Shown in pieces: positions 1 to 64,000 of a stretch of DNA of 64,000 nt; the first letter of the stretch is position 1, and every line of letters begins with the position of its first letter. A program made the position numbers and the translations under genes. The stretch is from Maribacter polysiphoniae (GTDB lineage: Bacteria; Bacteroidota; Bacteroidia; Flavobacteriales; Flavobacteriaceae), in the NCBI RefSeq assembly GCF_003148665.1, contig NZ_QGGQ01000011.1:1-64000 (forward strand), read 5' to 3'. A model generated the notes under the pieces. It did no database searches, was not told the DNA's origin, and saw nothing but the letters and a program-made list of their open reading frames with translations.

Positions 1-1
1 C

Positions 2-292
2 ACCGAACCCATCAGGAAGATCATCTATACGACCAACGCCGTGGAAGGTTTTCATCGCCAAGTTCGTAAGGTAACCAAGACCAAGGGGGCATTTACCAAC
101 GACATGGCCTTGTTGAAACTGGTATACCTGGCCACAAAGAACATCGAAAAAAAGTGGACAAGCCCATTACATAATTGGAGTCTTACCGTTCAACAACTTT
201 ATATTAAATTTGGGGAGAGGATACCACTGGTCTTAAACGCCAATTCCTTTGGGGCTAGCCCCAAAGGAATTGGAACAACGGACAGAGTTTAA
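2..292 (+). CDS. IS256-family transposase, 3' end (partial at window edge)
   Basis: This is the C-terminal part of a mutator/IS256-type DDE transposase whose 5' part lies outside the window. The reading frame is open from base 2, and the segment IRKIIYTTNAVEGFHRQVRK, followed by TKTKGAF, is the family hallmark around the third catalytic acidic residue (E in AVEGFHRQ). The usual family end (WSLTVQQLYIKFGERI) is present. The last 18 or so codons run through a perfect palindrome and look like read-through. It lies directly against a truncated traJ, so the IS most likely inserted into the conjugation gene. The exact IS end is not clear; it should fall between about 273 and 305. Confidence 0.85.
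   Translation, partial: TEPIRKIIYTTNAVEGFHRQVRKVTKTKGAFTNDMALLKLVYLATKNIEKKWTSPLHNWSLTVQQLYIKFGERIPLVLNANSFGASPKGIGTTDRV
240..273. repeat. 34-bp perfect palindrome at the 3' end of the transposase
   Basis: Both halves (CCAATTCCTTTGGGGCT and its reverse complement) match at all 17 positions with no loop. The palindrome lies inside the last codons of the transposase. It could form a cruciform or a hairpin that terminates or blocks transcription leaving the IS, or it could be part of the IS end. No T-run follows, so an ordinary intrinsic terminator is unlikely. Confidence 0.8.
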
Positions 293-301
293 TTTACAGA
301 C

Positions 302-907
302 CCATTTTCTACACAGGTTTTAGGAATATTCGACTCTCTATTGGTCGCTATTGAGAATCAATACCGCAATATAGCACCTGCCCTCCTACCCTTGCAACTA
401 CAGGATATAGATATAGAACAGGACATTGGTGCCTGGGATGCAGCTAAAAAAGCATGGGCATTACTTTATGAAGCTTTAGTTACCCCTCTATACGGACTTA
501 AAATACTGTCTTTCATCATTGGGGTTTTTCTATGGATACTTGACCTTTTCATATATCCGATATTCTTAGCGGAGCGTTTTTTCTTATTAGGAATAATGCA
601 AGCCTTTTTTCCACTAGTCATTAGTCTTTCCGTTTTTGAAAAGTTTCGTTCCCTGGCCTACAATTTTTTTAAGCTTTATGCCGGTGTGTATATGTTGGTG
701 CCAGCATTTTTCCTGGTAAATGTATTCGTGAATAATCTCTATACCGAAATCAATGCCAATTTATGGAACGACCTATTTGGGACGGATTGGGGAAGTAATT
801 TCTTTGCTCCGCTTTTGCAGTTAGGATCCATAGGGTTTATCGTATTCCTAAAATTCAAATTATACAGCAGAGCGACCTCGTTCACTTTTAGGCTGTTCGC
901 AGGTTAA
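302..907 (+). pseudogene. Truncated TraJ-like conjugative transfer membrane protein
   Basis: The frame opens at a stop at 290 and reads into a hydrophobic protein of about 200 residues with four or more membrane segments (for example around FIIGVFLWILDLFIYPIF and FIVFLKFKLY). It sits directly before traK, the position of traJ in CTnDOT-type elements, where TraJ is a multi-span inner-membrane component of the mating channel. CTnDOT-type TraJ proteins are clearly longer, so the N-terminal part is missing. The upstream IS256 transposase is the likely cause. No good start codon or ribosome site is visible; the earliest possible is a TTG at 341. I treat it as a 3' remnant. Family assignment rests on hydrophobicity, size and gene order. 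Confidence 0.65.
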
Positions 908-925
908 AAATTAAGAATCAACTAT

Positions 926-1540
926 ATGAAAACACCTTATAAGAATATCTATTCCATTTTAAAGCTCAACCGTTTTATCGTCTTATCGGTTATTATCGGA
1001 GCCGTGCTTACTTGTATCGTCTCCATAGTGATGGTGATAAAACTCCACAAAGAATCCGTAAACAATGCCTTTGTTGTCAATACCAATGGAAGTGTTATTC
1101 CCTTAAAAATGGTTTCCCAAAGAGAAAATTTAAATGTGGAAACATTAGCACACTTGGAACTTTTTCACACTTATTTCTACAACATCGATGCAAGCAATTA
1201 CGAAAAGAATTTGGAAAAGGCTCTTTGGTTGGGAAACAGTTCCGTGGATGCACTATACCGGCAAAAAAAGGCGGATGGGGTCTACAATCGTTTGTTACAA
1301 TACTCATTGGTCCAAAAAGTATTGAGCATAGAATCAAAAGTCGATTTACAAAATGAGCCCTATGAATTTGAAACCAAGACCATCTTTGAAATCAATCGTG
1401 GGACTATTACCGATACTTATGAATTGACGACAACAGGCAAAATGATCCACGTGGATAGAAACTTTCCAAAAAATACACACGGATTATTGATTACCAATTT
1501 TTTTGAAAACAGCTTAAAGAAAATAACCGATGAGAATTGA
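926..1540 (+). CDS. traK: Conjugative transposon protein TraK
   Basis: This is a 204-residue protein matching the size and layout of CTnDOT TraK, a VirB8-like bitopic component of the type IV secretion channel. A short cytoplasmic N-terminus is followed by one membrane segment (about residues 17-38, VLSVIIGAVLTCIVSIVMVI) and a soluble periplasmic domain. The opening pattern YKNIYSILKLNRFIVLSV is typical of the family. It starts 18 bp after the traJ remnant and overlaps traM by 11 bp, so the genes are co-transcribed. No damage is visible. With traJ broken it probably cannot serve transfer on its own. Confidence 0.8.
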   Translation: MKTPYKNIYSILKLNRFIVLSVIIGAVLTCIVSIVMVIKLHKESVNNAFVVNTNGSVIPLKMVSQRENLNVETLAHLELFHTYFYNIDASNYEKNLEKALWLGNSSVDALYRQKKADGVYNRLLQYSLVQKVLSIESKVDLQNEPYEFETKTIFEINRGTITDTYELTTTGKMIHVDRNFPKNTHGLLITNFFENSLKKITDEN

Positions 1541-2495
1541 AAAGAACAAAATTATTTTTTCCATCATGCTAGTCTGCATTCTACTTTTTATAGGAGGATA
1601 TGCACTATTAGTTTTAGAAGAAGACCAGGAACCAACTTTAGAAAACAACCAGGTTCCCATACCGGAATTAAAAGATAATCAAAAGGAATATGATTCCAAA
1701 TTAGACGCTTTAAACGACTTAAAAGAAGTTAGACAGATCAATGCCCCAAGTATCTATGATGAACGGCTGCTGGACTCAACAGGGGTATATGATCCCGATT
1801 TATTGGACAAGGAAAAGATGCGCATCGTGGATAGCATATATCAACAGGGACAAATTGAATATTCCGATAGAAAATATGAAAACTTCAATATGAACAATGA
1901 GGCAACAAAATTCACTCAAGTAGTTCCAAAAGATACTATGGCATTCATTGAGGAAAAAGAAAAAGATGTTGCGGCCAAAGAATTGGGCTTGGAGCATCAA
2001 CTCTTTTTTGCTTCGCACCCCATTGAAAATGATGATATGAACGTGCTAAAAACCGACACCTTCATTTATGTGCGAGTGGATGGTACCCAAACCGTCAAAA
2101 ACAATTACAGACTGCAGATGCGGTTAAACAAAGCTGCCAACATATATGGAGAACACTACCCTAAAAATACTTCCATTTATGGGTTCGTGAGTTTTAAGCC
2201 AAATAGAACCATAATAGATATCGAACAAATAAATCATCAACCAATTATACTAAAGGCTCACGATTACCAAGATGGTAGTGAAGGCATTTATATAGAAAAT
2301 AGTTATAAGGCGGAAATTACAAATGAAGTCTTGGGAGATATGGTGGAGGATATCAACATACCCGGCGTACCTCAAGTCAGCGGTATAAAGAACGTTTTTC
2401 GGCGAAACCAAAGAAATGTAAAGGTCACCGTTCTCGATAATTATAAACTCATTCTAAGAATTTCAAAACCACAGAATAAATTTCAATTCAATTAA
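1530..2495 (+). CDS. traM: Conjugative transposon protein TraM
   Basis: This 321-residue protein has one N-terminal membrane segment (about residues 9-29) and a long acidic, charged linker. A conserved C-terminal domain from about residue 170 contains VRVDGTQTVKNNYRLQMRLN, matching the TraM family of Bacteroidetes conjugative elements (VirB10-like role). Its ATG lies inside the end of traK and traN follows after 11 bp, so the three genes form one operon. A traL gene between traK and traM, present in CTnDOT, is absent here. The identification is from order, topology and the C-terminal motif. Confidence 0.75.
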   Translation: MRIEKNKIIFSIMLVCILLFIGGYALLVLEEDQEPTLENNQVPIPELKDNQKEYDSKLDALNDLKEVRQINAPSIYDERLLDSTGVYDPDLLDKEKMRIVDSIYQQGQIEYSDRKYENFNMNNEATKFTQVVPKDTMAFIEEKEKDVAAKELGLEHQLFFASHPIENDDMNVLKTDTFIYVRVDGTQTVKNNYRLQMRLNKAANIYGEHYPKNTSIYGFVSFKPNRTIIDIEQINHQPIILKAHDYQDGSEGIYIENSYKAEITNEVLGDMVEDINIPGVPQVSGIKNVFRRNQRNVKVTVLDNYKLILRISKPQNKFQFN

Positions 2496-2506
2496 AGACC
2501 AATACC

Positions 2507-3307
2507 ATGAAAAAAACACTTCTTTTTTTGTCTCTGGCATTGTCGTTTTCGATATCGGCACAACTGCCATTGGATACCATTTATGCCAACGACCAGAAAA
2601 ACGTCGCCCTATTTTTCCCTAGCCCAATACGGCAAGGCATCACTGGAGCTTCTCATTTTGTTTTCACATACAACCGGGAAAAAGAACAGTATTTTGGACT
2701 CTTACAGGCAAAACCAGGTTTAGAAAGTAATATATTCGCCGTCACCAGTGATGGTAGCGTGTATTCCTATATTCTAAAGTATTCGGAAAAACTTTCAAAG
2801 CTCAACTATTTTGTTACTGCGAACGAAAGTATAGGAAACGAAGCTCCTCTAGATAAGCCAGTTAAGCAAGCAAAAATAAATATCGTTACCGATGAAAATA
2901 GAATACCCTATTTCCAAAGAGCCTGTGATTATCTATTGAAATCTAAATCTCAAGCTATTGCAACAAAACGAAAACAAGGAATCAAATTAGAGTTGGAAAA
3001 AATGGTATATGATGGCTCTGAAGTATATTTGGTTATTGAGGTAAAGAATAAATCCGGAATCAATTTTGAAATCGACTATCTGAATGTGTACAGAACTAAT
3101 GGAAACAATAGGCGAAAAGCTTCATTTCAACGTTTGCCACAAGATGTAATTTACCAACATAGTTTTCCAAACATCATATTAAATGGTCTATCACAGCAGT
3201 TTGTCTACGTACTTCCTAAATTTGTTTTAGGGGATAATGAAAAATTGATGTTAGAGCTCAAGGAATTGAATGGAAGTAGGAAAGTGATTTTGGAAGATAA
3301 TCTTTAA
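2507..3307 (+). CDS. traN: Conjugative transposon protein TraN (DUF4138)
   Basis: This is a secreted protein of 266 residues with a clear signal peptide (MKKTLLFLSLALSFSISAQ). The body has the TraN/DUF4138 pattern, including YANDQKNVALFFPSPIRQGI near the N-terminus. TraN is thought to act as the VirB9-like periplasmic or outer-membrane part of the mating channel. It is the last gene of the traJ-K-M-N run; traO, traP and traQ, expected next in CTnDOT, are missing. A strong terminator follows within 25 bp. Confidence 0.8.
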   Translation: MKKTLLFLSLALSFSISAQLPLDTIYANDQKNVALFFPSPIRQGITGASHFVFTYNREKEQYFGLLQAKPGLESNIFAVTSDGSVYSYILKYSEKLSKLNYFVTANESIGNEAPLDKPVKQAKINIVTDENRIPYFQRACDYLLKSKSQAIATKRKQGIKLELEKMVYDGSEVYLVIEVKNKSGINFEIDYLNVYRTNGNNRRKASFQRLPQDVIYQHSFPNIILNGLSQQFVYVLPKFVLGDNEKLMLELKELNGSRKVILEDNL

Positions 3308-3326
3308 TAAGATTCTTTCAATAAAA

Positions 3327-3353
3327 AAGACCAAGCTGAATCAGCCTGGTCTT
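3327..3353 (+). terminator. Terminator after traN
   Basis: An inverted repeat of 13 bp with one mismatch (AAGACCAAGCTGA paired with TCAGCCTGGTCTT) lies between convergent traN and the integrase. A-rich sequence stands on the left side and a short T-rich stretch on the right, so it could serve both directions. Confidence 0.6.
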
Positions 3354-3402
3354 GTCATATTCAGTTTAAGCCTATACATTCAAAATGAATATCTTACGCT
3401 TT

Positions 3403-4665
3403 TCATTTTGAGGTGGTTCTTTTGGAAAATGATTTATTCTCCTTTAGATTGAATTGTGCTCGCAACCGCTGCATGTCATCACTTACTTTTCGCTCTATAA
3501 CTTTTGCATAAATCTGAGTCGTAGCTATTCTAGAATGACCTAATAATTTTGAAACTGTCTCAATGGGCATACCATTACTCAGCGTTACCGTTGTTGCAAA
3601 AGTATGTCTAGCGATATGAAATGTGAGATTCTTTTGAATACCACATACATCTGCTATTTCCTTTAAATAGGAATTTAGCTTTTGGTTCGACATTTTAGGG
3701 AAGATAGTTCCTTGAGATATCGATTTCTTATTGCTTATATATTTTTCAACGATTTCAAGTGCTTTTGGTAATAATGGAACTCGAATAGGCTTCGTGGTCT
3801 TTTCTCGACGATAATAAATCCAAAGTTCGCCATCTATTCCAATACATAGGTTTTCTCCGGTCAGGTTAATTACATCGATATAACTCAAACTCGTATAGCA
3901 ACTAAAAACAAACAAATCTTTTACCAACTGAAGTCTAGTTGTGGCAAAGGACTTTTCTTCTATTGCTTGAAGTTCGTCAAGTCTTAAAAAGCCTCTTTCC
4001 GTTTTAATATATTTTGATTCGAAGTTGATAAAGGGATCACGTTGTATCCATCCCAATTTTAGAGAAAGGTTGATTAATTTTCTGAAACGTGCTATATGTT
4101 TCATCACAGTATTGTTACCCATTCTCTGTTGATGGTCTTCAGGTACGTAAGACCTTAGAAATTTTTCAAATTTTATGATAAAGTCATAGTCGAGTTCACT
4201 CAAGTACATATCCGAGGACTTATAAGTTTTTAGTAGGAATTTGGAAACATATTTTTGTGTGGTGAAATAATTTTTTTGGGTTCCCCATTTTAACTTGCCC
4301 CTCATGTCCTCGTTATGGTAAGCAATAATATCCGTAACCGATCGATGGGCATCATCTACCCGAAGGAATCTTGCCTTAACTGCCTGTGCGGTAATAAGCT
4401 TATTTTCAGTCTTTAAATCTCGGTAGCACTGAAATAAGTGATTATAGGTCTCGTCCAAATAGCTGTTAAGTATTCTCGATTTTTGGCTAGTCCCTTTAGC
4501 TCGGTTTTTATGCACATCCCAGCCCGATATTAAAATTTTCCGTTTTAAACTAATGACTGCCCGTTTACCATTTACGGTGATTCTAGCATAAAGTGAGACC
4601 TGATTGTTTTTGACTCTGGAAAAATCTGCCCAGAAGAGAATACTGAATGTTGAAGATGTCTTCAT
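3403..4665 (-). CDS. Tyrosine recombinase/integrase of a conjugative element
   Basis: This 420-residue site-specific recombinase has an N-terminal arm-binding region, a SAM-like core-binding domain (about 110-210) and a C-terminal catalytic domain. The catalytic box IARHTFATT, the LLGHSRIATTQIYAKV motif and its tyrosine nucleophile are intact. Where classical integrases carry the first arginine, this one reads CYTSLSYIDVINL, as in IntDOT-type Bacteroidetes integrases in which that arginine is replaced by serine. It lies at one end of the tra remnant and 250 bp from tRNA-Pro, so it most likely integrated the element into the tRNA 3' end. It looks intact although the element does not. Confidence 0.9.
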   Translation of the reverse strand: MKTSSTFSILFWADFSRVKNNQVSLYARITVNGKRAVISLKRKILISGWDVHKNRAKGTSQKSRILNSYLDETYNHLFQCYRDLKTENKLITAQAVKARFLRVDDAHRSVTDIIAYHNEDMRGKLKWGTQKNYFTTQKYVSKFLLKTYKSSDMYLSELDYDFIIKFEKFLRSYVPEDHQQRMGNNTVMKHIARFRKLINLSLKLGWIQRDPFINFESKYIKTERGFLRLDELQAIEEKSFATTRLQLVKDLFVFSCYTSLSYIDVINLTGENLCIGIDGELWIYYRREKTTKPIRVPLLPKALEIVEKYISNKKSISQGTIFPKMSNQKLNSYLKEIADVCGIQKNLTFHIARHTFATTVTLSNGMPIETVSKLLGHSRIATTQIYAKVIERKVSDDMQRLRAQFNLKENKSFSKRTTSK

Positions 4666-4739
4666 GATTTCGTCTTTTAATTAACATTTATTTTGTTATC
4701 AGACGAAAGTCAAATCACTTATAAAGATACATTTATTTA

Positions 4740-4812
4740 GTCAACGCATTTGGCTTTTTAACAAATAGGTCAACACTTTTACAGTTTTAAATTTGTTGAC
4801 CGATTTGTTGAC
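4740..4812. repeat. Cluster of four GTTGAC/GTCAAC hexamers next to the integrase
   Basis: GTCAAC occurs at 4740-4745 and 4769-4774, and GTTGAC at 4795-4800 and 4807-4812. The last two belong to a direct repeat ATTTGTTGAC spaced 12 bp apart. Such repeats between an integrase gene and the attachment site are typical of arm-type integrase or excisionase sites. This is an inference; the same bases could be part of the integrase promoter. Confidence 0.4.
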
Positions 4813-4857
4813 ATTTCTATTAGGATTAAATGATATGTTTTGATATCCCTGAAAACG

Positions 4858-4893
4858 AAAAAACCTGATAATCATACGATTAACAGGTTTTTG
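4858..4893 (-). terminator. Terminator after tRNA-Pro
   Basis: On the minus strand the sequence AAAAACCTG pairs with CAGGTTTTTT, and the stem is helped by inner TAATC/GATTA. It lies 24 bp beyond the tRNA 3' end and ends in a run of T on the minus strand. This makes it the transcription stop for the tRNA. Confidence 0.7.
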
Positions 4894-4916
4894 CTATAGA
4901 TTGATACTATAATTTG

Positions 4917-4990
4917 TCGGGATGACAGGATTTGAACCTGCGACCACACGGCCCCCAGCCGTGTGCGCTACCGGACTGCGCCACATCCCG
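4917..4990 (-). tRNA. tRNA-Pro (anticodon GGG)
   Basis: Read on the minus strand this is a full cloverleaf of 74 nt without encoded CCA. The acceptor stem is CGGGATG/CATCCCG and the discriminator is A. The D arm is GCGCAGTCCGGTAGCGC, the anticodon stem is ACACGG/CCGTGT with loop CTGGGGG (anticodon at 4954-4956), and the T arm contains GGTTCAAATCC. Its 3' end faces the integrase, the usual arrangement for an integrative element inserted at a tRNA 3' end. Partial copies of its 5' part occur twice downstream on the plus-strand side. Confidence 0.93.
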
Positions 4991-4994
4991 AAAA

Positions 4995-5231
4995 TCACTT
5001 TTCATTGAGGTATCGTTTAACACCTCTTTTCTTGATCTTCCTTTCCAATTGCACTGCCTCAGTTCGATCGGTACAAGGGTAAGTCTTGATCAATATCCAA
5101 GGCCTTCCCTTGGATGTATATTTTTTACCACCACGATTATGTGTGATAAGTCGTTTTTGAATATTGTTCGTCTGACCAACATAATACTTGCCCAGCGATT
5201 CACTATACAATATGTAAACAACAAATTCCAT
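4995..5231 (-). CDS. GIY-YIG nuclease domain protein (intact copy)
   Basis: This small single-domain GIY-YIG endonuclease (UvrC/homing-endonuclease fold) has 78 residues from the ATG at 5231. The signature appears as VYILYSESLGKYYVGQTNN (the YVG corresponds to YIG), followed by the conserved R of the IQKRLITHN helix and by E in AVQLERKIKKR. A longer frame from 5255 would translate part of a broken tRNA, so the start MEFVVYILYS is preferred. These genes are common next to tRNAs in flavobacteria, and their biological role is not established. Here it lies just 5' of tRNA-Pro on the same strand. Confidence 0.8.
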   Translation of the reverse strand: MEFVVYILYSESLGKYYVGQTNNIQKRLITHNRGGKKYTSKGRPWILIKTYPCTDRTEAVQLERKIKKRGVKRYLNEK

Positions 5232-5238
5232 CATTTCA

Positions 5239-5313
5239 TGCGACCATCCCGCCACAGGCGGGATACGCTACCGGGCCTGTCCCGCTCCTCTGCGGGAACT
5301 GCGCCACATCCCG
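5239..5313 (-). pseudogene. Degenerate tRNA-Pro 5' part, copy 1
   Basis: On the minus strand the acceptor 5' strand and first D-stem side (CGGGATGTGGCGCAGT), then CCGGTAGCG and TGGTCGCA, match the intact tRNA-Pro. The D loop is interrupted by a hairpin TCCCGC...GCGGGA at 5280-5297, and the anticodon arm is replaced by another TCCCGC-loop-GCGGGA hairpin at 5247-5263. The T arm and 3' acceptor strand are absent; the GIY-YIG gene starts instead. It cannot make a tRNA. Confidence 0.75.
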
Positions 5314-5317
5314 AAAA

Positions 5318-5554
5318 TTACTTTTCGTTGAGGTATCGTTTAACACCTCTTTTCTTGATCTTCCTTTCCAATTGCACTGCCTCAGTTCAATCGGTACAAG
5401 GGTAAGTCTTGATCAATATCCAAGGCCTTCCCTTGGATGTATATTTTTTACCACCACGATTATGTGTGATAAGTCGTTTTTGAATATTGTTCGTCTGACC
5501 AACATAATACTTGCCCAGCGATTCACTATACAATATGTAAACAACAAATTCCAT
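5318..5554 (-). pseudogene. GIY-YIG nuclease, second copy with premature stop
   Basis: This is the duplicate of the 4995-5231 gene at an offset of 323 bp. The codon CGA after TYPCTD has become TGA, cutting the product to about 55 residues from MEF. The conserved C-terminal glutamate (in AVQLERK) is lost. The other differences are at the end (for example an AAT to AAC change and TAA instead of TGA as the old stop). It is most likely inactive. Confidence 0.85.
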
Positions 5555-5561
5555 CATTTCA

Positions 5562-5636
5562 TGCGACCATCCCGCCACAGGCGGGATACGCTACCGGGCC
5601 TCTCCCGCTCCTCTGCGGGAACTGCGCCACATCCCG
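5562..5636 (-). pseudogene. Degenerate tRNA-Pro 5' part, copy 2
   Basis: This is the same arrangement as copy 1 with one visible base difference (CTCCCGC in place of GTCCCGC on the plus strand). The acceptor 5' strand, D-arm pieces and TGGTCGCA are kept, while the T arm and 3' acceptor are missing. Confidence 0.75.
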
Positions 5637-5701
5637 AAATCGGATTGCAAAAATATAAAAGTTAGGCAAATTAACTTCTATCTTTTATAGAAAACTTTTC
5701 A

Positions 5702-6616
5702 CTATTCCAGACTTTCGATCCATTCGAACATTTGTTCTGTCCATCCCCGAAGGTATTTGTCCTTAGTTGCCAAGGAAAAACCGTGGCCCCCATTTGGATA
5801 TATATGCATCGTGGCGGGAACATTGTTCTTTACCAACGCCCTGTAAAATACCAAACTGTTCTCAACAGGTACCGACTTGTCATCCGTTGCATGCAATAAA
5901 AATGTAGGGGGTGTATTCGATGAAACCTGTTTTTCGTTACTAAAACGATCAACCATCCCCGGTTTAGGGTCCTTGGTCAATAAATTCTCCTGGGAGCCCC
6001 CGTGGGTAGATGATTCGCCAAAGGTGATTACCGGGTAACACAACACCATAAAATCGGGCCGTGCACTCCTTGTATCAACGTCATCAATTGGCGTGTATAC
6101 CTTCTCTTCGAAATGGGTTCCTAAAGTCGAAGCCAAATGCCCCCCGGCGGAAAATCCCATAGCTCCAATTTTATTAGGGTCGATATGAAACGCCTCAGCC
6201 TTACTCCTTACTAAGCGCAAAGCCCTTTGTGCATCAATCAAAGGAACATCCTCTTGATGGGTCTGGGATACCGATGAAGGTAAGCGATACTTGACCACTA
6301 TACCTGCAATGCCCTTACTATTCAAGAATTTGGCGATATCGGTTCCCTCCCAATCATAGGCCAGAATACGATATCCCCCTCCAGGGAAAATCACTACTGC
6401 CTGACCGGTAGCATTCTTTTTTGAGGGTAAATACACCTCAATGGTCGGCTCTTGCACCGTACTTATTCGCAAAATATCCTCCATGACATGCTCTTCCTTT
6501 TCAAGGGATGCCACGTGGTTTGGTATCTTGTCTTTGGGCCACAACGGCATTATGGTATCTTGTGAAAAAGCGTTTACACCCATGGCTAATACAATAAGTA
6601 GTGTTATTTTATTCAT
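5702..6616 (-). CDS. Secreted alpha/beta-hydrolase esterase (BD-FAE/acetyl-xylan-esterase-like)
   Basis: This 304-residue hydrolase has a signal peptide (MNKITLLIVLAMGVNAFSQ). The oxyanion-hole motif is IFPGGGYR, the nucleophile serine is in MGFSAGGH, the acidic residue lies near DDKSVPVENS and the histidine is in PNGGHGFSL, so a full serine triad is seen. Relatives remove acetyl or feruloyl groups from plant or algal polysaccharides. The nearby mannanase locus makes deacetylation of mannan or a similar glycan possible, but the substrate is inferred. It lies 15 bp after the dipeptidase gene, probably in the same transcript. Confidence 0.8.
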   Translation of the reverse strand: MNKITLLIVLAMGVNAFSQDTIMPLWPKDKIPNHVASLEKEEHVMEDILRISTVQEPTIEVYLPSKKNATGQAVVIFPGGGYRILAYDWEGTDIAKFLNSKGIAGIVVKYRLPSSVSQTHQEDVPLIDAQRALRLVRSKAEAFHIDPNKIGAMGFSAGGHLASTLGTHFEEKVYTPIDDVDTRSARPDFMVLCYPVITFGESSTHGGSQENLLTKDPKPGMVDRFSNEKQVSSNTPPTFLLHATDDKSVPVENSLVFYRALVKNNVPATMHIYPNGGHGFSLATKDKYLRGWTEQMFEWIESLE

Positions 6617-6631
6617 TCGTATTTCTAGTTA

Positions 6632-7339
6632 TTAATTACACTCCCATTTAAAATCGGCTACCTTATCGTTAGATGCTGCAGATAGGTTGTAATGCCACCA
6701 TTCTGTCCGTATGGACCAAAAGCCATGTCTTTCCATGGTTTCCTTAAGCAATAGTCGATTATCCAATATATCTTGGGGTAGATCCAAATTATCGTGATAG
6801 GCACGCTTTCCGAAAAAATCAAAATCAGTACCCATATCCAATTCTTCCCCTTCCAGGGTCACCAAGGTAATGTCCACAGCGCCACCCTTGTTATGTATAG
6901 ATCCCTTTACAGGGTTTGCCACATATTGCGGATTGGGAACAATCTCCCACATTTTATATTGTACGGAATTTGGTCGATAACAATCGTAGAATTTAATTTT
7001 CACGCCATGCTCCTTAAACTCCCTATTGGCCTCTATGAGTGCTTTTGCCGTTTTCACACGGGTATAACATTCGGCACAATCATAGACCTTGGCCTTTAAG
7101 AAATTGTTCTCCGTGGCATAACGCATATCATAGGCAAAATCATCACTGAAATCGGCTAGTCGAACAAAAGTACTATCGGCCAAGCTTTCAAAGGTCTTGA
7201 ATTTCTTGGCTACAGACTTTTCTGTTTTAACCGTATCCTTGACTTCCAATGGCGCAGAGGGTTCTATGTTTTTTTTTGTTGGAGACTCCTTACAGCTGTA
7301 AATCAAAATCAAACTAAAAAGAAAAAATAATCGGCCCAT
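6632..7339 (-). CDS. D-alanyl-D-alanine dipeptidase, VanX/DdpX family (lipoprotein)
   Basis: This is a 235-residue zinc dipeptidase of peptidase family M15D. The lipobox LIYSC near residue 16 predicts a lipoprotein. The metal and catalytic motif SIHNKGGAVD (His and Asp zinc ligands) and the C-terminal TEWWHYN motif (Glu base, His ligand) are intact, as is FYDCYRPNSVQ. Such enzymes cleave D-Ala-D-Ala, usually for peptidoglycan turnover outside resistance clusters; no vanH/vanA genes are near. It probably heads the short operon with the esterase. Confidence 0.85.
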   Translation of the reverse strand: MGRLFFLFSLILIYSCKESPTKKNIEPSAPLEVKDTVKTEKSVAKKFKTFESLADSTFVRLADFSDDFAYDMRYATENNFLKAKVYDCAECYTRVKTAKALIEANREFKEHGVKIKFYDCYRPNSVQYKMWEIVPNPQYVANPVKGSIHNKGGAVDITLVTLEGEELDMGTDFDFFGKRAYHDNLDLPQDILDNRLLLKETMERHGFWSIRTEWWHYNLSAASNDKVADFKWECN

Positions 7340-7447
7340 ATAACTGTTTCGTGGTTTGATTCCTTTATATTTAGAAGGTTGAACTAAGAAGGAACAAGTT
7401 ACATATAATTCTTTGTTTGATCAAAGTCATAAGACATCAAATTTCAT

Positions 7448-8581
7448 ATGAAAAAAAATAATTTCAGATGTTTGTTTTTACTCATTACCCTAAGTTTCTT
7501 CTCTTGCAAGGAAGAAAAAGCGGTAGCGGAACAAAATAACGAACCTTCAGTACAAAATTGGATGCTCGGATTCAAAAAAACCACTATAAATCCCATTATG
7601 GTGGCAGATTCGAGCTATACGTTTCAAGACCCGATTTCCAGGAAGGAAGTACAATGGCAAAAGGCCGATGTCTTTAATCCAGGGGCCATTGTCAGGAACG
7701 ATACCGTTTTTTTATTGTTCAGGGCCGAAGATAATCCTGCCGCTATATTGGGTGGAAGGACTTCACGAATCGGTCTTGCTTACAGTACGGACGGCATTCA
7801 TTTCACCAAACATCCGGAACCGGTTCTCTATCCCAATGATGATGCATTCAGCAAATGGGATCAACCAGGGGGCATTGAGGACCCTCGTGTTGTGGAAACC
7901 CCGGAAGGCTCCTATATTATGCTGTATACCAGCTGGAACAAAGATGTGGCCCGACTCTCAAGTGCAACATCCAAAGACCTCAGAAGTTGGACCAAACACG
8001 GTCCCGTTTTTGAAACGGCATATAACGGAAAATTCCTGGACATTTGGAGTAAATCAGGTTCCATGGTGACCGAATTGGTCAATGGAAAACTTGTGGCGAA
8101 AAAAATCAATGGAAAATACCTTATGTACTGGGGGGAACTCTTTGTCAATCTTGCCCTTTCCGATGATGGAATTGATTGGGAACCCATTTTGGACGCCAAT
8201 GGGGAACCCCTTCATGTGTTTACACCATCCCCCAATGAGTTCGATAGTCACTTGACCGAACCCGGACCCCCAGCGATTTATACCGAAAACGGTATTCTTT
8301 TGTTATACAACGGCAAAAACCTGAGTGGTGAGGGAGCTACGGATAAAGTCCCTGAAGGCACCTATTGTGGTGGACAAGTACTCTTCGACAAAAACGACCC
8401 TACGAAAGTTCTAGCCCGATTGGAAACCCCTTTTATCTGTCCCGACCTTCCCCATGAAATTACCGGACAATACAAGGCTGGAACGACCTTTATCGAAGGC
8501 TTGGTTTATTTCAAGAACCAATGGTTTCTCTACTACGGAACTGCCGATTCCATGGTAGGTTTGGCCATTAAAAAGGATTAA
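7448..8581 (+). CDS. Secreted GH130 family glycosidase/phosphorylase (lipoprotein)
   Basis: This 377-residue protein has a lipoprotein signal (SFFSCKEE). The five-bladed beta-propeller of GH130 is suggested by repeated segments such as NPGAIVRNDTVFLLFRAEDN, PGGIEDPRVV and KYLMYWGELFVNLALS. An extracytoplasmic GH130 has no phosphorolytic partner inside the cell, which fits the beta-mannosidase-like (hydrolytic) subfamilies of GH130 rather than a phosphorylase. The subfamily cannot be fixed here. It is separate from the GH130 in the mannan operon and has no close operon partner. Confidence 0.8.
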   Translation: MKKNNFRCLFLLITLSFFSCKEEKAVAEQNNEPSVQNWMLGFKKTTINPIMVADSSYTFQDPISRKEVQWQKADVFNPGAIVRNDTVFLLFRAEDNPAAILGGRTSRIGLAYSTDGIHFTKHPEPVLYPNDDAFSKWDQPGGIEDPRVVETPEGSYIMLYTSWNKDVARLSSATSKDLRSWTKHGPVFETAYNGKFLDIWSKSGSMVTELVNGKLVAKKINGKYLMYWGELFVNLALSDDGIDWEPILDANGEPLHVFTPSPNEFDSHLTEPGPPAIYTENGILLLYNGKNLSGEGATDKVPEGTYCGGQVLFDKNDPTKVLARLETPFICPDLPHEITGQYKAGTTFIEGLVYFKNQWFLYYGTADSMVGLAIKKD

Positions 8582-8656
8582 AATGGGATATACCTTCATT
8601 CAAACCCAACATTGAACCTTGTTGATTTTCAATATCCTATTGGATAGCGGCCTTAT

Positions 8657-9379
8657 CTAGGTTAACAAATTCCCTTCCTCATCCCATTCCGCAATAATGC
8701 CGCGTTTGCTTTGATCTACACATTTGGCGATCCATTCCGGATCATAGGACACCCCATGTTGTTCCAAAACATCTTCAGGTACACCATCCCAAACATTGGG
8801 CATGTTACCCTTGTATCCCAAATCGGCTATGCCCACCTTAGAGGTGTAGTATCCCGTGACCGTCAATCCTCGCATCATGTGAAAAAACTGGATCTCCATC
8901 GGTTGGTCCTCCAAGGGCACCTCAACATCGTGAAAGGCAATCGTATCCAATATTTGTTTTTGCTGTTCCAAAGTGGCCGACTTAAATTCAATACCAAAAG
9001 TTGTATTACAGGTATGGTCTAACCACATGAGTCCACCCAACAATGTATCCTGCATTTCAGGATAATCCTTGGCAATAAACTCAATGAACTCGGGCACTTC
9101 TGCTTCAATAGGGCCGCCGTGGGGTTCTTTGGGGGGAAGGATTACCGTACTTAAAACAGCAATGGTCTCCATTTCATGCGTATTGAACAATTGCTCCGCA
9201 TTCAGTTTCTCGATCAACTTCAATTCCTCGGGCGTTCTACCAAAAAATTCCTCGGCACCAGAAGCTATATTTTCCTCAACTGTCGGACCTTCATCTGTTT
9301 TACAGCCCTTAAAGATCAAGCCAGTTGCCCCAGCCCCGGCCCCCAATATAATTGCTTGTATACTTTTTCTCCGATCCAT
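8657..9379 (-). CDS. Gluconate 2-dehydrogenase subunit 3 family protein
   Basis: This 240-residue small subunit carries a Tat-like signal (DRRKSIQAIILGAGAGATG) that ends in a possible lipobox (FKGC). The body (ETIAVLSTVILPP and MRGLTVTGYYTSKVG) is characteristic of the gamma subunit that escorts FAD-dependent sugar or alcohol dehydrogenases through the Tat pathway. The GMC oxidoreductase gene ends three bases before its start, so they form one operon and very probably one complex. Confidence 0.85.
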   Translation of the reverse strand: MDRRKSIQAIILGAGAGATGLIFKGCKTDEGPTVEENIASGAEEFFGRTPEELKLIEKLNAEQLFNTHEMETIAVLSTVILPPKEPHGGPIEAEVPEFIEFIAKDYPEMQDTLLGGLMWLDHTCNTTFGIEFKSATLEQQKQILDTIAFHDVEVPLEDQPMEIQFFHMMRGLTVTGYYTSKVGIADLGYKGNMPNVWDGVPEDVLEQHGVSYDPEWIAKCVDQSKRGIIAEWDEEGNLLT

Positions 9380-9382
9380 ATG

Positions 9383-11104
9383 CTAAATGTTTTGCTGTTT
9401 CAACTGCTTAATAATATAATCCGAGGCCCTCCATGATAGTGCCAGGATCGTCCAAGTACAATTCTTATCCGCTTGGGAAACAAAAGGTCCCGCATCGACA
9501 ATAAAAACATTGTCCACATCGTGTAACTGCTGATACTTATTGGTAACCGATGTTTTAGGATCATTGCCCATGCGCGTGGTGCCCACTTCATGAATAATCC
9601 GTCCAGGAGCCAACAAACCATAGTCTTTGTCTTTCCCTGGTTTCCCACCCAAGGGTTCACCTCCCATATTATGAAATATCTCTTCAAATGTATCCTGCAT
9701 ATGCTTGGCCTGTTTTCGCTCTAAATCGGACCATTGGTAATTGAATTTCAATACAGGGATTCCGTATTTATCGACGGTAGTGGGGTCAATTTCACAATAA
9801 TTCTCTTTTCTGGCAATTGACTCACCCCTTCCTGCCAAACCAACTACAGCGCCATAATACTTTTTAACATCGTCGCGTAGGGTATCACCATACCCTCCAA
9901 CCTTTGACCCAAAGAACTTATTGAATTCATTGGGGTCATAAGCAAAACCATAACTGGGCATAGACATGCCTCCCGATATTTCAATATGGTAACCCCTAGG
10001 GAAATCCAATTTGGAATTATCGCCCCACCAAGGTGAGTACACATGCATACCTCCTACCCCATCTTCATTGTATGACGTTTTTCTATTCATTAAACCAGGA
10101 ATAAAGGCAACCCTACTTGCCCCTGTTGAATCATGTAGGTATTTCCCCACCAGGTTACTGCTATTTCCCAAGCCGTTGGGATGTTGTTTGCTTTTCGAGT
10201 TCAACAATATACGCGCCGAACTACAGGCAGAGGCCGCAAGTACAACGACTTTTCCCTTCAGTTTATATTCTTTTCGGTCGTCCTTACTGATGTACGAGAC
10301 CCCTGTTGCTTTCCCCTCTTCGTTGGTGGTTACCTCACGCACTACGGAATTCACGAAAATCTTTATCTGGCCCCCATTTTTCTGGGCCGGAAATATTAAA
10401 CAACTCCCTGATGAAAAATCCGCATAAACAGAGCACGAACGGGAACATTGTCCACAATAAAAGCATACCCCCCGTTCATTGTTGATCTTCTTTGTCAACA
10501 TGGAAAGTCGTCCCGGAATTACGGGAACCCCCGATTTTTTTGCTCCGTTGATATAAAACAGTTCGTGTAGTCTAGGTTTGGGGGGAGGAAGAAAAAATCC
10601 GTCGGGATCATTGGGGCGCCCTTCTTTAGTTCCGAAAACCCCGATCAACTTATCCACCTTATCGTAATAAGGCTTAACATCCTCATAACTTATGGGCCAG
10701 TTATCACCATGTCCGTCTATATCCTTATGCTTAAAGTCCCTAGGCCCGAACCGCAAGGAAATACGTCCCCAATGATTGGTCCTACCCCCGAGCATATGGG
10801 ACCTAAACCAGTCGAATTTTGTGCCCTCGGCATGGGTATACGGTTCCCCCTCAATCTCCCATCCGCCATAGGCCATATCCCATTCCCCGAAAGCCCTTGT
10901 CTTGGACGCTCCCCTTCTGGGGGATTCGTAAGGCCACTTAAATTGGGTCATTTGTTCTAAATTCTTGGGGTCGAAAAAAGGGCCGGCCTCTACCACTGCA
11001 ACCTTGAATCCGGCATCGGCCAATTGCTTGGTTGCCATTCCGCCGCCAGCTCCTGAGCCTACAACTATTATATCATAGACTTCTGTTGGTTCTTTTATTT
11101 GCAT
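9383..11104 (-). CDS. GMC-family FAD oxidoreductase, large subunit
   Basis: This 573-residue flavoenzyme has the FAD-binding GSGAGGGMATKQLADAG motif near residue 17 and the family C-terminal block (GTTRMG, then VDNVFIVDAGPF and NCTWTILALSWRASDYI). A cysteine cluster C214-x2-C217-x2-C220-x3-C224 with C235 resembles the Fe-S site of bacterial FAD-dependent glucose dehydrogenases. It would pass electrons from an oxidised sugar or polyol to a cytochrome or quinone. The protein has no signal of its own and would be exported with the Tat small subunit encoded directly after it. The substrate is unknown. Confidence 0.85.
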   Translation of the reverse strand: MQIKEPTEVYDIIVVGSGAGGGMATKQLADAGFKVAVVEAGPFFDPKNLEQMTQFKWPYESPRRGASKTRAFGEWDMAYGGWEIEGEPYTHAEGTKFDWFRSHMLGGRTNHWGRISLRFGPRDFKHKDIDGHGDNWPISYEDVKPYYDKVDKLIGVFGTKEGRPNDPDGFFLPPPKPRLHELFYINGAKKSGVPVIPGRLSMLTKKINNERGVCFYCGQCSRSCSVYADFSSGSCLIFPAQKNGGQIKIFVNSVVREVTTNEEGKATGVSYISKDDRKEYKLKGKVVVLAASACSSARILLNSKSKQHPNGLGNSSNLVGKYLHDSTGASRVAFIPGLMNRKTSYNEDGVGGMHVYSPWWGDNSKLDFPRGYHIEISGGMSMPSYGFAYDPNEFNKFFGSKVGGYGDTLRDDVKKYYGAVVGLAGRGESIARKENYCEIDPTTVDKYGIPVLKFNYQWSDLERKQAKHMQDTFEEIFHNMGGEPLGGKPGKDKDYGLLAPGRIIHEVGTTRMGNDPKTSVTNKYQQLHDVDNVFIVDAGPFVSQADKNCTWTILALSWRASDYIIKQLKQQNI

Positions 11105-11437
11105 AGTTGATAATCGCTTATAGCGACAAGTTAAAAATTATACATTTAAATCCGCACTTTTTTAGACCAACAGATTTCAACAAAATAAACTTTGAATCAA
11201 AAAGATAAACTTTTGACAAAATAGTCTCAATCGCATAACCGCTCACCCCATTATTATTCATAATTATCCACCCCCTTAATTATTAAATACACATTATTTT
11301 ATGGCTTTTTTGGAAGCACAAGAAGTAGCCTTGAAGTATTCCGACTAGTTTATGACAAAATAGTACATAATTAAACTATGGGGTATTAATAATTTTATTT
11401 TCACAGATGAACCTATCATTTTCCTGAAAACCAAAAG
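11105..11437. promoter_or_regulatory. Divergent control region, GMC gene and mannan operon
   Basis: This 333-bp gene-free stretch lies between genes reading away from each other. A 12-bp direct repeat TGACAAAATAGT occurs at 11214-11225 and 11353-11364. The first ten bases (TGACAAAATA) recur at 17325-17334 just upstream of the AraC regulator that faces the operon. These are candidate operators of that regulator. The proximal copy is about 75 bp before the mannanase start. Confidence 0.45.
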
Positions 11438-12559
11438 ATGCATAAAGACCTGTATAAATATTTAATTCTCGCCCTGTTAGGTTCAACGGTACTTTCCTGT
11501 AAAACAGGGCTCATGAAACAATCAACATCACAAATAGTGGCTGATCGAAAGGCCGACCCATCAGCGAAATACCTGTTGCTAAGAATCAAGGAAATACCAA
11601 AGTCCGGATATGCTTTTGGCCATCAGGATGCCACGGCATATGGGATGGGATGGAAAAACAATGGTGATGACTACAAGAGCGATGTAAACGAGGTTGCGGG
11701 TGATTTTCCCGGGGTCTATGGTTTTGAACTGGGACACCTTGAATTGGGTCACACCCAAAACCTGGATACAGTCAACTTCAACCTTATGGCCAAACTGATA
11801 AAAAAGGCGCACAAAAAAGGAGGAATTATCACCTTGAGTTGGCATCCTGACAATCCGGTGACCAAAAATTCGGCCTGGGACCCCTCACCTGCGGTATCCC
11901 AAGTTTTAGAAGGAGGGTCCCTACACCCCAAATATAGGGCCTGGCTCGTCAAAGTTGCCGATTTCATGCAAAGTCTCAAGACCCGTTCAGGGAAATCAAT
12001 CCCCATAGTTTTTAGACCGTATCACGAAATGAACGGTTCATGGTTTTGGTGGGGTCATGGCAACTGCACCCCGGAGGAGTTCAAAACACTATGGAAAGAG
12101 ACCTTCGAATTCCTTACCTCCAAAAACAATGTCCACAATCTTTTATACTGTTATTCGACGGACGCCATCAAAGATGGGGAAGAATACTTAAGATACTATC
12201 CTGGTGATGCCTACGTGGATATTTTGGGCATAGACCTATACCACAAGAACACCACGGAAGAATACATTCAACTATTAAACGACAACCTTTCCCTGCTGGC
12301 CAAGATAGCCAAGCGGAAAAACAAACCCTATGCCATGACCGAAGGCGGATTGAATATGGTGACGGAAGAAAACTGGTGGACACAGGTCCTAAATAAAAAT
12401 ATTGCCAACAAGGGTATTTCTTGGGCGCTTTTTTGGAGAAATGCCTGGCCCAATCATTACTACGTACCGTTCAAAGGACAAAAAAGCAGTGCCGATTTCA
12501 AGCAATTCGAGTCATTGCCGAATGTACTTTTCCTTAAGGGATTGAAAAAAATAAGGTAG
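11438..12559 (+). CDS. GH26 endo-beta-1,4-mannanase (lipoprotein)
   Basis: This 373-residue lipoprotein (lipobox TVLSC) has a complete GH26 barrel. The acid/base glutamate is E197 in FRPYHEMNGSWFWWG and the nucleophile is E302 in AMTEGGLN. It should cut mannan or mannooligosaccharides outside the cytoplasm, giving mannobiose. It opens the operon with a transporter, a GH130 phosphorylase and a 2-epimerase, the same set as the Bacteroides fragilis mannobiose pathway (ManA). No SusC/SusD pair is present, so long polymers may not be captured here. Confidence 0.9.
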   Translation: MHKDLYKYLILALLGSTVLSCKTGLMKQSTSQIVADRKADPSAKYLLLRIKEIPKSGYAFGHQDATAYGMGWKNNGDDYKSDVNEVAGDFPGVYGFELGHLELGHTQNLDTVNFNLMAKLIKKAHKKGGIITLSWHPDNPVTKNSAWDPSPAVSQVLEGGSLHPKYRAWLVKVADFMQSLKTRSGKSIPIVFRPYHEMNGSWFWWGHGNCTPEEFKTLWKETFEFLTSKNNVHNLLYCYSTDAIKDGEEYLRYYPGDAYVDILGIDLYHKNTTEEYIQLLNDNLSLLAKIAKRKNKPYAMTEGGLNMVTEENWWTQVLNKNIANKGISWALFWRNAWPNHYYVPFKGQKSSADFKQFESLPNVLFLKGLKKIR

Positions 12560-12590
12560 TACCGTAAACCGTTGGCAAGAAACAGAAAAT

Positions 12591-14000
12591 ATGGAGAAAC
12601 TAAAATTAAAGGAAAAAGCGGGTTATGGTTTTGGCGATTTTGCCTCTTCGATGTTCTGGAAAATGTTCAGTGTATATCTTTTGTTTTTCTATACGGATGT
12701 TTTTGGCATTTCCGCAGCCGTAGTGGGTACCATGTTCTTGGTTACCCGGATTTTTGACGGCCTTAACGATCCCATCATGGGTATTCTTGCCGATCGTACA
12801 AATACGAAATGGGGAAAGTTCAGACCGTATTTACTATGGATGGCGATTCCCTTTGCCCTTTTCGGGGTACTGACCTTTACGACCCCCGACCTAACGACTT
12901 CCTCCAAAATAGTCTACGCCTATGTAACCTATTGCCTCATGATGATTGTGTACACGGCCGTGAATGTGCCCTATGCCTCCCTACTGGGGGTTATGACCTC
13001 CGACCTGAAAGACCGCACATCCTTGGCTTCGTTCCGGTTTATTTTCGCTTTTGCCGGGAGTATCCTAGTATTGGCAACGGCAGAGCCTTTGGTGGAATTT
13101 TTGGGGAATGACCAAGGTGTATTGAATCCGCAAAAAGGATGGCAACAGACAATGACCATTTATGGTATTATCGCTGCGATTCTCTTTTATGGCACCTTTC
13201 ACCTTACCCGAGAACGGATCCAACCCCCGAAAGAACAAAAAACAGCCCTAAAAGCTGATTTAAGGAATTTAGCCAAAAATGCACCTTGGTTTATCTTACT
13301 GGGTGCGGGTATATTCACCTTGATATTCAATTCGATTCGGGATGGCTCCACCATCTATTACTTTAAATACTATTTTGATACACAAGAGGCATTTCAACTG
13401 CCCTTATTAAATGTACCCCTAACCTTTAGCACCCTGTATTTGGTACTTGGGCAAGCTGCGAATATCATTGGAGTCGTACTTGCAAAACCCATTTCCGACG
13501 CGATTGGCAAAAAAAGGACCTTTATGGCCGCCATGTTCATGGCAACGATCCTGAGTTGCATCTTCTTTCTTTTTGATGCAGACCAGCTCTTTTTCATATT
13601 CCTGTTTCAATTTTTGATCAGTATTTGCGCGGGAATCGTTTTCCCCCTACTCTGGTCAATGTACGCGGATATCGCTGACTATTCGGAATGGGAAACTGGT
13701 AGAAGGGCAACCGGACTCATATTCTCATCATCCTCGATGTCCCAAAAAATGGGTTGGACATTGGGGGGAGCCCTTACCGGATGGATCCTGGCCTATTACG
13801 GTTTTGAAGCCAATATAGACCAAACCGAGGAGGCTAAGACCGGTATTCGCTTAATGATGAGTGTTTTACCCGCCCTTGGTGCTCTTTTATCTGCCATTTT
13901 TATGATTTTCTATAGGCTTGATGACAAATTCATGATAAAAATCAACAAGGAGTTGACCCTTAGAAGAAATAATGAACCAACCACAAATAACCCACTATGA
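12591..14000 (+). CDS. GPH/MFS-type sugar:cation symporter
   Basis: This 469-residue protein has about twelve membrane segments. The N-terminal pattern KAGYGFGDFASSMFWKMFSV and the loop GILADRTNTKWGKFRPY are marks of the glycoside-pentoside-hexuronide cation symporters (MelB-like). It probably imports mannobiose released by the mannanase across the inner membrane. It starts 31 bp after the mannanase stop and overlaps the GH130 gene by 4 bp. Confidence 0.88.
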   Translation: MEKLKLKEKAGYGFGDFASSMFWKMFSVYLLFFYTDVFGISAAVVGTMFLVTRIFDGLNDPIMGILADRTNTKWGKFRPYLLWMAIPFALFGVLTFTTPDLTTSSKIVYAYVTYCLMMIVYTAVNVPYASLLGVMTSDLKDRTSLASFRFIFAFAGSILVLATAEPLVEFLGNDQGVLNPQKGWQQTMTIYGIIAAILFYGTFHLTRERIQPPKEQKTALKADLRNLAKNAPWFILLGAGIFTLIFNSIRDGSTIYYFKYYFDTQEAFQLPLLNVPLTFSTLYLVLGQAANIIGVVLAKPISDAIGKKRTFMAAMFMATILSCIFFLFDADQLFFIFLFQFLISICAGIVFPLLWSMYADIADYSEWETGRRATGLIFSSSSMSQKMGWTLGGALTGWILAYYGFEANIDQTEEAKTGIRLMMSVLPALGALLSAIFMIFYRLDDKFMIKINKELTLRRNNEPTTNNPL

Positions 14001-15184
14001 CCAAATACAAAAACCATTCAAATAACAATCTGATCCAAAAATTGTTCGACGACTATAAAAAACTGATTGGCAGGAAAAACATTCCATTGTCACAACCTTC
14101 AGGTTTATTCACGAAATACAAGCACCCTATCTTAACGGCTGCCCACGCACCGATACATTGGCAATACGACCTCAACATTGACTCTAACCCACATGCCTTG
14201 GAACGAATAGGCATAAATGCCACATTCAATGCCGGGGCCATTAAATGGAACAATGCATATGTTTTGGCCGTCAGGGTTGAAGGGAAAGACAGGAAATCGT
14301 TTTTTGCATTTGCCGAGAGCGAAAATGGTGTTGATAATTTTGAGTTTTGGGAAGAACCCTTACTACTCCCCCAAACCGACGATCCCGACATAAACGTTTA
14401 CGATATGCGTCTCACAATGCATGAAGACGGATATGTCTATGGTATTTTCTGCACCGAAAGAAAAGACCCCAATACACCTAAAAGTGACACATCATCAGCT
14501 ATTGCCAACGCTGGTATTATCAGGTCGAAGGATTTGAAAACCTGGGAGCGCATGCCGGATTTATTATCCGATTCCAATCAGCAGCGGAACGTAACCCTAC
14601 ATCCCGAATTCGTATGCGGTAAGTATGCTGTTTACACCAGACCCCAAGATGGATTTATCGAGACGGGTGCCGGTGGAGGAATAGGATTGGGATACATTGA
14701 TGACATGAAGCATCCCCAAGTGATGAATGAGGTCATTATCAATCCAAAGGAATATCATACGGTATACGAGCTCAAGAATGGACAAGGGCCATCACCCATA
14801 AAGACCAAGGATGGTTGGTTACATTTGGCCCACGGTGTAAGAAATACGGCTGCCGGCCTACGATATGTACTTTATTTGTTCATGACCGCCCTCGACGATA
14901 TCACCAAGGTTATTTATCAGCCAGCAGGATACTTTATGGCCCCTGATGACCAGGAGATCATAGGGGATGTTGGGAATGTGCTCTTTTCAAATGGATGGAT
15001 ACCCGATGACAACGGTGATGTCTATATATATTACGCATCTTCCGACACACGTATGCACGTTGCGAAATCGACATTGGATATCTTGGTGGATTATTGCAAG
15101 AACACCCCAAAGGACAATTTATCCTCTTCAGGTTCCGTTGGTAATATCCATGAATTGATCAAAAGGAACAAAGGACTTTATTAA
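13997..15184 (+). CDS. GH130 mannosylglucose/mannooligosaccharide phosphorylase
   Basis: This cytoplasmic protein of 395 residues has no signal peptide. GH130 motifs include NAGAIKWNNAYVLAVRVEG and DPDINVYDMRLTMHEDG, the latter carrying the region of the catalytic aspartate in family members. In this setting it should act on 4-O-mannosyl-glucose made by the epimerase, giving mannose-1-phosphate and glucose with phosphate as co-substrate. The ATG overlaps the transporter stop (ATGA), so translation is coupled. Length and the motif block fit subfamily GH130_1. Confidence 0.87.
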   Translation: MTKYKNHSNNNLIQKLFDDYKKLIGRKNIPLSQPSGLFTKYKHPILTAAHAPIHWQYDLNIDSNPHALERIGINATFNAGAIKWNNAYVLAVRVEGKDRKSFFAFAESENGVDNFEFWEEPLLLPQTDDPDINVYDMRLTMHEDGYVYGIFCTERKDPNTPKSDTSSAIANAGIIRSKDLKTWERMPDLLSDSNQQRNVTLHPEFVCGKYAVYTRPQDGFIETGAGGGIGLGYIDDMKHPQVMNEVIINPKEYHTVYELKNGQGPSPIKTKDGWLHLAHGVRNTAAGLRYVLYLFMTALDDITKVIYQPAGYFMAPDDQEIIGDVGNVLFSNGWIPDDNGDVYIYYASSDTRMHVAKSTLDILVDYCKNTPKDNLSSSGSVGNIHELIKRNKGLY

Positions 15185-15205
15185 AAAAGATAAAATCCCA
15201 AGCAT

Positions 15206-16402
15206 ATGACATTGAATGACCCTACTGAAGTTTCGGCCCAACTGGAAATGGAACTCCACCATATTCTTGATTTTTGGAAAAACAACACCAAGGACATGGA
15301 ATTTGGCGGTTTCATAGGTCGCATTGACCACAATAACAACATAATTAAGAAGGCTCCAAAAGGAATTATACTGAATACCCGTATCCTATGGACATTCTCG
15401 AGGGCCAATAATTTTTATAAGGACAACAGATACGGTGCGGAATGTCAATTGGCCTTCGATTATTTATACGACTATTTCAGGGATGCGGATTTAGGCGGTG
15501 TGTATTGGGAAGTTGATTACAAGGGTTGTGCAACGAACAAAAAAAAACAAGTTTACGCCCAGGCCTTTTGTATTTATGCCTTGGCGGAATATTATAAATA
15601 TTGCGCCAATACCAAAGCACTTACTTGGGCGATGGAACTATTCGACTTACTGGAAGCACATTCGTACGACCCCAAGCTAAAAGGCTATATTGAAGCCTTT
15701 GATGAAAAATGGGGTTCCATCGAAGACCTTAGGCTCAGTGACAAGGAATTAAATGCACCAAAAACCACCAACACCCATTTACACGTACTTGAGGCTTATA
15801 CAACACTCTATGAGGTAACCAAGGACCCTAAAGTCAAAAACGCCCTCTTGGGGATTTATGACCTGTTCTTAAACCGGGTTTTTAAGAAAGACAATCATCT
15901 CGATTTATTTTTCACCAACGATTGGCAATCACTTTCCTCCGAAATATCTTTCGGTCATGATATCGAAACGGCGTGGCTATTGATCCACGGGGCGAAAACC
16001 ATTGGCGACCAGGAACTTCAAAGGAAAACCGAGAACCTTTTGCTCTCGGTTACCAATACTTTTGTAGCCGAGGCATTGGATCAGGATTTTGGCGTGATCA
16101 ATGCAATAGACCCCATGACCGAAAAACTGGATAACGACAAACATTGGTGGCCCCAGGCGGAAGCCATGGTAGGTTTGGTGTATGCATGGAAAATCACGAA
16201 TGACGATTCCTTTTTCAATATGGGTTATAAAGTCTGGCAATTCATCAAAAACCATATTATCGACCATAAGAATGGTGAATGGTTTTTTAGGGTGGATGTT
16301 GATGGGGTACCGTACACTAGTGAAGACAAAGTAGGTCCTTGGAAATGCCCCTACCACAATTCCAGGGCACTTATTGAAATAATTTCAATGATAAAGGGTT
16401 AG
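15206..16402 (+). CDS. AGE-family cellobiose/mannobiose 2-epimerase
   Basis: This 398-residue (alpha/alpha)6-barrel epimerase has the family motifs TTNTHLHVLEAYTTLYE, EISFGHDIETAWLL and KHWWPQAEAMVGL, with their conserved histidines. The reaction is epimerisation of the reducing-end sugar of beta-1,4-disaccharides, here mannobiose to mannosyl-glucose. It is the fourth gene of the mannan operon (21 bp after GH130). Only 5 bp separate its stop from the convergent AraC gene, and no terminator hairpin lies between them. Confidence 0.88.
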   Translation: MTLNDPTEVSAQLEMELHHILDFWKNNTKDMEFGGFIGRIDHNNNIIKKAPKGIILNTRILWTFSRANNFYKDNRYGAECQLAFDYLYDYFRDADLGGVYWEVDYKGCATNKKKQVYAQAFCIYALAEYYKYCANTKALTWAMELFDLLEAHSYDPKLKGYIEAFDEKWGSIEDLRLSDKELNAPKTTNTHLHVLEAYTTLYEVTKDPKVKNALLGIYDLFLNRVFKKDNHLDLFFTNDWQSLSSEISFGHDIETAWLLIHGAKTIGDQELQRKTENLLLSVTNTFVAEALDQDFGVINAIDPMTEKLDNDKHWWPQAEAMVGLVYAWKITNDDSFFNMGYKVWQFIKNHIIDHKNGEWFFRVDVDGVPYTSEDKVGPWKCPYHNSRALIEIISMIKG

Positions 16403-16407
16403 GACCT

Positions 16408-17286
16408 TTATAGCACCCTCTTAATACCTATGAAATCATCGCGATATTCAGTAGGTGTCCTTTTTTTGTTTTTCTTAAAAACCCTATTGAAATTGGCAAT
16501 ACTATTGAAGCCACAAATGAAAGCGATTTCAGAAATAGCCAAATCCCTTTCGATCAAGAATTTTGAGGCATAGCCAATACGTACCTCGTTCAAATAATCC
16601 ACAAAGGTTTTCCCTGTTCTTTTTTTAATGAACCTATTGAAGGAAACGTTACTCATATTAACCAGATCCGCCGCCTCTGTCAATGTTATTTTACGGGCGT
16701 AATTCTGCTGTACGAACTCGTACAGTTTTTTGATTTTATTATTATGCTCAAAATGGGGTGGCTCAGGGGTCAAAGTCGATAGTAGACGTTGATTTCTCGA
16801 AATAGCCAAATCGTATAGAATCGAAAACAATTCCATGAAATTATCCATACCTCCCATTTTGGACACCCTCAACAATCTATTCTTCATCGCCAATGACACT
16901 TCCTTGGAAAAAAGGATACCATGGGAAGACCTTTCGAACATCTCCCGAATAGGCCTCATTACACTTCGGTTCATCATCGCTTCACCAAAGAGGTCGCTAT
17001 GGAACTGTATGGTAACTTCCCTTACTTTCTTATTCGTGCAATTATGCTGTTCCCAAACATGGTATAAATTAGGACCTACCAAAACCAATTCTATATCATC
17101 TATCTCCTCCATACAATCCCCAATAAACCTTCGTACCCCTTTTCCGTTTAAAACGAAATTCAACTCCATCTCTGGATGATAATGCATGGGATAATCAAAA
17201 AACTCCTTGGTCCTGTCCTCTACCAAAAAACTGTCCTCTGAAGAGAGCGTGACAATCTCCCTGTGAATTTTTTTTAATATATCCAT
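16408..17286 (-). CDS. AraC-family transcriptional regulator
   Basis: This 292-residue regulator has an N-terminal cupin-like sensor (FDYPMHYHPEMELNFVLNG) and a C-terminal double helix-turn-helix (ITLTEAADLVNMSNVSFNRF and FICGFNSIANFNRVFKKN). I chose the ATG at 17286 (MDILKKIH); an in-frame ATG at 17316 would add ten residues and put the start almost on the TGACAAAATA motif. It is convergent with the mannan operon and most likely senses a mannan-derived sugar and activates it. Confidence 0.85.
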   Translation of the reverse strand: MDILKKIHREIVTLSSEDSFLVEDRTKEFFDYPMHYHPEMELNFVLNGKGVRRFIGDCMEEIDDIELVLVGPNLYHVWEQHNCTNKKVREVTIQFHSDLFGEAMMNRSVMRPIREMFERSSHGILFSKEVSLAMKNRLLRVSKMGGMDNFMELFSILYDLAISRNQRLLSTLTPEPPHFEHNNKIKKLYEFVQQNYARKITLTEAADLVNMSNVSFNRFIKKRTGKTFVDYLNEVRIGYASKFLIERDLAISEIAFICGFNSIANFNRVFKKNKKRTPTEYRDDFIGIKRVL

Positions 17287-17842
17287 TGTCCTTAGGTTGT
17301 TTTTGAAGCTATACATTACCCAAATGACAAAATATTGGCAATAGAACCTAACTTATTTAGTTAGATTTGATTAGGTAATGTATATCACATATGATTAGGT
17401 CTTAGCAATTTAATAAAATATTCCTAAATAAATTAACATTTTATTGTTTTGAGTTACCTATTGCTAAAATATGATATGCCTTCTACCTCTAAGAGACGAA
17501 TATAATAGGATTAATATGGGGAATCCGGGTCATATTCCTATTTGAAATAAGACAAAATTGAATTGATATAAGATTAAAATTAGTTTATTGAGTTAGTTTT
17601 TTTATCCTGTACAGCACCTTTGCTCCCAACCGACAAAGGTGTTGTTTTTTTTTGCATATCACCGATTACTGCAATCCCTCACCGATAATCAGCCATAACC
17701 ATGACGGGGCAAACATTGGACTTATACCCAACAGGAGTCGACAAGAATTGGCAATCCACTTACTTTGTGACGTTTGGATCCCCAGGCATCTCAACATGAA
17801 GAGCCAGAAACAAACATCTCAGCCATAGCTGTGCCCTAAAAC
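17287..17842. other. Gap of 556 bp: AraC promoter and an orphan plus-strand terminator
   Basis: The right part of the AraC control region holds TGACAAAATA at 17325-17334. Two ATTAGGT boxes lie between about 17369 and 17401, the first as GATTAGGTAATGT, which mirrors ACATTACC at 17313-17320. At 17611-17653 there is a strong plus-strand terminator. No gene reads into that terminator, so a small RNA or an unrecognised small gene may lie in this gap. No convincing reading frame was found. Confidence 0.5.
17611..17653 (+). terminator. Orphan intrinsic terminator
   Basis: A perfect 8-bp stem CACCTTTG/CAAAGGTG (17615-17622 and 17634-17641) is followed by TTG and nine T. It points along the plus strand although the nearest genes on both sides are on the minus strand. 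Confidence 0.7.
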
Positions 17843-18049
17843 CTAAGCCGCGCTCCCGCCAGCCTCTTTCTTAATCCCTAATTTCAGTAATATCTTCTCT
17901 AACAAACACCATTTGGTAAAAGCCGATTGGAACATATTGGCACCTATGAACATCGTAAACCACAGCCAATTGATATTTACGTACACGGCCATAATAACAC
18001 TCGCCATAATAAACACTCCTACTAAGGCCCTAAAATATGTATTCAACAT
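17843..18049 (-). CDS. DUF2892 (YgaP-like) membrane protein
   Basis: This 68-residue protein with two membrane helices carries the DUF2892 pattern: LNTYFRALVG at the start, then the second helix and FQSAFTKWCLLEKILLKLG with a conserved Cys. Such proteins often accompany rhodanese and other sulfur genes (the membrane part of YgaP). It is last in a minus-strand run behind the RND efflux genes, 22 bp after the PII-like gene. Confidence 0.8.
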   Translation of the reverse strand: MLNTYFRALVGVFIMASVIMAVYVNINWLWFTMFIGANMFQSAFTKWCLLEKILLKLGIKKEAGGSAA

Positions 18050-18071
18050 AAGATTTCTTTTTAATTGATTT

Positions 18072-18377
18072 TTAAATACTTCTTTCTACAGGAACAACAA
18101 TCGCCTTTATGGGATTATTGGTTTCCAAGCTCCCATTGAACTCCTTGATCAGTTCAAAAAGCGCATCTATCTTATCCTCACTGGTAAAAGAGAAAAACAA
18201 ACTGGACTCGACCCCTCCCTTAACGTTCGGGAACCAACTCGATTTCATCAATAAGGAAATAGGATTTTTATAACCATCAATATCAGAACCACTGAAATTC
18301 TCGATCTCGGCCTTTTTAAAAAGGTCCATGACCTGCTTCTCATACTGTTCAACAACAGTTACCATTAATAGCTTCAT
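18072..18377 (-). CDS. Small PII-like protein linked to RND efflux
   Basis: This 101-residue soluble protein has a beta-alpha-beta pattern (MKLLMVTVVEQYEKQVMDLF at the start, EDKIDALFELIKEFNGSLE near the end). It resembles PII-like/DUF3240-type proteins encoded beside RND pumps. It lacks the PII T-loop and nucleotide motifs, so no ligand can be named. It lies between the RND permease gene and a DUF2892 gene and is probably co-transcribed with the pump. Confidence 0.5.
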   Translation of the reverse strand: MKLLMVTVVEQYEKQVMDLFKKAEIENFSGSDIDGYKNPISLLMKSSWFPNVKGGVESSLFFSFTSEDKIDALFELIKEFNGSLETNNPIKAIVVPVERSI

Positions 18378-18528
18378 ACCTTTACATTTTAAATTAATTG
18401 TACTTCCACCATCCTTCTAAAAGATGGGATAAGAACGTATACCACAACTACGTTCCGGTATGGAGAATAGTGAAATCGGCCCTTATGGGCTAACCTTCAC
18501 TAATTGTCAATACCCGGCTCATCCATTA

Positions 18529-21500
18529 TTATTTATAATTTTTACGTTCGATCATATAGTACACCAAGGGCACAACCAAAAGCGTCAACACAGTAGACAC
18601 GATCGTTCCTCCCATAAGTGATATGGCCAATCCTTGAAAAATAGGATCGAATAAAATTACAAAGGCCCCGATAACCACAGTACCCGCAGTCAATAAAATG
18701 GGTACGGTCCGTACGGCACCAGCCTCGATAACCGCCTGTTTGATCGGTATCCCCTCGGCCAATCGCAGATTCACAAAGTCGATCAACAGGACGGAATTCC
18801 TCACCATAATACCCGCAAGGGCAATCATTCCGATAAAGGAGGTAGCCGTAAAGAAAGCCCCCAACAACCAGTGTCCCAATACGATACCTACCATGGATAA
18901 CGGTATGGCAACCATCATGACCACGGGTGCCTTAAAATTCTGGAACCAACCTACAATCAGAATATAAATGATGATAATGACCCCTAGGAACGCAATCCCC
19001 AAGTCTCTGAAAACTTCCAATGTAATTTGCCATTCACCATCCCATTTAACGGTATAATTGTCTTCAAAATCAGGTTGCTTTATATACAACTCATCCAGGG
19101 AATACCCTTCAGGAAGGTTTATTTGTTTCAGTTTATCGGTCATCCCTAAAATGGCGTATACGGGACTTTCCAAATCCCCGGCCATATCGGCCAGAACATA
19201 TACCACCCTTTTTTGGTTTTTGCGATAAATGCTTTTTGCCCTTGTCTTCTGTTCTATCGTGACCAAATCGCCTATGGTGACCATATGGCCTTGTTGTGAT
19301 TTGACCTTTAATTGTGCAATATCACCAATGGTCGACTTCTCTTTCTCATCCAAGGCCAAGACCAAACCTACCTGATGGGCAGCATCCTCGTCATAGAGAT
19401 TGGTCACGGATCTTTCGGACAACGCCATATTCATGGTATGGGCTATTTGTTGTGGTGCTACACCATACAACATAGCCTTTTCCTTATCGATTATAAATTC
19501 ATATTCGATTTGATCGGCCTCTACCATCCAATCCACATCGACAACATCTTCGGTATTGTTCAATATATTCTGGACTTGGTTGGCCACATCTATTTGTATA
19601 TCGTAATCCGGACCATAAATCTCACCCACAATGGTAGAAAGGACAGGAGGTCCTGGAGGTACTTCCACGATTTTCACATTGGCATTGAACCGCTTCCCTA
19701 TGCGTTGGATTTCGGGACGCAACAAACTGGCAATTTCATGACTCTGTTCGCTTCGCTCCCCCTTGTCGATAAGGTTCACTTGAATATCGGCCATATTACT
19801 TCCCCCACGCAGGTCATAGTGGCGTACGAGTCCATTAAAGGTTATTGGGGCCGATGTACCCACATACGTCTGATAATTCACCACTTCGCTGCGGGTAGCC
19901 AAATACTGTGCTATTTCCTTGGCCACTACTCCGGTACGCTCCAAGGTAGTGCCCTCGGGCATATCAATGACCACCTGAAACTCGTTCTTGTTATCAAAAG
20001 GCAACATTTTCACAGCAACCGATTTGGTAAAGAACAAACCAACGGAGGCAATCAACAGTAAGAACGTAATGCCTAAAAACAGCCACCTCTTCTTTTTATC
20101 CTCGATCAGTGGTTTTTCAAACTTCTCATACATACGATAGATAAAAGAATCCTCCATCGCTTTCTCCTCTTTCTCCCCGCTTCCCTTTTTTTCCTTTTCC
20201 CGAAGGAAGACAAACCCCAAATAGGGAGTTATCGTCAATGCCACAAAGAGTGACAACAACATCGCTATCGATGCACCAATGGGCATCGGACTCATATAGG
20301 GCCCCATTAAACCCGATACGAATGCCATGGGCAGTACGGATGCAATTACGGTGAATGTTGCTAAAATCGTCGGATTACCCACTTCATTGATCGCATATAA
20401 AGCCGCCTGTTTAAACGGCAAGCGTTTCATTTTAAAGTGACGGTGCATGTTTTCCGCAATAATGATGGAATCATCGACCACAATACCGGTGACGAATACC
20501 AAAGCGAAAAGCGTAATTCGGTTCAAGGTATAATCGAGCATGTAGTAGCTCAATAAAGTAAGGGCAAAAGTGATGGGGACCGATAAAAACACGACCAAGC
20601 CACCCCGCCAGCCCATGGCCAACATAACCACAAAGGTCACAGCGACAATGGCCCCAATAAGGTGCATTAAAAGTTCGGATACCTTATGGGAGGCTGTTTC
20701 CCCGTAGTTACGGGTTACCTCCACATGAACATCATCCGGAATCAAATCCTTTTTCAAATGCTCCACCTTATCCAATATGATATCGGATATCTTCATGGCA
20801 TCGGCTCCCTTACGTTTGGCAACGGAAATCGTTACTGCAGGATACTCGGATTTAAAATCGACCGCCTTTTCACTGGCTTGTCCAAAGCCCAACGCCACAT
20901 AATCCTTAGGAATCTCAGGTCCATCCTGAATACTTGCGATCTGCTTTAAGTAAATTGGCCTATTTTGTTGAACGCCAACCACTAAGTTCTCCACATCTTC
21001 GGCCGTTTCCAGGAATTTACCGGTGGTAACCGTGAACTCCGTGTCGTTTTTATCAAAGGAACCACCACCCAATTGCTGGTTATTGGCCTGGATCATTTGG
21101 GCCACGCCAAGAAAATCCAAACCACTTTCGGCCATCTTTTCCTTATCGAGTACGACCCTTAATTGCCTATTTCTGCCCCCGATTTTTTTAACCACCGACA
21201 CATCATTGATTTTTTCAATCTCATCGGTAAGCTCCTGTGCAATCAACTTAATGCGATAATCATCATAAGTATCGCTCCATAAGGTAAGCCCCAACATGGG
21301 CACATCATCAATGGCACGCGTTTTTACCAAGGGGAAAGTGACACCTTGGGGCATAATGTCCATATGCTTGTTGATCTCATTATAGAGCTTAACGAATGAC
21401 CGCTCTATATCCTCCCCTACATAGAATTGCACAATGACCATGCCCTGTTCTTTCATTGAAGTTGAGTACACATACTCGACTCCCTTGATGTTCGAAATCA

Positions 21501-21723
21501 GTTTTTCCAAGGGTTTCGTAACCCTGGATTCCACTTCTGTCGGACTTGCCCCTGGGTATCCCACAAAGATATCCGCCATAGGCACATCGATCTGGGGTTC
21601 CTCTTCCCTAGGTATTAAAAAGGAGCTGTAAACCCCAATGACCATAAACACGATCATCAGAAGTACTGTTAATTTAGATCCAATGAATAATTTGGCGATT
21701 TTGCCAGCTAATCCTTCCTTCAT
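18529..21723 (-). CDS. RND efflux permease (inner membrane)
   Basis: This 1064-residue RND transporter has twelve membrane helices in two repeats, each with a large periplasmic loop. Helix 4 carries the proton-relay pair in GIVVDDSIIIAEN, as in drug/HAE1-type pumps, not the single acidic residue of CusA. Start motifs (IPREEEPQIDVPMADIFV, YPGASPTEVESRV) are family standard. The adaptor and TolC genes precede it on the same strand, and the pump is headed by two Crp/Fnr-like sites. Its substrate is unknown; the setting suggests a toxic product of sulfur or nitrogen chemistry. Confidence 0.9.
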   Translation of the reverse strand: MKEGLAGKIAKLFIGSKLTVLLMIVFMVIGVYSSFLIPREEEPQIDVPMADIFVGYPGASPTEVESRVTKPLEKLISNIKGVEYVYSTSMKEQGMVIVQFYVGEDIERSFVKLYNEINKHMDIMPQGVTFPLVKTRAIDDVPMLGLTLWSDTYDDYRIKLIAQELTDEIEKINDVSVVKKIGGRNRQLRVVLDKEKMAESGLDFLGVAQMIQANNQQLGGGSFDKNDTEFTVTTGKFLETAEDVENLVVGVQQNRPIYLKQIASIQDGPEIPKDYVALGFGQASEKAVDFKSEYPAVTISVAKRKGADAMKISDIILDKVEHLKKDLIPDDVHVEVTRNYGETASHKVSELLMHLIGAIVAVTFVVMLAMGWRGGLVVFLSVPITFALTLLSYYMLDYTLNRITLFALVFVTGIVVDDSIIIAENMHRHFKMKRLPFKQAALYAINEVGNPTILATFTVIASVLPMAFVSGLMGPYMSPMPIGASIAMLLSLFVALTITPYLGFVFLREKEKKGSGEKEEKAMEDSFIYRMYEKFEKPLIEDKKKRWLFLGITFLLLIASVGLFFTKSVAVKMLPFDNKNEFQVVIDMPEGTTLERTGVVAKEIAQYLATRSEVVNYQTYVGTSAPITFNGLVRHYDLRGGSNMADIQVNLIDKGERSEQSHEIASLLRPEIQRIGKRFNANVKIVEVPPGPPVLSTIVGEIYGPDYDIQIDVANQVQNILNNTEDVVDVDWMVEADQIEYEFIIDKEKAMLYGVAPQQIAHTMNMALSERSVTNLYDEDAAHQVGLVLALDEKEKSTIGDIAQLKVKSQQGHMVTIGDLVTIEQKTRAKSIYRKNQKRVVYVLADMAGDLESPVYAILGMTDKLKQINLPEGYSLDELYIKQPDFEDNYTVKWDGEWQITLEVFRDLGIAFLGVIIIIYILIVGWFQNFKAPVVMMVAIPLSMVGIVLGHWLLGAFFTATSFIGMIALAGIMVRNSVLLIDFVNLRLAEGIPIKQAVIEAGAVRTVPILLTAGTVVIGAFVILFDPIFQGLAISLMGGTIVSTVLTLLVVPLVYYMIERKNYK

Positions 21724-21829
21724 TCTATTGATTATTTAATTTTTTGGGCGTTCGGGCGGGCTTTCACCAGTCGCTTTTTTTATACAAAAAAGAGCTCCAA
21801 CAATGGCTCAATCCCTAACGCAAAATTTA

Positions 21830-22906
21830 CTATTGGATACTGATTTTGGCTCCATTATACAATTTGCCTTCCGCCGATACGATATATTGCTCATCGGATG
21901 TCAAACCGGATAGTACCTCAACCTGGTCCCCCATGGTCCTACCCAATCGCAACCATCGCAACAAGGCCGTATTACTCTGGCTAACGGTATAAACCCCCGT
22001 TAGTTCCCCATTGTTGACGATCGCTTCTTTTGGGATCATAACCGATTGGGCATTCTTTTTCTGGGCGATAGGAAAACGTACCGTGGCATACATACCCGAT
22101 AAAATCCCAGCATCGGTCTTGTCTAAAACTACCTTGACCAAATATTGTCCCCCCGTGTTCTTGGACGATGTGCTTATTTCAACCACCTTGCCCTTAACCG
22201 TTTCATTCAAGGATTTTAATATCACATCCACCGTTGTATTGGCCTTGATCTCGAGTATTTCATTTTCCGGTACCATGGCCATTACTTGAAATTTTCCAGG
22301 TGATTCCACTTCCAACAAAGGCATACCAGGATTCGCCATATCCCCTTCCTTGATAAACTTATTAGTTACGATACCACTGAAAGGCGCTCGAATATTGGCA
22401 TATGAAAATTGGGCATTTACCTCATTCTTCATCTGTTTGGCTGCTTCCAATCGGGCTTTGGCCATATTATAATTGGCTGTTATGTCATCCAATTCCTTTT
22501 GGGAGGCACTATTTTCACTGAACAATGCCATAAACCGGTTGTAATCTTTCTCCGCATTGGTATATGCAGCCGTTGCTTCGGTAATACCTGCATTGACCTG
22601 GGCCAATTTTGCTGAAAGATCGGCATTACTGATACTGATCAACTGCTGGCCTTTTTGCACCTTATCGCCTACATTCACATATATCCTATCGACATAACCC
22701 ATCATTCGGGTACTCAAATTGGCGCTGTTTACAGCTTCGATCTTACCACTTGTTGTTAAGAAAGAATCCCCGCCTTCTTCGGATACCGAATTTACCGACA
22801 CCTTTATTATTGGGGTATTCTCCGCTATGTTTTTCTTTTTCCCATCCCCACAACTGGCAATGGAAAGTGCAAGCGTGATCAATCCTATGAAATACGTATT
22901 CCTCAT
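21830..22906 (-). CDS. RND periplasmic adaptor (membrane fusion protein)
   Basis: This 358-residue adaptor is anchored as a lipoprotein (LSIASCGD). It has the split lipoyl domain (GKIEAVNSANLSTRMMGYVD at the start, FSGIVTNKFIKEGDMANPGM after the helical hairpin), a beta-barrel and a membrane-proximal domain. It would connect the permease with the TolC channel encoded directly upstream (27 bp). Confidence 0.9.
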   Translation of the reverse strand: MRNTYFIGLITLALSIASCGDGKKKNIAENTPIIKVSVNSVSEEGGDSFLTTSGKIEAVNSANLSTRMMGYVDRIYVNVGDKVQKGQQLISISNADLSAKLAQVNAGITEATAAYTNAEKDYNRFMALFSENSASQKELDDITANYNMAKARLEAAKQMKNEVNAQFSYANIRAPFSGIVTNKFIKEGDMANPGMPLLEVESPGKFQVMAMVPENEILEIKANTTVDVILKSLNETVKGKVVEISTSSKNTGGQYLVKVVLDKTDAGILSGMYATVRFPIAQKKNAQSVMIPKEAIVNNGELTGVYTVSQSNTALLRWLRLGRTMGDQVEVLSGLTSDEQYIVSAEGKLYNGAKISIQ

Positions 22907-22933
22907 CTTGATGTTTATTTTTTTACTGTTGAA

Positions 22934-24238
22934 TTATTCCTTGGTTAAAAATTGTACATATGCCAGTGCATAGTTATGTTGAAAAATGGTGGCGTAATAC
23001 TCCAACCGCTTTTGTGCATATTGGGTTTCCGCCATCAATAAATCAGTGGTTTTCTCCAATCCTTGTTCAAATCTATTGGTTCGGATCCTTAACGATTCCC
23101 CAGACTGTGCCAAAGCAAGAGCCGTAAGCTCCAAGTTGTTTTTGGCATCTTGAAGCATACGTATGGCCCTATTCAGCTCTACCTGACTTTCCGCTTTATA
23201 TTGGTTGAGTTCCAATTTCGATTTTTCGAATTCGGCCCTACTTTTCTTTGCCTTACCAAAACGTTTTGAACCTGCGAAAATATCCCATTTCAATTCGGCC
23301 CCGAACAGATAGCCTTCCGCATCGGCCTGAAACACACCGTCATCATGCAACTCATACGTACCAAAAGCATTCAACCGTGGAAGAAAACTCATTTTATCGG
23401 ACCTGTACATTTGCTGGTAGGCCTCAGAGGCTGAGGACATGGCAAGAATATCCTTCCTGTTTTCCGGCAAAACATCAAAATCCACATCTTGGGTAAGAAC
23501 AGTCAATGAATCTGCAGGTTTCAAAATGATATAGCTTTGATCGTTCATCAAGACCGATAATTGGTTCGAGGCATTTTTAATATTGCTTAAGGCATATTGC
23601 AGCTGGTTATCGATCTCAGTAACCCGCACCTGAACGGCCAAAACATCCGATTTTTGTAAATACCCCTGTTTAAAGCTATTATCGGCCAACCTTTTATTCT
23701 CTAGAGCCGCTTCCTTTGCTTTTTCGAGTACTTCAACCGTTTTATAGGATAGTTGTAATTGCATATAGGCCTTATCGACCATCAATTGTATATAGTCTTG
23801 CTTGCGTTCTGCCTGCATTTGTGTGGCGTTCCATTTGGCTTTAGCCGCTTTTCGCTGGTAGAGTCCATCAAAATTCAACAAAGGTTGTTGTACTTCGATA
23901 CGCGTAGCAAAATCCTCTATTTGTTTGGGGTCGTTAAGCGATAGGGGGTCAAAATCAGCTTGGGTCAATATTTCCTGGTTCAACTTTGAACCAAAGGCCA
24001 TTAATGGATTTGTAGTGGCTATCCCTGTATGGGAAATACTGATATTGGGTAGCAACACAGCATTACTTTGCATATAGTCTCCCTTGGCCGCCAAAACCTC
24101 CTGTTCCGATATTTTGAGGGCATTATTCCCCTCAAGCACTTTAGTAAGCACTTCATCCTTGGTAATCAAGACTGTTTCTTGTGCCCGTATTCCCGTTAAA
24201 ACAATGAAAAATGCAAGTATTAAAAGTATTCTCCTCAT
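22934..24238 (-). CDS. TolC-family outer membrane channel
   Basis: This 434-residue protein has a signal peptide (MRRILLILAFFIVLTGIRAQ) and two TolC repeats. The long coiled helices (for example FDGLYQRKAAKAKWNATQMQ and LNRAIRMLQDAKNNLELTAL) are typical. I chose the ATG at 24238; a GTG just before it would add one residue. It is the first gene of the efflux operon, and its promoter region has two Crp/Fnr-like palindromes 22 bp apart. Confidence 0.88.
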   Translation of the reverse strand: MRRILLILAFFIVLTGIRAQETVLITKDEVLTKVLEGNNALKISEQEVLAAKGDYMQSNAVLLPNISISHTGIATTNPLMAFGSKLNQEILTQADFDPLSLNDPKQIEDFATRIEVQQPLLNFDGLYQRKAAKAKWNATQMQAERKQDYIQLMVDKAYMQLQLSYKTVEVLEKAKEAALENKRLADNSFKQGYLQKSDVLAVQVRVTEIDNQLQYALSNIKNASNQLSVLMNDQSYIILKPADSLTVLTQDVDFDVLPENRKDILAMSSASEAYQQMYRSDKMSFLPRLNAFGTYELHDDGVFQADAEGYLFGAELKWDIFAGSKRFGKAKKSRAEFEKSKLELNQYKAESQVELNRAIRMLQDAKNNLELTALALAQSGESLRIRTNRFEQGLEKTTDLLMAETQYAQKRLEYYATIFQHNYALAYVQFLTKE

Positions 24239-24285
24239 CACTCAATTAATTTGTGGTAAAATTAGAAGGTGTCACATAACCTAAC

Positions 24286-24323
24286 AGTAACTTATGTTAC
24301 CTTGGGTTGTAACATTTGTTACC
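24286..24323. promoter_or_regulatory. Two GTAAC-N4-GTTAC palindromes before the RND operon
   Basis: AGTAACTTATGTTACC at 24286-24301 and TGTAACATTTGTTACC at 24308-24323 are spaced 22 bp centre to centre (two helical turns). A TAATTTTA box on the minus strand (24257-24264) lies 33 bp from the near site. The pattern matches binding of a Crp/Fnr-type dimer at an activating position. Confidence 0.7.
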
Positions 24324-24383
24324 CAAAAAAATCGTTACGGGAAAATCAGATCATAGGCATAGGCCAAATATGCTATGGATTAG

Positions 24384-25037
24384 CTAAAGTTTAACTCCAT
24401 AAGATAAATCACCTGCATCCCCAAGTCCGGGAACTATGTACCCCTTCTTGGTCAATTCATCATCAATGGCCGCAATCCATAAATGCGTGTCTTTAGGAAA
24501 GACCTTTTCTACATAGTCTACACCCTGTTTAGACCCAATTACCGAAATAATATGGATTTGTTTGGGTTGTCCATGGCTTTTCAGAGCCTTTAATACATTC
24601 TCCAAGGTTCTACCCGTAGCCAACATGGGATCGGTCAACACCAAGGTTTTGTTTTCCAGGCTGGGTGCTGCAAAATATTTTACAATGACCTCAAAATCAT
24701 CCCCTCCATTGGGGTGGTGCCTATAGGCCGAAATAAAGGCGTTTTCTGCACGGTCTAAATAATTCAACAACCCATTATGCAATGGGATTCCTGCCCTTAA
24801 TACCGAACAGAGTACAAGATCATCCATGGGCAATGCGATATCCTTGGTCCCTAGTGGTGTCTGTACGGTCTTGTTTTCATACCCCAAGGTCTTACTCATT
24901 TCATAACACAGAATCTCTCCGATGCGTTCGATATTCCGTCGAAATCGCATAGGGTCTTTCTGAATCTCGATATCACGGATTTCGGCAATAAAACGATTCA
25001 ACACTGAAAATCCGGACTCAAAATCATGTAATATCAT
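24384..25037 (-). CDS. upp: Uracil phosphoribosyltransferase
   Basis: This is a complete 217-residue salvage enzyme (uracil plus PRPP to UMP). The PRPP loop LVLTDPMLATGRT and the uracil-binding end YIVPGLGDAGDLSYG are intact, as is SVLRAGIPLHNG. It is a housekeeping gene that happens to lie inside the stress island and has no visible link to it. Confidence 0.93.
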   Translation of the reverse strand: MILHDFESGFSVLNRFIAEIRDIEIQKDPMRFRRNIERIGEILCYEMSKTLGYENKTVQTPLGTKDIALPMDDLVLCSVLRAGIPLHNGLLNYLDRAENAFISAYRHHPNGGDDFEVIVKYFAAPSLENKTLVLTDPMLATGRTLENVLKALKSHGQPKQIHIISVIGSKQGVDYVEKVFPKDTHLWIAAIDDELTKKGYIVPGLGDAGDLSYGVKL

Positions 25038-25407
25038 AAACCTTGTTTTTAGCTTCTAAAATACGTCATAATTGGTAGTTTTTATTAACAAAAAAAGAAA
25101 AAATCCATTTACCATTCTTAGTGTAAAACCAATCGTTGATTCCTGCCGACCCGTAAAATCCATGGGCTTTAATCTTGTTCAATTACGTTCTCCATTTTTT
25201 CACTATTACACCATCCTTGGGGAATGCCCATGTATCCTTAAATTGATAATAAAAGCACCCGACGGCTGTCGGGCACTTCTTATTAACAACTAAATTAATG
25301 TGGAAATAGCCCACGTAACAAAAATCCTAAAAAGGATAAGCAGTGCTTTGCCCCCTTACAGACCTTTTACCTATTGTTAGCCTGAATACGATGGGACATT
25401 CAACTAC
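25038..25407. other. Gap of 370 bp between upp and the OB-fold gene
   Basis: It contains the upp promoter and, at 25251-25276, the terminator of the OB-fold gene. No other gene or repeat was recognised. Confidence 0.5.
25251..25276 (-). terminator. Terminator of the OB-fold protein gene
   Basis: The stem CCCGAC/GTCGGG with loop GGCT is followed on the minus strand by TTTTATTATC. The bases before the hairpin (AATTTAGTTGTTAATAAG) resemble those before the two terminators at 25991 and 26206. Confidence 0.65.
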
Positions 25408-25866
25408 TTAACTATTCCCTATTCTGTTTCCCATGCCTTTTTTTCGCCATCCACTCCAAACGGGATATCCATTATCATTCCTAAGTTTCAAGACATGCTC
25501 ATTTTTCTCAACTTCTTTTACGATAATGGCGGGCGCATTCTGGAAGGTTATCCTAGAACCGGTTATGCGCACTTCATCCCCTTTTTGAAATTGGATAACC
25601 TGATTGTCCAAATACCATGTTGGCCCCAAGTGAACCGATATCGTTTCCGTTTTGGTTTTAACACTCAAATATAGGCCTTGGGACATTTTATTGTTCTGCT
25701 CTATCCTCTCAACCCCAATTACCGTACCTATAAGGGTTTCCACTGTATTCGGGTTGTACATTCTACCGTAGTCGGAATTTTGTCCCCACCCCCTACTTCC
25801 TTTTTGGGCCGTTAAAGCGGTGGTTCCCAGTACAACAAATACGACCAAAAGCACTATTTTTTTCAT
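25408..25866 (-). CDS. Small secreted protein with a likely OB-fold domain
   Basis: This 152-residue protein has a signal peptide (MKKIVLLVVFVVLGTTALTAQ) and a predicted beta-rich central part (VETLIGTVIGVERI, GLYLSVKTKTETISVHLGP, GDEVRITGSRI). These resemble small OB-fold domains of periplasmic proteins. The tail is rich in Trp, Gly and basic residues. No function is known. It may be regulated with the island, since a Crp-like site lies about 320 bp upstream. Confidence 0.55.
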   Translation of the reverse strand: MKKIVLLVVFVVLGTTALTAQKGSRGWGQNSDYGRMYNPNTVETLIGTVIGVERIEQNNKMSQGLYLSVKTKTETISVHLGPTWYLDNQVIQFQKGDEVRITGSRITFQNAPAIIVKEVEKNEHVLKLRNDNGYPVWSGWRKKGMGNRIGNS

Positions 25867-25990
25867 GATGTCATCTTTTAACTATATCTGGGCGAAATTA
25901 TTCCAGTAATTAATCAAGTACAATGATTATGATCAGGTGAAAGGTACAAAGGGAATGGTTTGATGTTTTTTACATATAAGGGTATACCAT

Positions 25991-26018
25991 AAAAAAGCAT
26001 CCGCCGATCGGCGAATGC
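25991..26018 (-). terminator. Terminator of the candidate small transcript
   Basis: GCATCCGCCGATCGGCGAATGC (read on plus) forms a strong hairpin and is followed on the minus strand by six T. The sequence TTTGTTTGGTTGTTGATAAA precedes it. Confidence 0.75.
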
Positions 26019-26154
26019 TTTTATCAACAACCAAACAAAATTGACCAATGGGCACTGATCAATTTATCGTTAAACTACAATTGATCAAGGGCCTTACTTT
26101 TCCTTGGCACCTTCCAAAATTGTATTATATCCTCGAATTTCAATAGTTCTTACT

Positions 26155-26205
26155 TCGATAGCAAATTGCAATTAAAAACAAAACCCCACCGCTACTTTTG
26201 TTACA
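26155..26205 (-). promoter_or_regulatory. Crp/Fnr-like site and promoter of a candidate small RNA
   Basis: CGCTACTTTTGTTACA (26190-26205) keeps one perfect half (GTTACA) of the island palindrome. A box GCAATTTG (minus strand) lies 32 bp from its centre, the spacing seen at the stronger sites. A transcript would start near 26155 and end near 25990. Confidence 0.4.
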
Positions 26206-26247
26206 CAAAAAAAGACACCTACTCAATCGATGTAAGTGCCCTTTTTT
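26206..26247 (-). terminator. Terminator of the SQR gene
   Basis: The stem GGCACTTAC/GTAGGTGTC, using two G-U pairs, lies between A-rich and T-rich runs and ends in seven T on the minus strand. The preceding bases TTTGTTTGGTTGTTGAAAA are shared with the terminator at 25991. Confidence 0.65.
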
Positions 26248-26430
26248 CAACAACCAAACAAATCAATGAAATTAGGGGTGTTTATTGTACCTCGCGGGTA
26301 CCCCCATGGCCACCAGCAACAATGACCAATATTTTTAAACTTAAATAAATGAACTTAAAAAACTGAATGATGGGATTCATCATTATAAACCGTTTTCTTT
26401 TCGATATTCTACGTGTCATATTCTAAATTT

Positions 26431-27888
26431 TTATTCTGGGATCAACCACCAAAAAGGTCTCATTTTGGCCTTGTACAAAAAGGCATGGTGAAGGGCCAAC
26501 TTTAACCAATGACCCGCCAAACCTATTTCCCCAAAGGTTTTACCCAACTTTCGACCATACGTGTCCGGATATTTGTTAAAATCGGGAACGATAGGGAAAG
26601 TGGTAATACTGATGCCACTACCTTTTGTTATTCCGTATCCAGAGGAAGCGATACATGCAGCCCCCATATTACCCATTGAACCCTTATGGTGCAACGATGG
26701 TTTTTTCTTTTTAATCGTATCTATAATATTATCCGCGACCAACTTGGCAGTAATACCGGAAGGCATACCTGTACGCGGTGGTGCCGGGGATATTGGGGTT
26801 CCGTTTTTACTGACCCTTGGTTTTGAAATCGCATGTGGAGGTGCGAAAGCGATTCCAGGTGCAAAAATATTCGCGTAAGAGGGATTTTGATAGGTTTCTG
26901 GCCAATCCTGTACAGACCATTCCTCATAAGGTTTGGGTGTATAGTCAGCATCCACGATCATAAACCCTCTAAACAGTTTTTCCGTGATATCTTGATCATT
27001 CTTATCGTATGCCTTAAATCCGTGTCCAGAAAAAGCAGGGATCAACATGGCAAAATCATAGGTTTCCGTATGAAATTCGCCATCCAATGTTTCATAATGG
27101 GCTACACCCTCCTCAATTTTATTGACGCCAGCCCCAATGATCCATTTAATTCCCCGGTCCTCAAAGACCATCTCGACCAACTCACTCGATTTCATAATAT
27201 TGCTACCATAACTGAGCAACATGCCATCCATTCCAAAATCACCCAATTGGGGTTCATTGGCTATCCACGTAAGCTCTGCCATGTCCCTTACCCCATGCCT
27301 ATTCAATTCTTGTTCCACGTTCAAAATATATTCAAAAGCAGCGCCTTGACAGGTAGATTTGGCATGGCCGGTCCCAATTAATATTTTGGCTTTCTTACCT
27401 TGTTTCATCTGCTGGATCAATTGATCCAAAGCATGCCATGCTTCGGTTGCATGGGTATAGGTACAAACAGAATATGCTTTATGGGTGGCTGGCTTTAGAC
27501 CTTCGGTCATTTCAAAAGCCAATTTTGGACCCGTAGCATTGATAAGATAATCGTAAGTGACTTTTTCGGTAGTGCCCTTGGCCTCCCCGGCAACATACTC
27601 GGCCTTAACAAAGGGTTTGTCTATTTCTGTGTCCCCTTCTGGATGAAAGGTAACGACTTTGGCCTGTTTAAATTCAATGCCTTTCTTTTTATATAGGGGC
27701 TCCAAAGGAAAAATAATATCCTTGGGTTCCATACGTCCGATACCTACCCATATATTGGAAGGTACCCATTGGTAATTGCTATTGGGGGAAACTACCGTAA
27801 CCGTATGTTCCTTGGATAATTTTCTGCGTAAATGGGTCGCAGCGACGTGCCCGGAGATGCCAGCTCCCAAAACAACAATTCTAGACAT
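26431..27888 (-). CDS. sqr: Sulfide:quinone oxidoreductase
   Basis: This 485-residue flavoprotein oxidises sulfide at the membrane and passes electrons to quinone. The FAD motif is VLGAGISGHVAATHLRR at the N-terminus. Three cysteines fit SQR chemistry: C142 (YSVCTYTH), C180 (KSTCQGAAFEY) and C412 (GAACIASSGYG). The C-terminus is hydrophobic and basic (WLKLALHHAFLYKAKMRPFW), fitting monotopic membrane binding. A weaker Crp/Fnr-like site stands 118 bp upstream. Persulfide made here would feed the dioxygenase at 43014. Confidence 0.9.
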   Translation of the reverse strand: MSRIVVLGAGISGHVAATHLRRKLSKEHTVTVVSPNSNYQWVPSNIWVGIGRMEPKDIIFPLEPLYKKKGIEFKQAKVVTFHPEGDTEIDKPFVKAEYVAGEAKGTTEKVTYDYLINATGPKLAFEMTEGLKPATHKAYSVCTYTHATEAWHALDQLIQQMKQGKKAKILIGTGHAKSTCQGAAFEYILNVEQELNRHGVRDMAELTWIANEPQLGDFGMDGMLLSYGSNIMKSSELVEMVFEDRGIKWIIGAGVNKIEEGVAHYETLDGEFHTETYDFAMLIPAFSGHGFKAYDKNDQDITEKLFRGFMIVDADYTPKPYEEWSVQDWPETYQNPSYANIFAPGIAFAPPHAISKPRVSKNGTPISPAPPRTGMPSGITAKLVADNIIDTIKKKKPSLHHKGSMGNMGAACIASSGYGITKGSGISITTFPIVPDFNKYPDTYGRKLGKTFGEIGLAGHWLKLALHHAFLYKAKMRPFWWLIPE

Positions 27889-28005
27889 TCTTGATTATTT
27901 AAATTTCAATAAAATTACTTCTGACAATAGAGAGGAGCAATGATTGATATCATGTGCCCTATCCGCATTACTATTGTAAAGATTGAGTTTAAATGAAACT
28001 TATAC

Positions 28006-28021
28006 TGCTACTTATGTTACA
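28006..28021. promoter_or_regulatory. Crp/Fnr-like site before SQR (one half degenerate)
   Basis: TGCTACTTATGTTACA keeps the right half GTTACA, while the left half differs at two positions. It lies between the cydB stop and the SQR start, facing SQR. A TAAACTCA box lies 26 bp away, slightly closer than at other sites. Confidence 0.45.
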
Positions 28022-28088
28022 CTTACAACAATTTAAGGCCTTTTTAAAGAATGAAGGGGATAAATACAACAAAAGGCGCCTCAATAGC

Positions 28089-29165
28089 TTAATGTTCCCC
28101 GTAACCCACATCATCCATTTTACCTTTAAAAACCCGGTATTGGACGACCATATAGAAAATAACCAACACCAAGGCTATAAAGAACCAATTCATACCAACA
28201 GAAAGTCCATATTCATGGGCAGCCACATTGTACAGTGTCAATGATGGGTTAACCGTATTGGTCGAGGGCAGTAGTTTGGGAAATATCGAAGCCACGGTAG
28301 AGGCCAAACCTCCCAACAAAAACAAGGAGGAAAACAAAAATCCCATGCCATGCTTTTTAAAAGTCCGTACTTTGAACAAACCGAACAACCCAACAAACGT
28401 TATTATCGGGAATAACCACATTAAGGGATATTGTACGAAATTCTGAAAAGGATCGGGTTCAATAATATGCCAAATCAACAAGGAGACCACAACCAAGGCG
28501 AGCAATACAAAATTCAGGATAAACACCACCCGCTTTAATCTGTCGTTTATACTGGAGTTTGTTTTGAAGATAATCCAATTGGCACCGTGAATCGTCAAAG
28601 CGACCACACTAACCACACCCAAGAACAGTGTAAACCAATCAATAATGCCCAGGTGTTCTGCTTGTGGACTAAAAGTGGGGTTCCACAAGGGTAAAAAGAA
28701 ATAATGGGCCTCTTGGGTAGACACCCCATTTTCAACCATACCCAAATTAACACCCCTGACAACATTGCCCAGTGCCACACCGAAGAAAAGTGCCAATAAC
28801 AAACTAGCCACCCCAAACGCCTTATCCCATATTACTTCCCAAATCCTGTTATGCACTTGCCCTCTTAATTCCAATCCTATTGCCCTAAAAATAAGCAGCC
28901 ATAAAATCATGATCAAAGGCAGATAAAATCCACTGAAAGAAGAGGCATACAAGGTTGGGAATGCGAAAAACAGAACCCCTCCTGCGGCAATCAGCCAGAC
29001 TTCATTAGCATCCCAAAAGGGTCCTATAGCACTGGTAATGGCTTTTTTATCCTTCTCGGTTTTCGCGAAAAACAGATGGATGATTCCCGCCCCAAAATCA
29101 TAACCATCCAAAATAACATAGACGGCCAACATTATCACTAAAACGATATACCAAAATAATTCCAT
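28089..29165 (-). CDS. cydB: Cytochrome bd quinol oxidase subunit II
   Basis: This 358-residue membrane protein has about nine helices, with the family opening LVIMLAVYVILDGYDFGAG. It is the partner of CydA in the high-affinity terminal oxidase, which tolerates sulfide and nitric oxide. I chose the ATG at 29165, two bases after the cydA stop; a TTG at 29171 would overlap cydA. Its position next to SQR suggests electrons from sulfide can reach oxygen without a sulfide-sensitive haem-copper oxidase. Confidence 0.93.
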   Translation of the reverse strand: MELFWYIVLVIMLAVYVILDGYDFGAGIIHLFFAKTEKDKKAITSAIGPFWDANEVWLIAAGGVLFFAFPTLYASSFSGFYLPLIMILWLLIFRAIGLELRGQVHNRIWEVIWDKAFGVASLLLALFFGVALGNVVRGVNLGMVENGVSTQEAHYFFLPLWNPTFSPQAEHLGIIDWFTLFLGVVSVVALTIHGANWIIFKTNSSINDRLKRVVFILNFVLLALVVVSLLIWHIIEPDPFQNFVQYPLMWLFPIITFVGLFGLFKVRTFKKHGMGFLFSSLFLLGGLASTVASIFPKLLPSTNTVNPSLTLYNVAAHEYGLSVGMNWFFIALVLVIFYMVVQYRVFKGKMDDVGYGEH

Positions 29166-29167
29166 AT

Positions 29168-30499
29168 TCAATGTTTTAAAATGTGAGGACCTTTATTGAT
29201 AATTTTTCCAGCCAACATAAGGAACAAGAGTCCAAGAAGCAGATAAAGCCCAATAAACCCGAGCAATGTGAATAGGGTGTTTCCTGAGGAAACCGTTGGG
29301 GATGCCCCTGCGGAGGTTCGCATTAAATTATAAACCAACCATGGTTGCCGTCCTAATTCCGAAGTATACCAACCCGTGGTATTGGCGATGTATGGAAATG
29401 GCAGCATAAATAAAAGCGACCACAAGATCCATTTTGTTTTATATAATTTTTTCCGATATAATTGAATGGTAGCCAAAAGCATCAACCCTATGAAAATCGT
29501 CCCTAGTCCCACCATAATATGATAGGAATAGTAGAGTCCTGGCACGTTGGTAGGATAATCCTTGGCATCAAACTCATTCAATCCCTTAATTTCCGCATCC
29601 CAATCCTGATAGGTCAGAAAGCTAAGGATATTGGGCACCGCAATTTTGTTATCCAATTTTTTCTCAAGCATATTGGGCTGCCCGATCAACACAATCTCAG
29701 AACCTCCCTGCTCTGTCTCAAAAATACCTTCCATGGCCGCGAAAGTCACAGGTTGGTGTTTTGCTACATTCTTGGCAACCATATCCCCTGTTGGGAAAGC
29801 AACCAACACACTGGATATCAATCCAAAAACAACGCCGGTTTTTACAAACAGTTGACCAAATTCACTATGCTTTTTGTTTAAAATATAAAAGGCCCCTATG
29901 GAAGCTACCACGAAAGATGAGGTAATTACGGAAGCCAATTGGTTATGCAGATAGGAAGGCCATAACCAAGGATTGGAAAAGAGGGCCGAAAAATTATTGA
30001 GAACGAACTTCCCGTTTTCCATTATTTCATAACCCACAGGGAATTGCATCCAAGAATGGGTCGCAATAATCAAGAATCCACTCGCCCAAGACCCCAGAAA
30101 GACCAGAAAACCGGTTACAAAGTGCAATTTATGCCCTAACAGCTTTTCCCCAAAAAGAAACAGTCCCAAAAAAGAAGACTCCAAAAAGAAGGAGAACATG
30201 CCTTCCATAGCCAAGGTCTGCCCAATAATCCCCCCAGTAAGCTCGGAAAACTTTGCCCAGTTGGTACCGAATTGAAACTCCATCGGAATTCCGGTAACAA
30301 CCCCCATCGCAAAGTTCAGGGCAAAAATCTTCATCCAAAATTTAGCCGCCTCGTTATACTTCTCCAATTTAGACCTTAAGAACTTCCATTTGAAATAGAC
30401 GATCATCAGCGAAAGTCCCATGGTCAATTGTGGAAAAAGATAGTGAAAGGTAATAGTGAACGCAAACTGCATTCGATCATAAAAAAGCATGTCTTCCAT
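29168..30499 (-). CDS. cydA: Cytochrome bd quinol oxidase subunit I
   Basis: This 443-residue subunit has the haem ligand region FTITFHYLFPQL near the start and the GRQPWLVYNLMRTSAGASP block near the end. The quinol loop is short, as in bd oxidases without the long insertion. It is the first gene of cydAB, and a perfect GTAAC-N4-GTTAC palindrome lies about 87 bp before its ATG. Confidence 0.94.
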   Translation of the reverse strand: MEDMLFYDRMQFAFTITFHYLFPQLTMGLSLMIVYFKWKFLRSKLEKYNEAAKFWMKIFALNFAMGVVTGIPMEFQFGTNWAKFSELTGGIIGQTLAMEGMFSFFLESSFLGLFLFGEKLLGHKLHFVTGFLVFLGSWASGFLIIATHSWMQFPVGYEIMENGKFVLNNFSALFSNPWLWPSYLHNQLASVITSSFVVASIGAFYILNKKHSEFGQLFVKTGVVFGLISSVLVAFPTGDMVAKNVAKHQPVTFAAMEGIFETEQGGSEIVLIGQPNMLEKKLDNKIAVPNILSFLTYQDWDAEIKGLNEFDAKDYPTNVPGLYYSYHIMVGLGTIFIGLMLLATIQLYRKKLYKTKWILWSLLFMLPFPYIANTTGWYTSELGRQPWLVYNLMRTSAGASPTVSSGNTLFTLLGFIGLYLLLGLLFLMLAGKIINKGPHILKH

Positions 30500-30585
30500 A
30501 CCGAGGATCTTTAAATGGATTATTTTTATAGACTATGAAATCAAGTTAAGAAGCACCAAATTTCATTGATCCATAAGAGAAAAAC

Positions 30586-30601
30586 CGTAACCATTGTTAC
30601 A
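30586..30601. promoter_or_regulatory. Crp/Fnr-like palindrome before cydAB
   Basis: The sequence is CGTAACCATTGTTACA. A minus-strand GAAATTTG box (30557-30564), one mismatch from TAnnTTTG, is 33 bp from its centre. Confidence 0.7.
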
Positions 30602-30740
30602 GTAGTATAAAATTAAAAAAAAAGTTTCCCCAGCGTGTACTTTACACCCTGGAATTTACAAAATAATCATCCCCCCGTATCCAAGGATCGCCCTCCAACT
30701 TAAACCAAGATGAATCATGAAGGATATAACCACTCCCATG

Positions 30741-30776
30741 ATAAAAAAGAAGCCCTGTGAAATAAATTCACAGGGC
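30741..30776 (-). terminator. Terminator of the ric-DUF438 operon
   Basis: A perfect 10-bp stem GCCCTGTGAA/TTCACAGGGC (30752-30776) is followed on the minus strand by a T-rich run (30741-30750). Confidence 0.85.
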
Positions 30777-30822
30777 CTCGAACCATCAATGAAAAAATCC
30801 TATTTAAACACGGGATAAATAG

Positions 30823-31797
30823 TTAATCCCAATCCAACAATCTCTTTTGTCCTTCCAACTTTTGAATCTCTGTAATATCTTGGGACATTTCAATGACCCC
30901 CTTATAGTTTTTGTCCGTATCACGGATAGCAAAATATCTGATATGTATGACCCTACCTTTAAAATTGAACCAAAATTCAGCGACATCTTTAGTTCCAGCC
31001 TTAAATTCATCCACAATCCTAAGAACCATATCAACACTCTTGGGGGGATGACAAAAACGGACTTCCCTTCCTATAATCCCCTTACTCCTGGCAAAAACCC
31101 TATCATCACCCCTATTATAAAAAATAACTTTGTCATTTTCGTCTACGTAGGTAATGTCCACAGGTAAAAAACGCAACAATAGATTAACCTGTTCCGGAGT
31201 CATATAACCCTCGTCATAATGAAAGGTATTCTCTAGGGAAAAGGATAGATCGCGCTTTTTAAAATCTTCACTCGGATGCACATAGGTATCCTCAACCATT
31301 GGATAAGGAGCCGGTTTTTCCAACAACATCCAACCAATTTCCTCATCCCCTTGATAGAATTCCTTCCATTCATCCTCTGTCAATAATTCCAATGCCGTAG
31401 GGAACAAACGCATATCCTCAATGCTCATTAGTCGCTTTATCCCATCAATGAGGTACGGCAGGTTATCCACGATTTTCTCTGTGTTTCTTTCCGAATTGTA
31501 CGTATTGATCAATCGCATTTGATCTCTTAAATTATCGTGAAAAGACCACATGCCCTGACTTGGCCCTTTCCAACCATGTTTTTCCAGGTATGGGAACAGT
31601 TGATTTTCCTTACGTGCGAATCTTTTTTCAATAGTGGTGAGTTGATTGTAAATATTGAAATACTTTTCAAAATCCTCTACAGGGTCGGATTCTTGAAGTT
31701 CCATCAACAAATCATTGATCAAGGCCCCTTCCTCGTAATAGACACTAATAGGATGCCCTTTGGGCAATGTTTCAACAGTGGGTAAAAATGAATTCAT
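30823..31797 (-). CDS. DUF438/hemerythrin/PAS domain protein
   Basis: This 324-residue protein has a hemerythrin-like helical region (about 20-190, with ENQLFPYLEKHGWKGP and MWSFHDNLRDQM) and a C-terminal PAS domain (from about 205). The PAS part includes TYVDENDKVIFYNRGDDRVF and RVIHIRYFAIRDTDKNYKG. The DUF438 pattern SVYYEEGALINDLLMEL is at the N-terminus. It is probably a sensor or partner of the Ric protein for nitric oxide or oxygen. Its ATG overlaps the ric stop by one base (TAATG), so translation is coupled. Confidence 0.78.
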   Translation of the reverse strand: MNSFLPTVETLPKGHPISVYYEEGALINDLLMELQESDPVEDFEKYFNIYNQLTTIEKRFARKENQLFPYLEKHGWKGPSQGMWSFHDNLRDQMRLINTYNSERNTEKIVDNLPYLIDGIKRLMSIEDMRLFPTALELLTEDEWKEFYQGDEEIGWMLLEKPAPYPMVEDTYVHPSEDFKKRDLSFSLENTFHYDEGYMTPEQVNLLLRFLPVDITYVDENDKVIFYNRGDDRVFARSKGIIGREVRFCHPPKSVDMVLRIVDEFKAGTKDVAEFWFNFKGRVIHIRYFAIRDTDKNYKGVIEMSQDITEIQKLEGQKRLLDWD

Positions 31798-32507
31798 TAT
31801 GCTATGATTTTTAAAGCTTTGGGTACTAAAACATGTTTTTCGAAATGCATATATCCATGCACTTTATTATCTAATTGTTGTAGGCTTTGGTATAAGTACC
31901 GATACGAATTACACGCTTCCTCCGGTGCGGTATAGTTTGATGATAGATTTGCTATTTTATGGAATACCCCTTCTATAAAACTTTGCCCAGCAGTAATCCT
32001 TTCCACGGCCCCTTTAAGTGCTTCTAGCTGTTTAAAGGTTATTTCCGCATTTGGATTGTCTAAACTCAAAATGGTATCGATTGCAGGAAAAAGTCTATTT
32101 AACGTATTGGCAAAAGTCCTATCCAGACTTATTCCAACAGTCTGGAGAAGTTCCTTTATATCTACAACTTCACGATGTCCGGCACCATGAACATCAGCTA
32201 CTTTGGAAGCCAATGGCAGTATTTCCTTAAAACTATGATCAATAGTTGGGTAATATTCGGTCTTTACCATTTGCATTAAGGAACCGAGGTCACGATCGGT
32301 TAAACTGGAAGTACCAACAATTTTATTGTTCATTGACTCAATTTCCTGCCTTAACGTCTCGAAGGTTATGCCTTTTTCCGTACATGCGGCCTCTAGGGTC
32401 AACCCTCCCCCACAGCAAAAATCGATGTTATATTTACTGAAAATATGGTCTGACCCGAGTTTTTTGGAAACCACTTCGGCAATCGTATTTTCTTTTACTA
32501 TTTCCAT
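31797..32507 (-). CDS. ric: Iron-sulfur cluster repair di-iron protein (Ric/ScdA/YtfE)
   Basis: This 236-residue protein has an N-terminal DUF542 domain with FDFCCGGGLTLEAAC-like residues (seen as IDFCCGGGLTLEAAC) and a hemerythrin domain with histidines in TIDHSF, GAGHREVVD and HGYMHFEKHVL. Members repair Fe-S clusters damaged by nitric oxide or oxidants. A degenerate Crp/Fnr-like site (TGAACAAAAAGTTACA, 32610-32625) lies upstream, with a TAATTTCA box about 29 bp on. Confidence 0.88.
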   Translation of the reverse strand: MEIVKENTIAEVVSKKLGSDHIFSKYNIDFCCGGGLTLEAACTEKGITFETLRQEIESMNNKIVGTSSLTDRDLGSLMQMVKTEYYPTIDHSFKEILPLASKVADVHGAGHREVVDIKELLQTVGISLDRTFANTLNRLFPAIDTILSLDNPNAEITFKQLEALKGAVERITAGQSFIEGVFHKIANLSSNYTAPEEACNSYRYLYQSLQQLDNKVHGYMHFEKHVLVPKALKIIA

Positions 32508-32609
32508 ACAACCTGTAATGCTCTTTTAATTAAGGATTAAAAGATGTTTTTGTCTTTAATACAAAAGTATTGGTCTCGCTAAACTGAAATTATGATAAAT
32601 GTCAGTTTA

Positions 32610-32633
32610 TGAACAAAAAGTTACATTAACTTT
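32610..32633. promoter_or_regulatory. Divergent promoter region, ric and the CGKC-protein gene
   Basis: A half-conserved Crp/Fnr-like site TGAACAAAAAGTTACA (32610-32625) is immediately followed by a good plus-strand -7 box TAACTTTG (32626-32633). That box is only five bases before the GTG of the next gene. The regulator could thus activate ric and block the divergent promoter. Confidence 0.45.
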
Positions 32634-32638
32634 GTATT

Positions 32639-33016
32639 GTGAGAAACCATTCTAGAACCATAACGACGTTATTCTTGGTTTTAACCCTCGCCAGTAGCCT
32701 AAAGGTTGCCGGCACCTTAGGCTATTATGCTTTATTCACCGATGATTTTATTGAGCGATACTGTGAAAACAAGGAGCGTCCCGAACTACACTGCGATGGT
32801 AAGTGTTATCTGGCAAAAATGCTCTTACAGGAGTCTAAAGATGACAATCCGCCTATAAATGTTGAGCTTTTAAAAAATGAAACCGTTCTATTTTTAGAAA
32901 AAAGTCCTGCCTTTGATTTTAATGTTGGCCGCGAACCTACTATGGCCAATTACCATTACACGAATAACTACGATTACAACTTCCAAAAGAAAGAAATACA
33001 CCCGCCACGTTCATAG
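32639..33016 (+). CDS. Small secreted protein with CxGKC motif, upstream of a copper receptor
   Basis: This 125-residue protein has an N-terminal membrane or signal segment (TITTLFLVLTLASSLKVAGT), a C-x-G-K-C motif (LHCDGKCYLAKML) and a His/Tyr-rich tail. I know similar short proteins next to TonB-dependent receptors in flavobacteria, but no function. The Cys pair and histidines could bind copper. The start is GTG; a TAACTTTG box five bases upstream implies a transcript with little or no leader. Confidence 0.6.
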   Translation: MRNHSRTITTLFLVLTLASSLKVAGTLGYYALFTDDFIERYCENKERPELHCDGKCYLAKMLLQESKDDNPPINVELLKNETVLFLEKSPAFDFNVGREPTMANYHYTNNYDYNFQKKEIHPPRS

Positions 33017-33105
33017 TGTTTACTCCTTTTATTTTCTATGTTGAACAATACGATTCCCCGTATTCCAATTCAACATTAATTACACTTTAACTAAAAGAAT
33101 CAACT

Positions 33106-35403
33106 ATGAATGCAAAACATTTAATGGTGATTGCCTGTACCTTGTTCGGTCACTGGATAAGTGCGCAAAACTACAAAGGTCAAGTCTTACACCATACCAA
33201 TAATACACCTGTAAAGGAAGCCCATATTCTATTGAACAATAAAGCCATCGGTTATTCGGATGCCGAAGGATTCTTTGAAGTAAGCATTCCTGAAAAAGGG
33301 GCTACCCTAACCATTTCACATTTAGGATTTCAGAGCATTGACAAATTTATAACACCTCGGAAAGATGTGGAATCGTTCTATCTCATAGAAGCACCCATTA
33401 GTATTTCCGGTGTTATCGTTAGCGGTGATTCCAAAATGGACCCGGTTTTTACCGTTGAAACCAATGACTATGTAAAAAAGATCGTACAGCCGCGTAACGT
33501 AGCTGACCTTTTTAACGATGTAAATGGATTTGCCCTAATAAAAAGGGGTAACTACGCCAATGACCCCAGCTTTAGGGCTTCACAATATGAACAGTTGAAC
33601 GTTCAGTTCGATGGTGGCACCAAGGCCATGCATGCCTGCCCTAACCGAATGGACCCCATTACAACCCATGTCATTCCTGAGGAAATTGAAAAAATAGAGA
33701 TTATCAAAGGGCCCTACACCGTTCGCTATGGATCCACCTTTGGTGGCATAGTCAATATGGTTACCCAAGTACCGGATGCCAGTGATTATGGTTTACACGG
33801 AAGTGTACATGCAGGATATGAGAGTAATGGGGGTTCATTGGTTTCCATGGCCAGATTACAACAAGCCACTGAAAAATATGACCTTACGGGAAATATTGGC
33901 TTTAGGGATTTCGGCAATTATGAGGATGGGGATGGCACTGAGGTCCCTTCCTCTTTCCGAAGTTTGGATTACGGATTAAAGGCCGGTTATAATTTTACAC
34001 CAAACCAACGCTTACAGGCCCATTGGAGACAATCTTACGGTAGGGATGTATTGCATGCCGGATTGCCCATGGATACGGATTTGGATGACAGTAGTATTCT
34101 TTCTTTGGATTATAAACTTACGGGACTAAACGGTACGCTCAAGACCATGGATGCAAAACTATATTATAGTTATGTAGACCATATCATGAGCAATACCAAC
34201 CGACCCAGTTTTATGATGACCGATGCCGTGTCTAAAATCAATGCGACCACCGCAGGGGGTAAAATCGAATTCAAGCTAAAACCAAGTGAGGAATTCACTT
34301 TGTTTACAGGATTGGATGCCATGCATATTGCCAGGGATGGTGAACGCACGCGATTGGTGAAGCGGAATATGATGGGGCCATTGGAAACCCCGGTGGAGTT
34401 TATCGACAAAGTGTGGCAAGATTCATATATCAATGACCTTGGAGTTTTCGCCGAGGGCAAATACATGCTGTCTGCCAACACGATCCTTACCGCAGGGTTA
34501 CGCTATGATTTGGTCACTTCGGAAATAAAAGACCCCGAAGCTGATTTCGCTGCGCTATATCCCGATTTGGATAAACGTAACGAACATAACGTGAGTGGTA
34601 CGGTTTCCTTAAAATATGTCCCAAGCACGCTATTCATCATGGAACTTGCCTATGGGCGGGGCGTTCGTTCGGCCAATATGATAGAGCGGGTGATCAATCA
34701 TTTTACCGTTGGTCAAGATGCCTATGAATATATAGGAAATCCCAATTTGGATGCCGAGGTGAACAATCAATTCGAAATTGGATTTTCCGGCAAACTTCCC
34801 TTCTCCGAGAATTCAAACGACCGCTTTAATTACAGTAGTTCATTCTATTATTCTTATTATGAAAACTATATCGTTGCGGTAATCGATGAAACCCAGACCC
34901 GAAAGTTCATGCCTACCAATGACCCTAAAAATCCAAAGGTTTTCAGAAACCTGGATGAAGCCTATAAAACCGGTTTTGAGATTTCCGCTGGAATTGACTT
35001 TCTCAATGATTTTAATTTTACGACGGAGTTGGCCTATGTCTATGCCAAAAACAAGGATTTGAATGAATCATTACCCCTAGTGCCCCCTTTGACCACTAGT
35101 TTTAAATTTGGATTTGAGAAAGAACGGTTTTGGGTGAATGCCACCTATAGGATAACCGCAAAACAGGATGATATCTCTTCTTCCTTTGGTGAAACCTCAA
35201 CACCCGGTTATGAGGTCTTGGATCTTCGCTTGGGCGTTGTCCCATTCAAGAACCTGACTTTGGGCGTGGCAGCATTGAATGTTTTTGACGAGACTTATCA
35301 TAACCATTTGAATTTCTCATTCAACAATCAGGCTGATTTTGGCAGGACACCCATAAATGATCCCGGTAGAAACCTATCGGCCTTTGTCCAATACAAATTT
35401 TAA
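33106..35403 (+). CDS. TonB-dependent receptor, copper (OprC-like) type
   Basis: This 765-residue outer-membrane receptor has a signal peptide, a carboxypeptidase-like CNA domain (about 22-80), a plug (about 110-225) and a 22-strand barrel ending in FVQYKF. The plug carries H177-A-C178-P-N-R-M182, the C-x3-M arrangement that binds copper in Pseudomonas OprC. Copper uptake is therefore the best guess. It follows the CGKC gene by 89 bp and ends at a strong terminator. Confidence 0.8.
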   Translation: MNAKHLMVIACTLFGHWISAQNYKGQVLHHTNNTPVKEAHILLNNKAIGYSDAEGFFEVSIPEKGATLTISHLGFQSIDKFITPRKDVESFYLIEAPISISGVIVSGDSKMDPVFTVETNDYVKKIVQPRNVADLFNDVNGFALIKRGNYANDPSFRASQYEQLNVQFDGGTKAMHACPNRMDPITTHVIPEEIEKIEIIKGPYTVRYGSTFGGIVNMVTQVPDASDYGLHGSVHAGYESNGGSLVSMARLQQATEKYDLTGNIGFRDFGNYEDGDGTEVPSSFRSLDYGLKAGYNFTPNQRLQAHWRQSYGRDVLHAGLPMDTDLDDSSILSLDYKLTGLNGTLKTMDAKLYYSYVDHIMSNTNRPSFMMTDAVSKINATTAGGKIEFKLKPSEEFTLFTGLDAMHIARDGERTRLVKRNMMGPLETPVEFIDKVWQDSYINDLGVFAEGKYMLSANTILTAGLRYDLVTSEIKDPEADFAALYPDLDKRNEHNVSGTVSLKYVPSTLFIMELAYGRGVRSANMIERVINHFTVGQDAYEYIGNPNLDAEVNNQFEIGFSGKLPFSENSNDRFNYSSSFYYSYYENYIVAVIDETQTRKFMPTNDPKNPKVFRNLDEAYKTGFEISAGIDFLNDFNFTTELAYVYAKNKDLNESLPLVPPLTTSFKFGFEKERFWVNATYRITAKQDDISSSFGETSTPGYEVLDLRLGVVPFKNLTLGVAALNVFDETYHNHLNFSFNNQADFGRTPINDPGRNLSAFVQYKF

Positions 35404-35410
35404 TAAATAC

Positions 35411-35434
35411 AAACGGGGGCAAATGCCCCCGTTT
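35411..35434. terminator. Bidirectional terminator between the copper receptor and fadL-like genes
   Basis: A perfect 10-bp stem AAACGGGGGC/GCCCCCGTTT with loop AAAT lies between two converging stops. Confidence 0.88.
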
Positions 35435-35457
35435 CTTTACAATGTATTGCATATTAG

Positions 35458-36771
35458 TTACTTCTTGAAGGTATAGGCAATGCCCAACATTATCATATCA
35501 GTGGTCATGTCATAGGAAACCTCACTTCCTGGAATGGCCCCATATGGTGGATACGCCTGAATGAACATAGGGTTCAATAATGGTCCACTGGTAGCATCAC
35601 CACTAGCACCGTGGTGATAGACAGCGTCCAAGGCAAGATTATCGCTTATTTCATACGAAAAACCAACCTGGAAAGCATTCTTTATTACTGCCGTAGCCGG
35701 AATATTGAAAAAGGTAACCTCATCATTGATTGGATTACTACTATAGGTATACCCCAATCGAAGAGGTAATTTTTCAATCCCCTTATATTGGATTCCCGCA
35801 GAGATAATTGATATATTCTCCCATCCAAAACCAGCGACCGATGCTGTGGGTGTCCATCCCGTTTCAGCAAAACCATCGGTATTCTCATAATCGACCAAGC
35901 GATAATCCAAAGCCAAATCAATAGTACCCAAAGAGTACCCTAAACCAAGGGAGTATATCGCTGGATAATCCATATTGAAATCATTGGTTCCGGTAGAACC
36001 ATCCAGATAAGTATTGTCAAATTCAAAATCCCCAAAGGTTTGTGTGGTTTTATACGAGGCACCTGCCTTAAACCCTTTACCAGAATCATAAAAAACACCG
36101 AATTGTGCCCCAAAACCGAGAGCAGTTGCCTTGTCTGTTGAAGGGTAACCTGCGGTTTGGCTCGGATTAGCCGTTGGGTTGGGCATTAACTCCAGGGTGG
36201 CATAATTGAAAGTCGGTTCCACGCCTATTGAAAACTGGTCCGAAATTTCATAAGCATAGGTAAACCCTATTTGCAATAGGATATAATCGGATTCTATTGC
36301 CCCAAAGCCACCCATGTTCTGTGGCATATTAATAGGATTGGTTGTGCTCTCGGGAAAAGTAACCCCAAAACCACTGATACCAAAAGCAGAGGCCCCAAAA
36401 GTATGTTTGCTACCCTCCTTACCCCAGACCATTGCCAAGGCAGGCATAGGGGAAACACCCCTGTCATCCTTGGTAGTTCCACTGAAAAAATTACCTGTGG
36501 GTTGTCCTTCCCCATCAAATTCCGGGACTGTTGAATACAATTGGGGCGATGAGAAGAAGAGTCCCATATCAAATTTTATGATTTTATCATCAAAAGTTGA
36601 AATAGCAGCTGGATTCCATTGTAAGGCTCCCGAGATATCCAAAGGTTGCCCTGTGGCAGCGCCACCCATAGACATGTTGACAGCTCCGACCCCCTGCATA
36701 ATATGACCCGACTGGGCCAAGGCTGCAGTAGCAAAGATCATAAAGACGAAATTTAGTGTTGATTTTTTCAT
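35458..36771 (-). CDS. OmpP1/FadL-family outer membrane transporter
   Basis: This 437-residue beta-barrel protein has a signal peptide (MKKSTLNFVFMIFATAALAQ). The family N-terminal hatch reads GAVNMSMGGAATGQPLDISG followed by ALQWNPAA. The C-terminus (DMIMLGIAYTFKK) is a classic barrel end. FadL proteins carry hydrophobic compounds across the outer membrane. Its link to sulfur metabolism is unclear; elemental sulfur or hydrophobic polysulfides are conceivable substrates but not shown. Confidence 0.85.
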   Translation of the reverse strand: MKKSTLNFVFMIFATAALAQSGHIMQGVGAVNMSMGGAATGQPLDISGALQWNPAAISTFDDKIIKFDMGLFFSSPQLYSTVPEFDGEGQPTGNFFSGTTKDDRGVSPMPALAMVWGKEGSKHTFGASAFGISGFGVTFPESTTNPINMPQNMGGFGAIESDYILLQIGFTYAYEISDQFSIGVEPTFNYATLELMPNPTANPSQTAGYPSTDKATALGFGAQFGVFYDSGKGFKAGASYKTTQTFGDFEFDNTYLDGSTGTNDFNMDYPAIYSLGLGYSLGTIDLALDYRLVDYENTDGFAETGWTPTASVAGFGWENISIISAGIQYKGIEKLPLRLGYTYSSNPINDEVTFFNIPATAVIKNAFQVGFSYEISDNLALDAVYHHGASGDATSGPLLNPMFIQAYPPYGAIPGSEVSYDMTTDMIMLGIAYTFKK

Positions 36772-37531
36772 TTACGTTGATTTTAGGGGCAACAACCGCC
36801 GATATCGAAGCAACCCTATGTTACTTCCATTCCATTACCTGTTACCGATTATATAATAGCCTTTCTAAAAATAAAGAACATAACAATCTGATATAATGAC
36901 AATTATCATATACTGAAAATACGGACCCCCAACCTCGCCCATAGCTATATATTATTGACAATTAAAAATTAGATAAACAATAATTATGTGCTTTAAGGGA
37001 TACAGTTTAAAAACTTTTGTAACAAATGTTACCAAAAATACTTGCTAACCAAGCATAATCCAGTATTTATCCTCAACAATTGATGGACAACATGGGTAGA
37101 CAAAGACACCCAACGTAGTAATTGTGCGCTTAACACCAAAGATAAACGTTCGATGATCCTATACGGGTGCGCCATTAAACACCCCTGTTTTCATAAAACC
37201 TGCTTGGTCTTTCATTCTTCTTGGAATTAGGTTTAGAAAAAGATAAAAAATCACTGGGGCCAAAACCATGGGACAATCCAAATTGATTCTTATGCTTGGC
37301 TTACAATCGTTTAACCCACATTATATTACGAATGTACCCCTTTTGGTTCCTTAAGGGTGTTACCCTTTCTTTTGCGATTGCAGTTTTAAGATTCCCTCCA
37401 GTCATAAGACAATGACACCGATCATAGTGTAAATCGACTATTTATTTATCTTTATCATTTAGTGTAACTTTTGTTACAGAGTTTACCATTAAAATATACT
37501 TATCTTAAAACCTTGAATTTCAATCCATAAG
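36772..37531. other. Gap of 760 bp before the sulfite dehydrogenase genes
   Basis: It holds two perfect-core Crp/Fnr-like sites (37018-37033, TGTAACAAATGTTACC; 37463-37478, TGTAACTTTTGTTACA). A short palindrome AAGGGTGTTACCCTT lies around 37353-37367. The distal site faces no clear -7 box and may serve the fadL-like gene. No open reading frame of note was found; the gap is unusually long for this window. Confidence 0.55.
37463..37478. promoter_or_regulatory. Crp/Fnr-like palindrome before sulfite dehydrogenase
   Basis: TGTAACTTTTGTTACA has both full half-sites. -7-like boxes (TATACTTA, TATCTTAA) stand 28-34 bp downstream and the ATG is 54 bp from the site. Confidence 0.75.
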
Positions 37532-38752
37532 ATGAAAAGAAGAAATTTTGTTACTAGAACTGCTTTGGGTTCATTAAGCATGCTGATCGGGACGGATATT
37601 GTTTTTGGCAATACGATGCCTAAGGATTATAATCCCTTGGCCTTACAAGACCCTGACCCTTTTAAGATGTTCAACAAAGATCGCGGTATGGAAGTCCTTA
37701 ACGACAAGCCTTGGAATATTGAAGCCAAAGCCCACTTGTTGGATGATAAGATTACCCCCAACACCTCTATGTTCCTTAGAAACAATGGATTGATTCCTGA
37801 AAATATAGATGCCAGTACATGGACATTGACCATCGACGGGGAGTCGGTAAGTAAGAGTAAAACCTATTCCTTGGCAGATTTAAAAACAAAGTTTCCACAA
37901 TATACCTATCAATTAACTTTGGAATGCGGCGGAAATGGCCGAAGTGAATTTGACCCTCCAGCGAAAGGCAACCAGTGGACAGTCGGGGCGGTTTCCTGTG
38001 CCAATTGGACAGGGATCCGTTTGCGAGATCTTCTTGATGATGTAGGTATTAATAATGATGCTGTTTATATCGGTTACCACGCTGCCGATGTCCATCTAAG
38101 TAGAGATCCCAAAAAAGAGCCTATCTCACGGGGTGCCCCAATGCCTAAAGTAATGCAGGATGAAACCCTGATTGCATTTAAAATGAATGGGGAAGACATT
38201 CCCTTGGCCCACGGTTATCCCTTACGATTGGTCGCTGGTGGATGGCCTGCCTCTGTTTCAGGAAAGTGGATCAACCGCATCAGTGTCCGCAATATCATAC
38301 ATGATGGTACCAAAATGACCGGTACGGCGTATAGGGTGCCCTGTAATCCGGTTGCACCCGGGGAGAAGGTGAAAGACGAGGATATGTGTATTATCGAATC
38401 AATGCCTGTAAAATCACTGATTACCTATCCTAAGACTGGCGCAACCATTAAGGATGGTAAGGTTCTGAATATTCGGGGACATGCCTGGGCAGGTGAATTG
38501 GAAATATTGAAAATGGAATACTCCATAGATTTTGGTGCCACTTGGAAAACCTGTAATCTTGAGAAACCTGCCAACCGATTGGCTTGGCAACACTTTACGG
38601 CCGAGGTTTCATTTCCTAAAAAAGGATATTACGAAGTATGGGCAAAGGCCACTGATTCGATGGGAATAAGTCAACCCATGTTATTACCAGGATGGAACCC
38701 AAAAGGGTATCTGAACAATGCCTGTCATAGGATTGCAATAAAGGTTGTATAA
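37532..38752 (+). CDS. Sulfite dehydrogenase/oxidase molybdenum subunit (SorA-like)
   Basis: This 406-residue molybdopterin enzyme has a Tat signal (KRRNFVTRTALGSLSMLIG). The molybdenum-ligand cysteine is C132 in LECGGNGRSEF; HGYPLRLVAGGWPASVSGKW and the C-terminal Mo-co dimerisation domain (from about 300) are present. It would oxidise sulfite to sulfate in the periplasm, passing electrons to the cytochrome encoded next (its ATG comes directly after this stop). It completes the sulfide to sulfate route. Confidence 0.88.
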   Translation: MKRRNFVTRTALGSLSMLIGTDIVFGNTMPKDYNPLALQDPDPFKMFNKDRGMEVLNDKPWNIEAKAHLLDDKITPNTSMFLRNNGLIPENIDASTWTLTIDGESVSKSKTYSLADLKTKFPQYTYQLTLECGGNGRSEFDPPAKGNQWTVGAVSCANWTGIRLRDLLDDVGINNDAVYIGYHAADVHLSRDPKKEPISRGAPMPKVMQDETLIAFKMNGEDIPLAHGYPLRLVAGGWPASVSGKWINRISVRNIIHDGTKMTGTAYRVPCNPVAPGEKVKDEDMCIIESMPVKSLITYPKTGATIKDGKVLNIRGHAWAGELEILKMEYSIDFGATWKTCNLEKPANRLAWQHFTAEVSFPKKGYYEVWAKATDSMGISQPMLLPGWNPKGYLNNACHRIAIKVV

Positions 38753-39232
38753 ATGGATGAACATACGAAATTCAAGCAACGGGCGAAGGCCATATACCAA
38801 ATGCTTTTGGGCATTTTTGGTTTATTCGCGGTAGCCGCCTTTACTATATTATTTCTTATGCTGAATCCTGATTTGTTAAAAAAATCAGGACCCCAGGTTG
38901 AAGAAATGGAATACACAACCGTTCCTAAGGAAGATGATTTTGATAAGATAGAAAATGGGATACACGTCCGCACCGGCTTGGTCGATGCTGAAGGACTGAT
39001 GACCGTAGTCAATAATTGCACCAATTGCCATTCGGCAAAATTAGTGACCCAGAACCGAATGAACGAGGAACGGTGGATCACCACCATTCGTTGGATGCAA
39101 GAGACACAGAATTTGTGGGACTTAGGACCCAATGAGAAAATTATCGTCAATTACCTGGTCTCCAATTATCCTCCTGAAAAAAAAGGGCGACGGGAAAATT
39201 TAAAAGATATTGAATGGTATGATCTTAATTAA
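38753..39232 (+). CDS. Membrane-anchored cytochrome c, partner of sulfite dehydrogenase
   Basis: This 159-residue protein has one N-terminal membrane helix (about 17-40) and one haem site (NNCTNCHSAKL) with a possible distal Met (NRM or RWM). It plays the part of SorB, accepting electrons from the molybdenum subunit and passing them into the respiratory chain. It starts with no gap after the sorA-like stop. Confidence 0.83.
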   Translation: MDEHTKFKQRAKAIYQMLLGIFGLFAVAAFTILFLMLNPDLLKKSGPQVEEMEYTTVPKEDDFDKIENGIHVRTGLVDAEGLMTVVNNCTNCHSAKLVTQNRMNEERWITTIRWMQETQNLWDLGPNEKIIVNYLVSNYPPEKKGRRENLKDIEWYDLN

Positions 39233-39325
39233 TGAAATCAAGACTGTATGAATTGACAACGTCTAGGTATAAGGATACACAGTGCACCCAAGAACGTTAA
39301 GCGTACAATCATAAATAAAAATGCT

Positions 39326-40204
39326 ATGGAAAAATATGTGAATGCTTTTGTCAACTCCTTTATGGGGAGCATCGATTGGACTTGGAAATCCATAATCTTT
39401 GAAGTTCCCTGGTACACGAATTATTTCTGGGGACTTACCCTTATTTCTTTGATCGTCTGGGGATTGGAAATTGCTTTCCCATGGCGAAAGGAACAATCGA
39501 TCTTTCGAAGGGATTTTTGGCTCGATGCCTTTTATATGTATTTCAATTTCTTCTTATTCGCCATTGCCATCAGTGGTTTTTATAAATTTTTGGGACTGCT
39601 CTTCAATGATATCGGTATTTCATCAAAAAGTTTAACCATTCTTGATCTTTCAGCCATGCCCATGTGGAGCCAATTGCTGATTTTCTTTATCATTCTTGAC
39701 TTTGTACAATGGTTTACCCATGTACTGCTTCACAAATATGCCTTCTTATGGAAATTCCATAAAGTACACCATTCGGTCAAGGAAATGGGATTTGCCGCCC
39801 ATCTTCGTTATCATTGGATGGAAAACATCATTTATAAACCCTTAAAAACCCTTGGGGTAATGGTCCTGGGAGGTTTTGAGCCAGAACAGGCCTACATTGT
39901 TCATTTCGTGGCCATTACCATTGGTCACTTCAACCATGCCAACATCAAGATAACATGGGGACCTTTAAAGTATATCCTCAATAATCCGGTGATGCATTTA
40001 TACCATCATGCCTATACCCTGCCCCAAGGAACATATGGCATCAATTTTGGCATCAGTCTAAGCCTATGGGATTATATTTTTAAAACGAATTATGTTCCTG
40101 AAGACAGTGGTAATCTTGAATTGGGATTTCCTGGGGATGACAAATTCCCCCATGATTTCATACATCAGAATATCTATGGCTTCGGCAAACAGAAAAAGGA
40201 ATGA
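39326..40204 (+). CDS. Sterol desaturase/fatty-acid hydroxylase family membrane protein
   Basis: This 292-residue integral membrane protein has the di-iron histidine clusters of the family: THVLLHKYAF, KFHKVHHSVKEMG, LRYHW and HLYHHAY. It hydroxylates or desaturates a lipid, substrate unknown. It lies 93 bp after the cytochrome gene on the same strand and may share its transcript. Confidence 0.83.
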   Translation: MEKYVNAFVNSFMGSIDWTWKSIIFEVPWYTNYFWGLTLISLIVWGLEIAFPWRKEQSIFRRDFWLDAFYMYFNFFLFAIAISGFYKFLGLLFNDIGISSKSLTILDLSAMPMWSQLLIFFIILDFVQWFTHVLLHKYAFLWKFHKVHHSVKEMGFAAHLRYHWMENIIYKPLKTLGVMVLGGFEPEQAYIVHFVAITIGHFNHANIKITWGPLKYILNNPVMHLYHHAYTLPQGTYGINFGISLSLWDYIFKTNYVPEDSGNLELGFPGDDKFPHDFIHQNIYGFGKQKKE

Positions 40205-40236
40205 TCGCGATACTGGCTACGATTCAATATCAAGTA

Positions 40237-41037
40237 TCAATTACCCGTTACATAAAGCTGTCGTCCATTGTGGGGCTGCTCGTTCCTGTAATTATTAATG
40301 GGCATCAATTTCTTTAGAAGGTCTACCTGTTCCAATGAAACCGTAATGGGTTCTTTTAAGATATACCAATTCACCCCTTCTGTACAGGGAGGGGTTGTTA
40401 AAGAGCCCGTATAAAAGAAATAATCCTTATTACTGGGCAAATTGTCGTTCATATTGAAGGGCAGATCCACTTCTTTTTTCTCACCAGCCTTAAGTGGCAA
40501 GAAACTTTCCAAGAAATCAAAAGGAATACTACTTACCCCTTCTTTGGCCATAACCGCAATAACGGTATACTGTCCGGAATCATTAATATGCACCAAATGC
40601 ATTTCCAAGGGATAACGCACCCCATCGATCGTATGTTCCGACGGTTCATGAAAGTGTACTTGTTTTAAATCATATCGCAAACCATTGACCATGATATTAT
40701 CCCCAGATTCAAAATTATATTGAATGCTATGCCCATTGTTGGTCACATCGTGTATTTTGGTGTTTTCGGCGTAATGAAGGGCTATAGGCTTAAGACTATT
40801 GTTTTCTTCGTATTTGACAATATTTATTGGGGATTGAAATTTACCATTGCAATCCGATTCCGCCTCAATCTCAGCCCAATGTTCCGGACCTGTCTCCCCC
40901 GCATAGCTCCAATGCTTTGATGATGACCCGTGTTCAACTTCCCTAGTTTCTGCGCCAATGTGGGTGTTTTTCGTCCCACTTTCTTTACAGGCCCCTAAGA
41001 CCAATAAGCCTATGAAGGCATACATTGTATATTTCAT
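40237..41037 (-). CDS. Alpha-type carbonic anhydrase (lipoprotein)
   Basis: This 266-residue enzyme starts at the ATG at 41037 (MKYTMYAFIGLLVLGACKES gives a lipobox; an upstream in-frame ATG at 41088 would bury the signal). The zinc histidines are in QVHFHEPSEH and EMHLVH. The family opening KHWSYAGETGPEHWAEIEAE and the end TTPPCTEGVNWYI are intact. It interconverts CO2 and bicarbonate in the periplasm. Why it lies in this island is not clear. Confidence 0.9.
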   Translation of the reverse strand: MKYTMYAFIGLLVLGACKESGTKNTHIGAETREVEHGSSSKHWSYAGETGPEHWAEIEAESDCNGKFQSPINIVKYEENNSLKPIALHYAENTKIHDVTNNGHSIQYNFESGDNIMVNGLRYDLKQVHFHEPSEHTIDGVRYPLEMHLVHINDSGQYTVIAVMAKEGVSSIPFDFLESFLPLKAGEKKEVDLPFNMNDNLPSNKDYFFYTGSLTTPPCTEGVNWYILKEPITVSLEQVDLLKKLMPINNYRNEQPHNGRQLYVTGN

Positions 41038-41158
41038 TTGACAAATAGTATTTATGAAGGTTTTCGTAATGGGGACTGCATAAAACATTTAAATCCTTTG
41101 AACGTAAAACCACGTCAAAAGTAGATTTATTATCCAATTCCCAAAAGCGATAAGGATA

Positions 41159-42235
41159 CTATTTATCAAAAACAATACTCCAAATACCACGTACTTCATC
41201 AACATCATAGCCTAATGCCAAATCGGAAGGATATAGTTTCCTTAAAGTGGTCAAGGTTTCAAAAGCGACGTTTTCGTTGGGTATTCCATGGCATTGCAGA
41301 CACATCGTATTGGTAGTTATGGGATAATAGAAATGTATTTGATCATTGACCTCTTCTGTCATCGGGCTGATTTCCATTCCATTTTTCGCCATCTGCTTAA
41401 AGACATTGATATAATCAAGTTCTTTGGCATTTGCCTGGTTATCGGGATTTCTGGGTTTGTCCGAGACTCTTTTGATTTTAGCCTTGTGGACAATGGCCAT
41501 ACTATCGGTTAGCTTTATCGCTTTAAGGTTACAAAACGTAACAGCGCCAACAGTCCCCTTTTGTTGTATTGCGGTTATGAGGTTTTTTCCTAATTGCTGT
41601 TTGGTAGATAAGGCATATTTTAATCCCAAGGCACTAAAATCGGTATCCGTAGTATTCTGACCCATGCCCATTCGCATCTGCCTACCATTACCCATACCTT
41701 GGCCTCTTCCCATACCTTGACCATTACCCATACCTTGACCATTACCCATACCTTGGCCTCTTCCCATACCTTGGCCTTGGCCGTTACCATGGTTCATTTG
41801 ATAATGTTCTTCGAACCATTCCGGCTGATCTATCTCATTATCGTATAGGTAATCCGCTATTTGTTTTATTTCCTCCTCAGGGTAAGGAAGATAGGGCATT
41901 ACCCCAAAACGCTGTACGGCACCCGGCATTTTCGATTTTTCACGTGAGGGTTTCCTTGACCATTCCACAAAATCATTGATGAATTCATTTTTGGTGGTAC
42001 CCCCCATTTGATACCGCATTTTAACCGCTGCCATGGGTGGGGCAAGTCGATTAGCCTCTGGAGTGGTTGCATCGTGACATATATAACATTTGGTCTCTAC
42101 GATTTTCTTTCCCGGGTGTTCCCCATCCACCAAGTTGTTTTCTGAAAGTCCATCCCCTATAGGAGTCGTCTTTCCCTTGGTGTCTTTGCAACTTGCCAAT
42201 ACGATAATTACCGCTATACAATATATAATCCTCAT
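41159..42235 (-). CDS. Cytochrome c fused to a DUF3365 haem domain (lipoprotein)
   Basis: This 358-residue lipoprotein (IVLASCKD) has an N-terminal cytochrome c (haem at CYICHDA, about residues 50-60) and a C-terminal DUF3365/Tll0287-like domain with its own haem site (TMCLQCHG). They are joined by a Gly/Met/Gln-rich linker (GQGMGN/GQGMGR repeats). DUF3365 domains sense redox or small gases in other proteins. The gene overlaps the HMA gene by 4 bp, so it belongs to the persulfide dioxygenase operon. Confidence 0.78.
   Translation of the reverse strand: MRIIYCIAVIIVLASCKDTKGKTTPIGDGLSENNLVDGEHPGKKIVETKCYICHDATTPEANRLAPPMAAVKMRYQMGGTTKNEFINDFVEWSRKPSREKSKMPGAVQRFGVMPYLPYPEEEIKQIADYLYDNEIDQPEWFEEHYQMNHGNGQGQGMGRGQGMGNGQGMGNGQGMGRGQGMGNGRQMRMGMGQNTTDTDFSALGLKYALSTKQQLGKNLITAIQQKGTVGAVTFCNLKAIKLTDSMAIVHKAKIKRVSDKPRNPDNQANAKELDYINVFKQMAKNGMEISPMTEEVNDQIHFYYPITTNTMCLQCHGIPNENVAFETLTTLRKLYPSDLALGYDVDEVRGIWSIVFDK
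41684..41773. repeat. Five 18-bp tandem repeats in the DUF3365 protein linker
   Basis: Units alternate between ACCATTACCCATACCTTG and GCCTCTTCCCATACCTTG. They encode six-residue units GQGMGN or GQGMGR. This is a coding repeat, probably variable in number between strains, and not a CRISPR. Confidence 0.9.
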
Positions 42236-42504
42236 TCTTTGGACATTTTACCCGTTGCACAACTCACAAACGACTTTGCTTTGGTCGCAAGGGTATTTTT
42301 GCTATCGACAGAAGGATATCCCAATTCCTTAAGTTTATCCTTAACCCGAAGGGTGTCCTCCGCAGCCACATAGGTAAATGTCACTGAAGAGGATTCCGTG
42401 ATGACATCAACTTCTGAAATATGCTCTATTTCAGATAATTTATTGGTGATTGTACGGGCACATCCGTCACATTTTAAATTCTGAACTATTATTGTTGCTT
42501 TCAT
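42232..42504 (-). CDS. HMA heavy-metal-associated protein (copper-chaperone-like)
   Basis: This 90-residue protein has a ferredoxin-like HMA domain with the metal motif LKCDGCARTI and a short extension ending in SFVSCATGKMSKE. It probably binds copper or another soft metal. It is the third gene of the persulfide dioxygenase operon (63 bp after the rhodanese, 4 bp overlap with the next gene). Confidence 0.82.
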   Translation of the reverse strand: MKATIIVQNLKCDGCARTITNKLSEIEHISEVDVITESSSVTFTYVAAEDTLRVKDKLKELGYPSVDSKNTLATKAKSFVSCATGKMSKE

Positions 42505-42567
42505 TCCTTGTACTATTTATTCTTTACAAATAATATCCTTTAAAATTAAAATTCCCAAAAGGTCCTT

Positions 42568-42909
42568 TTACCATTGCATATATCCTCCTTGAAGGTCATA
42601 CACTTTCTCGAAACCCATATCCAATACTTTACGAGCCGCCTTTCTACTTCTACTACCTGATCTACAGTACAAATATACCGGTTTGTCCTTATCCAACTTT
42701 TCAAAAGACGACTTAAAATCACTGCCTTGGAAAAAATCGATATTAATGGCCTTACCTATATGTCCGGTCCTGTATTCCCCGGCAGTGCGCACATCTACCA
42801 ATTGTACCTTTTTATTTCGAATGGCTGCCTTAAAGGCATTTTTATCCAGTACTTCAAACTTATCGGGATCAAGGGCGCCTCCGCCAAAAAGTAAACTTAA
42901 AAATGACAT
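42568..42909 (-). CDS. Rhodanese-domain sulfurtransferase
   Basis: This 113-residue single rhodanese has an active-site loop CRSGSRSRKAA in which the cysteine forms the persulfide. It has no signal peptide, so it acts in the cytoplasm. It would move sulfane sulfur between persulfide carriers. It stands between the dioxygenase fusion (104 bp upstream) and the HMA gene. Confidence 0.87.
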   Translation of the reverse strand: MSFLSLLFGGGALDPDKFEVLDKNAFKAAIRNKKVQLVDVRTAGEYRTGHIGKAINIDFFQGSDFKSSFEKLDKDKPVYLYCRSGSRSRKAARKVLDMGFEKVYDLQGGYMQW

Positions 42910-43013
42910 CTATTATATGTTTTATCTGTTCTTGTTTATACATTTAGAAACAAGGGAAAGACCATAATCAACCTGCCCATCCCTTGCTATCAACTAACTA
43001 CTTTTATGTCGTA

Positions 43014-44429
43014 CTATAGCATGGTGGTCGGACATACATAATCGGTTCGATCCACTGCTGTATTTGAGATTCCATCGAACCCTTCTACCACATCGGTAAA
43101 ATTGTCCCACCCCCTTTGTTTTAATATAGAGGCTGCAATCATACTCCGATATCCTCCCGCACAATAAATAATGAAGGGAGTATCTTTAGGAAACTCGGCC
43201 AAATGCCCGTTGATTTCATTCAATGGGATATTTTGGGCGCCAACAACATGTTCGGAATCATATTCACTTTTTTTACGAATATCGATAACCAGTGGTTTTT
43301 TGGCAGTATACATTTCCGCAAATTCCTGTGACGACATACGATTGATCGTCCCAAACTCCTTCTTGGCGATCTTCCAACTATCGAAACCTCCCTTAAGAAA
43401 ACCTATCGCATGATCATAACCAACCCTTGATAATCGGGTAATGGCCTCTTTTTCCTTATCGGGATAGGTAATAAGCAAGATTTCCTGTTTAATATCAGGA
43501 ACCATTTCACCTACCCATTGGGCAAAATTACCGTTCAATCCGATATTGATGCTATTCGGAACATGCCCTTTTGCAAAATCCTCAGGATCCCTAGTGTCTA
43601 ACATCAAAGCGCCTGTTTCATTGGCAGCGGCCTCAAAAGCTTCTGGGGTCAAGGCTTGTGTCCCCCTTTCCATCACGGTATCAAGACTTTCATACCCCTT
43701 TATATTCATCATTACATTTTTGGGGAAGTAGGCTGGTGGCGAGGTCAGGCCTGTAAGCAGTTCCTTGATGAACTCCTCTTTGGTCATATCTGCCCGTAAT
43801 GCATAATTGACTTTTTTCTGATGCCCTAAGGTATCGGTAGTTTCCTTACTCATCATTTTACCACAGGCAGAACCTGCACCGTGATTGGGATATACGATAA
43901 GGTCATCGCCCAAAGGCATAATTTTATTTCTTAGGGAATCGTACAGGTATCCTGCCAGTTTTTCCTCAGTAAGCTCTGACACGACGTGTTGCGCCAAATC
44001 GGGCCTACCAACATCACCAATGAACAACGTATCCCCTGTAATCAGGCCGTGCTCTTTCCCTTTTTCATCAATAAGCAAATACGTTGTACTCTCCATGGTA
44101 TGTCCAGGAGTATGTAAAACCTTTACTTTATACCCCCCTATTTCAAAGACCTGATTATCCTCAGCGACCAAAGCATCATAACCTGGCTTGGCCGTTGGAC
44201 CGAACACTATTTGTGCCCCCGTTTTTTTCCTTAAATCCAAATGGCCACTTACAAAATCGGCATGAAAGTGGGTCTCGAAGACATATTTAATACGGGCATT
44301 GTCCTTTTTTGCCCGGTTTATATAAGGTTGTACCTCACGAAGAGGGTCGAAGATGGCTGCCTCACCATTACTTTCCAAATAGTAGGCTGCATGGGCTAAG
44401 CAACCCGTATAAATCTGCTCTATTTTCAT
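43014..44429 (-). CDS. Persulfide dioxygenase (ETHE1-like) fused to two rhodanese domains
   Basis: This 471-residue enzyme, counted from the ATG at 44429 (MKIEQIYTGCLAHAAYYL), has a metallo-beta-lactamase domain with THFHADFVSGH and HTPGHT metal motifs. Two rhodanese domains follow, about 260-360 and about 365-470. The first has no catalytic cysteine (ILLITYPDKEKEA); the second is intact (YCAGGYRSMI). The enzyme should oxidise persulfide to sulfite, which the sulfite dehydrogenase then oxidises. A perfect-core Crp/Fnr-like site lies 56 bp before the start. Confidence 0.88.
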   Translation of the reverse strand: MKIEQIYTGCLAHAAYYLESNGEAAIFDPLREVQPYINRAKKDNARIKYVFETHFHADFVSGHLDLRKKTGAQIVFGPTAKPGYDALVAEDNQVFEIGGYKVKVLHTPGHTMESTTYLLIDEKGKEHGLITGDTLFIGDVGRPDLAQHVVSELTEEKLAGYLYDSLRNKIMPLGDDLIVYPNHGAGSACGKMMSKETTDTLGHQKKVNYALRADMTKEEFIKELLTGLTSPPAYFPKNVMMNIKGYESLDTVMERGTQALTPEAFEAAANETGALMLDTRDPEDFAKGHVPNSINIGLNGNFAQWVGEMVPDIKQEILLITYPDKEKEAITRLSRVGYDHAIGFLKGGFDSWKIAKKEFGTINRMSSQEFAEMYTAKKPLVIDIRKKSEYDSEHVVGAQNIPLNEINGHLAEFPKDTPFIIYCAGGYRSMIAASILKQRGWDNFTDVVEGFDGISNTAVDRTDYVCPTTML

Positions 44430-44484
44430 GATCGTGGTTTGATGTGTTGACTGTATAAAAGTATAATCGTTCCCCTGCTTACAA

Positions 44485-44500
44485 AGTAACAAAGGTTACA
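44485..44500. promoter_or_regulatory. Crp/Fnr-like palindrome before the persulfide dioxygenase operon
   Basis: The sequence is AGTAACAAAGGTTACA. A minus-strand box TATACTTTTA (44456-44465) lies 32 bp from its centre. Confidence 0.72.
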
Positions 44501-44597
44501 AAGATCATAACAACAGAATTAAGAACAACTGATCTTCGTCAGCAGCCGACAAATTATGGTATTGAAACACATATTAGTCAAATCCAGGCTAGGCCGT

Positions 44598-45230
44598 TTA
44601 CACCTTCAGTAAACGTATCTGGTTTCTATGGAGTTTGATTTCACCTAGGTTTTCGAGCTTTTTAAGCAGTCTGGAAATAACCACCCTTGAAGTATGTAAC
44701 TCATAGGCAATTTGCTGATGGGTGGTACTGATTTCATTGTCATTGGTTACCCTCGCCTTATCCCTTAAATACTTTAGAAGACGGTCATCCATCCTCAAGA
44801 AGGCTATACTGTCGATTGTCTCCAACATCTCATTCAGCCTGTTGTGGTAACTTAACAGGACAAAATTTCGCCAGCTTGTGTATTTTGCCAACCATTCCTC
44901 CATCTTTTGGATTGGAATCATAATCAATTTGGCATTGGTTTCGGCTATGGCCCTAACTTCACTTTTCGTGTGACCCATGCAACAATTCAATGTCATGGCA
45001 CAAGTATCGCCATGTTCCAGAAAATACAATAATAATTCATCGCCATCCCCATCTTCCCGAAGCACTTTTATTACACCGGATATCAACAAGGGCATGGATT
45101 TTACGTAATCCCCAATCTCCATCAGCTTATGACCTTCATGAATTTCCCGATATGTCCCTGTTTGGTTTATTTCATTGATTAGTTCTTCCTCAAAAAGATG
45201 TCCGTAATTTGCTTGTAGTTCTTTGATCAT
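44598..45230 (-). CDS. Crp/Fnr-family transcriptional regulator
   Basis: This 210-residue regulator starts at the ATG at 45230 (MIKELQANYGHLF). It has a cyclic-nucleotide-binding-type beta-barrel (about 20-120) and a winged helix (TTHQQIAYELHTSRVVISRL). Cysteines are clustered in TCAMTLNCCMGHTKS and could sense sulfur species. It is the only Crp/Fnr gene in the window and lies beside the persulfide dioxygenase, so it is the best candidate for the protein that binds GTAAC-N4-GTTAC. No such site is seen before its own gene. Confidence 0.87.
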   Translation of the reverse strand: MIKELQANYGHLFEEELINEINQTGTYREIHEGHKLMEIGDYVKSMPLLISGVIKVLREDGDGDELLLYFLEHGDTCAMTLNCCMGHTKSEVRAIAETNAKLIMIPIQKMEEWLAKYTSWRNFVLLSYHNRLNEMLETIDSIAFLRMDDRLLKYLRDKARVTNDNEISTTHQQIAYELHTSRVVISRLLKKLENLGEIKLHRNQIRLLKV

Positions 45231-45401
45231 ATGGCTAATGTCGCGATTATAGTTGAAATATGGGTTACACCAAAAATAACCCTCAAATTTCAAATTGAAA
45301 ATAATTCTTGGGAATACTTTTGAAATTGCCTTAATTTTAGTTTAAGTTTAATCTAAATGTTTGAAGGGCAAAGCTTTTCGAAGATATACATAATACCTAA
45401 A

Positions 45402-48400
45402 ATGACCGATTATTCTGAAGTAAAATTATCCCCAAAAATAGCGGAATCCTTACTCTTGGGGCTGTACAAAATCGAAGGTAAGGCCATGGCATTACCTGGG
45501 GAATCCGATTTTAATTTCAAAATCACCACCAAAGAAAAAGAGTGTTATGTTCTAAAAGTTTCAAGGCCTAATGAAAGCGGGGCATTTTTCGATTTTCAGC
45601 AAAAAATACTTCAGCACATCGAAATGCAAAAAAAGAATATTGTTGTTCCTAAAGTAGTACTTGATAAACAGGGCAATGCCATTTCCGACTTTGTAGACAC
45701 CAATGGTCATCATCGTAAGGTAAGGCTACTCACTTGGATATCTGGTAGGGTTTGGAGTTCGATAAATCCCCAATTGAATGATTTACGATTTAGTCTGGGG
45801 AAGCAATGTGGTACATTGAGTTTCTCCCTTTCCAAGTTTGAACACCCTATGGCAGTTAGGGAATTTGAATGGGATGTAGCACAATCGCTATGGACAAAGA
45901 ACCATTTACATGTATTTGATACCAATCAAAAGGAAATCATTACCTATTTCCAAGACCAATTCGAAAAGGTGCAAAACGCCTATACCAAGCTTAGAAAATC
46001 GGTAGTACATAACGATGCGAACGATAACAATATTATAGTCACCGAATCGCTTACCTCCCCTAAGGTTAAGGCTATCATTGATTATGGCGATGCTATTTAT
46101 ACCCAAACCATCAATGACGTGGCCATAACCTGTGCTTATGCCATCATGAACCAAAATGACCCATTAGAAGCTGCATTGCCTATCGTAAAAGGGTATCACC
46201 AGAGTTATCCTTTATCCGAAGGGGAACTGAAGTATTTGTACATCACAATTGCCATGCGCTTGGTCATCTCTGTGACGAAATCGGCATTGAACCGCATCAA
46301 GGAACCTGATAACGAATACTTATCGATCAGTGAAAAACCTGCTTGGCGATTGCTTGAAAAATGGAAAAAAATAAGTGGGGATTTCGCCTATTATAGCTTC
46401 CGAACAGCTTGCGGGCTTAATGCGCATCCCCAAGAGGAAAAATTTCAAAGCTGGACCAAAACCTGTAGGTCAAGTTTGCAGCATTTGTTTCCTACGATAG
46501 AAAATAATGGGATTTTCCCTTTGGACTTGAGTGTTTCAAGCCCATGGACCGGACACCAAAGTGATTTTAACGACCTTGATCTATTTCAATTTAAAATTGG
46601 TCAATTGCAAAAAGAACATCCCCAAAAAATCATTGCAGGGGGGTATTTGGAACCAAGGCCACTTTACACATCCCCTGCATATGACAAAATCGGTAATAGC
46701 GGTAAGGAAAGCCGTACCATACATTTGGGTATTGACTTTTGGTTGCCCGCTAAAACACCCGTGCATAATCTATTTGAGGGTGAAGTTGTGATTGCTGTAA
46801 ACGATGCGGGTGATAAGGAATATGGAGGGTTGGTCGTTTTAAAACACAAATTCAATCATCTTATTTTCTATACCCTGTACGGACATTTATCCGTGGCTAG
46901 TGCCACAGCCCATAAAATAGGTGACAAATTGGAAGTTGGTGATTTAATAGGCGTTTTGGGCAATTATCCTGAAAATGGCAATTGGGCTTCCCATCTTCAT
47001 TTTCAAGTACTATTATCCTTGCTCGATTTTACCGATGATTTCCCTGGAGTTGCCTATCACAACCAAATCGATGTTTGGAAAAGCATTTGTCCCAACCCCA
47101 ATGTATTATTCAAGTCATCGGGATTGAATGCCATTGCCCACCAATCAAATGAAGATCTGATCACGTATCGCAAGAAACATTTGGGCAAGAGCTTGAGCCT
47201 ACAGTATGAAACACCCATTAAAATGGTACGCGGAAATGGTCCATATCTCATCGATCAATATGGCCGCCGTTATTTGGATACCGTGAACAATGTAGCCCAT
47301 GTAGGGCATGAACATCCAAGAGTGGTTAAGGCTGGACAGTCACAAATGGCCCTAATCAATACAAATTCGCGCTATTTACATGGTAATATCAATATTTTGG
47401 CGCAGGAATTATTGGAAACGTTACCCGAAGCATTGAGTGTGGTCCATTTTGTCAATTCGGGTAGTGAGGCCAATGAATTGGCCATTCGTATGGCCAAGGC
47501 TGTCACTGGGGAACAAGATATTATCGCTTCAGAAGTTGGCTATCACGGCAACACCAACAGTTGTATTGATATTAGTGCCTATAAGTTCAATGGTAAAGGC
47601 GGAAATGGCACCCCTGAACATACCCATATATTTCCCTTACCCGATACTTTTCGGGGAAAATACAGAGGTAAAAACACAGGACCCTTGTATGCTCGGGAAG
47701 TACAGCAACAAATCACCAAAATACAGAAAAAAGGCCGCGGGGTTTCCGCTTTCATCGTTGAACCCATTATTAGTTGCGGAGGGCAAATTGAGCTTCCGAC
47801 AGGTTTTTTAAAAGAAGCTTATCAGCATATTCGAAACGCAGGTGGCCTTTGCATTTCAGATGAAGTTCAGACAGGATGTGGTAGAATGGGCAAAACCTTT
47901 TGGGGTTTCCAATTGCACCATGTAGTTCCTGATATAGTTACAATCGGAAAACCCTTGGGTAACGGACACCCTTTGGCTGCCGTGGTCTGCACCCAAAAAG
48001 TGGCCGACGAATTCGCCAATGGCATGGAGTACTTCAATACTTTTGGCGGTAACCCTGTTTCATGCGCCATTGGCACCGAGGTATTGCGGGTTGTCAAAGA
48101 AGAAGGTTTACAAAGAAATGCCTTGGAAGTCGGGGAATATCTTAAGTCGGAATTGGAAAAACTGGCAATCAGGTATCCAATTATGGGTAACATACGTGGG
48201 CAAGGATTGTTTTTAGGGGTGGAAATGGTCGATAAAAAGATGGAACCCCTTGCGGCACAGACTGATTATTTGGCCAATCGAATGAAAGACCACGGCATTT
48301 TAATGAGTATAGACGGGCCCGACCATAATGTCCTGAAAATAAAACCTCCCCTGGTATTTGCCAAAGAGAATGCGAATGAGTTACTCTTTTATCTCGAAAG

Positions 48401-48449
48401 AATCCTTGGTGAGGATTTTATGGATGTTTCGGTCCAAAAAAACATATAA
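45402..48449 (+). CDS. Three-domain fusion: phosphotransferase, M23 peptidase-like, class III aminotransferase
   Basis: This is a protein of 1015 residues from the ATG at 45402. An APH-type kinase (about 1-330, VVHNDANDNNIIV and IIDYGDAIYT) is followed by an M23/LytM-like domain (about 415-570, HLGIDFWLPAKTP and SHLHFQ). The last part is a class III PLP aminotransferase (about 590-1010, GSEANELAIRMAKA, SDEVQTGCGRMGK, TIGKPLGNGHPL with the Lys). It resembles hydroxylysine/ethanolamine kinase-phospholyase pairs, so it may phosphorylate an amino alcohol and then eliminate phosphate. It is convergent with the class V gene. Confidence 0.82.
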   Translation: MTDYSEVKLSPKIAESLLLGLYKIEGKAMALPGESDFNFKITTKEKECYVLKVSRPNESGAFFDFQQKILQHIEMQKKNIVVPKVVLDKQGNAISDFVDTNGHHRKVRLLTWISGRVWSSINPQLNDLRFSLGKQCGTLSFSLSKFEHPMAVREFEWDVAQSLWTKNHLHVFDTNQKEIITYFQDQFEKVQNAYTKLRKSVVHNDANDNNIIVTESLTSPKVKAIIDYGDAIYTQTINDVAITCAYAIMNQNDPLEAALPIVKGYHQSYPLSEGELKYLYITIAMRLVISVTKSALNRIKEPDNEYLSISEKPAWRLLEKWKKISGDFAYYSFRTACGLNAHPQEEKFQSWTKTCRSSLQHLFPTIENNGIFPLDLSVSSPWTGHQSDFNDLDLFQFKIGQLQKEHPQKIIAGGYLEPRPLYTSPAYDKIGNSGKESRTIHLGIDFWLPAKTPVHNLFEGEVVIAVNDAGDKEYGGLVVLKHKFNHLIFYTLYGHLSVASATAHKIGDKLEVGDLIGVLGNYPENGNWASHLHFQVLLSLLDFTDDFPGVAYHNQIDVWKSICPNPNVLFKSSGLNAIAHQSNEDLITYRKKHLGKSLSLQYETPIKMVRGNGPYLIDQYGRRYLDTVNNVAHVGHEHPRVVKAGQSQMALINTNSRYLHGNINILAQELLETLPEALSVVHFVNSGSEANELAIRMAKAVTGEQDIIASEVGYHGNTNSCIDISAYKFNGKGGNGTPEHTHIFPLPDTFRGKYRGKNTGPLYAREVQQQITKIQKKGRGVSAFIVEPIISCGGQIELPTGFLKEAYQHIRNAGGLCISDEVQTGCGRMGKTFWGFQLHHVVPDIVTIGKPLGNGHPLAAVVCTQKVADEFANGMEYFNTFGGNPVSCAIGTEVLRVVKEEGLQRNALEVGEYLKSELEKLAIRYPIMGNIRGQGLFLGVEMVDKKMEPLAAQTDYLANRMKDHGILMSIDGPDHNVLKIKPPLVFAKENANELLFYLERILGEDFMDVSVQKNI

Positions 48450-48470
48450 CCCATAAAAATTGGACATAAT

Positions 48471-49973
48471 CTATTCCCCGAACCAGGCTTCAACCAATTC
48501 TTGTTCACTTTGGTTCCCACCTTTATGCTCAAATTCATTTTTAACCAGATTATGGATATAATCCTTGCCCCATTCTTTGTGGTTTTGTGCAATTTGGGCA
48601 ATAGCTTCACATATATAATCAACCTCTTTATCGGTCATTGTAGGGTGAATGGACATTCGTATCCAGCCCGGTCGTTCCATCAAACAACCTTCCAAAATCA
48701 TCTGCTCAATGGCTTTGGAGGTCAATTGATCTACATGCAATAAAAAATGTCCGTAAGTACCGGCACATGAACATCCTCCCCTAGTTTGGATTCCATATCG
48801 ATCATTCAATAGTTTTACAACCAGATTATAATGTGCATCATCAATATAAAATGAAAAAACGCCCAATCGATCCTGATGTTCCTTTGCCAAAATGTGGAGA
48901 TTCCCAACCTTGGCCAGGTTTTTAAAAATCCTTTGGTTCAATTCATGTTCACGCTTAAGGATATTCGCCACCCCCATCCGTTCTTTCAACTGTATCGCCA
49001 AGGCTGTCCGTATGGCCTGTAAGAATCCAGGCGTACCTCCATCTTCCCGGGTTTCGATATCATCAATATAATCATGATCGCCCCACGGGTTGGTATAGGT
49101 GACCGTTCCCCCACCGGGATTGTCCGGTATCAGGTTTTTATACAATTTCTTGTTGAAGATAAGAACGCCACTCGAACCTGGCCCCCCTAAAAATTTATGG
49201 GGGGAAAAAAAGATGGCGTCCAAGTATTCATCTTCATTCTCTGGATGCATGTCGATTTGCACATAAGGCGCCGAACAGGCAAAATCAACAAAACAAAGTC
49301 CATTATTTTCATGGATTATTTTAGCAACCCGATGATATTCTGTCCGTATGCCCGTAACGTTGGAGCATCCTGTTATTGAAGCGATTTTCAAGGGGTGCTC
49401 CTGATATTTGTCCAATAGCTTTTCGAAACTTTCAAAACAAATCAAGCCTTGTGCGTTACATGGAATAACCTCAACCTTGGCGATGGTTTCAAGCCATGAG
49501 GTTTGGTTGGAATGGTGTTCCATATGCGATATGAAGACAATTGGCCTTAAGGCTTCAGGTACCTTGGTGTGTTTCCTTAGATTTTCCGATACCTTGAGCC
49601 CTAAAATCCGTTGGAATTTATTCACTGCCCCTGTCATACCCGTACCAACCGTAATCAGAACATCATCCTCATTGGCATGTACATGCTGTTTTATTTTTTT
49701 ACGGGCCTTATGGTAGGCCATGGTCATTACGGAACCTGTAAAGGATGTTTCTGTATGTGTATTGGCCACGAAAGGACCGATTATCTTGCTCAGTTTATCC
49801 TCAATTGGGCCATATAACCTTCCACTAGCCGTCCAATCAGCATATAGAATACGCTGCTTTCCATAGGGTGATTCGAAAGTTTGGCCATCCCCGACAATGT
49901 GTTGCCTGAATTGCTGAAAGTAATTTTCCAACCTCGATTCCCTTAAACCTGATTTTGATATGGTGTCGCCCAT
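48471..49973 (-). CDS. Class V PLP aminotransferase (cysteine-desulfurase-like)
   Basis: This 500-residue protein has the PLP-lysine motif FFSPHKFLGGPGSSG and ISHMEHHSNQTSWLE typical of the class. It is longer than IscS/SufS. Cysteine desulfurase activity is possible, with cysteines at CSNVTG and the C-terminal GGCSCAGTYG, but the substrate is not known. It diverges from the 226-residue membrane protein gene. Confidence 0.75.
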   Translation of the reverse strand: MGDTISKSGLRESRLENYFQQFRQHIVGDGQTFESPYGKQRILYADWTASGRLYGPIEDKLSKIIGPFVANTHTETSFTGSVMTMAYHKARKKIKQHVHANEDDVLITVGTGMTGAVNKFQRILGLKVSENLRKHTKVPEALRPIVFISHMEHHSNQTSWLETIAKVEVIPCNAQGLICFESFEKLLDKYQEHPLKIASITGCSNVTGIRTEYHRVAKIIHENNGLCFVDFACSAPYVQIDMHPENEDEYLDAIFFSPHKFLGGPGSSGVLIFNKKLYKNLIPDNPGGGTVTYTNPWGDHDYIDDIETREDGGTPGFLQAIRTALAIQLKERMGVANILKREHELNQRIFKNLAKVGNLHILAKEHQDRLGVFSFYIDDAHYNLVVKLLNDRYGIQTRGGCSCAGTYGHFLLHVDQLTSKAIEQMILEGCLMERPGWIRMSIHPTMTDKEVDYICEAIAQIAQNHKEWGKDYIHNLVKNEFEHKGGNQSEQELVEAWFGE

Positions 49974-50188
49974 GGTGTAAATTTATAAACTATATGTAAA
50001 AATAGCCTTAAATAATCCTTTGGTATAAAAATTAAAGGTCACTAATTCCATTTTAATAAGCATTAAAACATTTCTGTTTCCATATGAATGGTTTTTTACC
50101 ATAATCCTAAAAAAAGGGTCTACCAAGCATCACAAATATCAAAATTACACCTAAAATATTGATATACTGATAATTAAACCATACGCTA

Positions 50189-50204
50189 TGTAACAAAAGT
50201 TACA
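50189..50204. promoter_or_regulatory. Crp/Fnr-like palindrome before an unknown membrane protein
   Basis: TGTAACAAAAGTTACA has both half-sites perfect. A TAAATTGA box at 50226-50233 lies 33 bp from its centre, pointing to the gene at 50254. Confidence 0.75.
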
Positions 50205-50253
50205 CAAAATCAAGGGTGATTCCCATAAATTGAAAAAAACAAATCAAAAAATT

Positions 50254-50934
50254 ATGAAAAAAGATTTCGAAACTAAGGTTATCGGTTGGGCGTTTATCGT
50301 ATCGGCCATATTATTGTGGGGAGGGTGGTTTTTTTCGCCCCACCATTTGGGAGAGTATATTATCGCCTCTGATTTTGAGGAAATAAACCAAAATTTATGG
50401 ACATGGATTTGGCTCTATCGGGTTCATATCTTTGGATGGGTCATAATGGGGATTGCCATGTTCGCGTTAACGGCAATAGCCACGAAGAAACCATATCGCG
50501 TATTGATTTATCCCGGAGCCGGAATGATCATTGTCGGCACCTTCACTTTAGCCATTGCTGCCGCCTTTTACTATACATTCGGGGCATGGGGTATAGGAAA
50601 CACTGCAGGGAAATCACCAGAGGAAACCCAGCAGATTATGGATGGCTTACTTTTTACTAACCACTATGTAACCTGTTTTGTAAGGTTTGGCCGCGTATTT
50701 TCAGGGGTAGGCCTTATGATTTTGGGTGCTGCTTTTGTAAAATGGAACATTGTGAACAAAGGTTTGGGCTGGCTTACCATTATCATGGGGTTTGCCGCTA
50801 TGGCTATTATCATGGGAATTCCCGATAACTTTGAAATATACAAGCCTATGTTTCATGTTAAAGCTTTATGGCTTGTTTTAATGGGGGCAACCTTATTACT
50901 CAAGGGAATCAACCTGCCTGAAGAAGAGGACTAG
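50254..50934 (+). CDS. Unrecognised six-helix membrane protein in the island regulon
   Basis: This 226-residue protein starts at the ATG at 50254 (a TTG at 50230 would extend into the leader). About six hydrophobic segments are seen (near 9-28, 54-75, 83-105, 137-160, 168-188, 198-216). Conserved-looking histidines lie in FSPHHLGEY, LYRVHIFGW, FTNHYVTCF and MFHVKALW, which could bind haem or metal. I do not recognise the family. Control by the same palindrome as SQR, cydAB and sulfite dehydrogenase suggests a respiratory or stress role. Confidence 0.6.
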   Translation: MKKDFETKVIGWAFIVSAILLWGGWFFSPHHLGEYIIASDFEEINQNLWTWIWLYRVHIFGWVIMGIAMFALTAIATKKPYRVLIYPGAGMIIVGTFTLAIAAAFYYTFGAWGIGNTAGKSPEETQQIMDGLLFTNHYVTCFVRFGRVFSGVGLMILGAAFVKWNIVNKGLGWLTIIMGFAAMAIIMGIPDNFEIYKPMFHVKALWLVLMGATLLLKGINLPEEED

Positions 50935-50963
50935 CGCTACATCATGAAATAGTTTACAAGACA

Positions 50964-51000
50964 AAGTCCCGATGCTCTATCGGGACTTTTTGTTTTGTTG
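50964..51000 (+). terminator. Terminator after the membrane protein gene
   Basis: A perfect stem GTCCCGAT/ATCGGGAC with loop GCTCT is followed by five T and GTTTTGTTG. Confidence 0.88.
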
Positions 51001-51127
51001 AGCAGTGTGGGAAATCGTTCATAGCCCATGACCATTTTTTCTTGACCATCCCCTATTCCCTTAATATGGATTGGTTCGGTTCAACCGAATCCCATCGGAC
51101 CATGAATGAAAATCCTCATTATGGAAA

Positions 51128-51622
51128 TCAATCCCGCTTAGGGAATGCCAGACTATCCGCTGGATAGGTCTCCTTTAAATACCTCATCTGTGCTTTGGCC
51201 CAATCGATTATCATTTCACGCTGTTCATCTGTCAAATTCGCTTGGGGATGAAGGCCAAAATAAGTATATGAAGCCAAGGGCATTTCCTTTTTCTCAACCA
51301 TTTCAATAGTTTCCTCTAATTTATGGTTTTGGACAAAAAGGGGTTTTTTAGTGAATTCAGAATAATTGAGATGTTTTTTACCATCAACAACATGTTCATT
51401 CAACCACCAAGCCACAGGTTGTACATTGGCATACCAAGGATATTCCGTTTTATTCGAATGACAATCATTACAGGATACCTTCAACAATTCGTTTACCTCT
51501 GCAGGCACCTCGTATTTCTTTGAAATATCATATGTAAGGTCATTGGATTCATTTCTTTCCGGGCGAAAGAACTGTATAATCACCAAAAGAATCAACAGTA
51601 CTATTAAAACTTTCCTTACCAT
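51128..51622 (-). CDS. Haem-binding domain cytochrome (PF14376 type)
   Basis: This 164-residue protein has an N-terminal membrane anchor (VLIVLLILLVIIQFF) and one haem c site CNDCHSNKTEYPWYANVQP, followed by the family pattern PVAWWLNEHV. Electron transfer in the periplasm is its likely role. No partner is evident. Confidence 0.8.
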   Translation of the reverse strand: MVRKVLIVLLILLVIIQFFRPERNESNDLTYDISKKYEVPAEVNELLKVSCNDCHSNKTEYPWYANVQPVAWWLNEHVVDGKKHLNYSEFTKKPLFVQNHKLEETIEMVEKKEMPLASYTYFGLHPQANLTDEQREMIIDWAKAQMRYLKETYPADSLAFPKRD

Positions 51623-51808
51623 AATAATGTGTATTTTAAATTAAAATTACATAAATGATTTCTGTTTCTTAATACCAATTTCAATATTCATCCTCGTCGC
51701 CCCTTATTCCTTCGTGAATCAGCATCACAAATTCCCGCTTCATTCCCCTTTTCAGATACCCTTTACCTTTCCGATATGGGATTCGATAGAAAAAAGGAGT
51801 CTTTTCTA

Positions 51809-54103
51809 TTATTTGTATTTAGCGACCCTTTCGTCATTAATTGGTCCACTCCAGTTTAATCCAAAGGCAAAATCATAGGTATTTCCATCAGCATCGCTAT
51901 AGGGTGTCATATCCCTTGGCACATCCTCAAACTGCTTTTCTACAGTTGCCATATCGGAAGGCATTTGAAATGGCAATAAAGCAGAAGGCTCGAACGCCCC
52001 TGAAATAATTTCCATAATCGCTTGATCTTGCACACCCATATGGATTAAAATGGCTGAAGAGCTTTTCTCGATTTCCGAAAAAACCATGGGTTTTGAAACA
52101 TGGGCAACAACAACCACAGGTTTGTCCCCCATTTTCGATTTGGTTTCATTGACCAAAGTCATATCCGTAACGTTTCTGGTTTTAACGGTTTTACCGTTGA
52201 AGGAACGGTTTTTAAAATCTTCAAACGGACTACCGCCCGCCAAACTGGTCTCACGCGCCTCATTGGCCGTATAAGAATCATATTGTAGACTAATGGGCAC
52301 ATAACCGTTTCCTCCTTTTTCCACATCGGATTTATCGTAACCTACACCTCCATCAGGACTTTTGATACCCACTAACGCAAAATCCGCTACCTTGAGATCA
52401 TTGACCACTTCAAAATATTTTGACACCACCTCTAGATTAAAGGGGGACTCGGTCCTTTCTGGCGTTACAATACCCCACCAATTTGTGCTTGGGGCAATGT
52501 AGCGTTTGGGAATATATACTTTCCTTTTATCTTTAATCGGAAGTACCCCATTGTGGTTTTTAAGCATCACCACAGACCGTAGCTGTGCGTTAAAACCAGC
52601 CTTCATGAATTCGGGGTTCCCTACTATTTTTTCTGTTTCGGAAACATCCAAATAAGGGTTCTCAAACAGTCCAACCCTAAACATATTCTTAAGCAAACGA
52701 ACAGCGGAAGCTTCAAAACGCTGACGCATATACTCCTCCCCATGTTCAGCTACGCCCATTTTATAGGCTTCAAGAATGGGTTCCTTATCATTGTTGCCAC
52801 CAAATTGATCAACGCCAGCCTCAATGACCATATAATGACGTTCTGCGACTGTTTTGGTTTCAACACCCCAACTTTTACCTTGAAATTTATCGACGGAGGT
52901 AACATCATTGGTTATGCCCCAATCGGTACAGACAACACCGTCGTATCCATATTCACCCCGTAATACTTCGGTAATCAAATATTTATTGAATCCGTTACCT
53001 ACAGCTTCCCCTTCCCCATGGGAAATGGTATAATAGGGCATAACGGCAGCGGCCATTTTAGTTGGCCCGTTCAATTTAAAAGCCCCTTGGGTAAAAGGTT
53101 GCAAATGATCTTTTAGGTTCTTACCCGGATAAACTGCATAAGCACCATAACCGAAATGGCCATCCCTACCACCTTCTTCCGGTCCGCCTCCAGGCCAGTG
53201 CTTCACCATGGCATTGGCACTTTCAAGGCCCCAATTCCCATCTTCGCTGGATTGAAAACCATCTACATAGGCCCTTGCCAAATCGGTGGTTAAGTCCGGG
53301 TCCTCACCCATGGTACCATCAAAACGGCTCCAACGGGGTTCCGTCGCCAAATCAATTTGGGGAGACAAAGCCGTAGCGATACCTAGGGCTCGATACTCTT
53401 TAGAAGCGATTTCGCCAAATTGTTGCATTAAACCGGGATCAAAAGATGCCGCAATACCCAGCGTTCCCGGCCACATTGAAATTGCTCCTCCTGCACCGGC
53501 ATTATACTCGGTATAAGAATCACTACCATGCCTAGGGTCCGAACTGGTATTAATGGGGATCCCAAAACCAATACCTTCAACAAAAGCTTGAGCATTATTA
53601 TTCCATTGGGCTGCTACTGAAGGGGTTTCTACCCTCGTAATCAATACATGTCGTAAATGGTCTTCTTCCAAAAACTTTTTTTGCTGATCGGAAAGGTCAC
53701 TGGAGGAAGCCCCACTTTCCTTGAGGGCTTTACCATTATACGTCGCAGCCCCAAAGCCTTGACTCGCCCCGGGAATGGATTGGTGAGAACTGTACAACAT
53801 GAGTCCGGCAATATCTTCCAAGGAGAGTTTGGAAGCCAGATTTTTCGCCCGCTCATCATCTGACAAACGCCAATCCTCATAGCTATCCAAAGTACCATTT
53901 CTGTTAAGGTCCTTAAAAGCATATTGGTCAACCTTCAACAGTTGCACCCCAGATTCAGGGTGAAATGTCAAATCGCTTCCGTTCGTATTGTTGACCCTTA
54001 CGTAGCCATCCTTTTCCTCTGTGGTGAATTTATCCCCACAACTCCCCAATAGCAGGGTCAAGGTCAAAGTACTTATTGCAAAATTCACTTTATTTATGAT
54101 CAT
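51809..54103 (-). CDS. GH3 family beta-glycosidase (lipoprotein)
   Basis: This 764-residue enzyme has the lipobox LLLGSCGD. The nucleophile aspartate is in GYDGVVCTDWGITND and the substrate site includes NTSSDPRHGSD. N-terminal barrel and C-terminal sandwich are complete. It should release glucose or xylose from beta-glucosides or beta-xylosides outside the cytoplasm. It stands 23 bp after the carboxylesterase gene, so they form one operon. Confidence 0.87.
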   Translation of the reverse strand: MIINKVNFAISTLTLTLLLGSCGDKFTTEEKDGYVRVNNTNGSDLTFHPESGVQLLKVDQYAFKDLNRNGTLDSYEDWRLSDDERAKNLASKLSLEDIAGLMLYSSHQSIPGASQGFGAATYNGKALKESGASSSDLSDQQKKFLEEDHLRHVLITRVETPSVAAQWNNNAQAFVEGIGFGIPINTSSDPRHGSDSYTEYNAGAGGAISMWPGTLGIAASFDPGLMQQFGEIASKEYRALGIATALSPQIDLATEPRWSRFDGTMGEDPDLTTDLARAYVDGFQSSEDGNWGLESANAMVKHWPGGGPEEGGRDGHFGYGAYAVYPGKNLKDHLQPFTQGAFKLNGPTKMAAAVMPYYTISHGEGEAVGNGFNKYLITEVLRGEYGYDGVVCTDWGITNDVTSVDKFQGKSWGVETKTVAERHYMVIEAGVDQFGGNNDKEPILEAYKMGVAEHGEEYMRQRFEASAVRLLKNMFRVGLFENPYLDVSETEKIVGNPEFMKAGFNAQLRSVVMLKNHNGVLPIKDKRKVYIPKRYIAPSTNWWGIVTPERTESPFNLEVVSKYFEVVNDLKVADFALVGIKSPDGGVGYDKSDVEKGGNGYVPISLQYDSYTANEARETSLAGGSPFEDFKNRSFNGKTVKTRNVTDMTLVNETKSKMGDKPVVVVAHVSKPMVFSEIEKSSSAILIHMGVQDQAIMEIISGAFEPSALLPFQMPSDMATVEKQFEDVPRDMTPYSDADGNTYDFAFGLNWSGPINDERVAKYK

Positions 54104-54126
54104 ATGTCTTTGTTTTAGGCCTCCTA

Positions 54127-55743
54127 TTAGTTTTGTTGAACAAGTTCAAATAATTCCTTATCCAATTGAGGTTTCACCTCACAAGTGGTATTGAAATGCA
54201 TGGTGGCCGTATTTTCCCTATTGTATTCTGGCCATTGGGGTAAACCTTTGTGATTGGGATTTCCCGTCTTGGCGAAATTAATCCATGCTTGATTCATTTT
54301 TTTTGCTAAAGCCTGGGCATCCTTACCACCTCCTGTCATCTGGTTGGCCAAGGAAACATTATCAAAAACAAAAGGTAGATCCATACAATGGAGTGCCTTG
54401 TATTTCCCATCAAAAACAGGGGATTGCCATGTAAACAGATACATATAAACAGGAGCCCCACCTTCCAGTGCCGACTTTTCATTTGCCTGCACAACGGCAC
54501 CGGGTCTGAACATGGTGTCCACATCCAATAAATCCTTGGCCTCCGTATCATTAGGATATGCCTTCTTCACTGCCTTTATGTACTTATCGGCGTTATCCTT
54601 ATACGTCGCTTTAATATAGCTTAGTATAGCTTCATCGGATGCCCCGACGAAGCGCATATTGGCAAAGGGTGCAAATTCATTTTTTGCGGTGCCAATCAGT
54701 AAAGGAATGTCCTTCGATATCGCAAGTGCCTCATCTGACCCTAATTGATAAGGTAAATCCTCACCATCTACACTAGGGCCCCAACTAAGACCAAAACCAA
54801 CTATGGGTTTTCCTGCGGACCTCATTTTTTCTTCAACGCTTTTTAAGGCTTGGGTACTCGCTTCGGCCAAAATGTCAAAAGGGATGCTTTGGAGACTATC
54901 TACCTGTGAGGCATCAATACCTAGATTTGACAAGGTCTCCATGGTTATGGCCTGGGTATCCTCTTTTCTTAAGACTGAGAGTCGAAAAGAACCACTCTGA
55001 TTGATGGCTTTATGGAAAAGCCCTTTGGCCTTTGGCATTGCCATCAATGTATTTACTTTCGCTCCTCCACCAGACTGTCCAAAAATGGTGATATTATCGG
55101 GGTCACCTCCAAAGTTTGAAATATTATCCCTAACCCATTCCAACGCAAATTTGATATCCAAAATACTATTGTTGGCCGAATGCTTATATTTTTCACCGTA
55201 GGCCGACAAATCCAAGAACCCTAGCACATTCAAACGATGGTTGATCGAAACCACTACCACATCGCCGTTTTTACTAAGATTCAAACCGTCATAGGAAGGA
55301 AGCTCATGGCTTGAACCTGCTGTAAACGCCCCTCCATGAATCCAAAACATTACCGGTCTTTTTTTACCATCGTTGATGTTTGGGGTCCATACATTTAGAT
55401 TGAGACAATCTTCGTTGGTATAGCCCCAATCGTGGTCAAATACAAATTCAGATTCGTCCTGAACAAAACTGGTCGGTGTAATTAAGGGGGCTACCGGACC
55501 ATAAACCGTGGAACTACGAACCCCTTCCCAAGCATCAGGCTTTGTCGCGGGTTCGAATCGTTTTGCCTTTGCATAAGGAATTCCCTTATAAATAAAGACC
55601 CCTTTTTCTATGTATCCCCGTACTTTGCCGGATTCGGTATTCGTTACCGCCACCTTTTCCCCTGTGATCACTTCTTGTCCGAAACTATTGAAAAATGTAA
55701 ATAGTAATCCAGTGACGCAAACCTTTAAGATTAAATCTTTCAT
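54127..55743 (-). CDS. Secreted type-B carboxylesterase
   Basis: This 538-residue esterase has a signal peptide (LLFTFFNSFGQ). The nucleophile serine is in TIFGQSGGGAKV, the oxyanion hole is MFWIHGGAFTAGS and the histidine is in ALHCMDLPFVFDN. It cleaves ester bonds, perhaps acyl groups on plant or algal glycans. It is upstream of the GH3 gene. Confidence 0.87.
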   Translation of the reverse strand: MKDLILKVCVTGLLFTFFNSFGQEVITGEKVAVTNTESGKVRGYIEKGVFIYKGIPYAKAKRFEPATKPDAWEGVRSSTVYGPVAPLITPTSFVQDESEFVFDHDWGYTNEDCLNLNVWTPNINDGKKRPVMFWIHGGAFTAGSSHELPSYDGLNLSKNGDVVVVSINHRLNVLGFLDLSAYGEKYKHSANNSILDIKFALEWVRDNISNFGGDPDNITIFGQSGGGAKVNTLMAMPKAKGLFHKAINQSGSFRLSVLRKEDTQAITMETLSNLGIDASQVDSLQSIPFDILAEASTQALKSVEEKMRSAGKPIVGFGLSWGPSVDGEDLPYQLGSDEALAISKDIPLLIGTAKNEFAPFANMRFVGASDEAILSYIKATYKDNADKYIKAVKKAYPNDTEAKDLLDVDTMFRPGAVVQANEKSALEGGAPVYMYLFTWQSPVFDGKYKALHCMDLPFVFDNVSLANQMTGGGKDAQALAKKMNQAWINFAKTGNPNHKGLPQWPEYNRENTATMHFNTTCEVKPQLDKELFELVQQN

Positions 55744-55941
55744 TGTTTAACTTTTGAATGTTTAACTTCTTTAAATATCCCATTTCAAATGAGCACCATA
55801 GGCACTCAATCGGGGTTCGATTGTTTTGCCAAATCATTTAATTCCAAAGTGGTTTTTGCTCTTTAGCAAATAGTCCTGAATGGTTGGTCCAAAAACAGTA
55901 TCCGTAATTCGGATGGTACACAAAAGGGTTTAACTCGATTT

Positions 55942-56817
55942 CTATTTAAAACCTATTTTCCTCAATCCCTCATGACTTACCTTAATGGCTTCAAGTGGCT
56001 CCATATTGAAAGTCTTATCCTGCTCTACCATATAGTATTTCATACCTGATAATTTCTTGTTGGCCAATATCCTTGCCAAATCAAGATGACCGGTACCTAC
56101 AGGGGCAAATCTTCCTTGATCATCCATATCCTTTACGTGCCACATTTTAAATCTTTTAGGATATTTTTTAAAATACGCTACTGGATCGGCACCTGCTTTT
56201 GTTACCCAATAAAGGTCCATTTGGAAGTTCACATATTTAGGATCGCAATTTTCCAGTAAATATTCAATTGGGATTATACCATCAACATCTTTTTTATACT
56301 CAAAATCGTGGTTATGATAGAGTAATTTAAGTCCGGCTTTCTTAGCTTTTTTACCCAATGTTGTTAGGATATTGGCTAAATTTTCCGCACCACCTTTCAT
56401 ACCCATGGACCTCGTTTCCTTATCAACCTTAAAAAGGCCCATAGGGGGAACAGGAACCACAAAATACTTGAAGCCCGCTGCCTTTACATCGGCCATCATC
56501 GCATCGGCATTGTCCAATGTAACCGAACCTTGGTGGGTACTAATGGGGTTAAGCCCGAGTTCCTTGAGGTAAGCTTTGAATTCCAAAGGTGTCATATTAT
56601 AAAATTTGCCATCGGAATAGCCGGCAGCCTCTATATTTTTATATCCAGCATCGGCAACAGCCTTTAGGGTTTCCTTGGCATTATCACCCATGGCATCACG
56701 AACGGTATACAAGGCCAATCCTCCAAATTTATCTTGTGCATAGGTGGTAAAAACACCTATAAGCATAAAGGCAAGTAGCATCCCCTTAATTGAACTGTTG
56801 ATTATTGATTTTTTCAT
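55942..56817 (-). CDS. Sugar phosphate isomerase/epimerase-like TIM-barrel protein
   Basis: This 291-residue protein has a signal peptide (MLLAFMLIGVFTTYAQ) and the xylose-isomerase-like TIM barrel (YTVRDAMGDN, YHNHDFEYKK with metal-ligand residues, FQMDLYWVTKAG and VKDMDDQGRF). It is a secreted member of the family; the reaction is unknown. It lies upstream of the esterase and GH3 genes with a 198-bp gap. Confidence 0.8.
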   Translation of the reverse strand: MKKSIINSSIKGMLLAFMLIGVFTTYAQDKFGGLALYTVRDAMGDNAKETLKAVADAGYKNIEAAGYSDGKFYNMTPLEFKAYLKELGLNPISTHQGSVTLDNADAMMADVKAAGFKYFVVPVPPMGLFKVDKETRSMGMKGGAENLANILTTLGKKAKKAGLKLLYHNHDFEYKKDVDGIIPIEYLLENCDPKYVNFQMDLYWVTKAGADPVAYFKKYPKRFKMWHVKDMDDQGRFAPVGTGHLDLARILANKKLSGMKYYMVEQDKTFNMEPLEAIKVSHEGLRKIGFK

Positions 56818-56865
56818 TTTTGTATTTGTTTTGATAGTTATAAAGATTCCTGTTATTTCGTTATT

Positions 56866-57591
56866 CTATGATTTAAAGCTATATAAATAAGGGGCTTTAT
56901 GGGCCTTTCCCTGAAATAATTTTTCATGGCGTTCTAAGATGTCCATACCCAAAATTCGCCGTTGAAAAGTTGTTCTTCGTAAATTCTCCCCTAAAATAGC
57001 TTCATAAACCTGTTGCAATTGCTTCATGGTAAACTTGGTGGGTAATAGGTTCATGCCTATCAACTTTTTATCAAGGTTATCACGCAGCACCTCTAACGCT
57101 TTTTTTACAATCTGCCCATGATCCATCATTAAGGATGGTAATTCGTCTATAGGATACCAATTGATGTTGTCAGAAAAAGCATCCGGTCTGGGAGTCACCT
57201 CATCATAATTGATCAATGCATAATAAGACACAGAAAGAAATCGATCCAACATCCATTTATACTTTTGCCTATCCATTCCATTCTCATCCAAGATACGTTC
57301 CATGGCTTGGGGATCGGAGCGGGTCATGCTTCCGAAAGTATAGAACTGTTCCAAATAAATCTGATCGAGGCCGGTACGTTCCCTTACCCCTCTTTCCGCA
57401 GCATCATCCAAACTCTCATCACGTTTCACAAATCCACCCGGTAAAGCAAAAAGTCCTGTATTGTGATATTCCAAAATCAAGATCTTGAGCTGTTTGCCAT
57501 TGAAACCGAAAATAACCGAATCGTATGAAAGGTTCGGGATAAAATCCTCACTTTCAATATGATCGATTGTTTTTTTTGTGTTATTAACCAT
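56866..57591 (-). CDS. NrtR-family transcriptional regulator (Nudix plus winged helix)
   Basis: This 241-residue protein starts at the ATG at 57591. The Nudix domain (about 20-165) has a degenerate box, GGFVKRDESLDDAAERGV, with Gly and Arg where two catalytic glutamates should be, so it is a sensor and not a hydrolase. A C-terminal wHTH follows (LLPTKFTMKQLQQVYEAILG, RRTTFQRRILGM). In Bacteroidetes such regulators control sugar use genes. It is divergent from the GH2 gene. Confidence 0.85.
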   Translation of the reverse strand: MVNNTKKTIDHIESEDFIPNLSYDSVIFGFNGKQLKILILEYHNTGLFALPGGFVKRDESLDDAAERGVRERTGLDQIYLEQFYTFGSMTRSDPQAMERILDENGMDRQKYKWMLDRFLSVSYYALINYDEVTPRPDAFSDNINWYPIDELPSLMMDHGQIVKKALEVLRDNLDKKLIGMNLLPTKFTMKQLQQVYEAILGENLRRTTFQRRILGMDILERHEKLFQGKAHKAPYLYSFKS

Positions 57592-58041
57592 GCTTGTATC
57601 AAAATAAAGACAAAAAAGCAAGAAAACAAAGCATTATTGTAACAATTTGAGACAATGAAGATTAACAAGGAACAAATACCACTTATTTTTTTGGACAAAC
57701 CCGATTTGATCAACTTGGAAGAATGTAGGGGAACCACCTTCAAAACATACCTTCCTCAACTATTCCCATTCAAAAATATAATGTTCCCGTTATTGTATAT
57801 TCCAATTAAATGAGATTGAAAATGCAATCAAAAAAGTGATATCTTTAATCCTCCGAACAAGGATAAATCGGCAAGAAGGCGTTATTTTCAATAATGGTTT
57901 TTCTTTGGCAGGGTTAATTCTTAAAGTTTTACCGGGAAATATCCACTTTGAACAATATGTTTTCCGTTTTTAAAGACAACACCTTTGGAACATTTTAGTT
58001 AGATTTAGAGAAATATCAATCCAGACCAACCCTATATCGAA
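57592..58041. promoter_or_regulatory. 450-bp divergent region between the NrtR regulator and GH2 genes
   Basis: A perfect 11-bp palindrome ATTGTAACAAT lies at 57636-57646, about 45 bp before the regulator start, and may be its operator. No gene was recognised in the rest. Confidence 0.45.
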
Positions 58042-61000
58042 ATGCATAAAATCACATCATTTTCAATCATCTTTCTTTTTGTTATCCCGACGTTGGCAAT
58101 TTCCCAAGACATCGATTTTAACCCAAATGATTGGCAAGACCCCGGTATTTTTGAAAAAGGCCAAACAGCGCCCCATGCCTTTCACATTCCCTTTGACACT
58201 GAGACCGAGGCTTTAACGAACGACCCTTCCCAAAATGGCAATTACCAATTACTGAACGGTCAATGGGATTTTAAATGGGTAGAAACCCCCAATGAAGTGC
58301 CCAATCGATTTTGGGAACCCGCATTCAATACCGAGGAGTGGGACAAAATACAAGTACCTAGCAACTGGCAAATGGAAGGCTATGGCCACCCAAAATTCAG
58401 GAACATAAGCCTAACCTTTGAAAGTAACCCTCCGAACATTCCCGATTATTACAATCCGGTCGGGTGTTATCGCCGCTCCATTACCATTCCCGAATCATGG
58501 GAAGGCAAGAGTGTGAAATTACGATTTGAGGGAGTTAAATCCGCAACTTATGTTTGGTTGAATGGAAAACGTGTAGGATATAACCAAGGGGGGTTTGAAC
58601 CAGCTGAATTTGACATTTCACCATTCCTTGAAATAGGAGAAAATACGTTGGCCGTTCAAGTTATACGATTCAGTGACGGGTCTTATTTGGAAAACCAGGA
58701 TATGTGGCGTTTATCCGGTATTTTCAGGGATGTAAAACTATATGCACAACCCAAGACCATGATCAAGGACCATTATATCGTTACTGATTTGGATGATACC
58801 TACAAAAATGCCACCCTTAGCGTGTCGGCTGTTATCGGCAATGAAGAAAACCGGAACAGAAAGATGCTTTTTGATTTTGATGTATTCGATGACAATAACA
58901 ACTCCATCCTAGGAAGAAAGGCCGAATCCGGTCTCTTGAATGTACATTCGCATTCCTCCGAAAAGGTCAATATCGCCATACAGGTGCGTAATCCCAAAAA
59001 ATGGTCCGCAGAAATGCCAAATCGCTATACGATCTTAATTCGATTAAAGGATGAAGCTGGGACTATCCTTGAGGCTTTTTCACAAAAAATAGGTTTCCGC
59101 GAAGTGGAGTACGACAACAAAATACTAACAGTCAATGGAGTTCCTATTAAATTGAACGGAATCAATAGTCATATGCACCACCCTGAAAAAGGGCAGGCCG
59201 TACCGTTGGCAACCCTTAGGAAGGATCTTGAGATCATGAAACAGTTCAATATGAACTGCGTAAGAACCTGCCATTACCCCCCTACCCCGGAATATTTGGA
59301 CCTTGCCGATGAATTGGGTATTTACGTGGTTGACGAAGTAGGTGATGAAGCCCATAGCAACCTTCAATTATCCGAAGACCCCAAATGGACTGAAATGTAC
59401 AAGGACAGAACAAGGAAATTGGTTTATCGCGACCGTAACCACCCGTCTGTAATCATGTGGAGTGCCGGCAATGAATCCGGAAGTGGGGAAAACATAAAAG
59501 CCGTTATTGAAACCGGAAAAGAAATAGACCCAAGCAGGCCCGCTTGGATGTATGGAGGGAACACTTTCTATATTCCATTTGAGGATATTGTCGGACCCCG
59601 ATATTACATCCCCCTTGGATTACGTCATATTGTCAAAGGTGATATGTTGCCCAAAGGCGATATACGTTCCTCCTTCATGGATGAATATTTGGCCGCAACC
59701 GGAAACAGTTTGGGTGGATTGGATGAATATTGGGAAATAATACGACGTTCCCCACGCTCTATGGGCGGTGCGATCTGGGATTTTGTAAGTCCCGGAATTA
59801 AAACTCCCCGTTGGACATTACCCGATAAATCACCCAAGAAGAATGACGGACAAATTATGGGAAGACCCACTTTTGTTGAAGGAAAGCATGGTAGGGGACT
59901 TCAATTCACAGGACATGACGATTGGGTGGAGTTTTACCGTGACCCATCCCTTGATATCACGGGAAATGCCCTTTCCATAGGGTTCTGGATAAAACCATCG
60001 AAAATTCCACAACCGAATATCTTTTTGGGTAAAGGGAAGGAACAATACGGGATTCAAATGCAAGATCCCGAAACTTTGGAGTTTTATATCAATTCCAAAA
60101 GTGCAGACAACTACCTGATCAACGATAGGATTTCGGCAAAAGTGAAGGTTGGACCCAATTTCTATGGGAATTGGCACCATATTGCCGGAATATATGATGG
60201 CCAAAGATTGAAATTATATTTAGATGATACCGTAGTGGCAACAACCGAATTTACTGGAAATATATCAACAACAGCCTTTCCTTTATGCTTAGGTAGGGAA
60301 GCTGAAAAACAAGACCAAGGGGAATTAAGTGGACGTATGTCAAGTATGGTCTTGGACGACGTTCGGGTTTTTGACCATGCGGTAACCCTTACCGACTTGA
60401 AAAGCAAGGTTGACGATGCTGTTTTAGCACTCGATTTTGATACGGACAGCAAGGGTGAGGACTTTTATGCCGTTGGTTTGGGTGGAAGAACCTATGGGGT
60501 CATTTGGCCAGACCGTACGATACAACCAGAGATACATCAAATCAAAAAATCAGGGCAGCCGATTGGTTTTGAAATGGTCGATAGTAAGGAAGGACTTGTA
60601 AAGATCACAAATTACCATCATTTTAAAAACCTGAACCAATTGAATGGGTATTGGTCGCTTCAAGAAGATGGTAGGGAAATTGAAAATGGCATCCTCCCAT
60701 TAGATCTACCGGCACAGCAATCCATGGAAGTCAATATCCCCTACAAAACAAAATCAAGCCAAGGGGAACGGATTTTGACTATCGGATTCTCCTTAAAGGA
60801 AAAGGTCGATTGGGCTTCTGAGAATTACGAGGTGGCCTGGGAACAATTCATCTTGGAAAAAGCGAGTGCACCATTCACCGAAATACCTTTTGGGAATAGC
60901 TTACAGATTAAGGAAACCGCATCGGACCTAACGATTTTCAACAAGGACTTCACCTACGTTTACAATAAGGAAGCGGGTAAATGGAAATCCATATTATATC

Positions 61001-61833
61001 AAGGTACCGAATATTTAGAGGGAGGTCCGGAATTTAAGATATGGCGTGCACCACTCGCAAATGACGTTGACCCTTGGGGTGCCTATAAATACAACAGTAA
61101 TAAAATGACAACAGGGTATGGGCGTTCCATAGACAACCAGTTACGGACTTTAGGTCTTCGGGACATGCGTAACCTTGTGGATACGGTGCGTGTTTCCAAG
61201 AATGCCCAAGAGGTTAAAATAAAAACAAAGGTATGGTCTAGTTCGTCTTTGGATCCTCGAATAATGATGCTGGTCAGTAATGATCTATCTGCCTTTGAAC
61301 GCGATGAAACATGGACGATATATCCCGATGGGACCTTGGAATTAAACCAAGAAATAACCCCCCACGGTACCATGCCGGAAATACTTCCGAAAGAAGGGCT
61401 CCAATTTCAATTGCCCAAGGAATTCAATCAAGTTTCCTGGTATGGCAAGGGACCTTTTGAAACCTATCCGGATAGAAAGACAGGTGCGAAGTTCGGAATT
61501 TACAGTTCCAATGTGGATGATATGTATGAACCCTACCTACTACCCCAGGATTATGGCAATCGTACCGATGTTCGATGGTTAAAGGTTAGCAATAAACAAG
61601 GTAAGGGACTTTGGATTTCCGGTGATACACCATTGAATTTCAGTCTGCACAAATACGATACCGATAATCTTTCACGTGCCGTTTACACCTATCAATTAAA
61701 GGAGGCCCCATTTACTATTTTGAACATTGACCGCAAAGTATCGGGAGTTGGTGGTACCGCCATAAGACAATTACAGAATTACAGGGAAAAAGCTATAAGC
61801 GGCCATTATCAACTAAAAATAAAACCATTCTAG
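58042..61833 (+). CDS. GH2 beta-galactosidase-like enzyme with an inserted LamG domain
   Basis: This 1263-residue secreted enzyme (signal MHKITSFSIIFLFVIPTLAIS) has sugar-binding and Ig domains, then a catalytic barrel with acid/base E478 (SAGNESGSGEN) and nucleophile E548 (SFMDEYLAATGNSLGG). About 200 residues of a LamG/concanavalin-like fold (about 617-803, GHDDWVEF, ALSIGFWIKPS and WHHIAGIYDG) interrupt it before the C-terminal GH2 domains. Typical LacZ proteins are about 1000-1050 long, so the insert explains the excess. It likely binds glycan. Confidence 0.85.
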   Translation: MHKITSFSIIFLFVIPTLAISQDIDFNPNDWQDPGIFEKGQTAPHAFHIPFDTETEALTNDPSQNGNYQLLNGQWDFKWVETPNEVPNRFWEPAFNTEEWDKIQVPSNWQMEGYGHPKFRNISLTFESNPPNIPDYYNPVGCYRRSITIPESWEGKSVKLRFEGVKSATYVWLNGKRVGYNQGGFEPAEFDISPFLEIGENTLAVQVIRFSDGSYLENQDMWRLSGIFRDVKLYAQPKTMIKDHYIVTDLDDTYKNATLSVSAVIGNEENRNRKMLFDFDVFDDNNNSILGRKAESGLLNVHSHSSEKVNIAIQVRNPKKWSAEMPNRYTILIRLKDEAGTILEAFSQKIGFREVEYDNKILTVNGVPIKLNGINSHMHHPEKGQAVPLATLRKDLEIMKQFNMNCVRTCHYPPTPEYLDLADELGIYVVDEVGDEAHSNLQLSEDPKWTEMYKDRTRKLVYRDRNHPSVIMWSAGNESGSGENIKAVIETGKEIDPSRPAWMYGGNTFYIPFEDIVGPRYYIPLGLRHIVKGDMLPKGDIRSSFMDEYLAATGNSLGGLDEYWEIIRRSPRSMGGAIWDFVSPGIKTPRWTLPDKSPKKNDGQIMGRPTFVEGKHGRGLQFTGHDDWVEFYRDPSLDITGNALSIGFWIKPSKIPQPNIFLGKGKEQYGIQMQDPETLEFYINSKSADNYLINDRISAKVKVGPNFYGNWHHIAGIYDGQRLKLYLDDTVVATTEFTGNISTTAFPLCLGREAEKQDQGELSGRMSSMVLDDVRVFDHAVTLTDLKSKVDDAVLALDFDTDSKGEDFYAVGLGGRTYGVIWPDRTIQPEIHQIKKSGQPIGFEMVDSKEGLVKITNYHHFKNLNQLNGYWSLQEDGREIENGILPLDLPAQQSMEVNIPYKTKSSQGERILTIGFSLKEKVDWASENYEVAWEQFILEKASAPFTEIPFGNSLQIKETASDLTIFNKDFTYVYNKEAGKWKSILYQGTEYLEGGPEFKIWRAPLANDVDPWGAYKYNSNKMTTGYGRSIDNQLRTLGLRDMRNLVDTVRVSKNAQEVKIKTKVWSSSSLDPRIMMLVSNDLSAFERDETWTIYPDGTLELNQEITPHGTMPEILPKEGLQFQLPKEFNQVSWYGKGPFETYPDRKTGAKFGIYSSNVDDMYEPYLLPQDYGNRTDVRWLKVSNKQGKGLWISGDTPLNFSLHKYDTDNLSRAVYTYQLKEAPFTILNIDRKVSGVGGTAIRQLQNYREKAISGHYQLKIKPF

Positions 61834-61867
61834 AGGTTTGTGGAAATGAACCCATGCCCATTTTAAA

Positions 61868-62698
61868 TCATTCCTTGGCAACGAAGACATTGGCCACCAA
61901 GGCGCCGATAATCATAAGAATACCCAACAAGCTCCATATGGTATAGACATCCCCGAACCACAAAATGCCTACGGTTATCGTAAAGATAACCTCAATATAC
62001 TTTAATGGGGCCACCAAGTTGGTTTTAGCAACTTGAAATGCCTTGGTCATAAAGATCTGTCCGAAAAACCCAAATATCCCTAAACTTAAAAACAACCACC
62101 AATCGTTACCTACAGGATTTTTCCAATCGAACATACTTAGGATACCCCCGATTACAGTTCCCACGAACATGAAATAATTTACGATGATTATGGGTGAATC
62201 ACTTTTCCCTATCCTACGGATGGCCACATATACCAATCCGCTAAATACCGAGGCAGCCAATATTAAAGCAAGTCCCGTATTATCTACAGCCCCATCAAAT
62301 CCCTTAAGGACCAGGACCCCAAAAAAGGCCATAAAAAACAAGGGCCATTGAACTGGCTTCAGTTTTTCCTTCAATAATAAAACAGCAAAAAAGGTAGCGA
62401 ATATAGGGGACAGATACCGCAAGGATACGGCCGTACCCACAGTTAAGTATTTAAGGGACATAAAGAAAAGACTCATAGCGGTCAATCCTATAATAGACCT
62501 TACCAACATTAAGGTCCTTTTGTTTCCCCATATATCAAGACCTTTCCATAAGATATAGGTGGTCCCCAAAACAAACGACCCCAAAGATCTAAAAAAGACA
62601 ATCTCAAAAGTCGGAAAACTAGCCAGATACTTTACTACCGAATTCATTAAGGTGAATGAAAAGGTACTGATAATCATATAAAGGATAGCTTTTTTCAC
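61868..62698 (-). CDS. EamA/DMT-family exporter
   Basis: This 276-residue protein has ten predicted helices and the EamA repeats (SFTLMNSVVKYLASFPTFEI, LAILILAA-type turns). Drug or metabolite export is usual; the substrate is unknown. The start is GTG at 62698. A 19-bp inverted repeat lies just before it. Confidence 0.82.
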   Translation of the reverse strand: MKKAILYMIISTFSFTLMNSVVKYLASFPTFEIVFFRSLGSFVLGTTYILWKGLDIWGNKRTLMLVRSIIGLTAMSLFFMSLKYLTVGTAVSLRYLSPIFATFFAVLLLKEKLKPVQWPLFFMAFFGVLVLKGFDGAVDNTGLALILAASVFSGLVYVAIRRIGKSDSPIIIVNYFMFVGTVIGGILSMFDWKNPVGNDWWLFLSLGIFGFFGQIFMTKAFQVAKTNLVAPLKYIEVIFTITVGILWFGDVYTIWSLLGILMIIGALVANVFVAKE

Positions 62699-63072
62699 TA
62701 GTCATGTTTTAGGCTATATCAGCCTAATCCATACCTTGGATATTATTGGCTAAAATAAACTGATCTTTAAGGAAATGAAGGTTCAAAATTACGGTTAATT
62801 CCCCACTTGAATGTACTATTTCGGTTGTTTTGGAATTATGATAAAATCCCATTACTATATCTTATATATTTTAATAAAGACAGATGTTGTTTGACAAAAA
62901 GACAATCTTGTCCAAAGGGATATCCATAAAAAAGCATCTTTCTAGGGTCAAATAAAAATAAAAAACAATGAAGAATCATCTTAATGGCAACCCCAAAACC
63001 TTGATTTTATGGAACAACCAATCTATGGCCCCTAAAAAAACCATTCCGCTTGGCAACCAGTAATATATTTTT
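62699..63072. other. 374-bp gap with a hairpin before the EamA gene
   Basis: The inverted repeat TTAGGCT-ATATC-AGCCTAA (62709-62727) lies 10 bp before the EamA start and could be an operator or mask the ribosome site. An out-of-frame ATG at 62705 is close by. Nothing else was recognised. Confidence 0.45.
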
Positions 63073-63948
63073 TTATTGCTCTTGATATGGGTGCCCAAGA
63101 TCATCACAGGCTCTTTTCAAACTATCCCTCCAATAGGGTATTTCAATTTGAAGCACATTTTTAATCTTGGATTTATCGAGCACGCTAAAACTCGGTCTTT
63201 TAGCTGGAAGAGGATAAGCTTCCGTACGTATTGGCAATAGCTGGACAACAACGTCATTGATATCGAAAATGGCCTTAGCAAAGTCGTACCAGCTCGCTAC
63301 GCCTTCATTACTATAGTGATATATCCCATAATCATCAATTCTATTCAAAACAAACAACAATATCACTTCCGCAAGGTCCTTCGCATATGTCGGTGTTCCG
63401 ATCTGGTCATAGACGACGGAAAGGCTCTCTCTTTCCCTACCATATTTCAACATTGATTTCATGAAATTGGAACCATATTCTGAATACAACCAAGAAGTTC
63501 GAATGACAAAATATTTTTTACACTTGGATACAACCGCCTGTTCCCCTTTTAACTTTGAACTGCCGTAAACCCCTAATGGATTCGTTACTGCTTGTTCCGT
63601 ATTCGGCGTACTCTGACCTCCATCAAAAACAAAATCCGTAGAAATGTGAACCAAGACCACATCGTTTTTTTTACAAGCTTCCGCTATATTTTTAGGGCCA
63701 ACTCGGTTTACCAAATCCGCTTTACCTTGATCATTTTCCGCACCATCGACATTTGTGTAAGCCGCGGTATTGACGCAAAAATGATAGCCTCCCCCCTCAA
63801 ACTCCTTGAAAACGGCAACTTTATCGGTGATATCCAATTCTTTGGATGATTTATATATAAAAGTCAAGGTATCCAAGTGTTGGGAGGATACCTCTTTAAT
63901 ACAGTTCGCCAATTGGCCATTACCACCTGTTACCAATATTTTTAGCAT
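63073..63948 (-). CDS. rfbD: dTDP-4-dehydrorhamnose reductase
   Basis: This 291-residue short-chain-type reductase has the NAD(P) motif VTGGNGQLANCI, the HISTDFVFDG core and the YGSSKLKGEQ catalytic Tyr-x3-Lys. It carries out the last step of dTDP-rhamnose synthesis for cell-surface glycans. The gene directly before it is probably part of the same cluster. Confidence 0.92.
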   Translation of the reverse strand: MLKILVTGGNGQLANCIKEVSSQHLDTLTFIYKSSKELDITDKVAVFKEFEGGGYHFCVNTAAYTNVDGAENDQGKADLVNRVGPKNIAEACKKNDVVLVHISTDFVFDGGQSTPNTEQAVTNPLGVYGSSKLKGEQAVVSKCKKYFVIRTSWLYSEYGSNFMKSMLKYGRERESLSVVYDQIGTPTYAKDLAEVILLFVLNRIDDYGIYHYSNEGVASWYDFAKAIFDINDVVVQLLPIRTEAYPLPAKRPSFSVLDKSKIKNVLQIEIPYWRDSLKRACDDLGHPYQEQ

Positions 63949-63958
63949 AGAAACCGGC

Positions 63959-64000
63959 TTAAGATTTAATGATGTCTTCCGTCAATTCCTTAAAAGTAGG
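63959..64000 (-). CDS. 3' end of a gene upstream of rfbD (partial; possibly rfbC)
   Basis: The last 13 codons (PTFKELTEDIIKS) of a minus-strand gene end 10 bp before the rfbD start. Order in dTDP-rhamnose clusters makes the 3,5-epimerase a likely guess, but the piece is too short to confirm. Confidence 0.4.
   Translation of the reverse strand, partial: PTFKELTEDIIKS

Follow-up and report, generated by a model that had tools for sequence, protein, structure and literature searches.

Gene content of the block

The window considered here is the whole analysed stretch of 64,000 nucleotides from Maribacter polysiphoniae. Domain and profile searches place all the genes named in the original prediction, which described a sulfide-to-sulfate island under one regulator, inside positions 17843-50934. 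The block additionally encodes a FadL-type porin, a fatty-acid-hydroxylase family protein (FAH), an HMA protein, a cytochrome c/Tll0287 fusion, a UPRT, two aminotransferase genes and a DUF4386-like gene. The features concerned are as follows.

18072..18377 (-): 101-aa protein after the RND genes, PII-like fold (low-confidence model)
18529..24241 (-): OEP-MFP-RND efflux operon
24384-25037: UPRT, absent from the original prediction
26431..27888 (-): sulfide:quinone reductase (SQR); its best solved relatives are SQRs
28089..30499 (-): cydBA, cytochrome bd quinol oxidase
30823-31797 (-): PAS/hemerythrin (DUF438-like) protein
31797-32507 (-): Ric-like protein (Ric model 141 bits, cut-off 205)
33106-35403 (+): TonB receptor (copper-receptor model TIGR01778 241 bits, under its cut-off of 472)
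35458..36771 (-): FadL/TodX-type outer membrane protein
37532..38752 (+): SorA-like sulfite dehydrogenase (SorA model 224 bits, cut-off 600)
38753..39232 (+): SorB-like cytochrome with one CxxCH (SorB model 24 bits vs 93)
39326..40204 (+): FAH, a membrane protein, placed after SorAB here
40237..41088 (-): alpha carbonic anhydrase at the end of the PDO operon, without its own site
41159..42235 (-): cytochrome c/Tll0287-like fusion with a Met-rich linker
42232..42504 (-): small HMA-domain protein
42568..42909 (-): single-domain rhodanese (Rho), CRSGSRS in its sequence
43014..44426 (-): PDO, an ETHE1-type MBL persulfide dioxygenase with two rhodanese domains (PF00753 and two PF00581)
44598..45230 (-): Crp/Fnr-family regulator of 211 aa with C77, C83 and C84 (Pfam cNMP_binding and HTH_Crp_2), hereafter Crp
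50230..50934 (+): DUF4386-like membrane protein (25 bits, below the Pfam cut-off of 27.6)

The SQR combines an FAD fold with redox cysteines, those in SVCTYTHA, STCQGAAFEY and GAACIAS aligning with cysteines of solved SQRs (E 3e-37; the last pair in a weak second match), and it scores 66 bits with the NCBIfam SQR_III model, under the cut-off of 525. The PDO, which contains THFHADFVSGH and CAGGYRS and matches the MBL-rhodanese protein 3tp9 (E 1.5e-70), has the build of such a fusion, an MBL domain with metal-binding histidines joined to a rhodanese with an active Cys, and is a predicted persulfide dioxygenase; a plasmid search returned 604 records with a PDO-like match, the best being 65% identical. 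The SorA-like protein has the Oxidored_molyb and dimerisation domains, and the cysteine of its LECGGNGRSE aligns with that of LQCAGNRRSE in sulfite oxidase, both SorA and SorB remaining below the NCBIfam equivalog cut-offs. Cytochrome bd is a quinol oxidase and can thus take electrons from SQR, not from SorAB. Its earlier designation as the electron acceptor of the island therefore stands for the first enzyme and fails for the second, whose SorB-like partner carries a single haem motif. The 101-aa protein of the RND operon (mean pLDDT 65.4; PII-like matches, best E 9.1e-4) may be PII-like, a low-confidence lead.

The order Crp-PDO-Rho-HMA-cytochrome-FAH-SorBA recurs in several other Maribacter genomes, so that the conservation of gene order proposed as a check was indeed found, and pieces of it recur across Flavobacteriaceae. 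The clustering is, therefore, not due to chance.

The Crp/Fnr-family regulator

The regulator matches PF00027 and PF13545 above their cut-offs, which places it in the Crp/Fnr superfamily, and its PDB profile matches are Crp/Fnr proteins (best 3dv8, E 1.3e-17). In CRP, E72 and R82 are the cAMP-contact residues; the positions aligned to them in the E. coli protein are Met and Lys here, and the NCBIfam CRP model gives 50 bits (cut-off 266), so it is not classed as a cAMP-responsive CRP. The 4Fe-4S protein FNR has four cluster cysteines, three of them near the N-terminus. Crp has only three in all (77, 83 and 84), as do 72 of 80 orthologs, and is not an FNR either. The motif TCxxxxxCC that these cysteines form is found in 79/80 orthologs and in 17/20 more distant ones, the CC pair being missing from 3 of the latter 20. 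The genome encodes one Crp of this family and has seven HTH_Crp_2 matches, among which the recognition helix of this Crp is unique. This helix is nearly constant in the orthologs, which left nothing to test for covariation with the TGTAAC/TGTGAC change.

Predicted operator sites in the window and in related genomes

A 16-bp palindrome, TGTAACnnnnGTTACA, was identified upstream of Crp orthologs in other species, and 12 such sites, from other species only, were used to build a matrix. Applied to the window, it yields seven strong sites where 0.2 would be expected. Each of them is intergenic, and they lie upstream of the RND operon (two sites), cydAB, the FadL-type porin, SorAB, the PDO operon and the DUF4386-like gene. 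These and two weaker sites are listed below.

24286..24301: proximal RND operator, 17.2 bits, TAnnTTT box at +29
24308..24323: distal RND operator, 21.3 bits
28006..28021: weak operator upstream of SQR, 11.0 bits, conserved in relatives
30586..30601: operator upstream of cydAB, 18.8 bits, about 94 bp from the cydA start codon
37018..37033: operator upstream of FadL, 21.3 bits, 254 bp from the start codon
37463..37478: operator upstream of SorAB, 22.2 bits, perfect palindrome
44485..44500: operator upstream of PDO, 17.8 bits, TAnnTTT box at +29
45254..45269: half-palindrome upstream of Crp, 10.2 bits, doubtful
50189..50204: operator upstream of DUF4386, 22.2 bits, perfect palindrome

Control by a single regulator is thus supported by sequence for most of the block and not for "all parts" of it. 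Ric/DUF438, the TonB receptor and UPRT, with best upstream scores of 4.7-5.8 bits, were rejected as regulon members in this genome, and the window scan gave no strong site for the aminotransferase fusion. The carbonic anhydrase, FAH and the cytochrome, HMA and rhodanese genes could come under control only where transcription starting at the PDO or SorAB promoter continues into them. Crp was also rejected as a clear self-target in the window, given its half-palindrome and the many relatives in which the site stands before the next gene. The genes devoid of a strong site, together with the partial retention of the block in other genera, are what might suggest that unrelated operons became neighbours by chance and share no control. 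This is very improbable in view of the seven intergenic sites, the order kept in several Maribacter and the retention of sites at targets on other contigs than that of Crp.

Genome-wide (5.13 Mb), the exact core occurs 13 times, including 7 in the window and an eighth, with a -7 box, that precedes a second PDO gene by 60 bp. It is not over-abundant, as the reversed-pattern control gives 34 matches vs 13, and the reversed pattern is also commoner in most relatives; being another palindrome, it is not read as a measure of chance. The evidence is, therefore, the location of the cores and not their abundance. Two exact sites inside ORFs (C1 and C14:72105) were taken as chance, and two further ones adjoin genes that resemble, by eye, Dps (C3) and PPDK (C13). 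The TSUP sulfite exporter was rejected as a member in this genome, none of the four TSUP loci with 1.5 kb flanks exceeding 9.1 bits.

Across 80 related Crp loci, among which are those of the 12 training sites, 275 sites were found; a shuffled copy yielded 7, and 40 permuted matrices gave 1-15. Of the 275, 260 lie away from any Crp start, and all 80 loci have such a site. Orientation could be assigned to 193 of the 275, namely those with an unambiguous downstream direction and a start 10-150 bp away. The typical layout in the clade has the Bacteroidota -7 box, TAnnTTT(G), starting 29 bp from the site centre: TAnnTTT stands at +29 in 158/193 oriented sites and TAnnTTTG in 95/193 (mean 0.16 at other offsets). 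Such spacing corresponds to the position of a class II activator, whose operator stands at a fixed distance just upstream of the -7/-10 box, a geometry predicted here from the related loci. In the window, the box is at +29 in just 2 of the 7 strong sites, and the idea that all window promoters share the exact class II layout was thus rejected.

The site is also retained at several targets considered individually, in counts (n = 20, 11, 17 and 14) that include the own genome and leave out one OEP match at a contig edge (G004). It is kept in 16/20 OEP orthologs, some on contigs other than that of Crp, and in only 7/14 cydA orthologs, while 4 of 17 SorA orthologs are without it. In related loci, FAH has its own site in 14/24, and the count for a second SQR type is 18/23.

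A site before the best PDO of each genome is present in 26/33 genomes with a close Crp ortholog vs 1/15 without (Fisher 2.9e-6, genome kinship ignored), 7 of the 33 thus lacking one; this comparison covers 48 genomes out of 51 that have a PDO match, leaving aside the own genome and two whose homologs are all distant. This co-occurrence bears on a rival reading, in which a different Crp/Fnr-type protein of the genome recognizes the palindrome and this Crp merely lies close to the targets. The seven HTH_Crp_2 matches and the half site at the crp promoter would allow it. The co-occurrence, the differing recognition helices of the other matches and the site upstream of this Crp in 15/80 related loci make it quite improbable.

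Probable function of the proposed regulon and known systems

The block is probably a sulfide detoxification and oxidation island, its core promoters being predicted from sequence to be controlled by the Crp/Fnr-family protein at 44598-45230. Crp most likely activates sulfide oxidation upon sensing reactive sulfur, and we infer sulfide or persulfide to be what it senses. Persulfide or polysulfide would modify the TCxxxxxCC cysteines and put Crp in its activating form. SQR would then pass sulfide electrons through quinone to cytochrome bd, while PDO and the rhodaneses would convert cytoplasmic persulfide to sulfite. Through an exporter encoded outside the block, the latter may reach the periplasm, where SorAB would oxidize it to sulfate with cytochrome c receiving the electrons. 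The RND pump and the FadL porin would move a compound that is probably sulfur-related.

Oxygen, NO and redox state are frequent signals for Crp/Fnr proteins, and Crp may instead respond to oxygen, nitric oxide or general redox, the sulfide genes then belonging to a wider low-oxygen response. The presence of cydAB and Ric, and in relatives of HemN and a peroxiredoxin, near or controlled, is in keeping with this, and cysteines are no proof of persulfide chemistry. On the other hand, the commonest targets in related loci are PDO, TSUP, SQR-type, SorA and sulfur-transport genes, Ric is without a site in the window, and Crp lacks the additional cysteines that an FNR-type cluster would need. Oxygen, nitric oxide or redox sensing is thus unlikely, and still deserves consideration. 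Reactive sulfur is the preferred signal. There is slightly less than an even chance that the TCxxxxxCC Crp/Fnr clade of Flavobacteriales constitutes an undescribed family of reactive-sulfur-responsive activators at TGTAACnnnnGTTACA class II sites, with a dispersed regulon of SQR, PDO, sulfur transporters, SorAB and an RND pump that would export a sulfur compound with a PII-like partner.

The enzyme steps belong to the same known families as the SQR-PDO-sulfite dehydrogenase route of heterotrophic bacteria. Regulators of the FisR, SqrR and CstR kind change their DNA binding or activation when their regulatory cysteines are modified by sulfur. According to one review (PMC9774590), the sulfide-oxidation genes of Cupriavidus pinatubonensis are activated by FisR, a sigma-54 activator of the Fis family with three conserved cysteines that sense reactive sulfur species. 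Crp, a predicted activator of sulfide-oxidizing genes with three conserved cysteines as well, differs in protein family and promoter type, having a Crp/Fnr fold and a class II-like site before the Bacteroidota -7 box. SqrR/BigR (ArsR family) and CstR (CsoR family), which also provide cysteine-based control of sulfide detoxification genes, are described there as repressors, and their folds are unrelated to that of Crp. The Crp-like protein of Acinetobacter baumannii is persulfidated on Cys in sulfide-exposed cells; it is a cAMP-type CRP, 50% identical to that of E. coli, unlike the present one, and no sulfide regulon is reported for it in the portion available (PMC7315123). In Bohai Sea sediment, pdo transcripts from 20 phyla, Bacteroidota being one of them, increased with NaHS (PMC12345210).

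Literature searches, within the text available, returned no description of a Flavobacteriaceae regulator, operator, gene set or Crp regulon of this kind. The regulators of reactive sulfur in the parts of the literature reviewed are of the ArsR, CsoR or Fis types, and a Crp/Fnr type for sulfide oxidation is not among them. The sites would link the RND pump, the FadL-type porin and the DUF4386-like and FAH-family proteins with sulfur metabolism, a connection not apparent from their family names. A defined operator and its target list would offer a direct, testable handle on how sulfide oxidation is switched on in Flavobacteriaceae.

The operator in the window and the genome

17843-50934, the island block
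44598-45230 (-), the Crp/Fnr-family regulator gene (Crp)

Palindromes were counted upstream of 82 Crp genes, that of the window and 81 from the best 80 of 266 Crp-ortholog loci; GTAAC-N4-GTTAC stands before 11 of these genes (at most 6 in shuffles), and the 16-bp TGTAAC-N4-GTTACA before 5 (at most 2). The operator matrix comprises 12 sites, none taken from the window, and sites of 14 bits or more are considered strong. The window holds seven strong sites vs 0.2 expected (ten Markov shuffles), all intergenic, in a block with only 12% intergenic DNA. They lie upstream of the RND efflux operon (two), cytochrome bd (cydAB), FadL, the SorA-like sulfite dehydrogenase with its SorB-like cytochrome (SorAB), the ETHE1-type MBL-rhodanese fusion (PDO), and DUF4386. 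The matrix scan found no 14-bit site elsewhere in the 64-kb window, two sites outside the block scoring 12.5 and 11.3. The original prediction, that one regulator tunes all parts of a sulfide-to-sulfate island, is largely right, with operators before many island genes, but several block genes have none.

The genome measures 5.13 Mb and is 99.96% complete, and the window forms the initial 64 kb of its contig C11. Genome-wide, the exact operator core occurs 13 times, seven of them inside the window (binomial 1.4e-13, assuming uniform placement). Outside it, a second PDO gene has one core 60 bp upstream and a correctly placed -7 box (TAnnTTTG in Bacteroidota), two cores are inside ORFs, and two further ones are near genes reading by eye as Dps and PPDK. 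Far from the island, on contig C14 (L146:3042-7368), a perfect operator separates a multihaem cytochrome from a PhsA-like molybdopterin enzyme (464 bits vs a cut-off of 694), and has no -7 box at the right position.

Operators and promoter geometry across Crp loci

The best 80 loci (1.49 Mb) contain 275 operators of at least 14 bits, with at least one in each of the 80, and 265 of the sites are not deep in an ORF. One Markov-shuffled copy yields 7, and 40 column-permuted palindromic matrices yield 1-15. Fifteen sites at Crp starts represent the source region of the matrix; without them, 260 operators are left, still at least one in every locus.

Operators before genes in the best 80 of 266 Crp loci (loci with operator before gene / loci with gene). 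Gene counts are lower bounds, because some loci end at contig ends; one site may serve divergent genes, and none is expected before genes inside operons.
PDO: 48/60
TSUP: 45/50
Second SQR (sulfide:quinone reductase) type: 18/23
FAH (fatty-acid-hydroxylase family): 14/24
Prx: 9/17
Crp: 15/80
SorA: 8/9
UPRT (uracil phosphoribosyltransferase): 5/9
OEP (first gene of the RND operon): 5/5
FadL: 4/4
DUF4386: 4/4
cydA: 2/6
TonB: 0/4
Carbonic anhydrase: 0/5
Aminotransferase fusion: 0/5
Number of loci with gene, no operator count given: rhodanese 57, cytochrome 40, HMA 36, SulP 7

The window copy of UPRT (24384-25037 (-)) is without an operator. In relatives (L095:18677-20423, L083:9597-10001, L056:16023-16580, L090:8053-9414), operators also precede genes for a SoxA/TsdA-type dihaem cytochrome, a DsrE-like protein, DUF983, Sulf_transp, and HemN (the last by eye).

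Of 193 operators whose direction is unambiguous, 95 have a TAnnTTTG beginning 29 bp from their centre (mean at other offsets 0.16), and 158 have the shorter TAnnTTT there (mean 0.90). This spacing would place the operator at the binding position of class II activators. In the window, TAnnTTT at 29 bp accompanies only the PDO and proximal RND operators, and is absent for those of SorAB, cydAB, FadL, and DUF4386.

Genes and gene order of the island

Pfam, NCBIfam, and PDB searches bore out the genes originally named, several only under curated cut-offs: SorA reaches 224 bits (cut-off 600), SorB 24 (93), and the TonB copper receptor 241 (472). The cysteines of solved SQRs align with cysteines of the window SQR. 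PDO comprises one MBL and two rhodanese domains, of which, judged by eye, only the second keeps the active-site cysteine. Cytochrome bd had been proposed to take the electrons; those of SorAB do not lead there. Other proteins of the block are as follows:

18072-18377 (-), 101-aa protein at the RND operon end, 59% identical to its Zhouia counterpart; a low-confidence model suggests a PII-like fold
25408-25866 (-), protein of 152 aa that looks secreted, encoded downstream of SQR; it weakly resembles the magnetosome protein MamS (25 bits vs a cut-off of 200)
41159-42235 (-), cytochrome c domain connected to a Tll0287-like one through a Met/Gly-rich stretch with GQGMGRG repeats; this stretch, beside the adjoining HMA protein, hints at copper
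45357-48449 (+), protein of 1030 aa adjoining Crp, in which an APH-type kinase, an M23 peptidase, and a class III aminotransferase domain are fused; it is found in three relatives, with G005 matching over a short piece only

Gene order was compared in nine relatives, fetched for carrying the window-type PDO. Four (G005, G008, G007, G011) keep the order Crp-PDO-Rho-HMA-cytochrome(-CA)-FAH-SorBA, with parts of it kept in others. OEP, SQR, cydA, SorA, and Crp share one contig within about 20 kb in G010, 22 kb in G006, and 37 kb in G009. The Crp gene of Zhouia amylolytica (L102) is directly followed by the RND operon and the small, putatively PII-like partner, and these in turn by a gene similar to one with a Sulf_transp domain.

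The probable regulator and its candidate targets

Among orthologs, OEP has an upstream operator of at least 14 bits in 16/20, five of these 16 being on a contig other than that of Crp. Two fall below 14 bits with the -7 box kept (G036, 12.9; G025, 8.4), one upstream region is interrupted by a contig edge (G026), and G053, whose Crp matches are weak only, lacks the operator. SQR carries one of at least 11 bits in 9/11 orthologs; SorA has at least 14 bits in 11/17, 11-13 bits in two, and none in four. For cydA, 7/14 orthologs have at least 12.5 bits, and regulon membership is therefore confined to some lineages.

An operator of at least 10 bits precedes PDO in 26/33 genomes where a close ortholog of Crp is present (E 1e-70 or better) vs 1/15 where it is absent (Fisher 2.9e-6, kinship of genomes ignored), the lone exception being 68% complete; at 14 bits or more, the counts are 19/33 vs 1/15. 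In G017, G020, G030, and G032, the PDO operator is TGTGA(C)...GTCACA, nearer the classical Crp half-site, with an unchanged recognition helix.

The named relatives of the window Crp at 92-99% protein identity come from Maribacter species, and its recognition helix is unique among the seven HTH_Crp_2 matches of the genome. The positions aligned with those of E. coli CRP that contact cAMP hold other residues. Its three cysteines, C77, C83, and C84, are invariant in the first eight aligned orthologs; the motif TCxxxxxCC occurs in 79/80 orthologs and in 17/20 further ones, all 20 of which keep the first cysteine.

In literature titles and abstract openings, covering few subscription journals, no description was found of sulfide oxidation being controlled by a Crp/Fnr protein in Bacteroidota. 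Sulfur-responsive regulators named in a review are CstR, SqrR/BigR, PigS, and FisR (PMC9774590); an Acinetobacter Crp-like protein is reported to be persulfidated, with unknown effect (PMC7315123), and pdo transcripts are reported to rise after NaHS in 20 phyla, including Bacteroidota (PMC12345210). What is new here is the operator, together with the Crp-family regulator that, judging from sequence, would stand behind it. From its targets and cysteines, our guess is that this Crp may sense persulfide.
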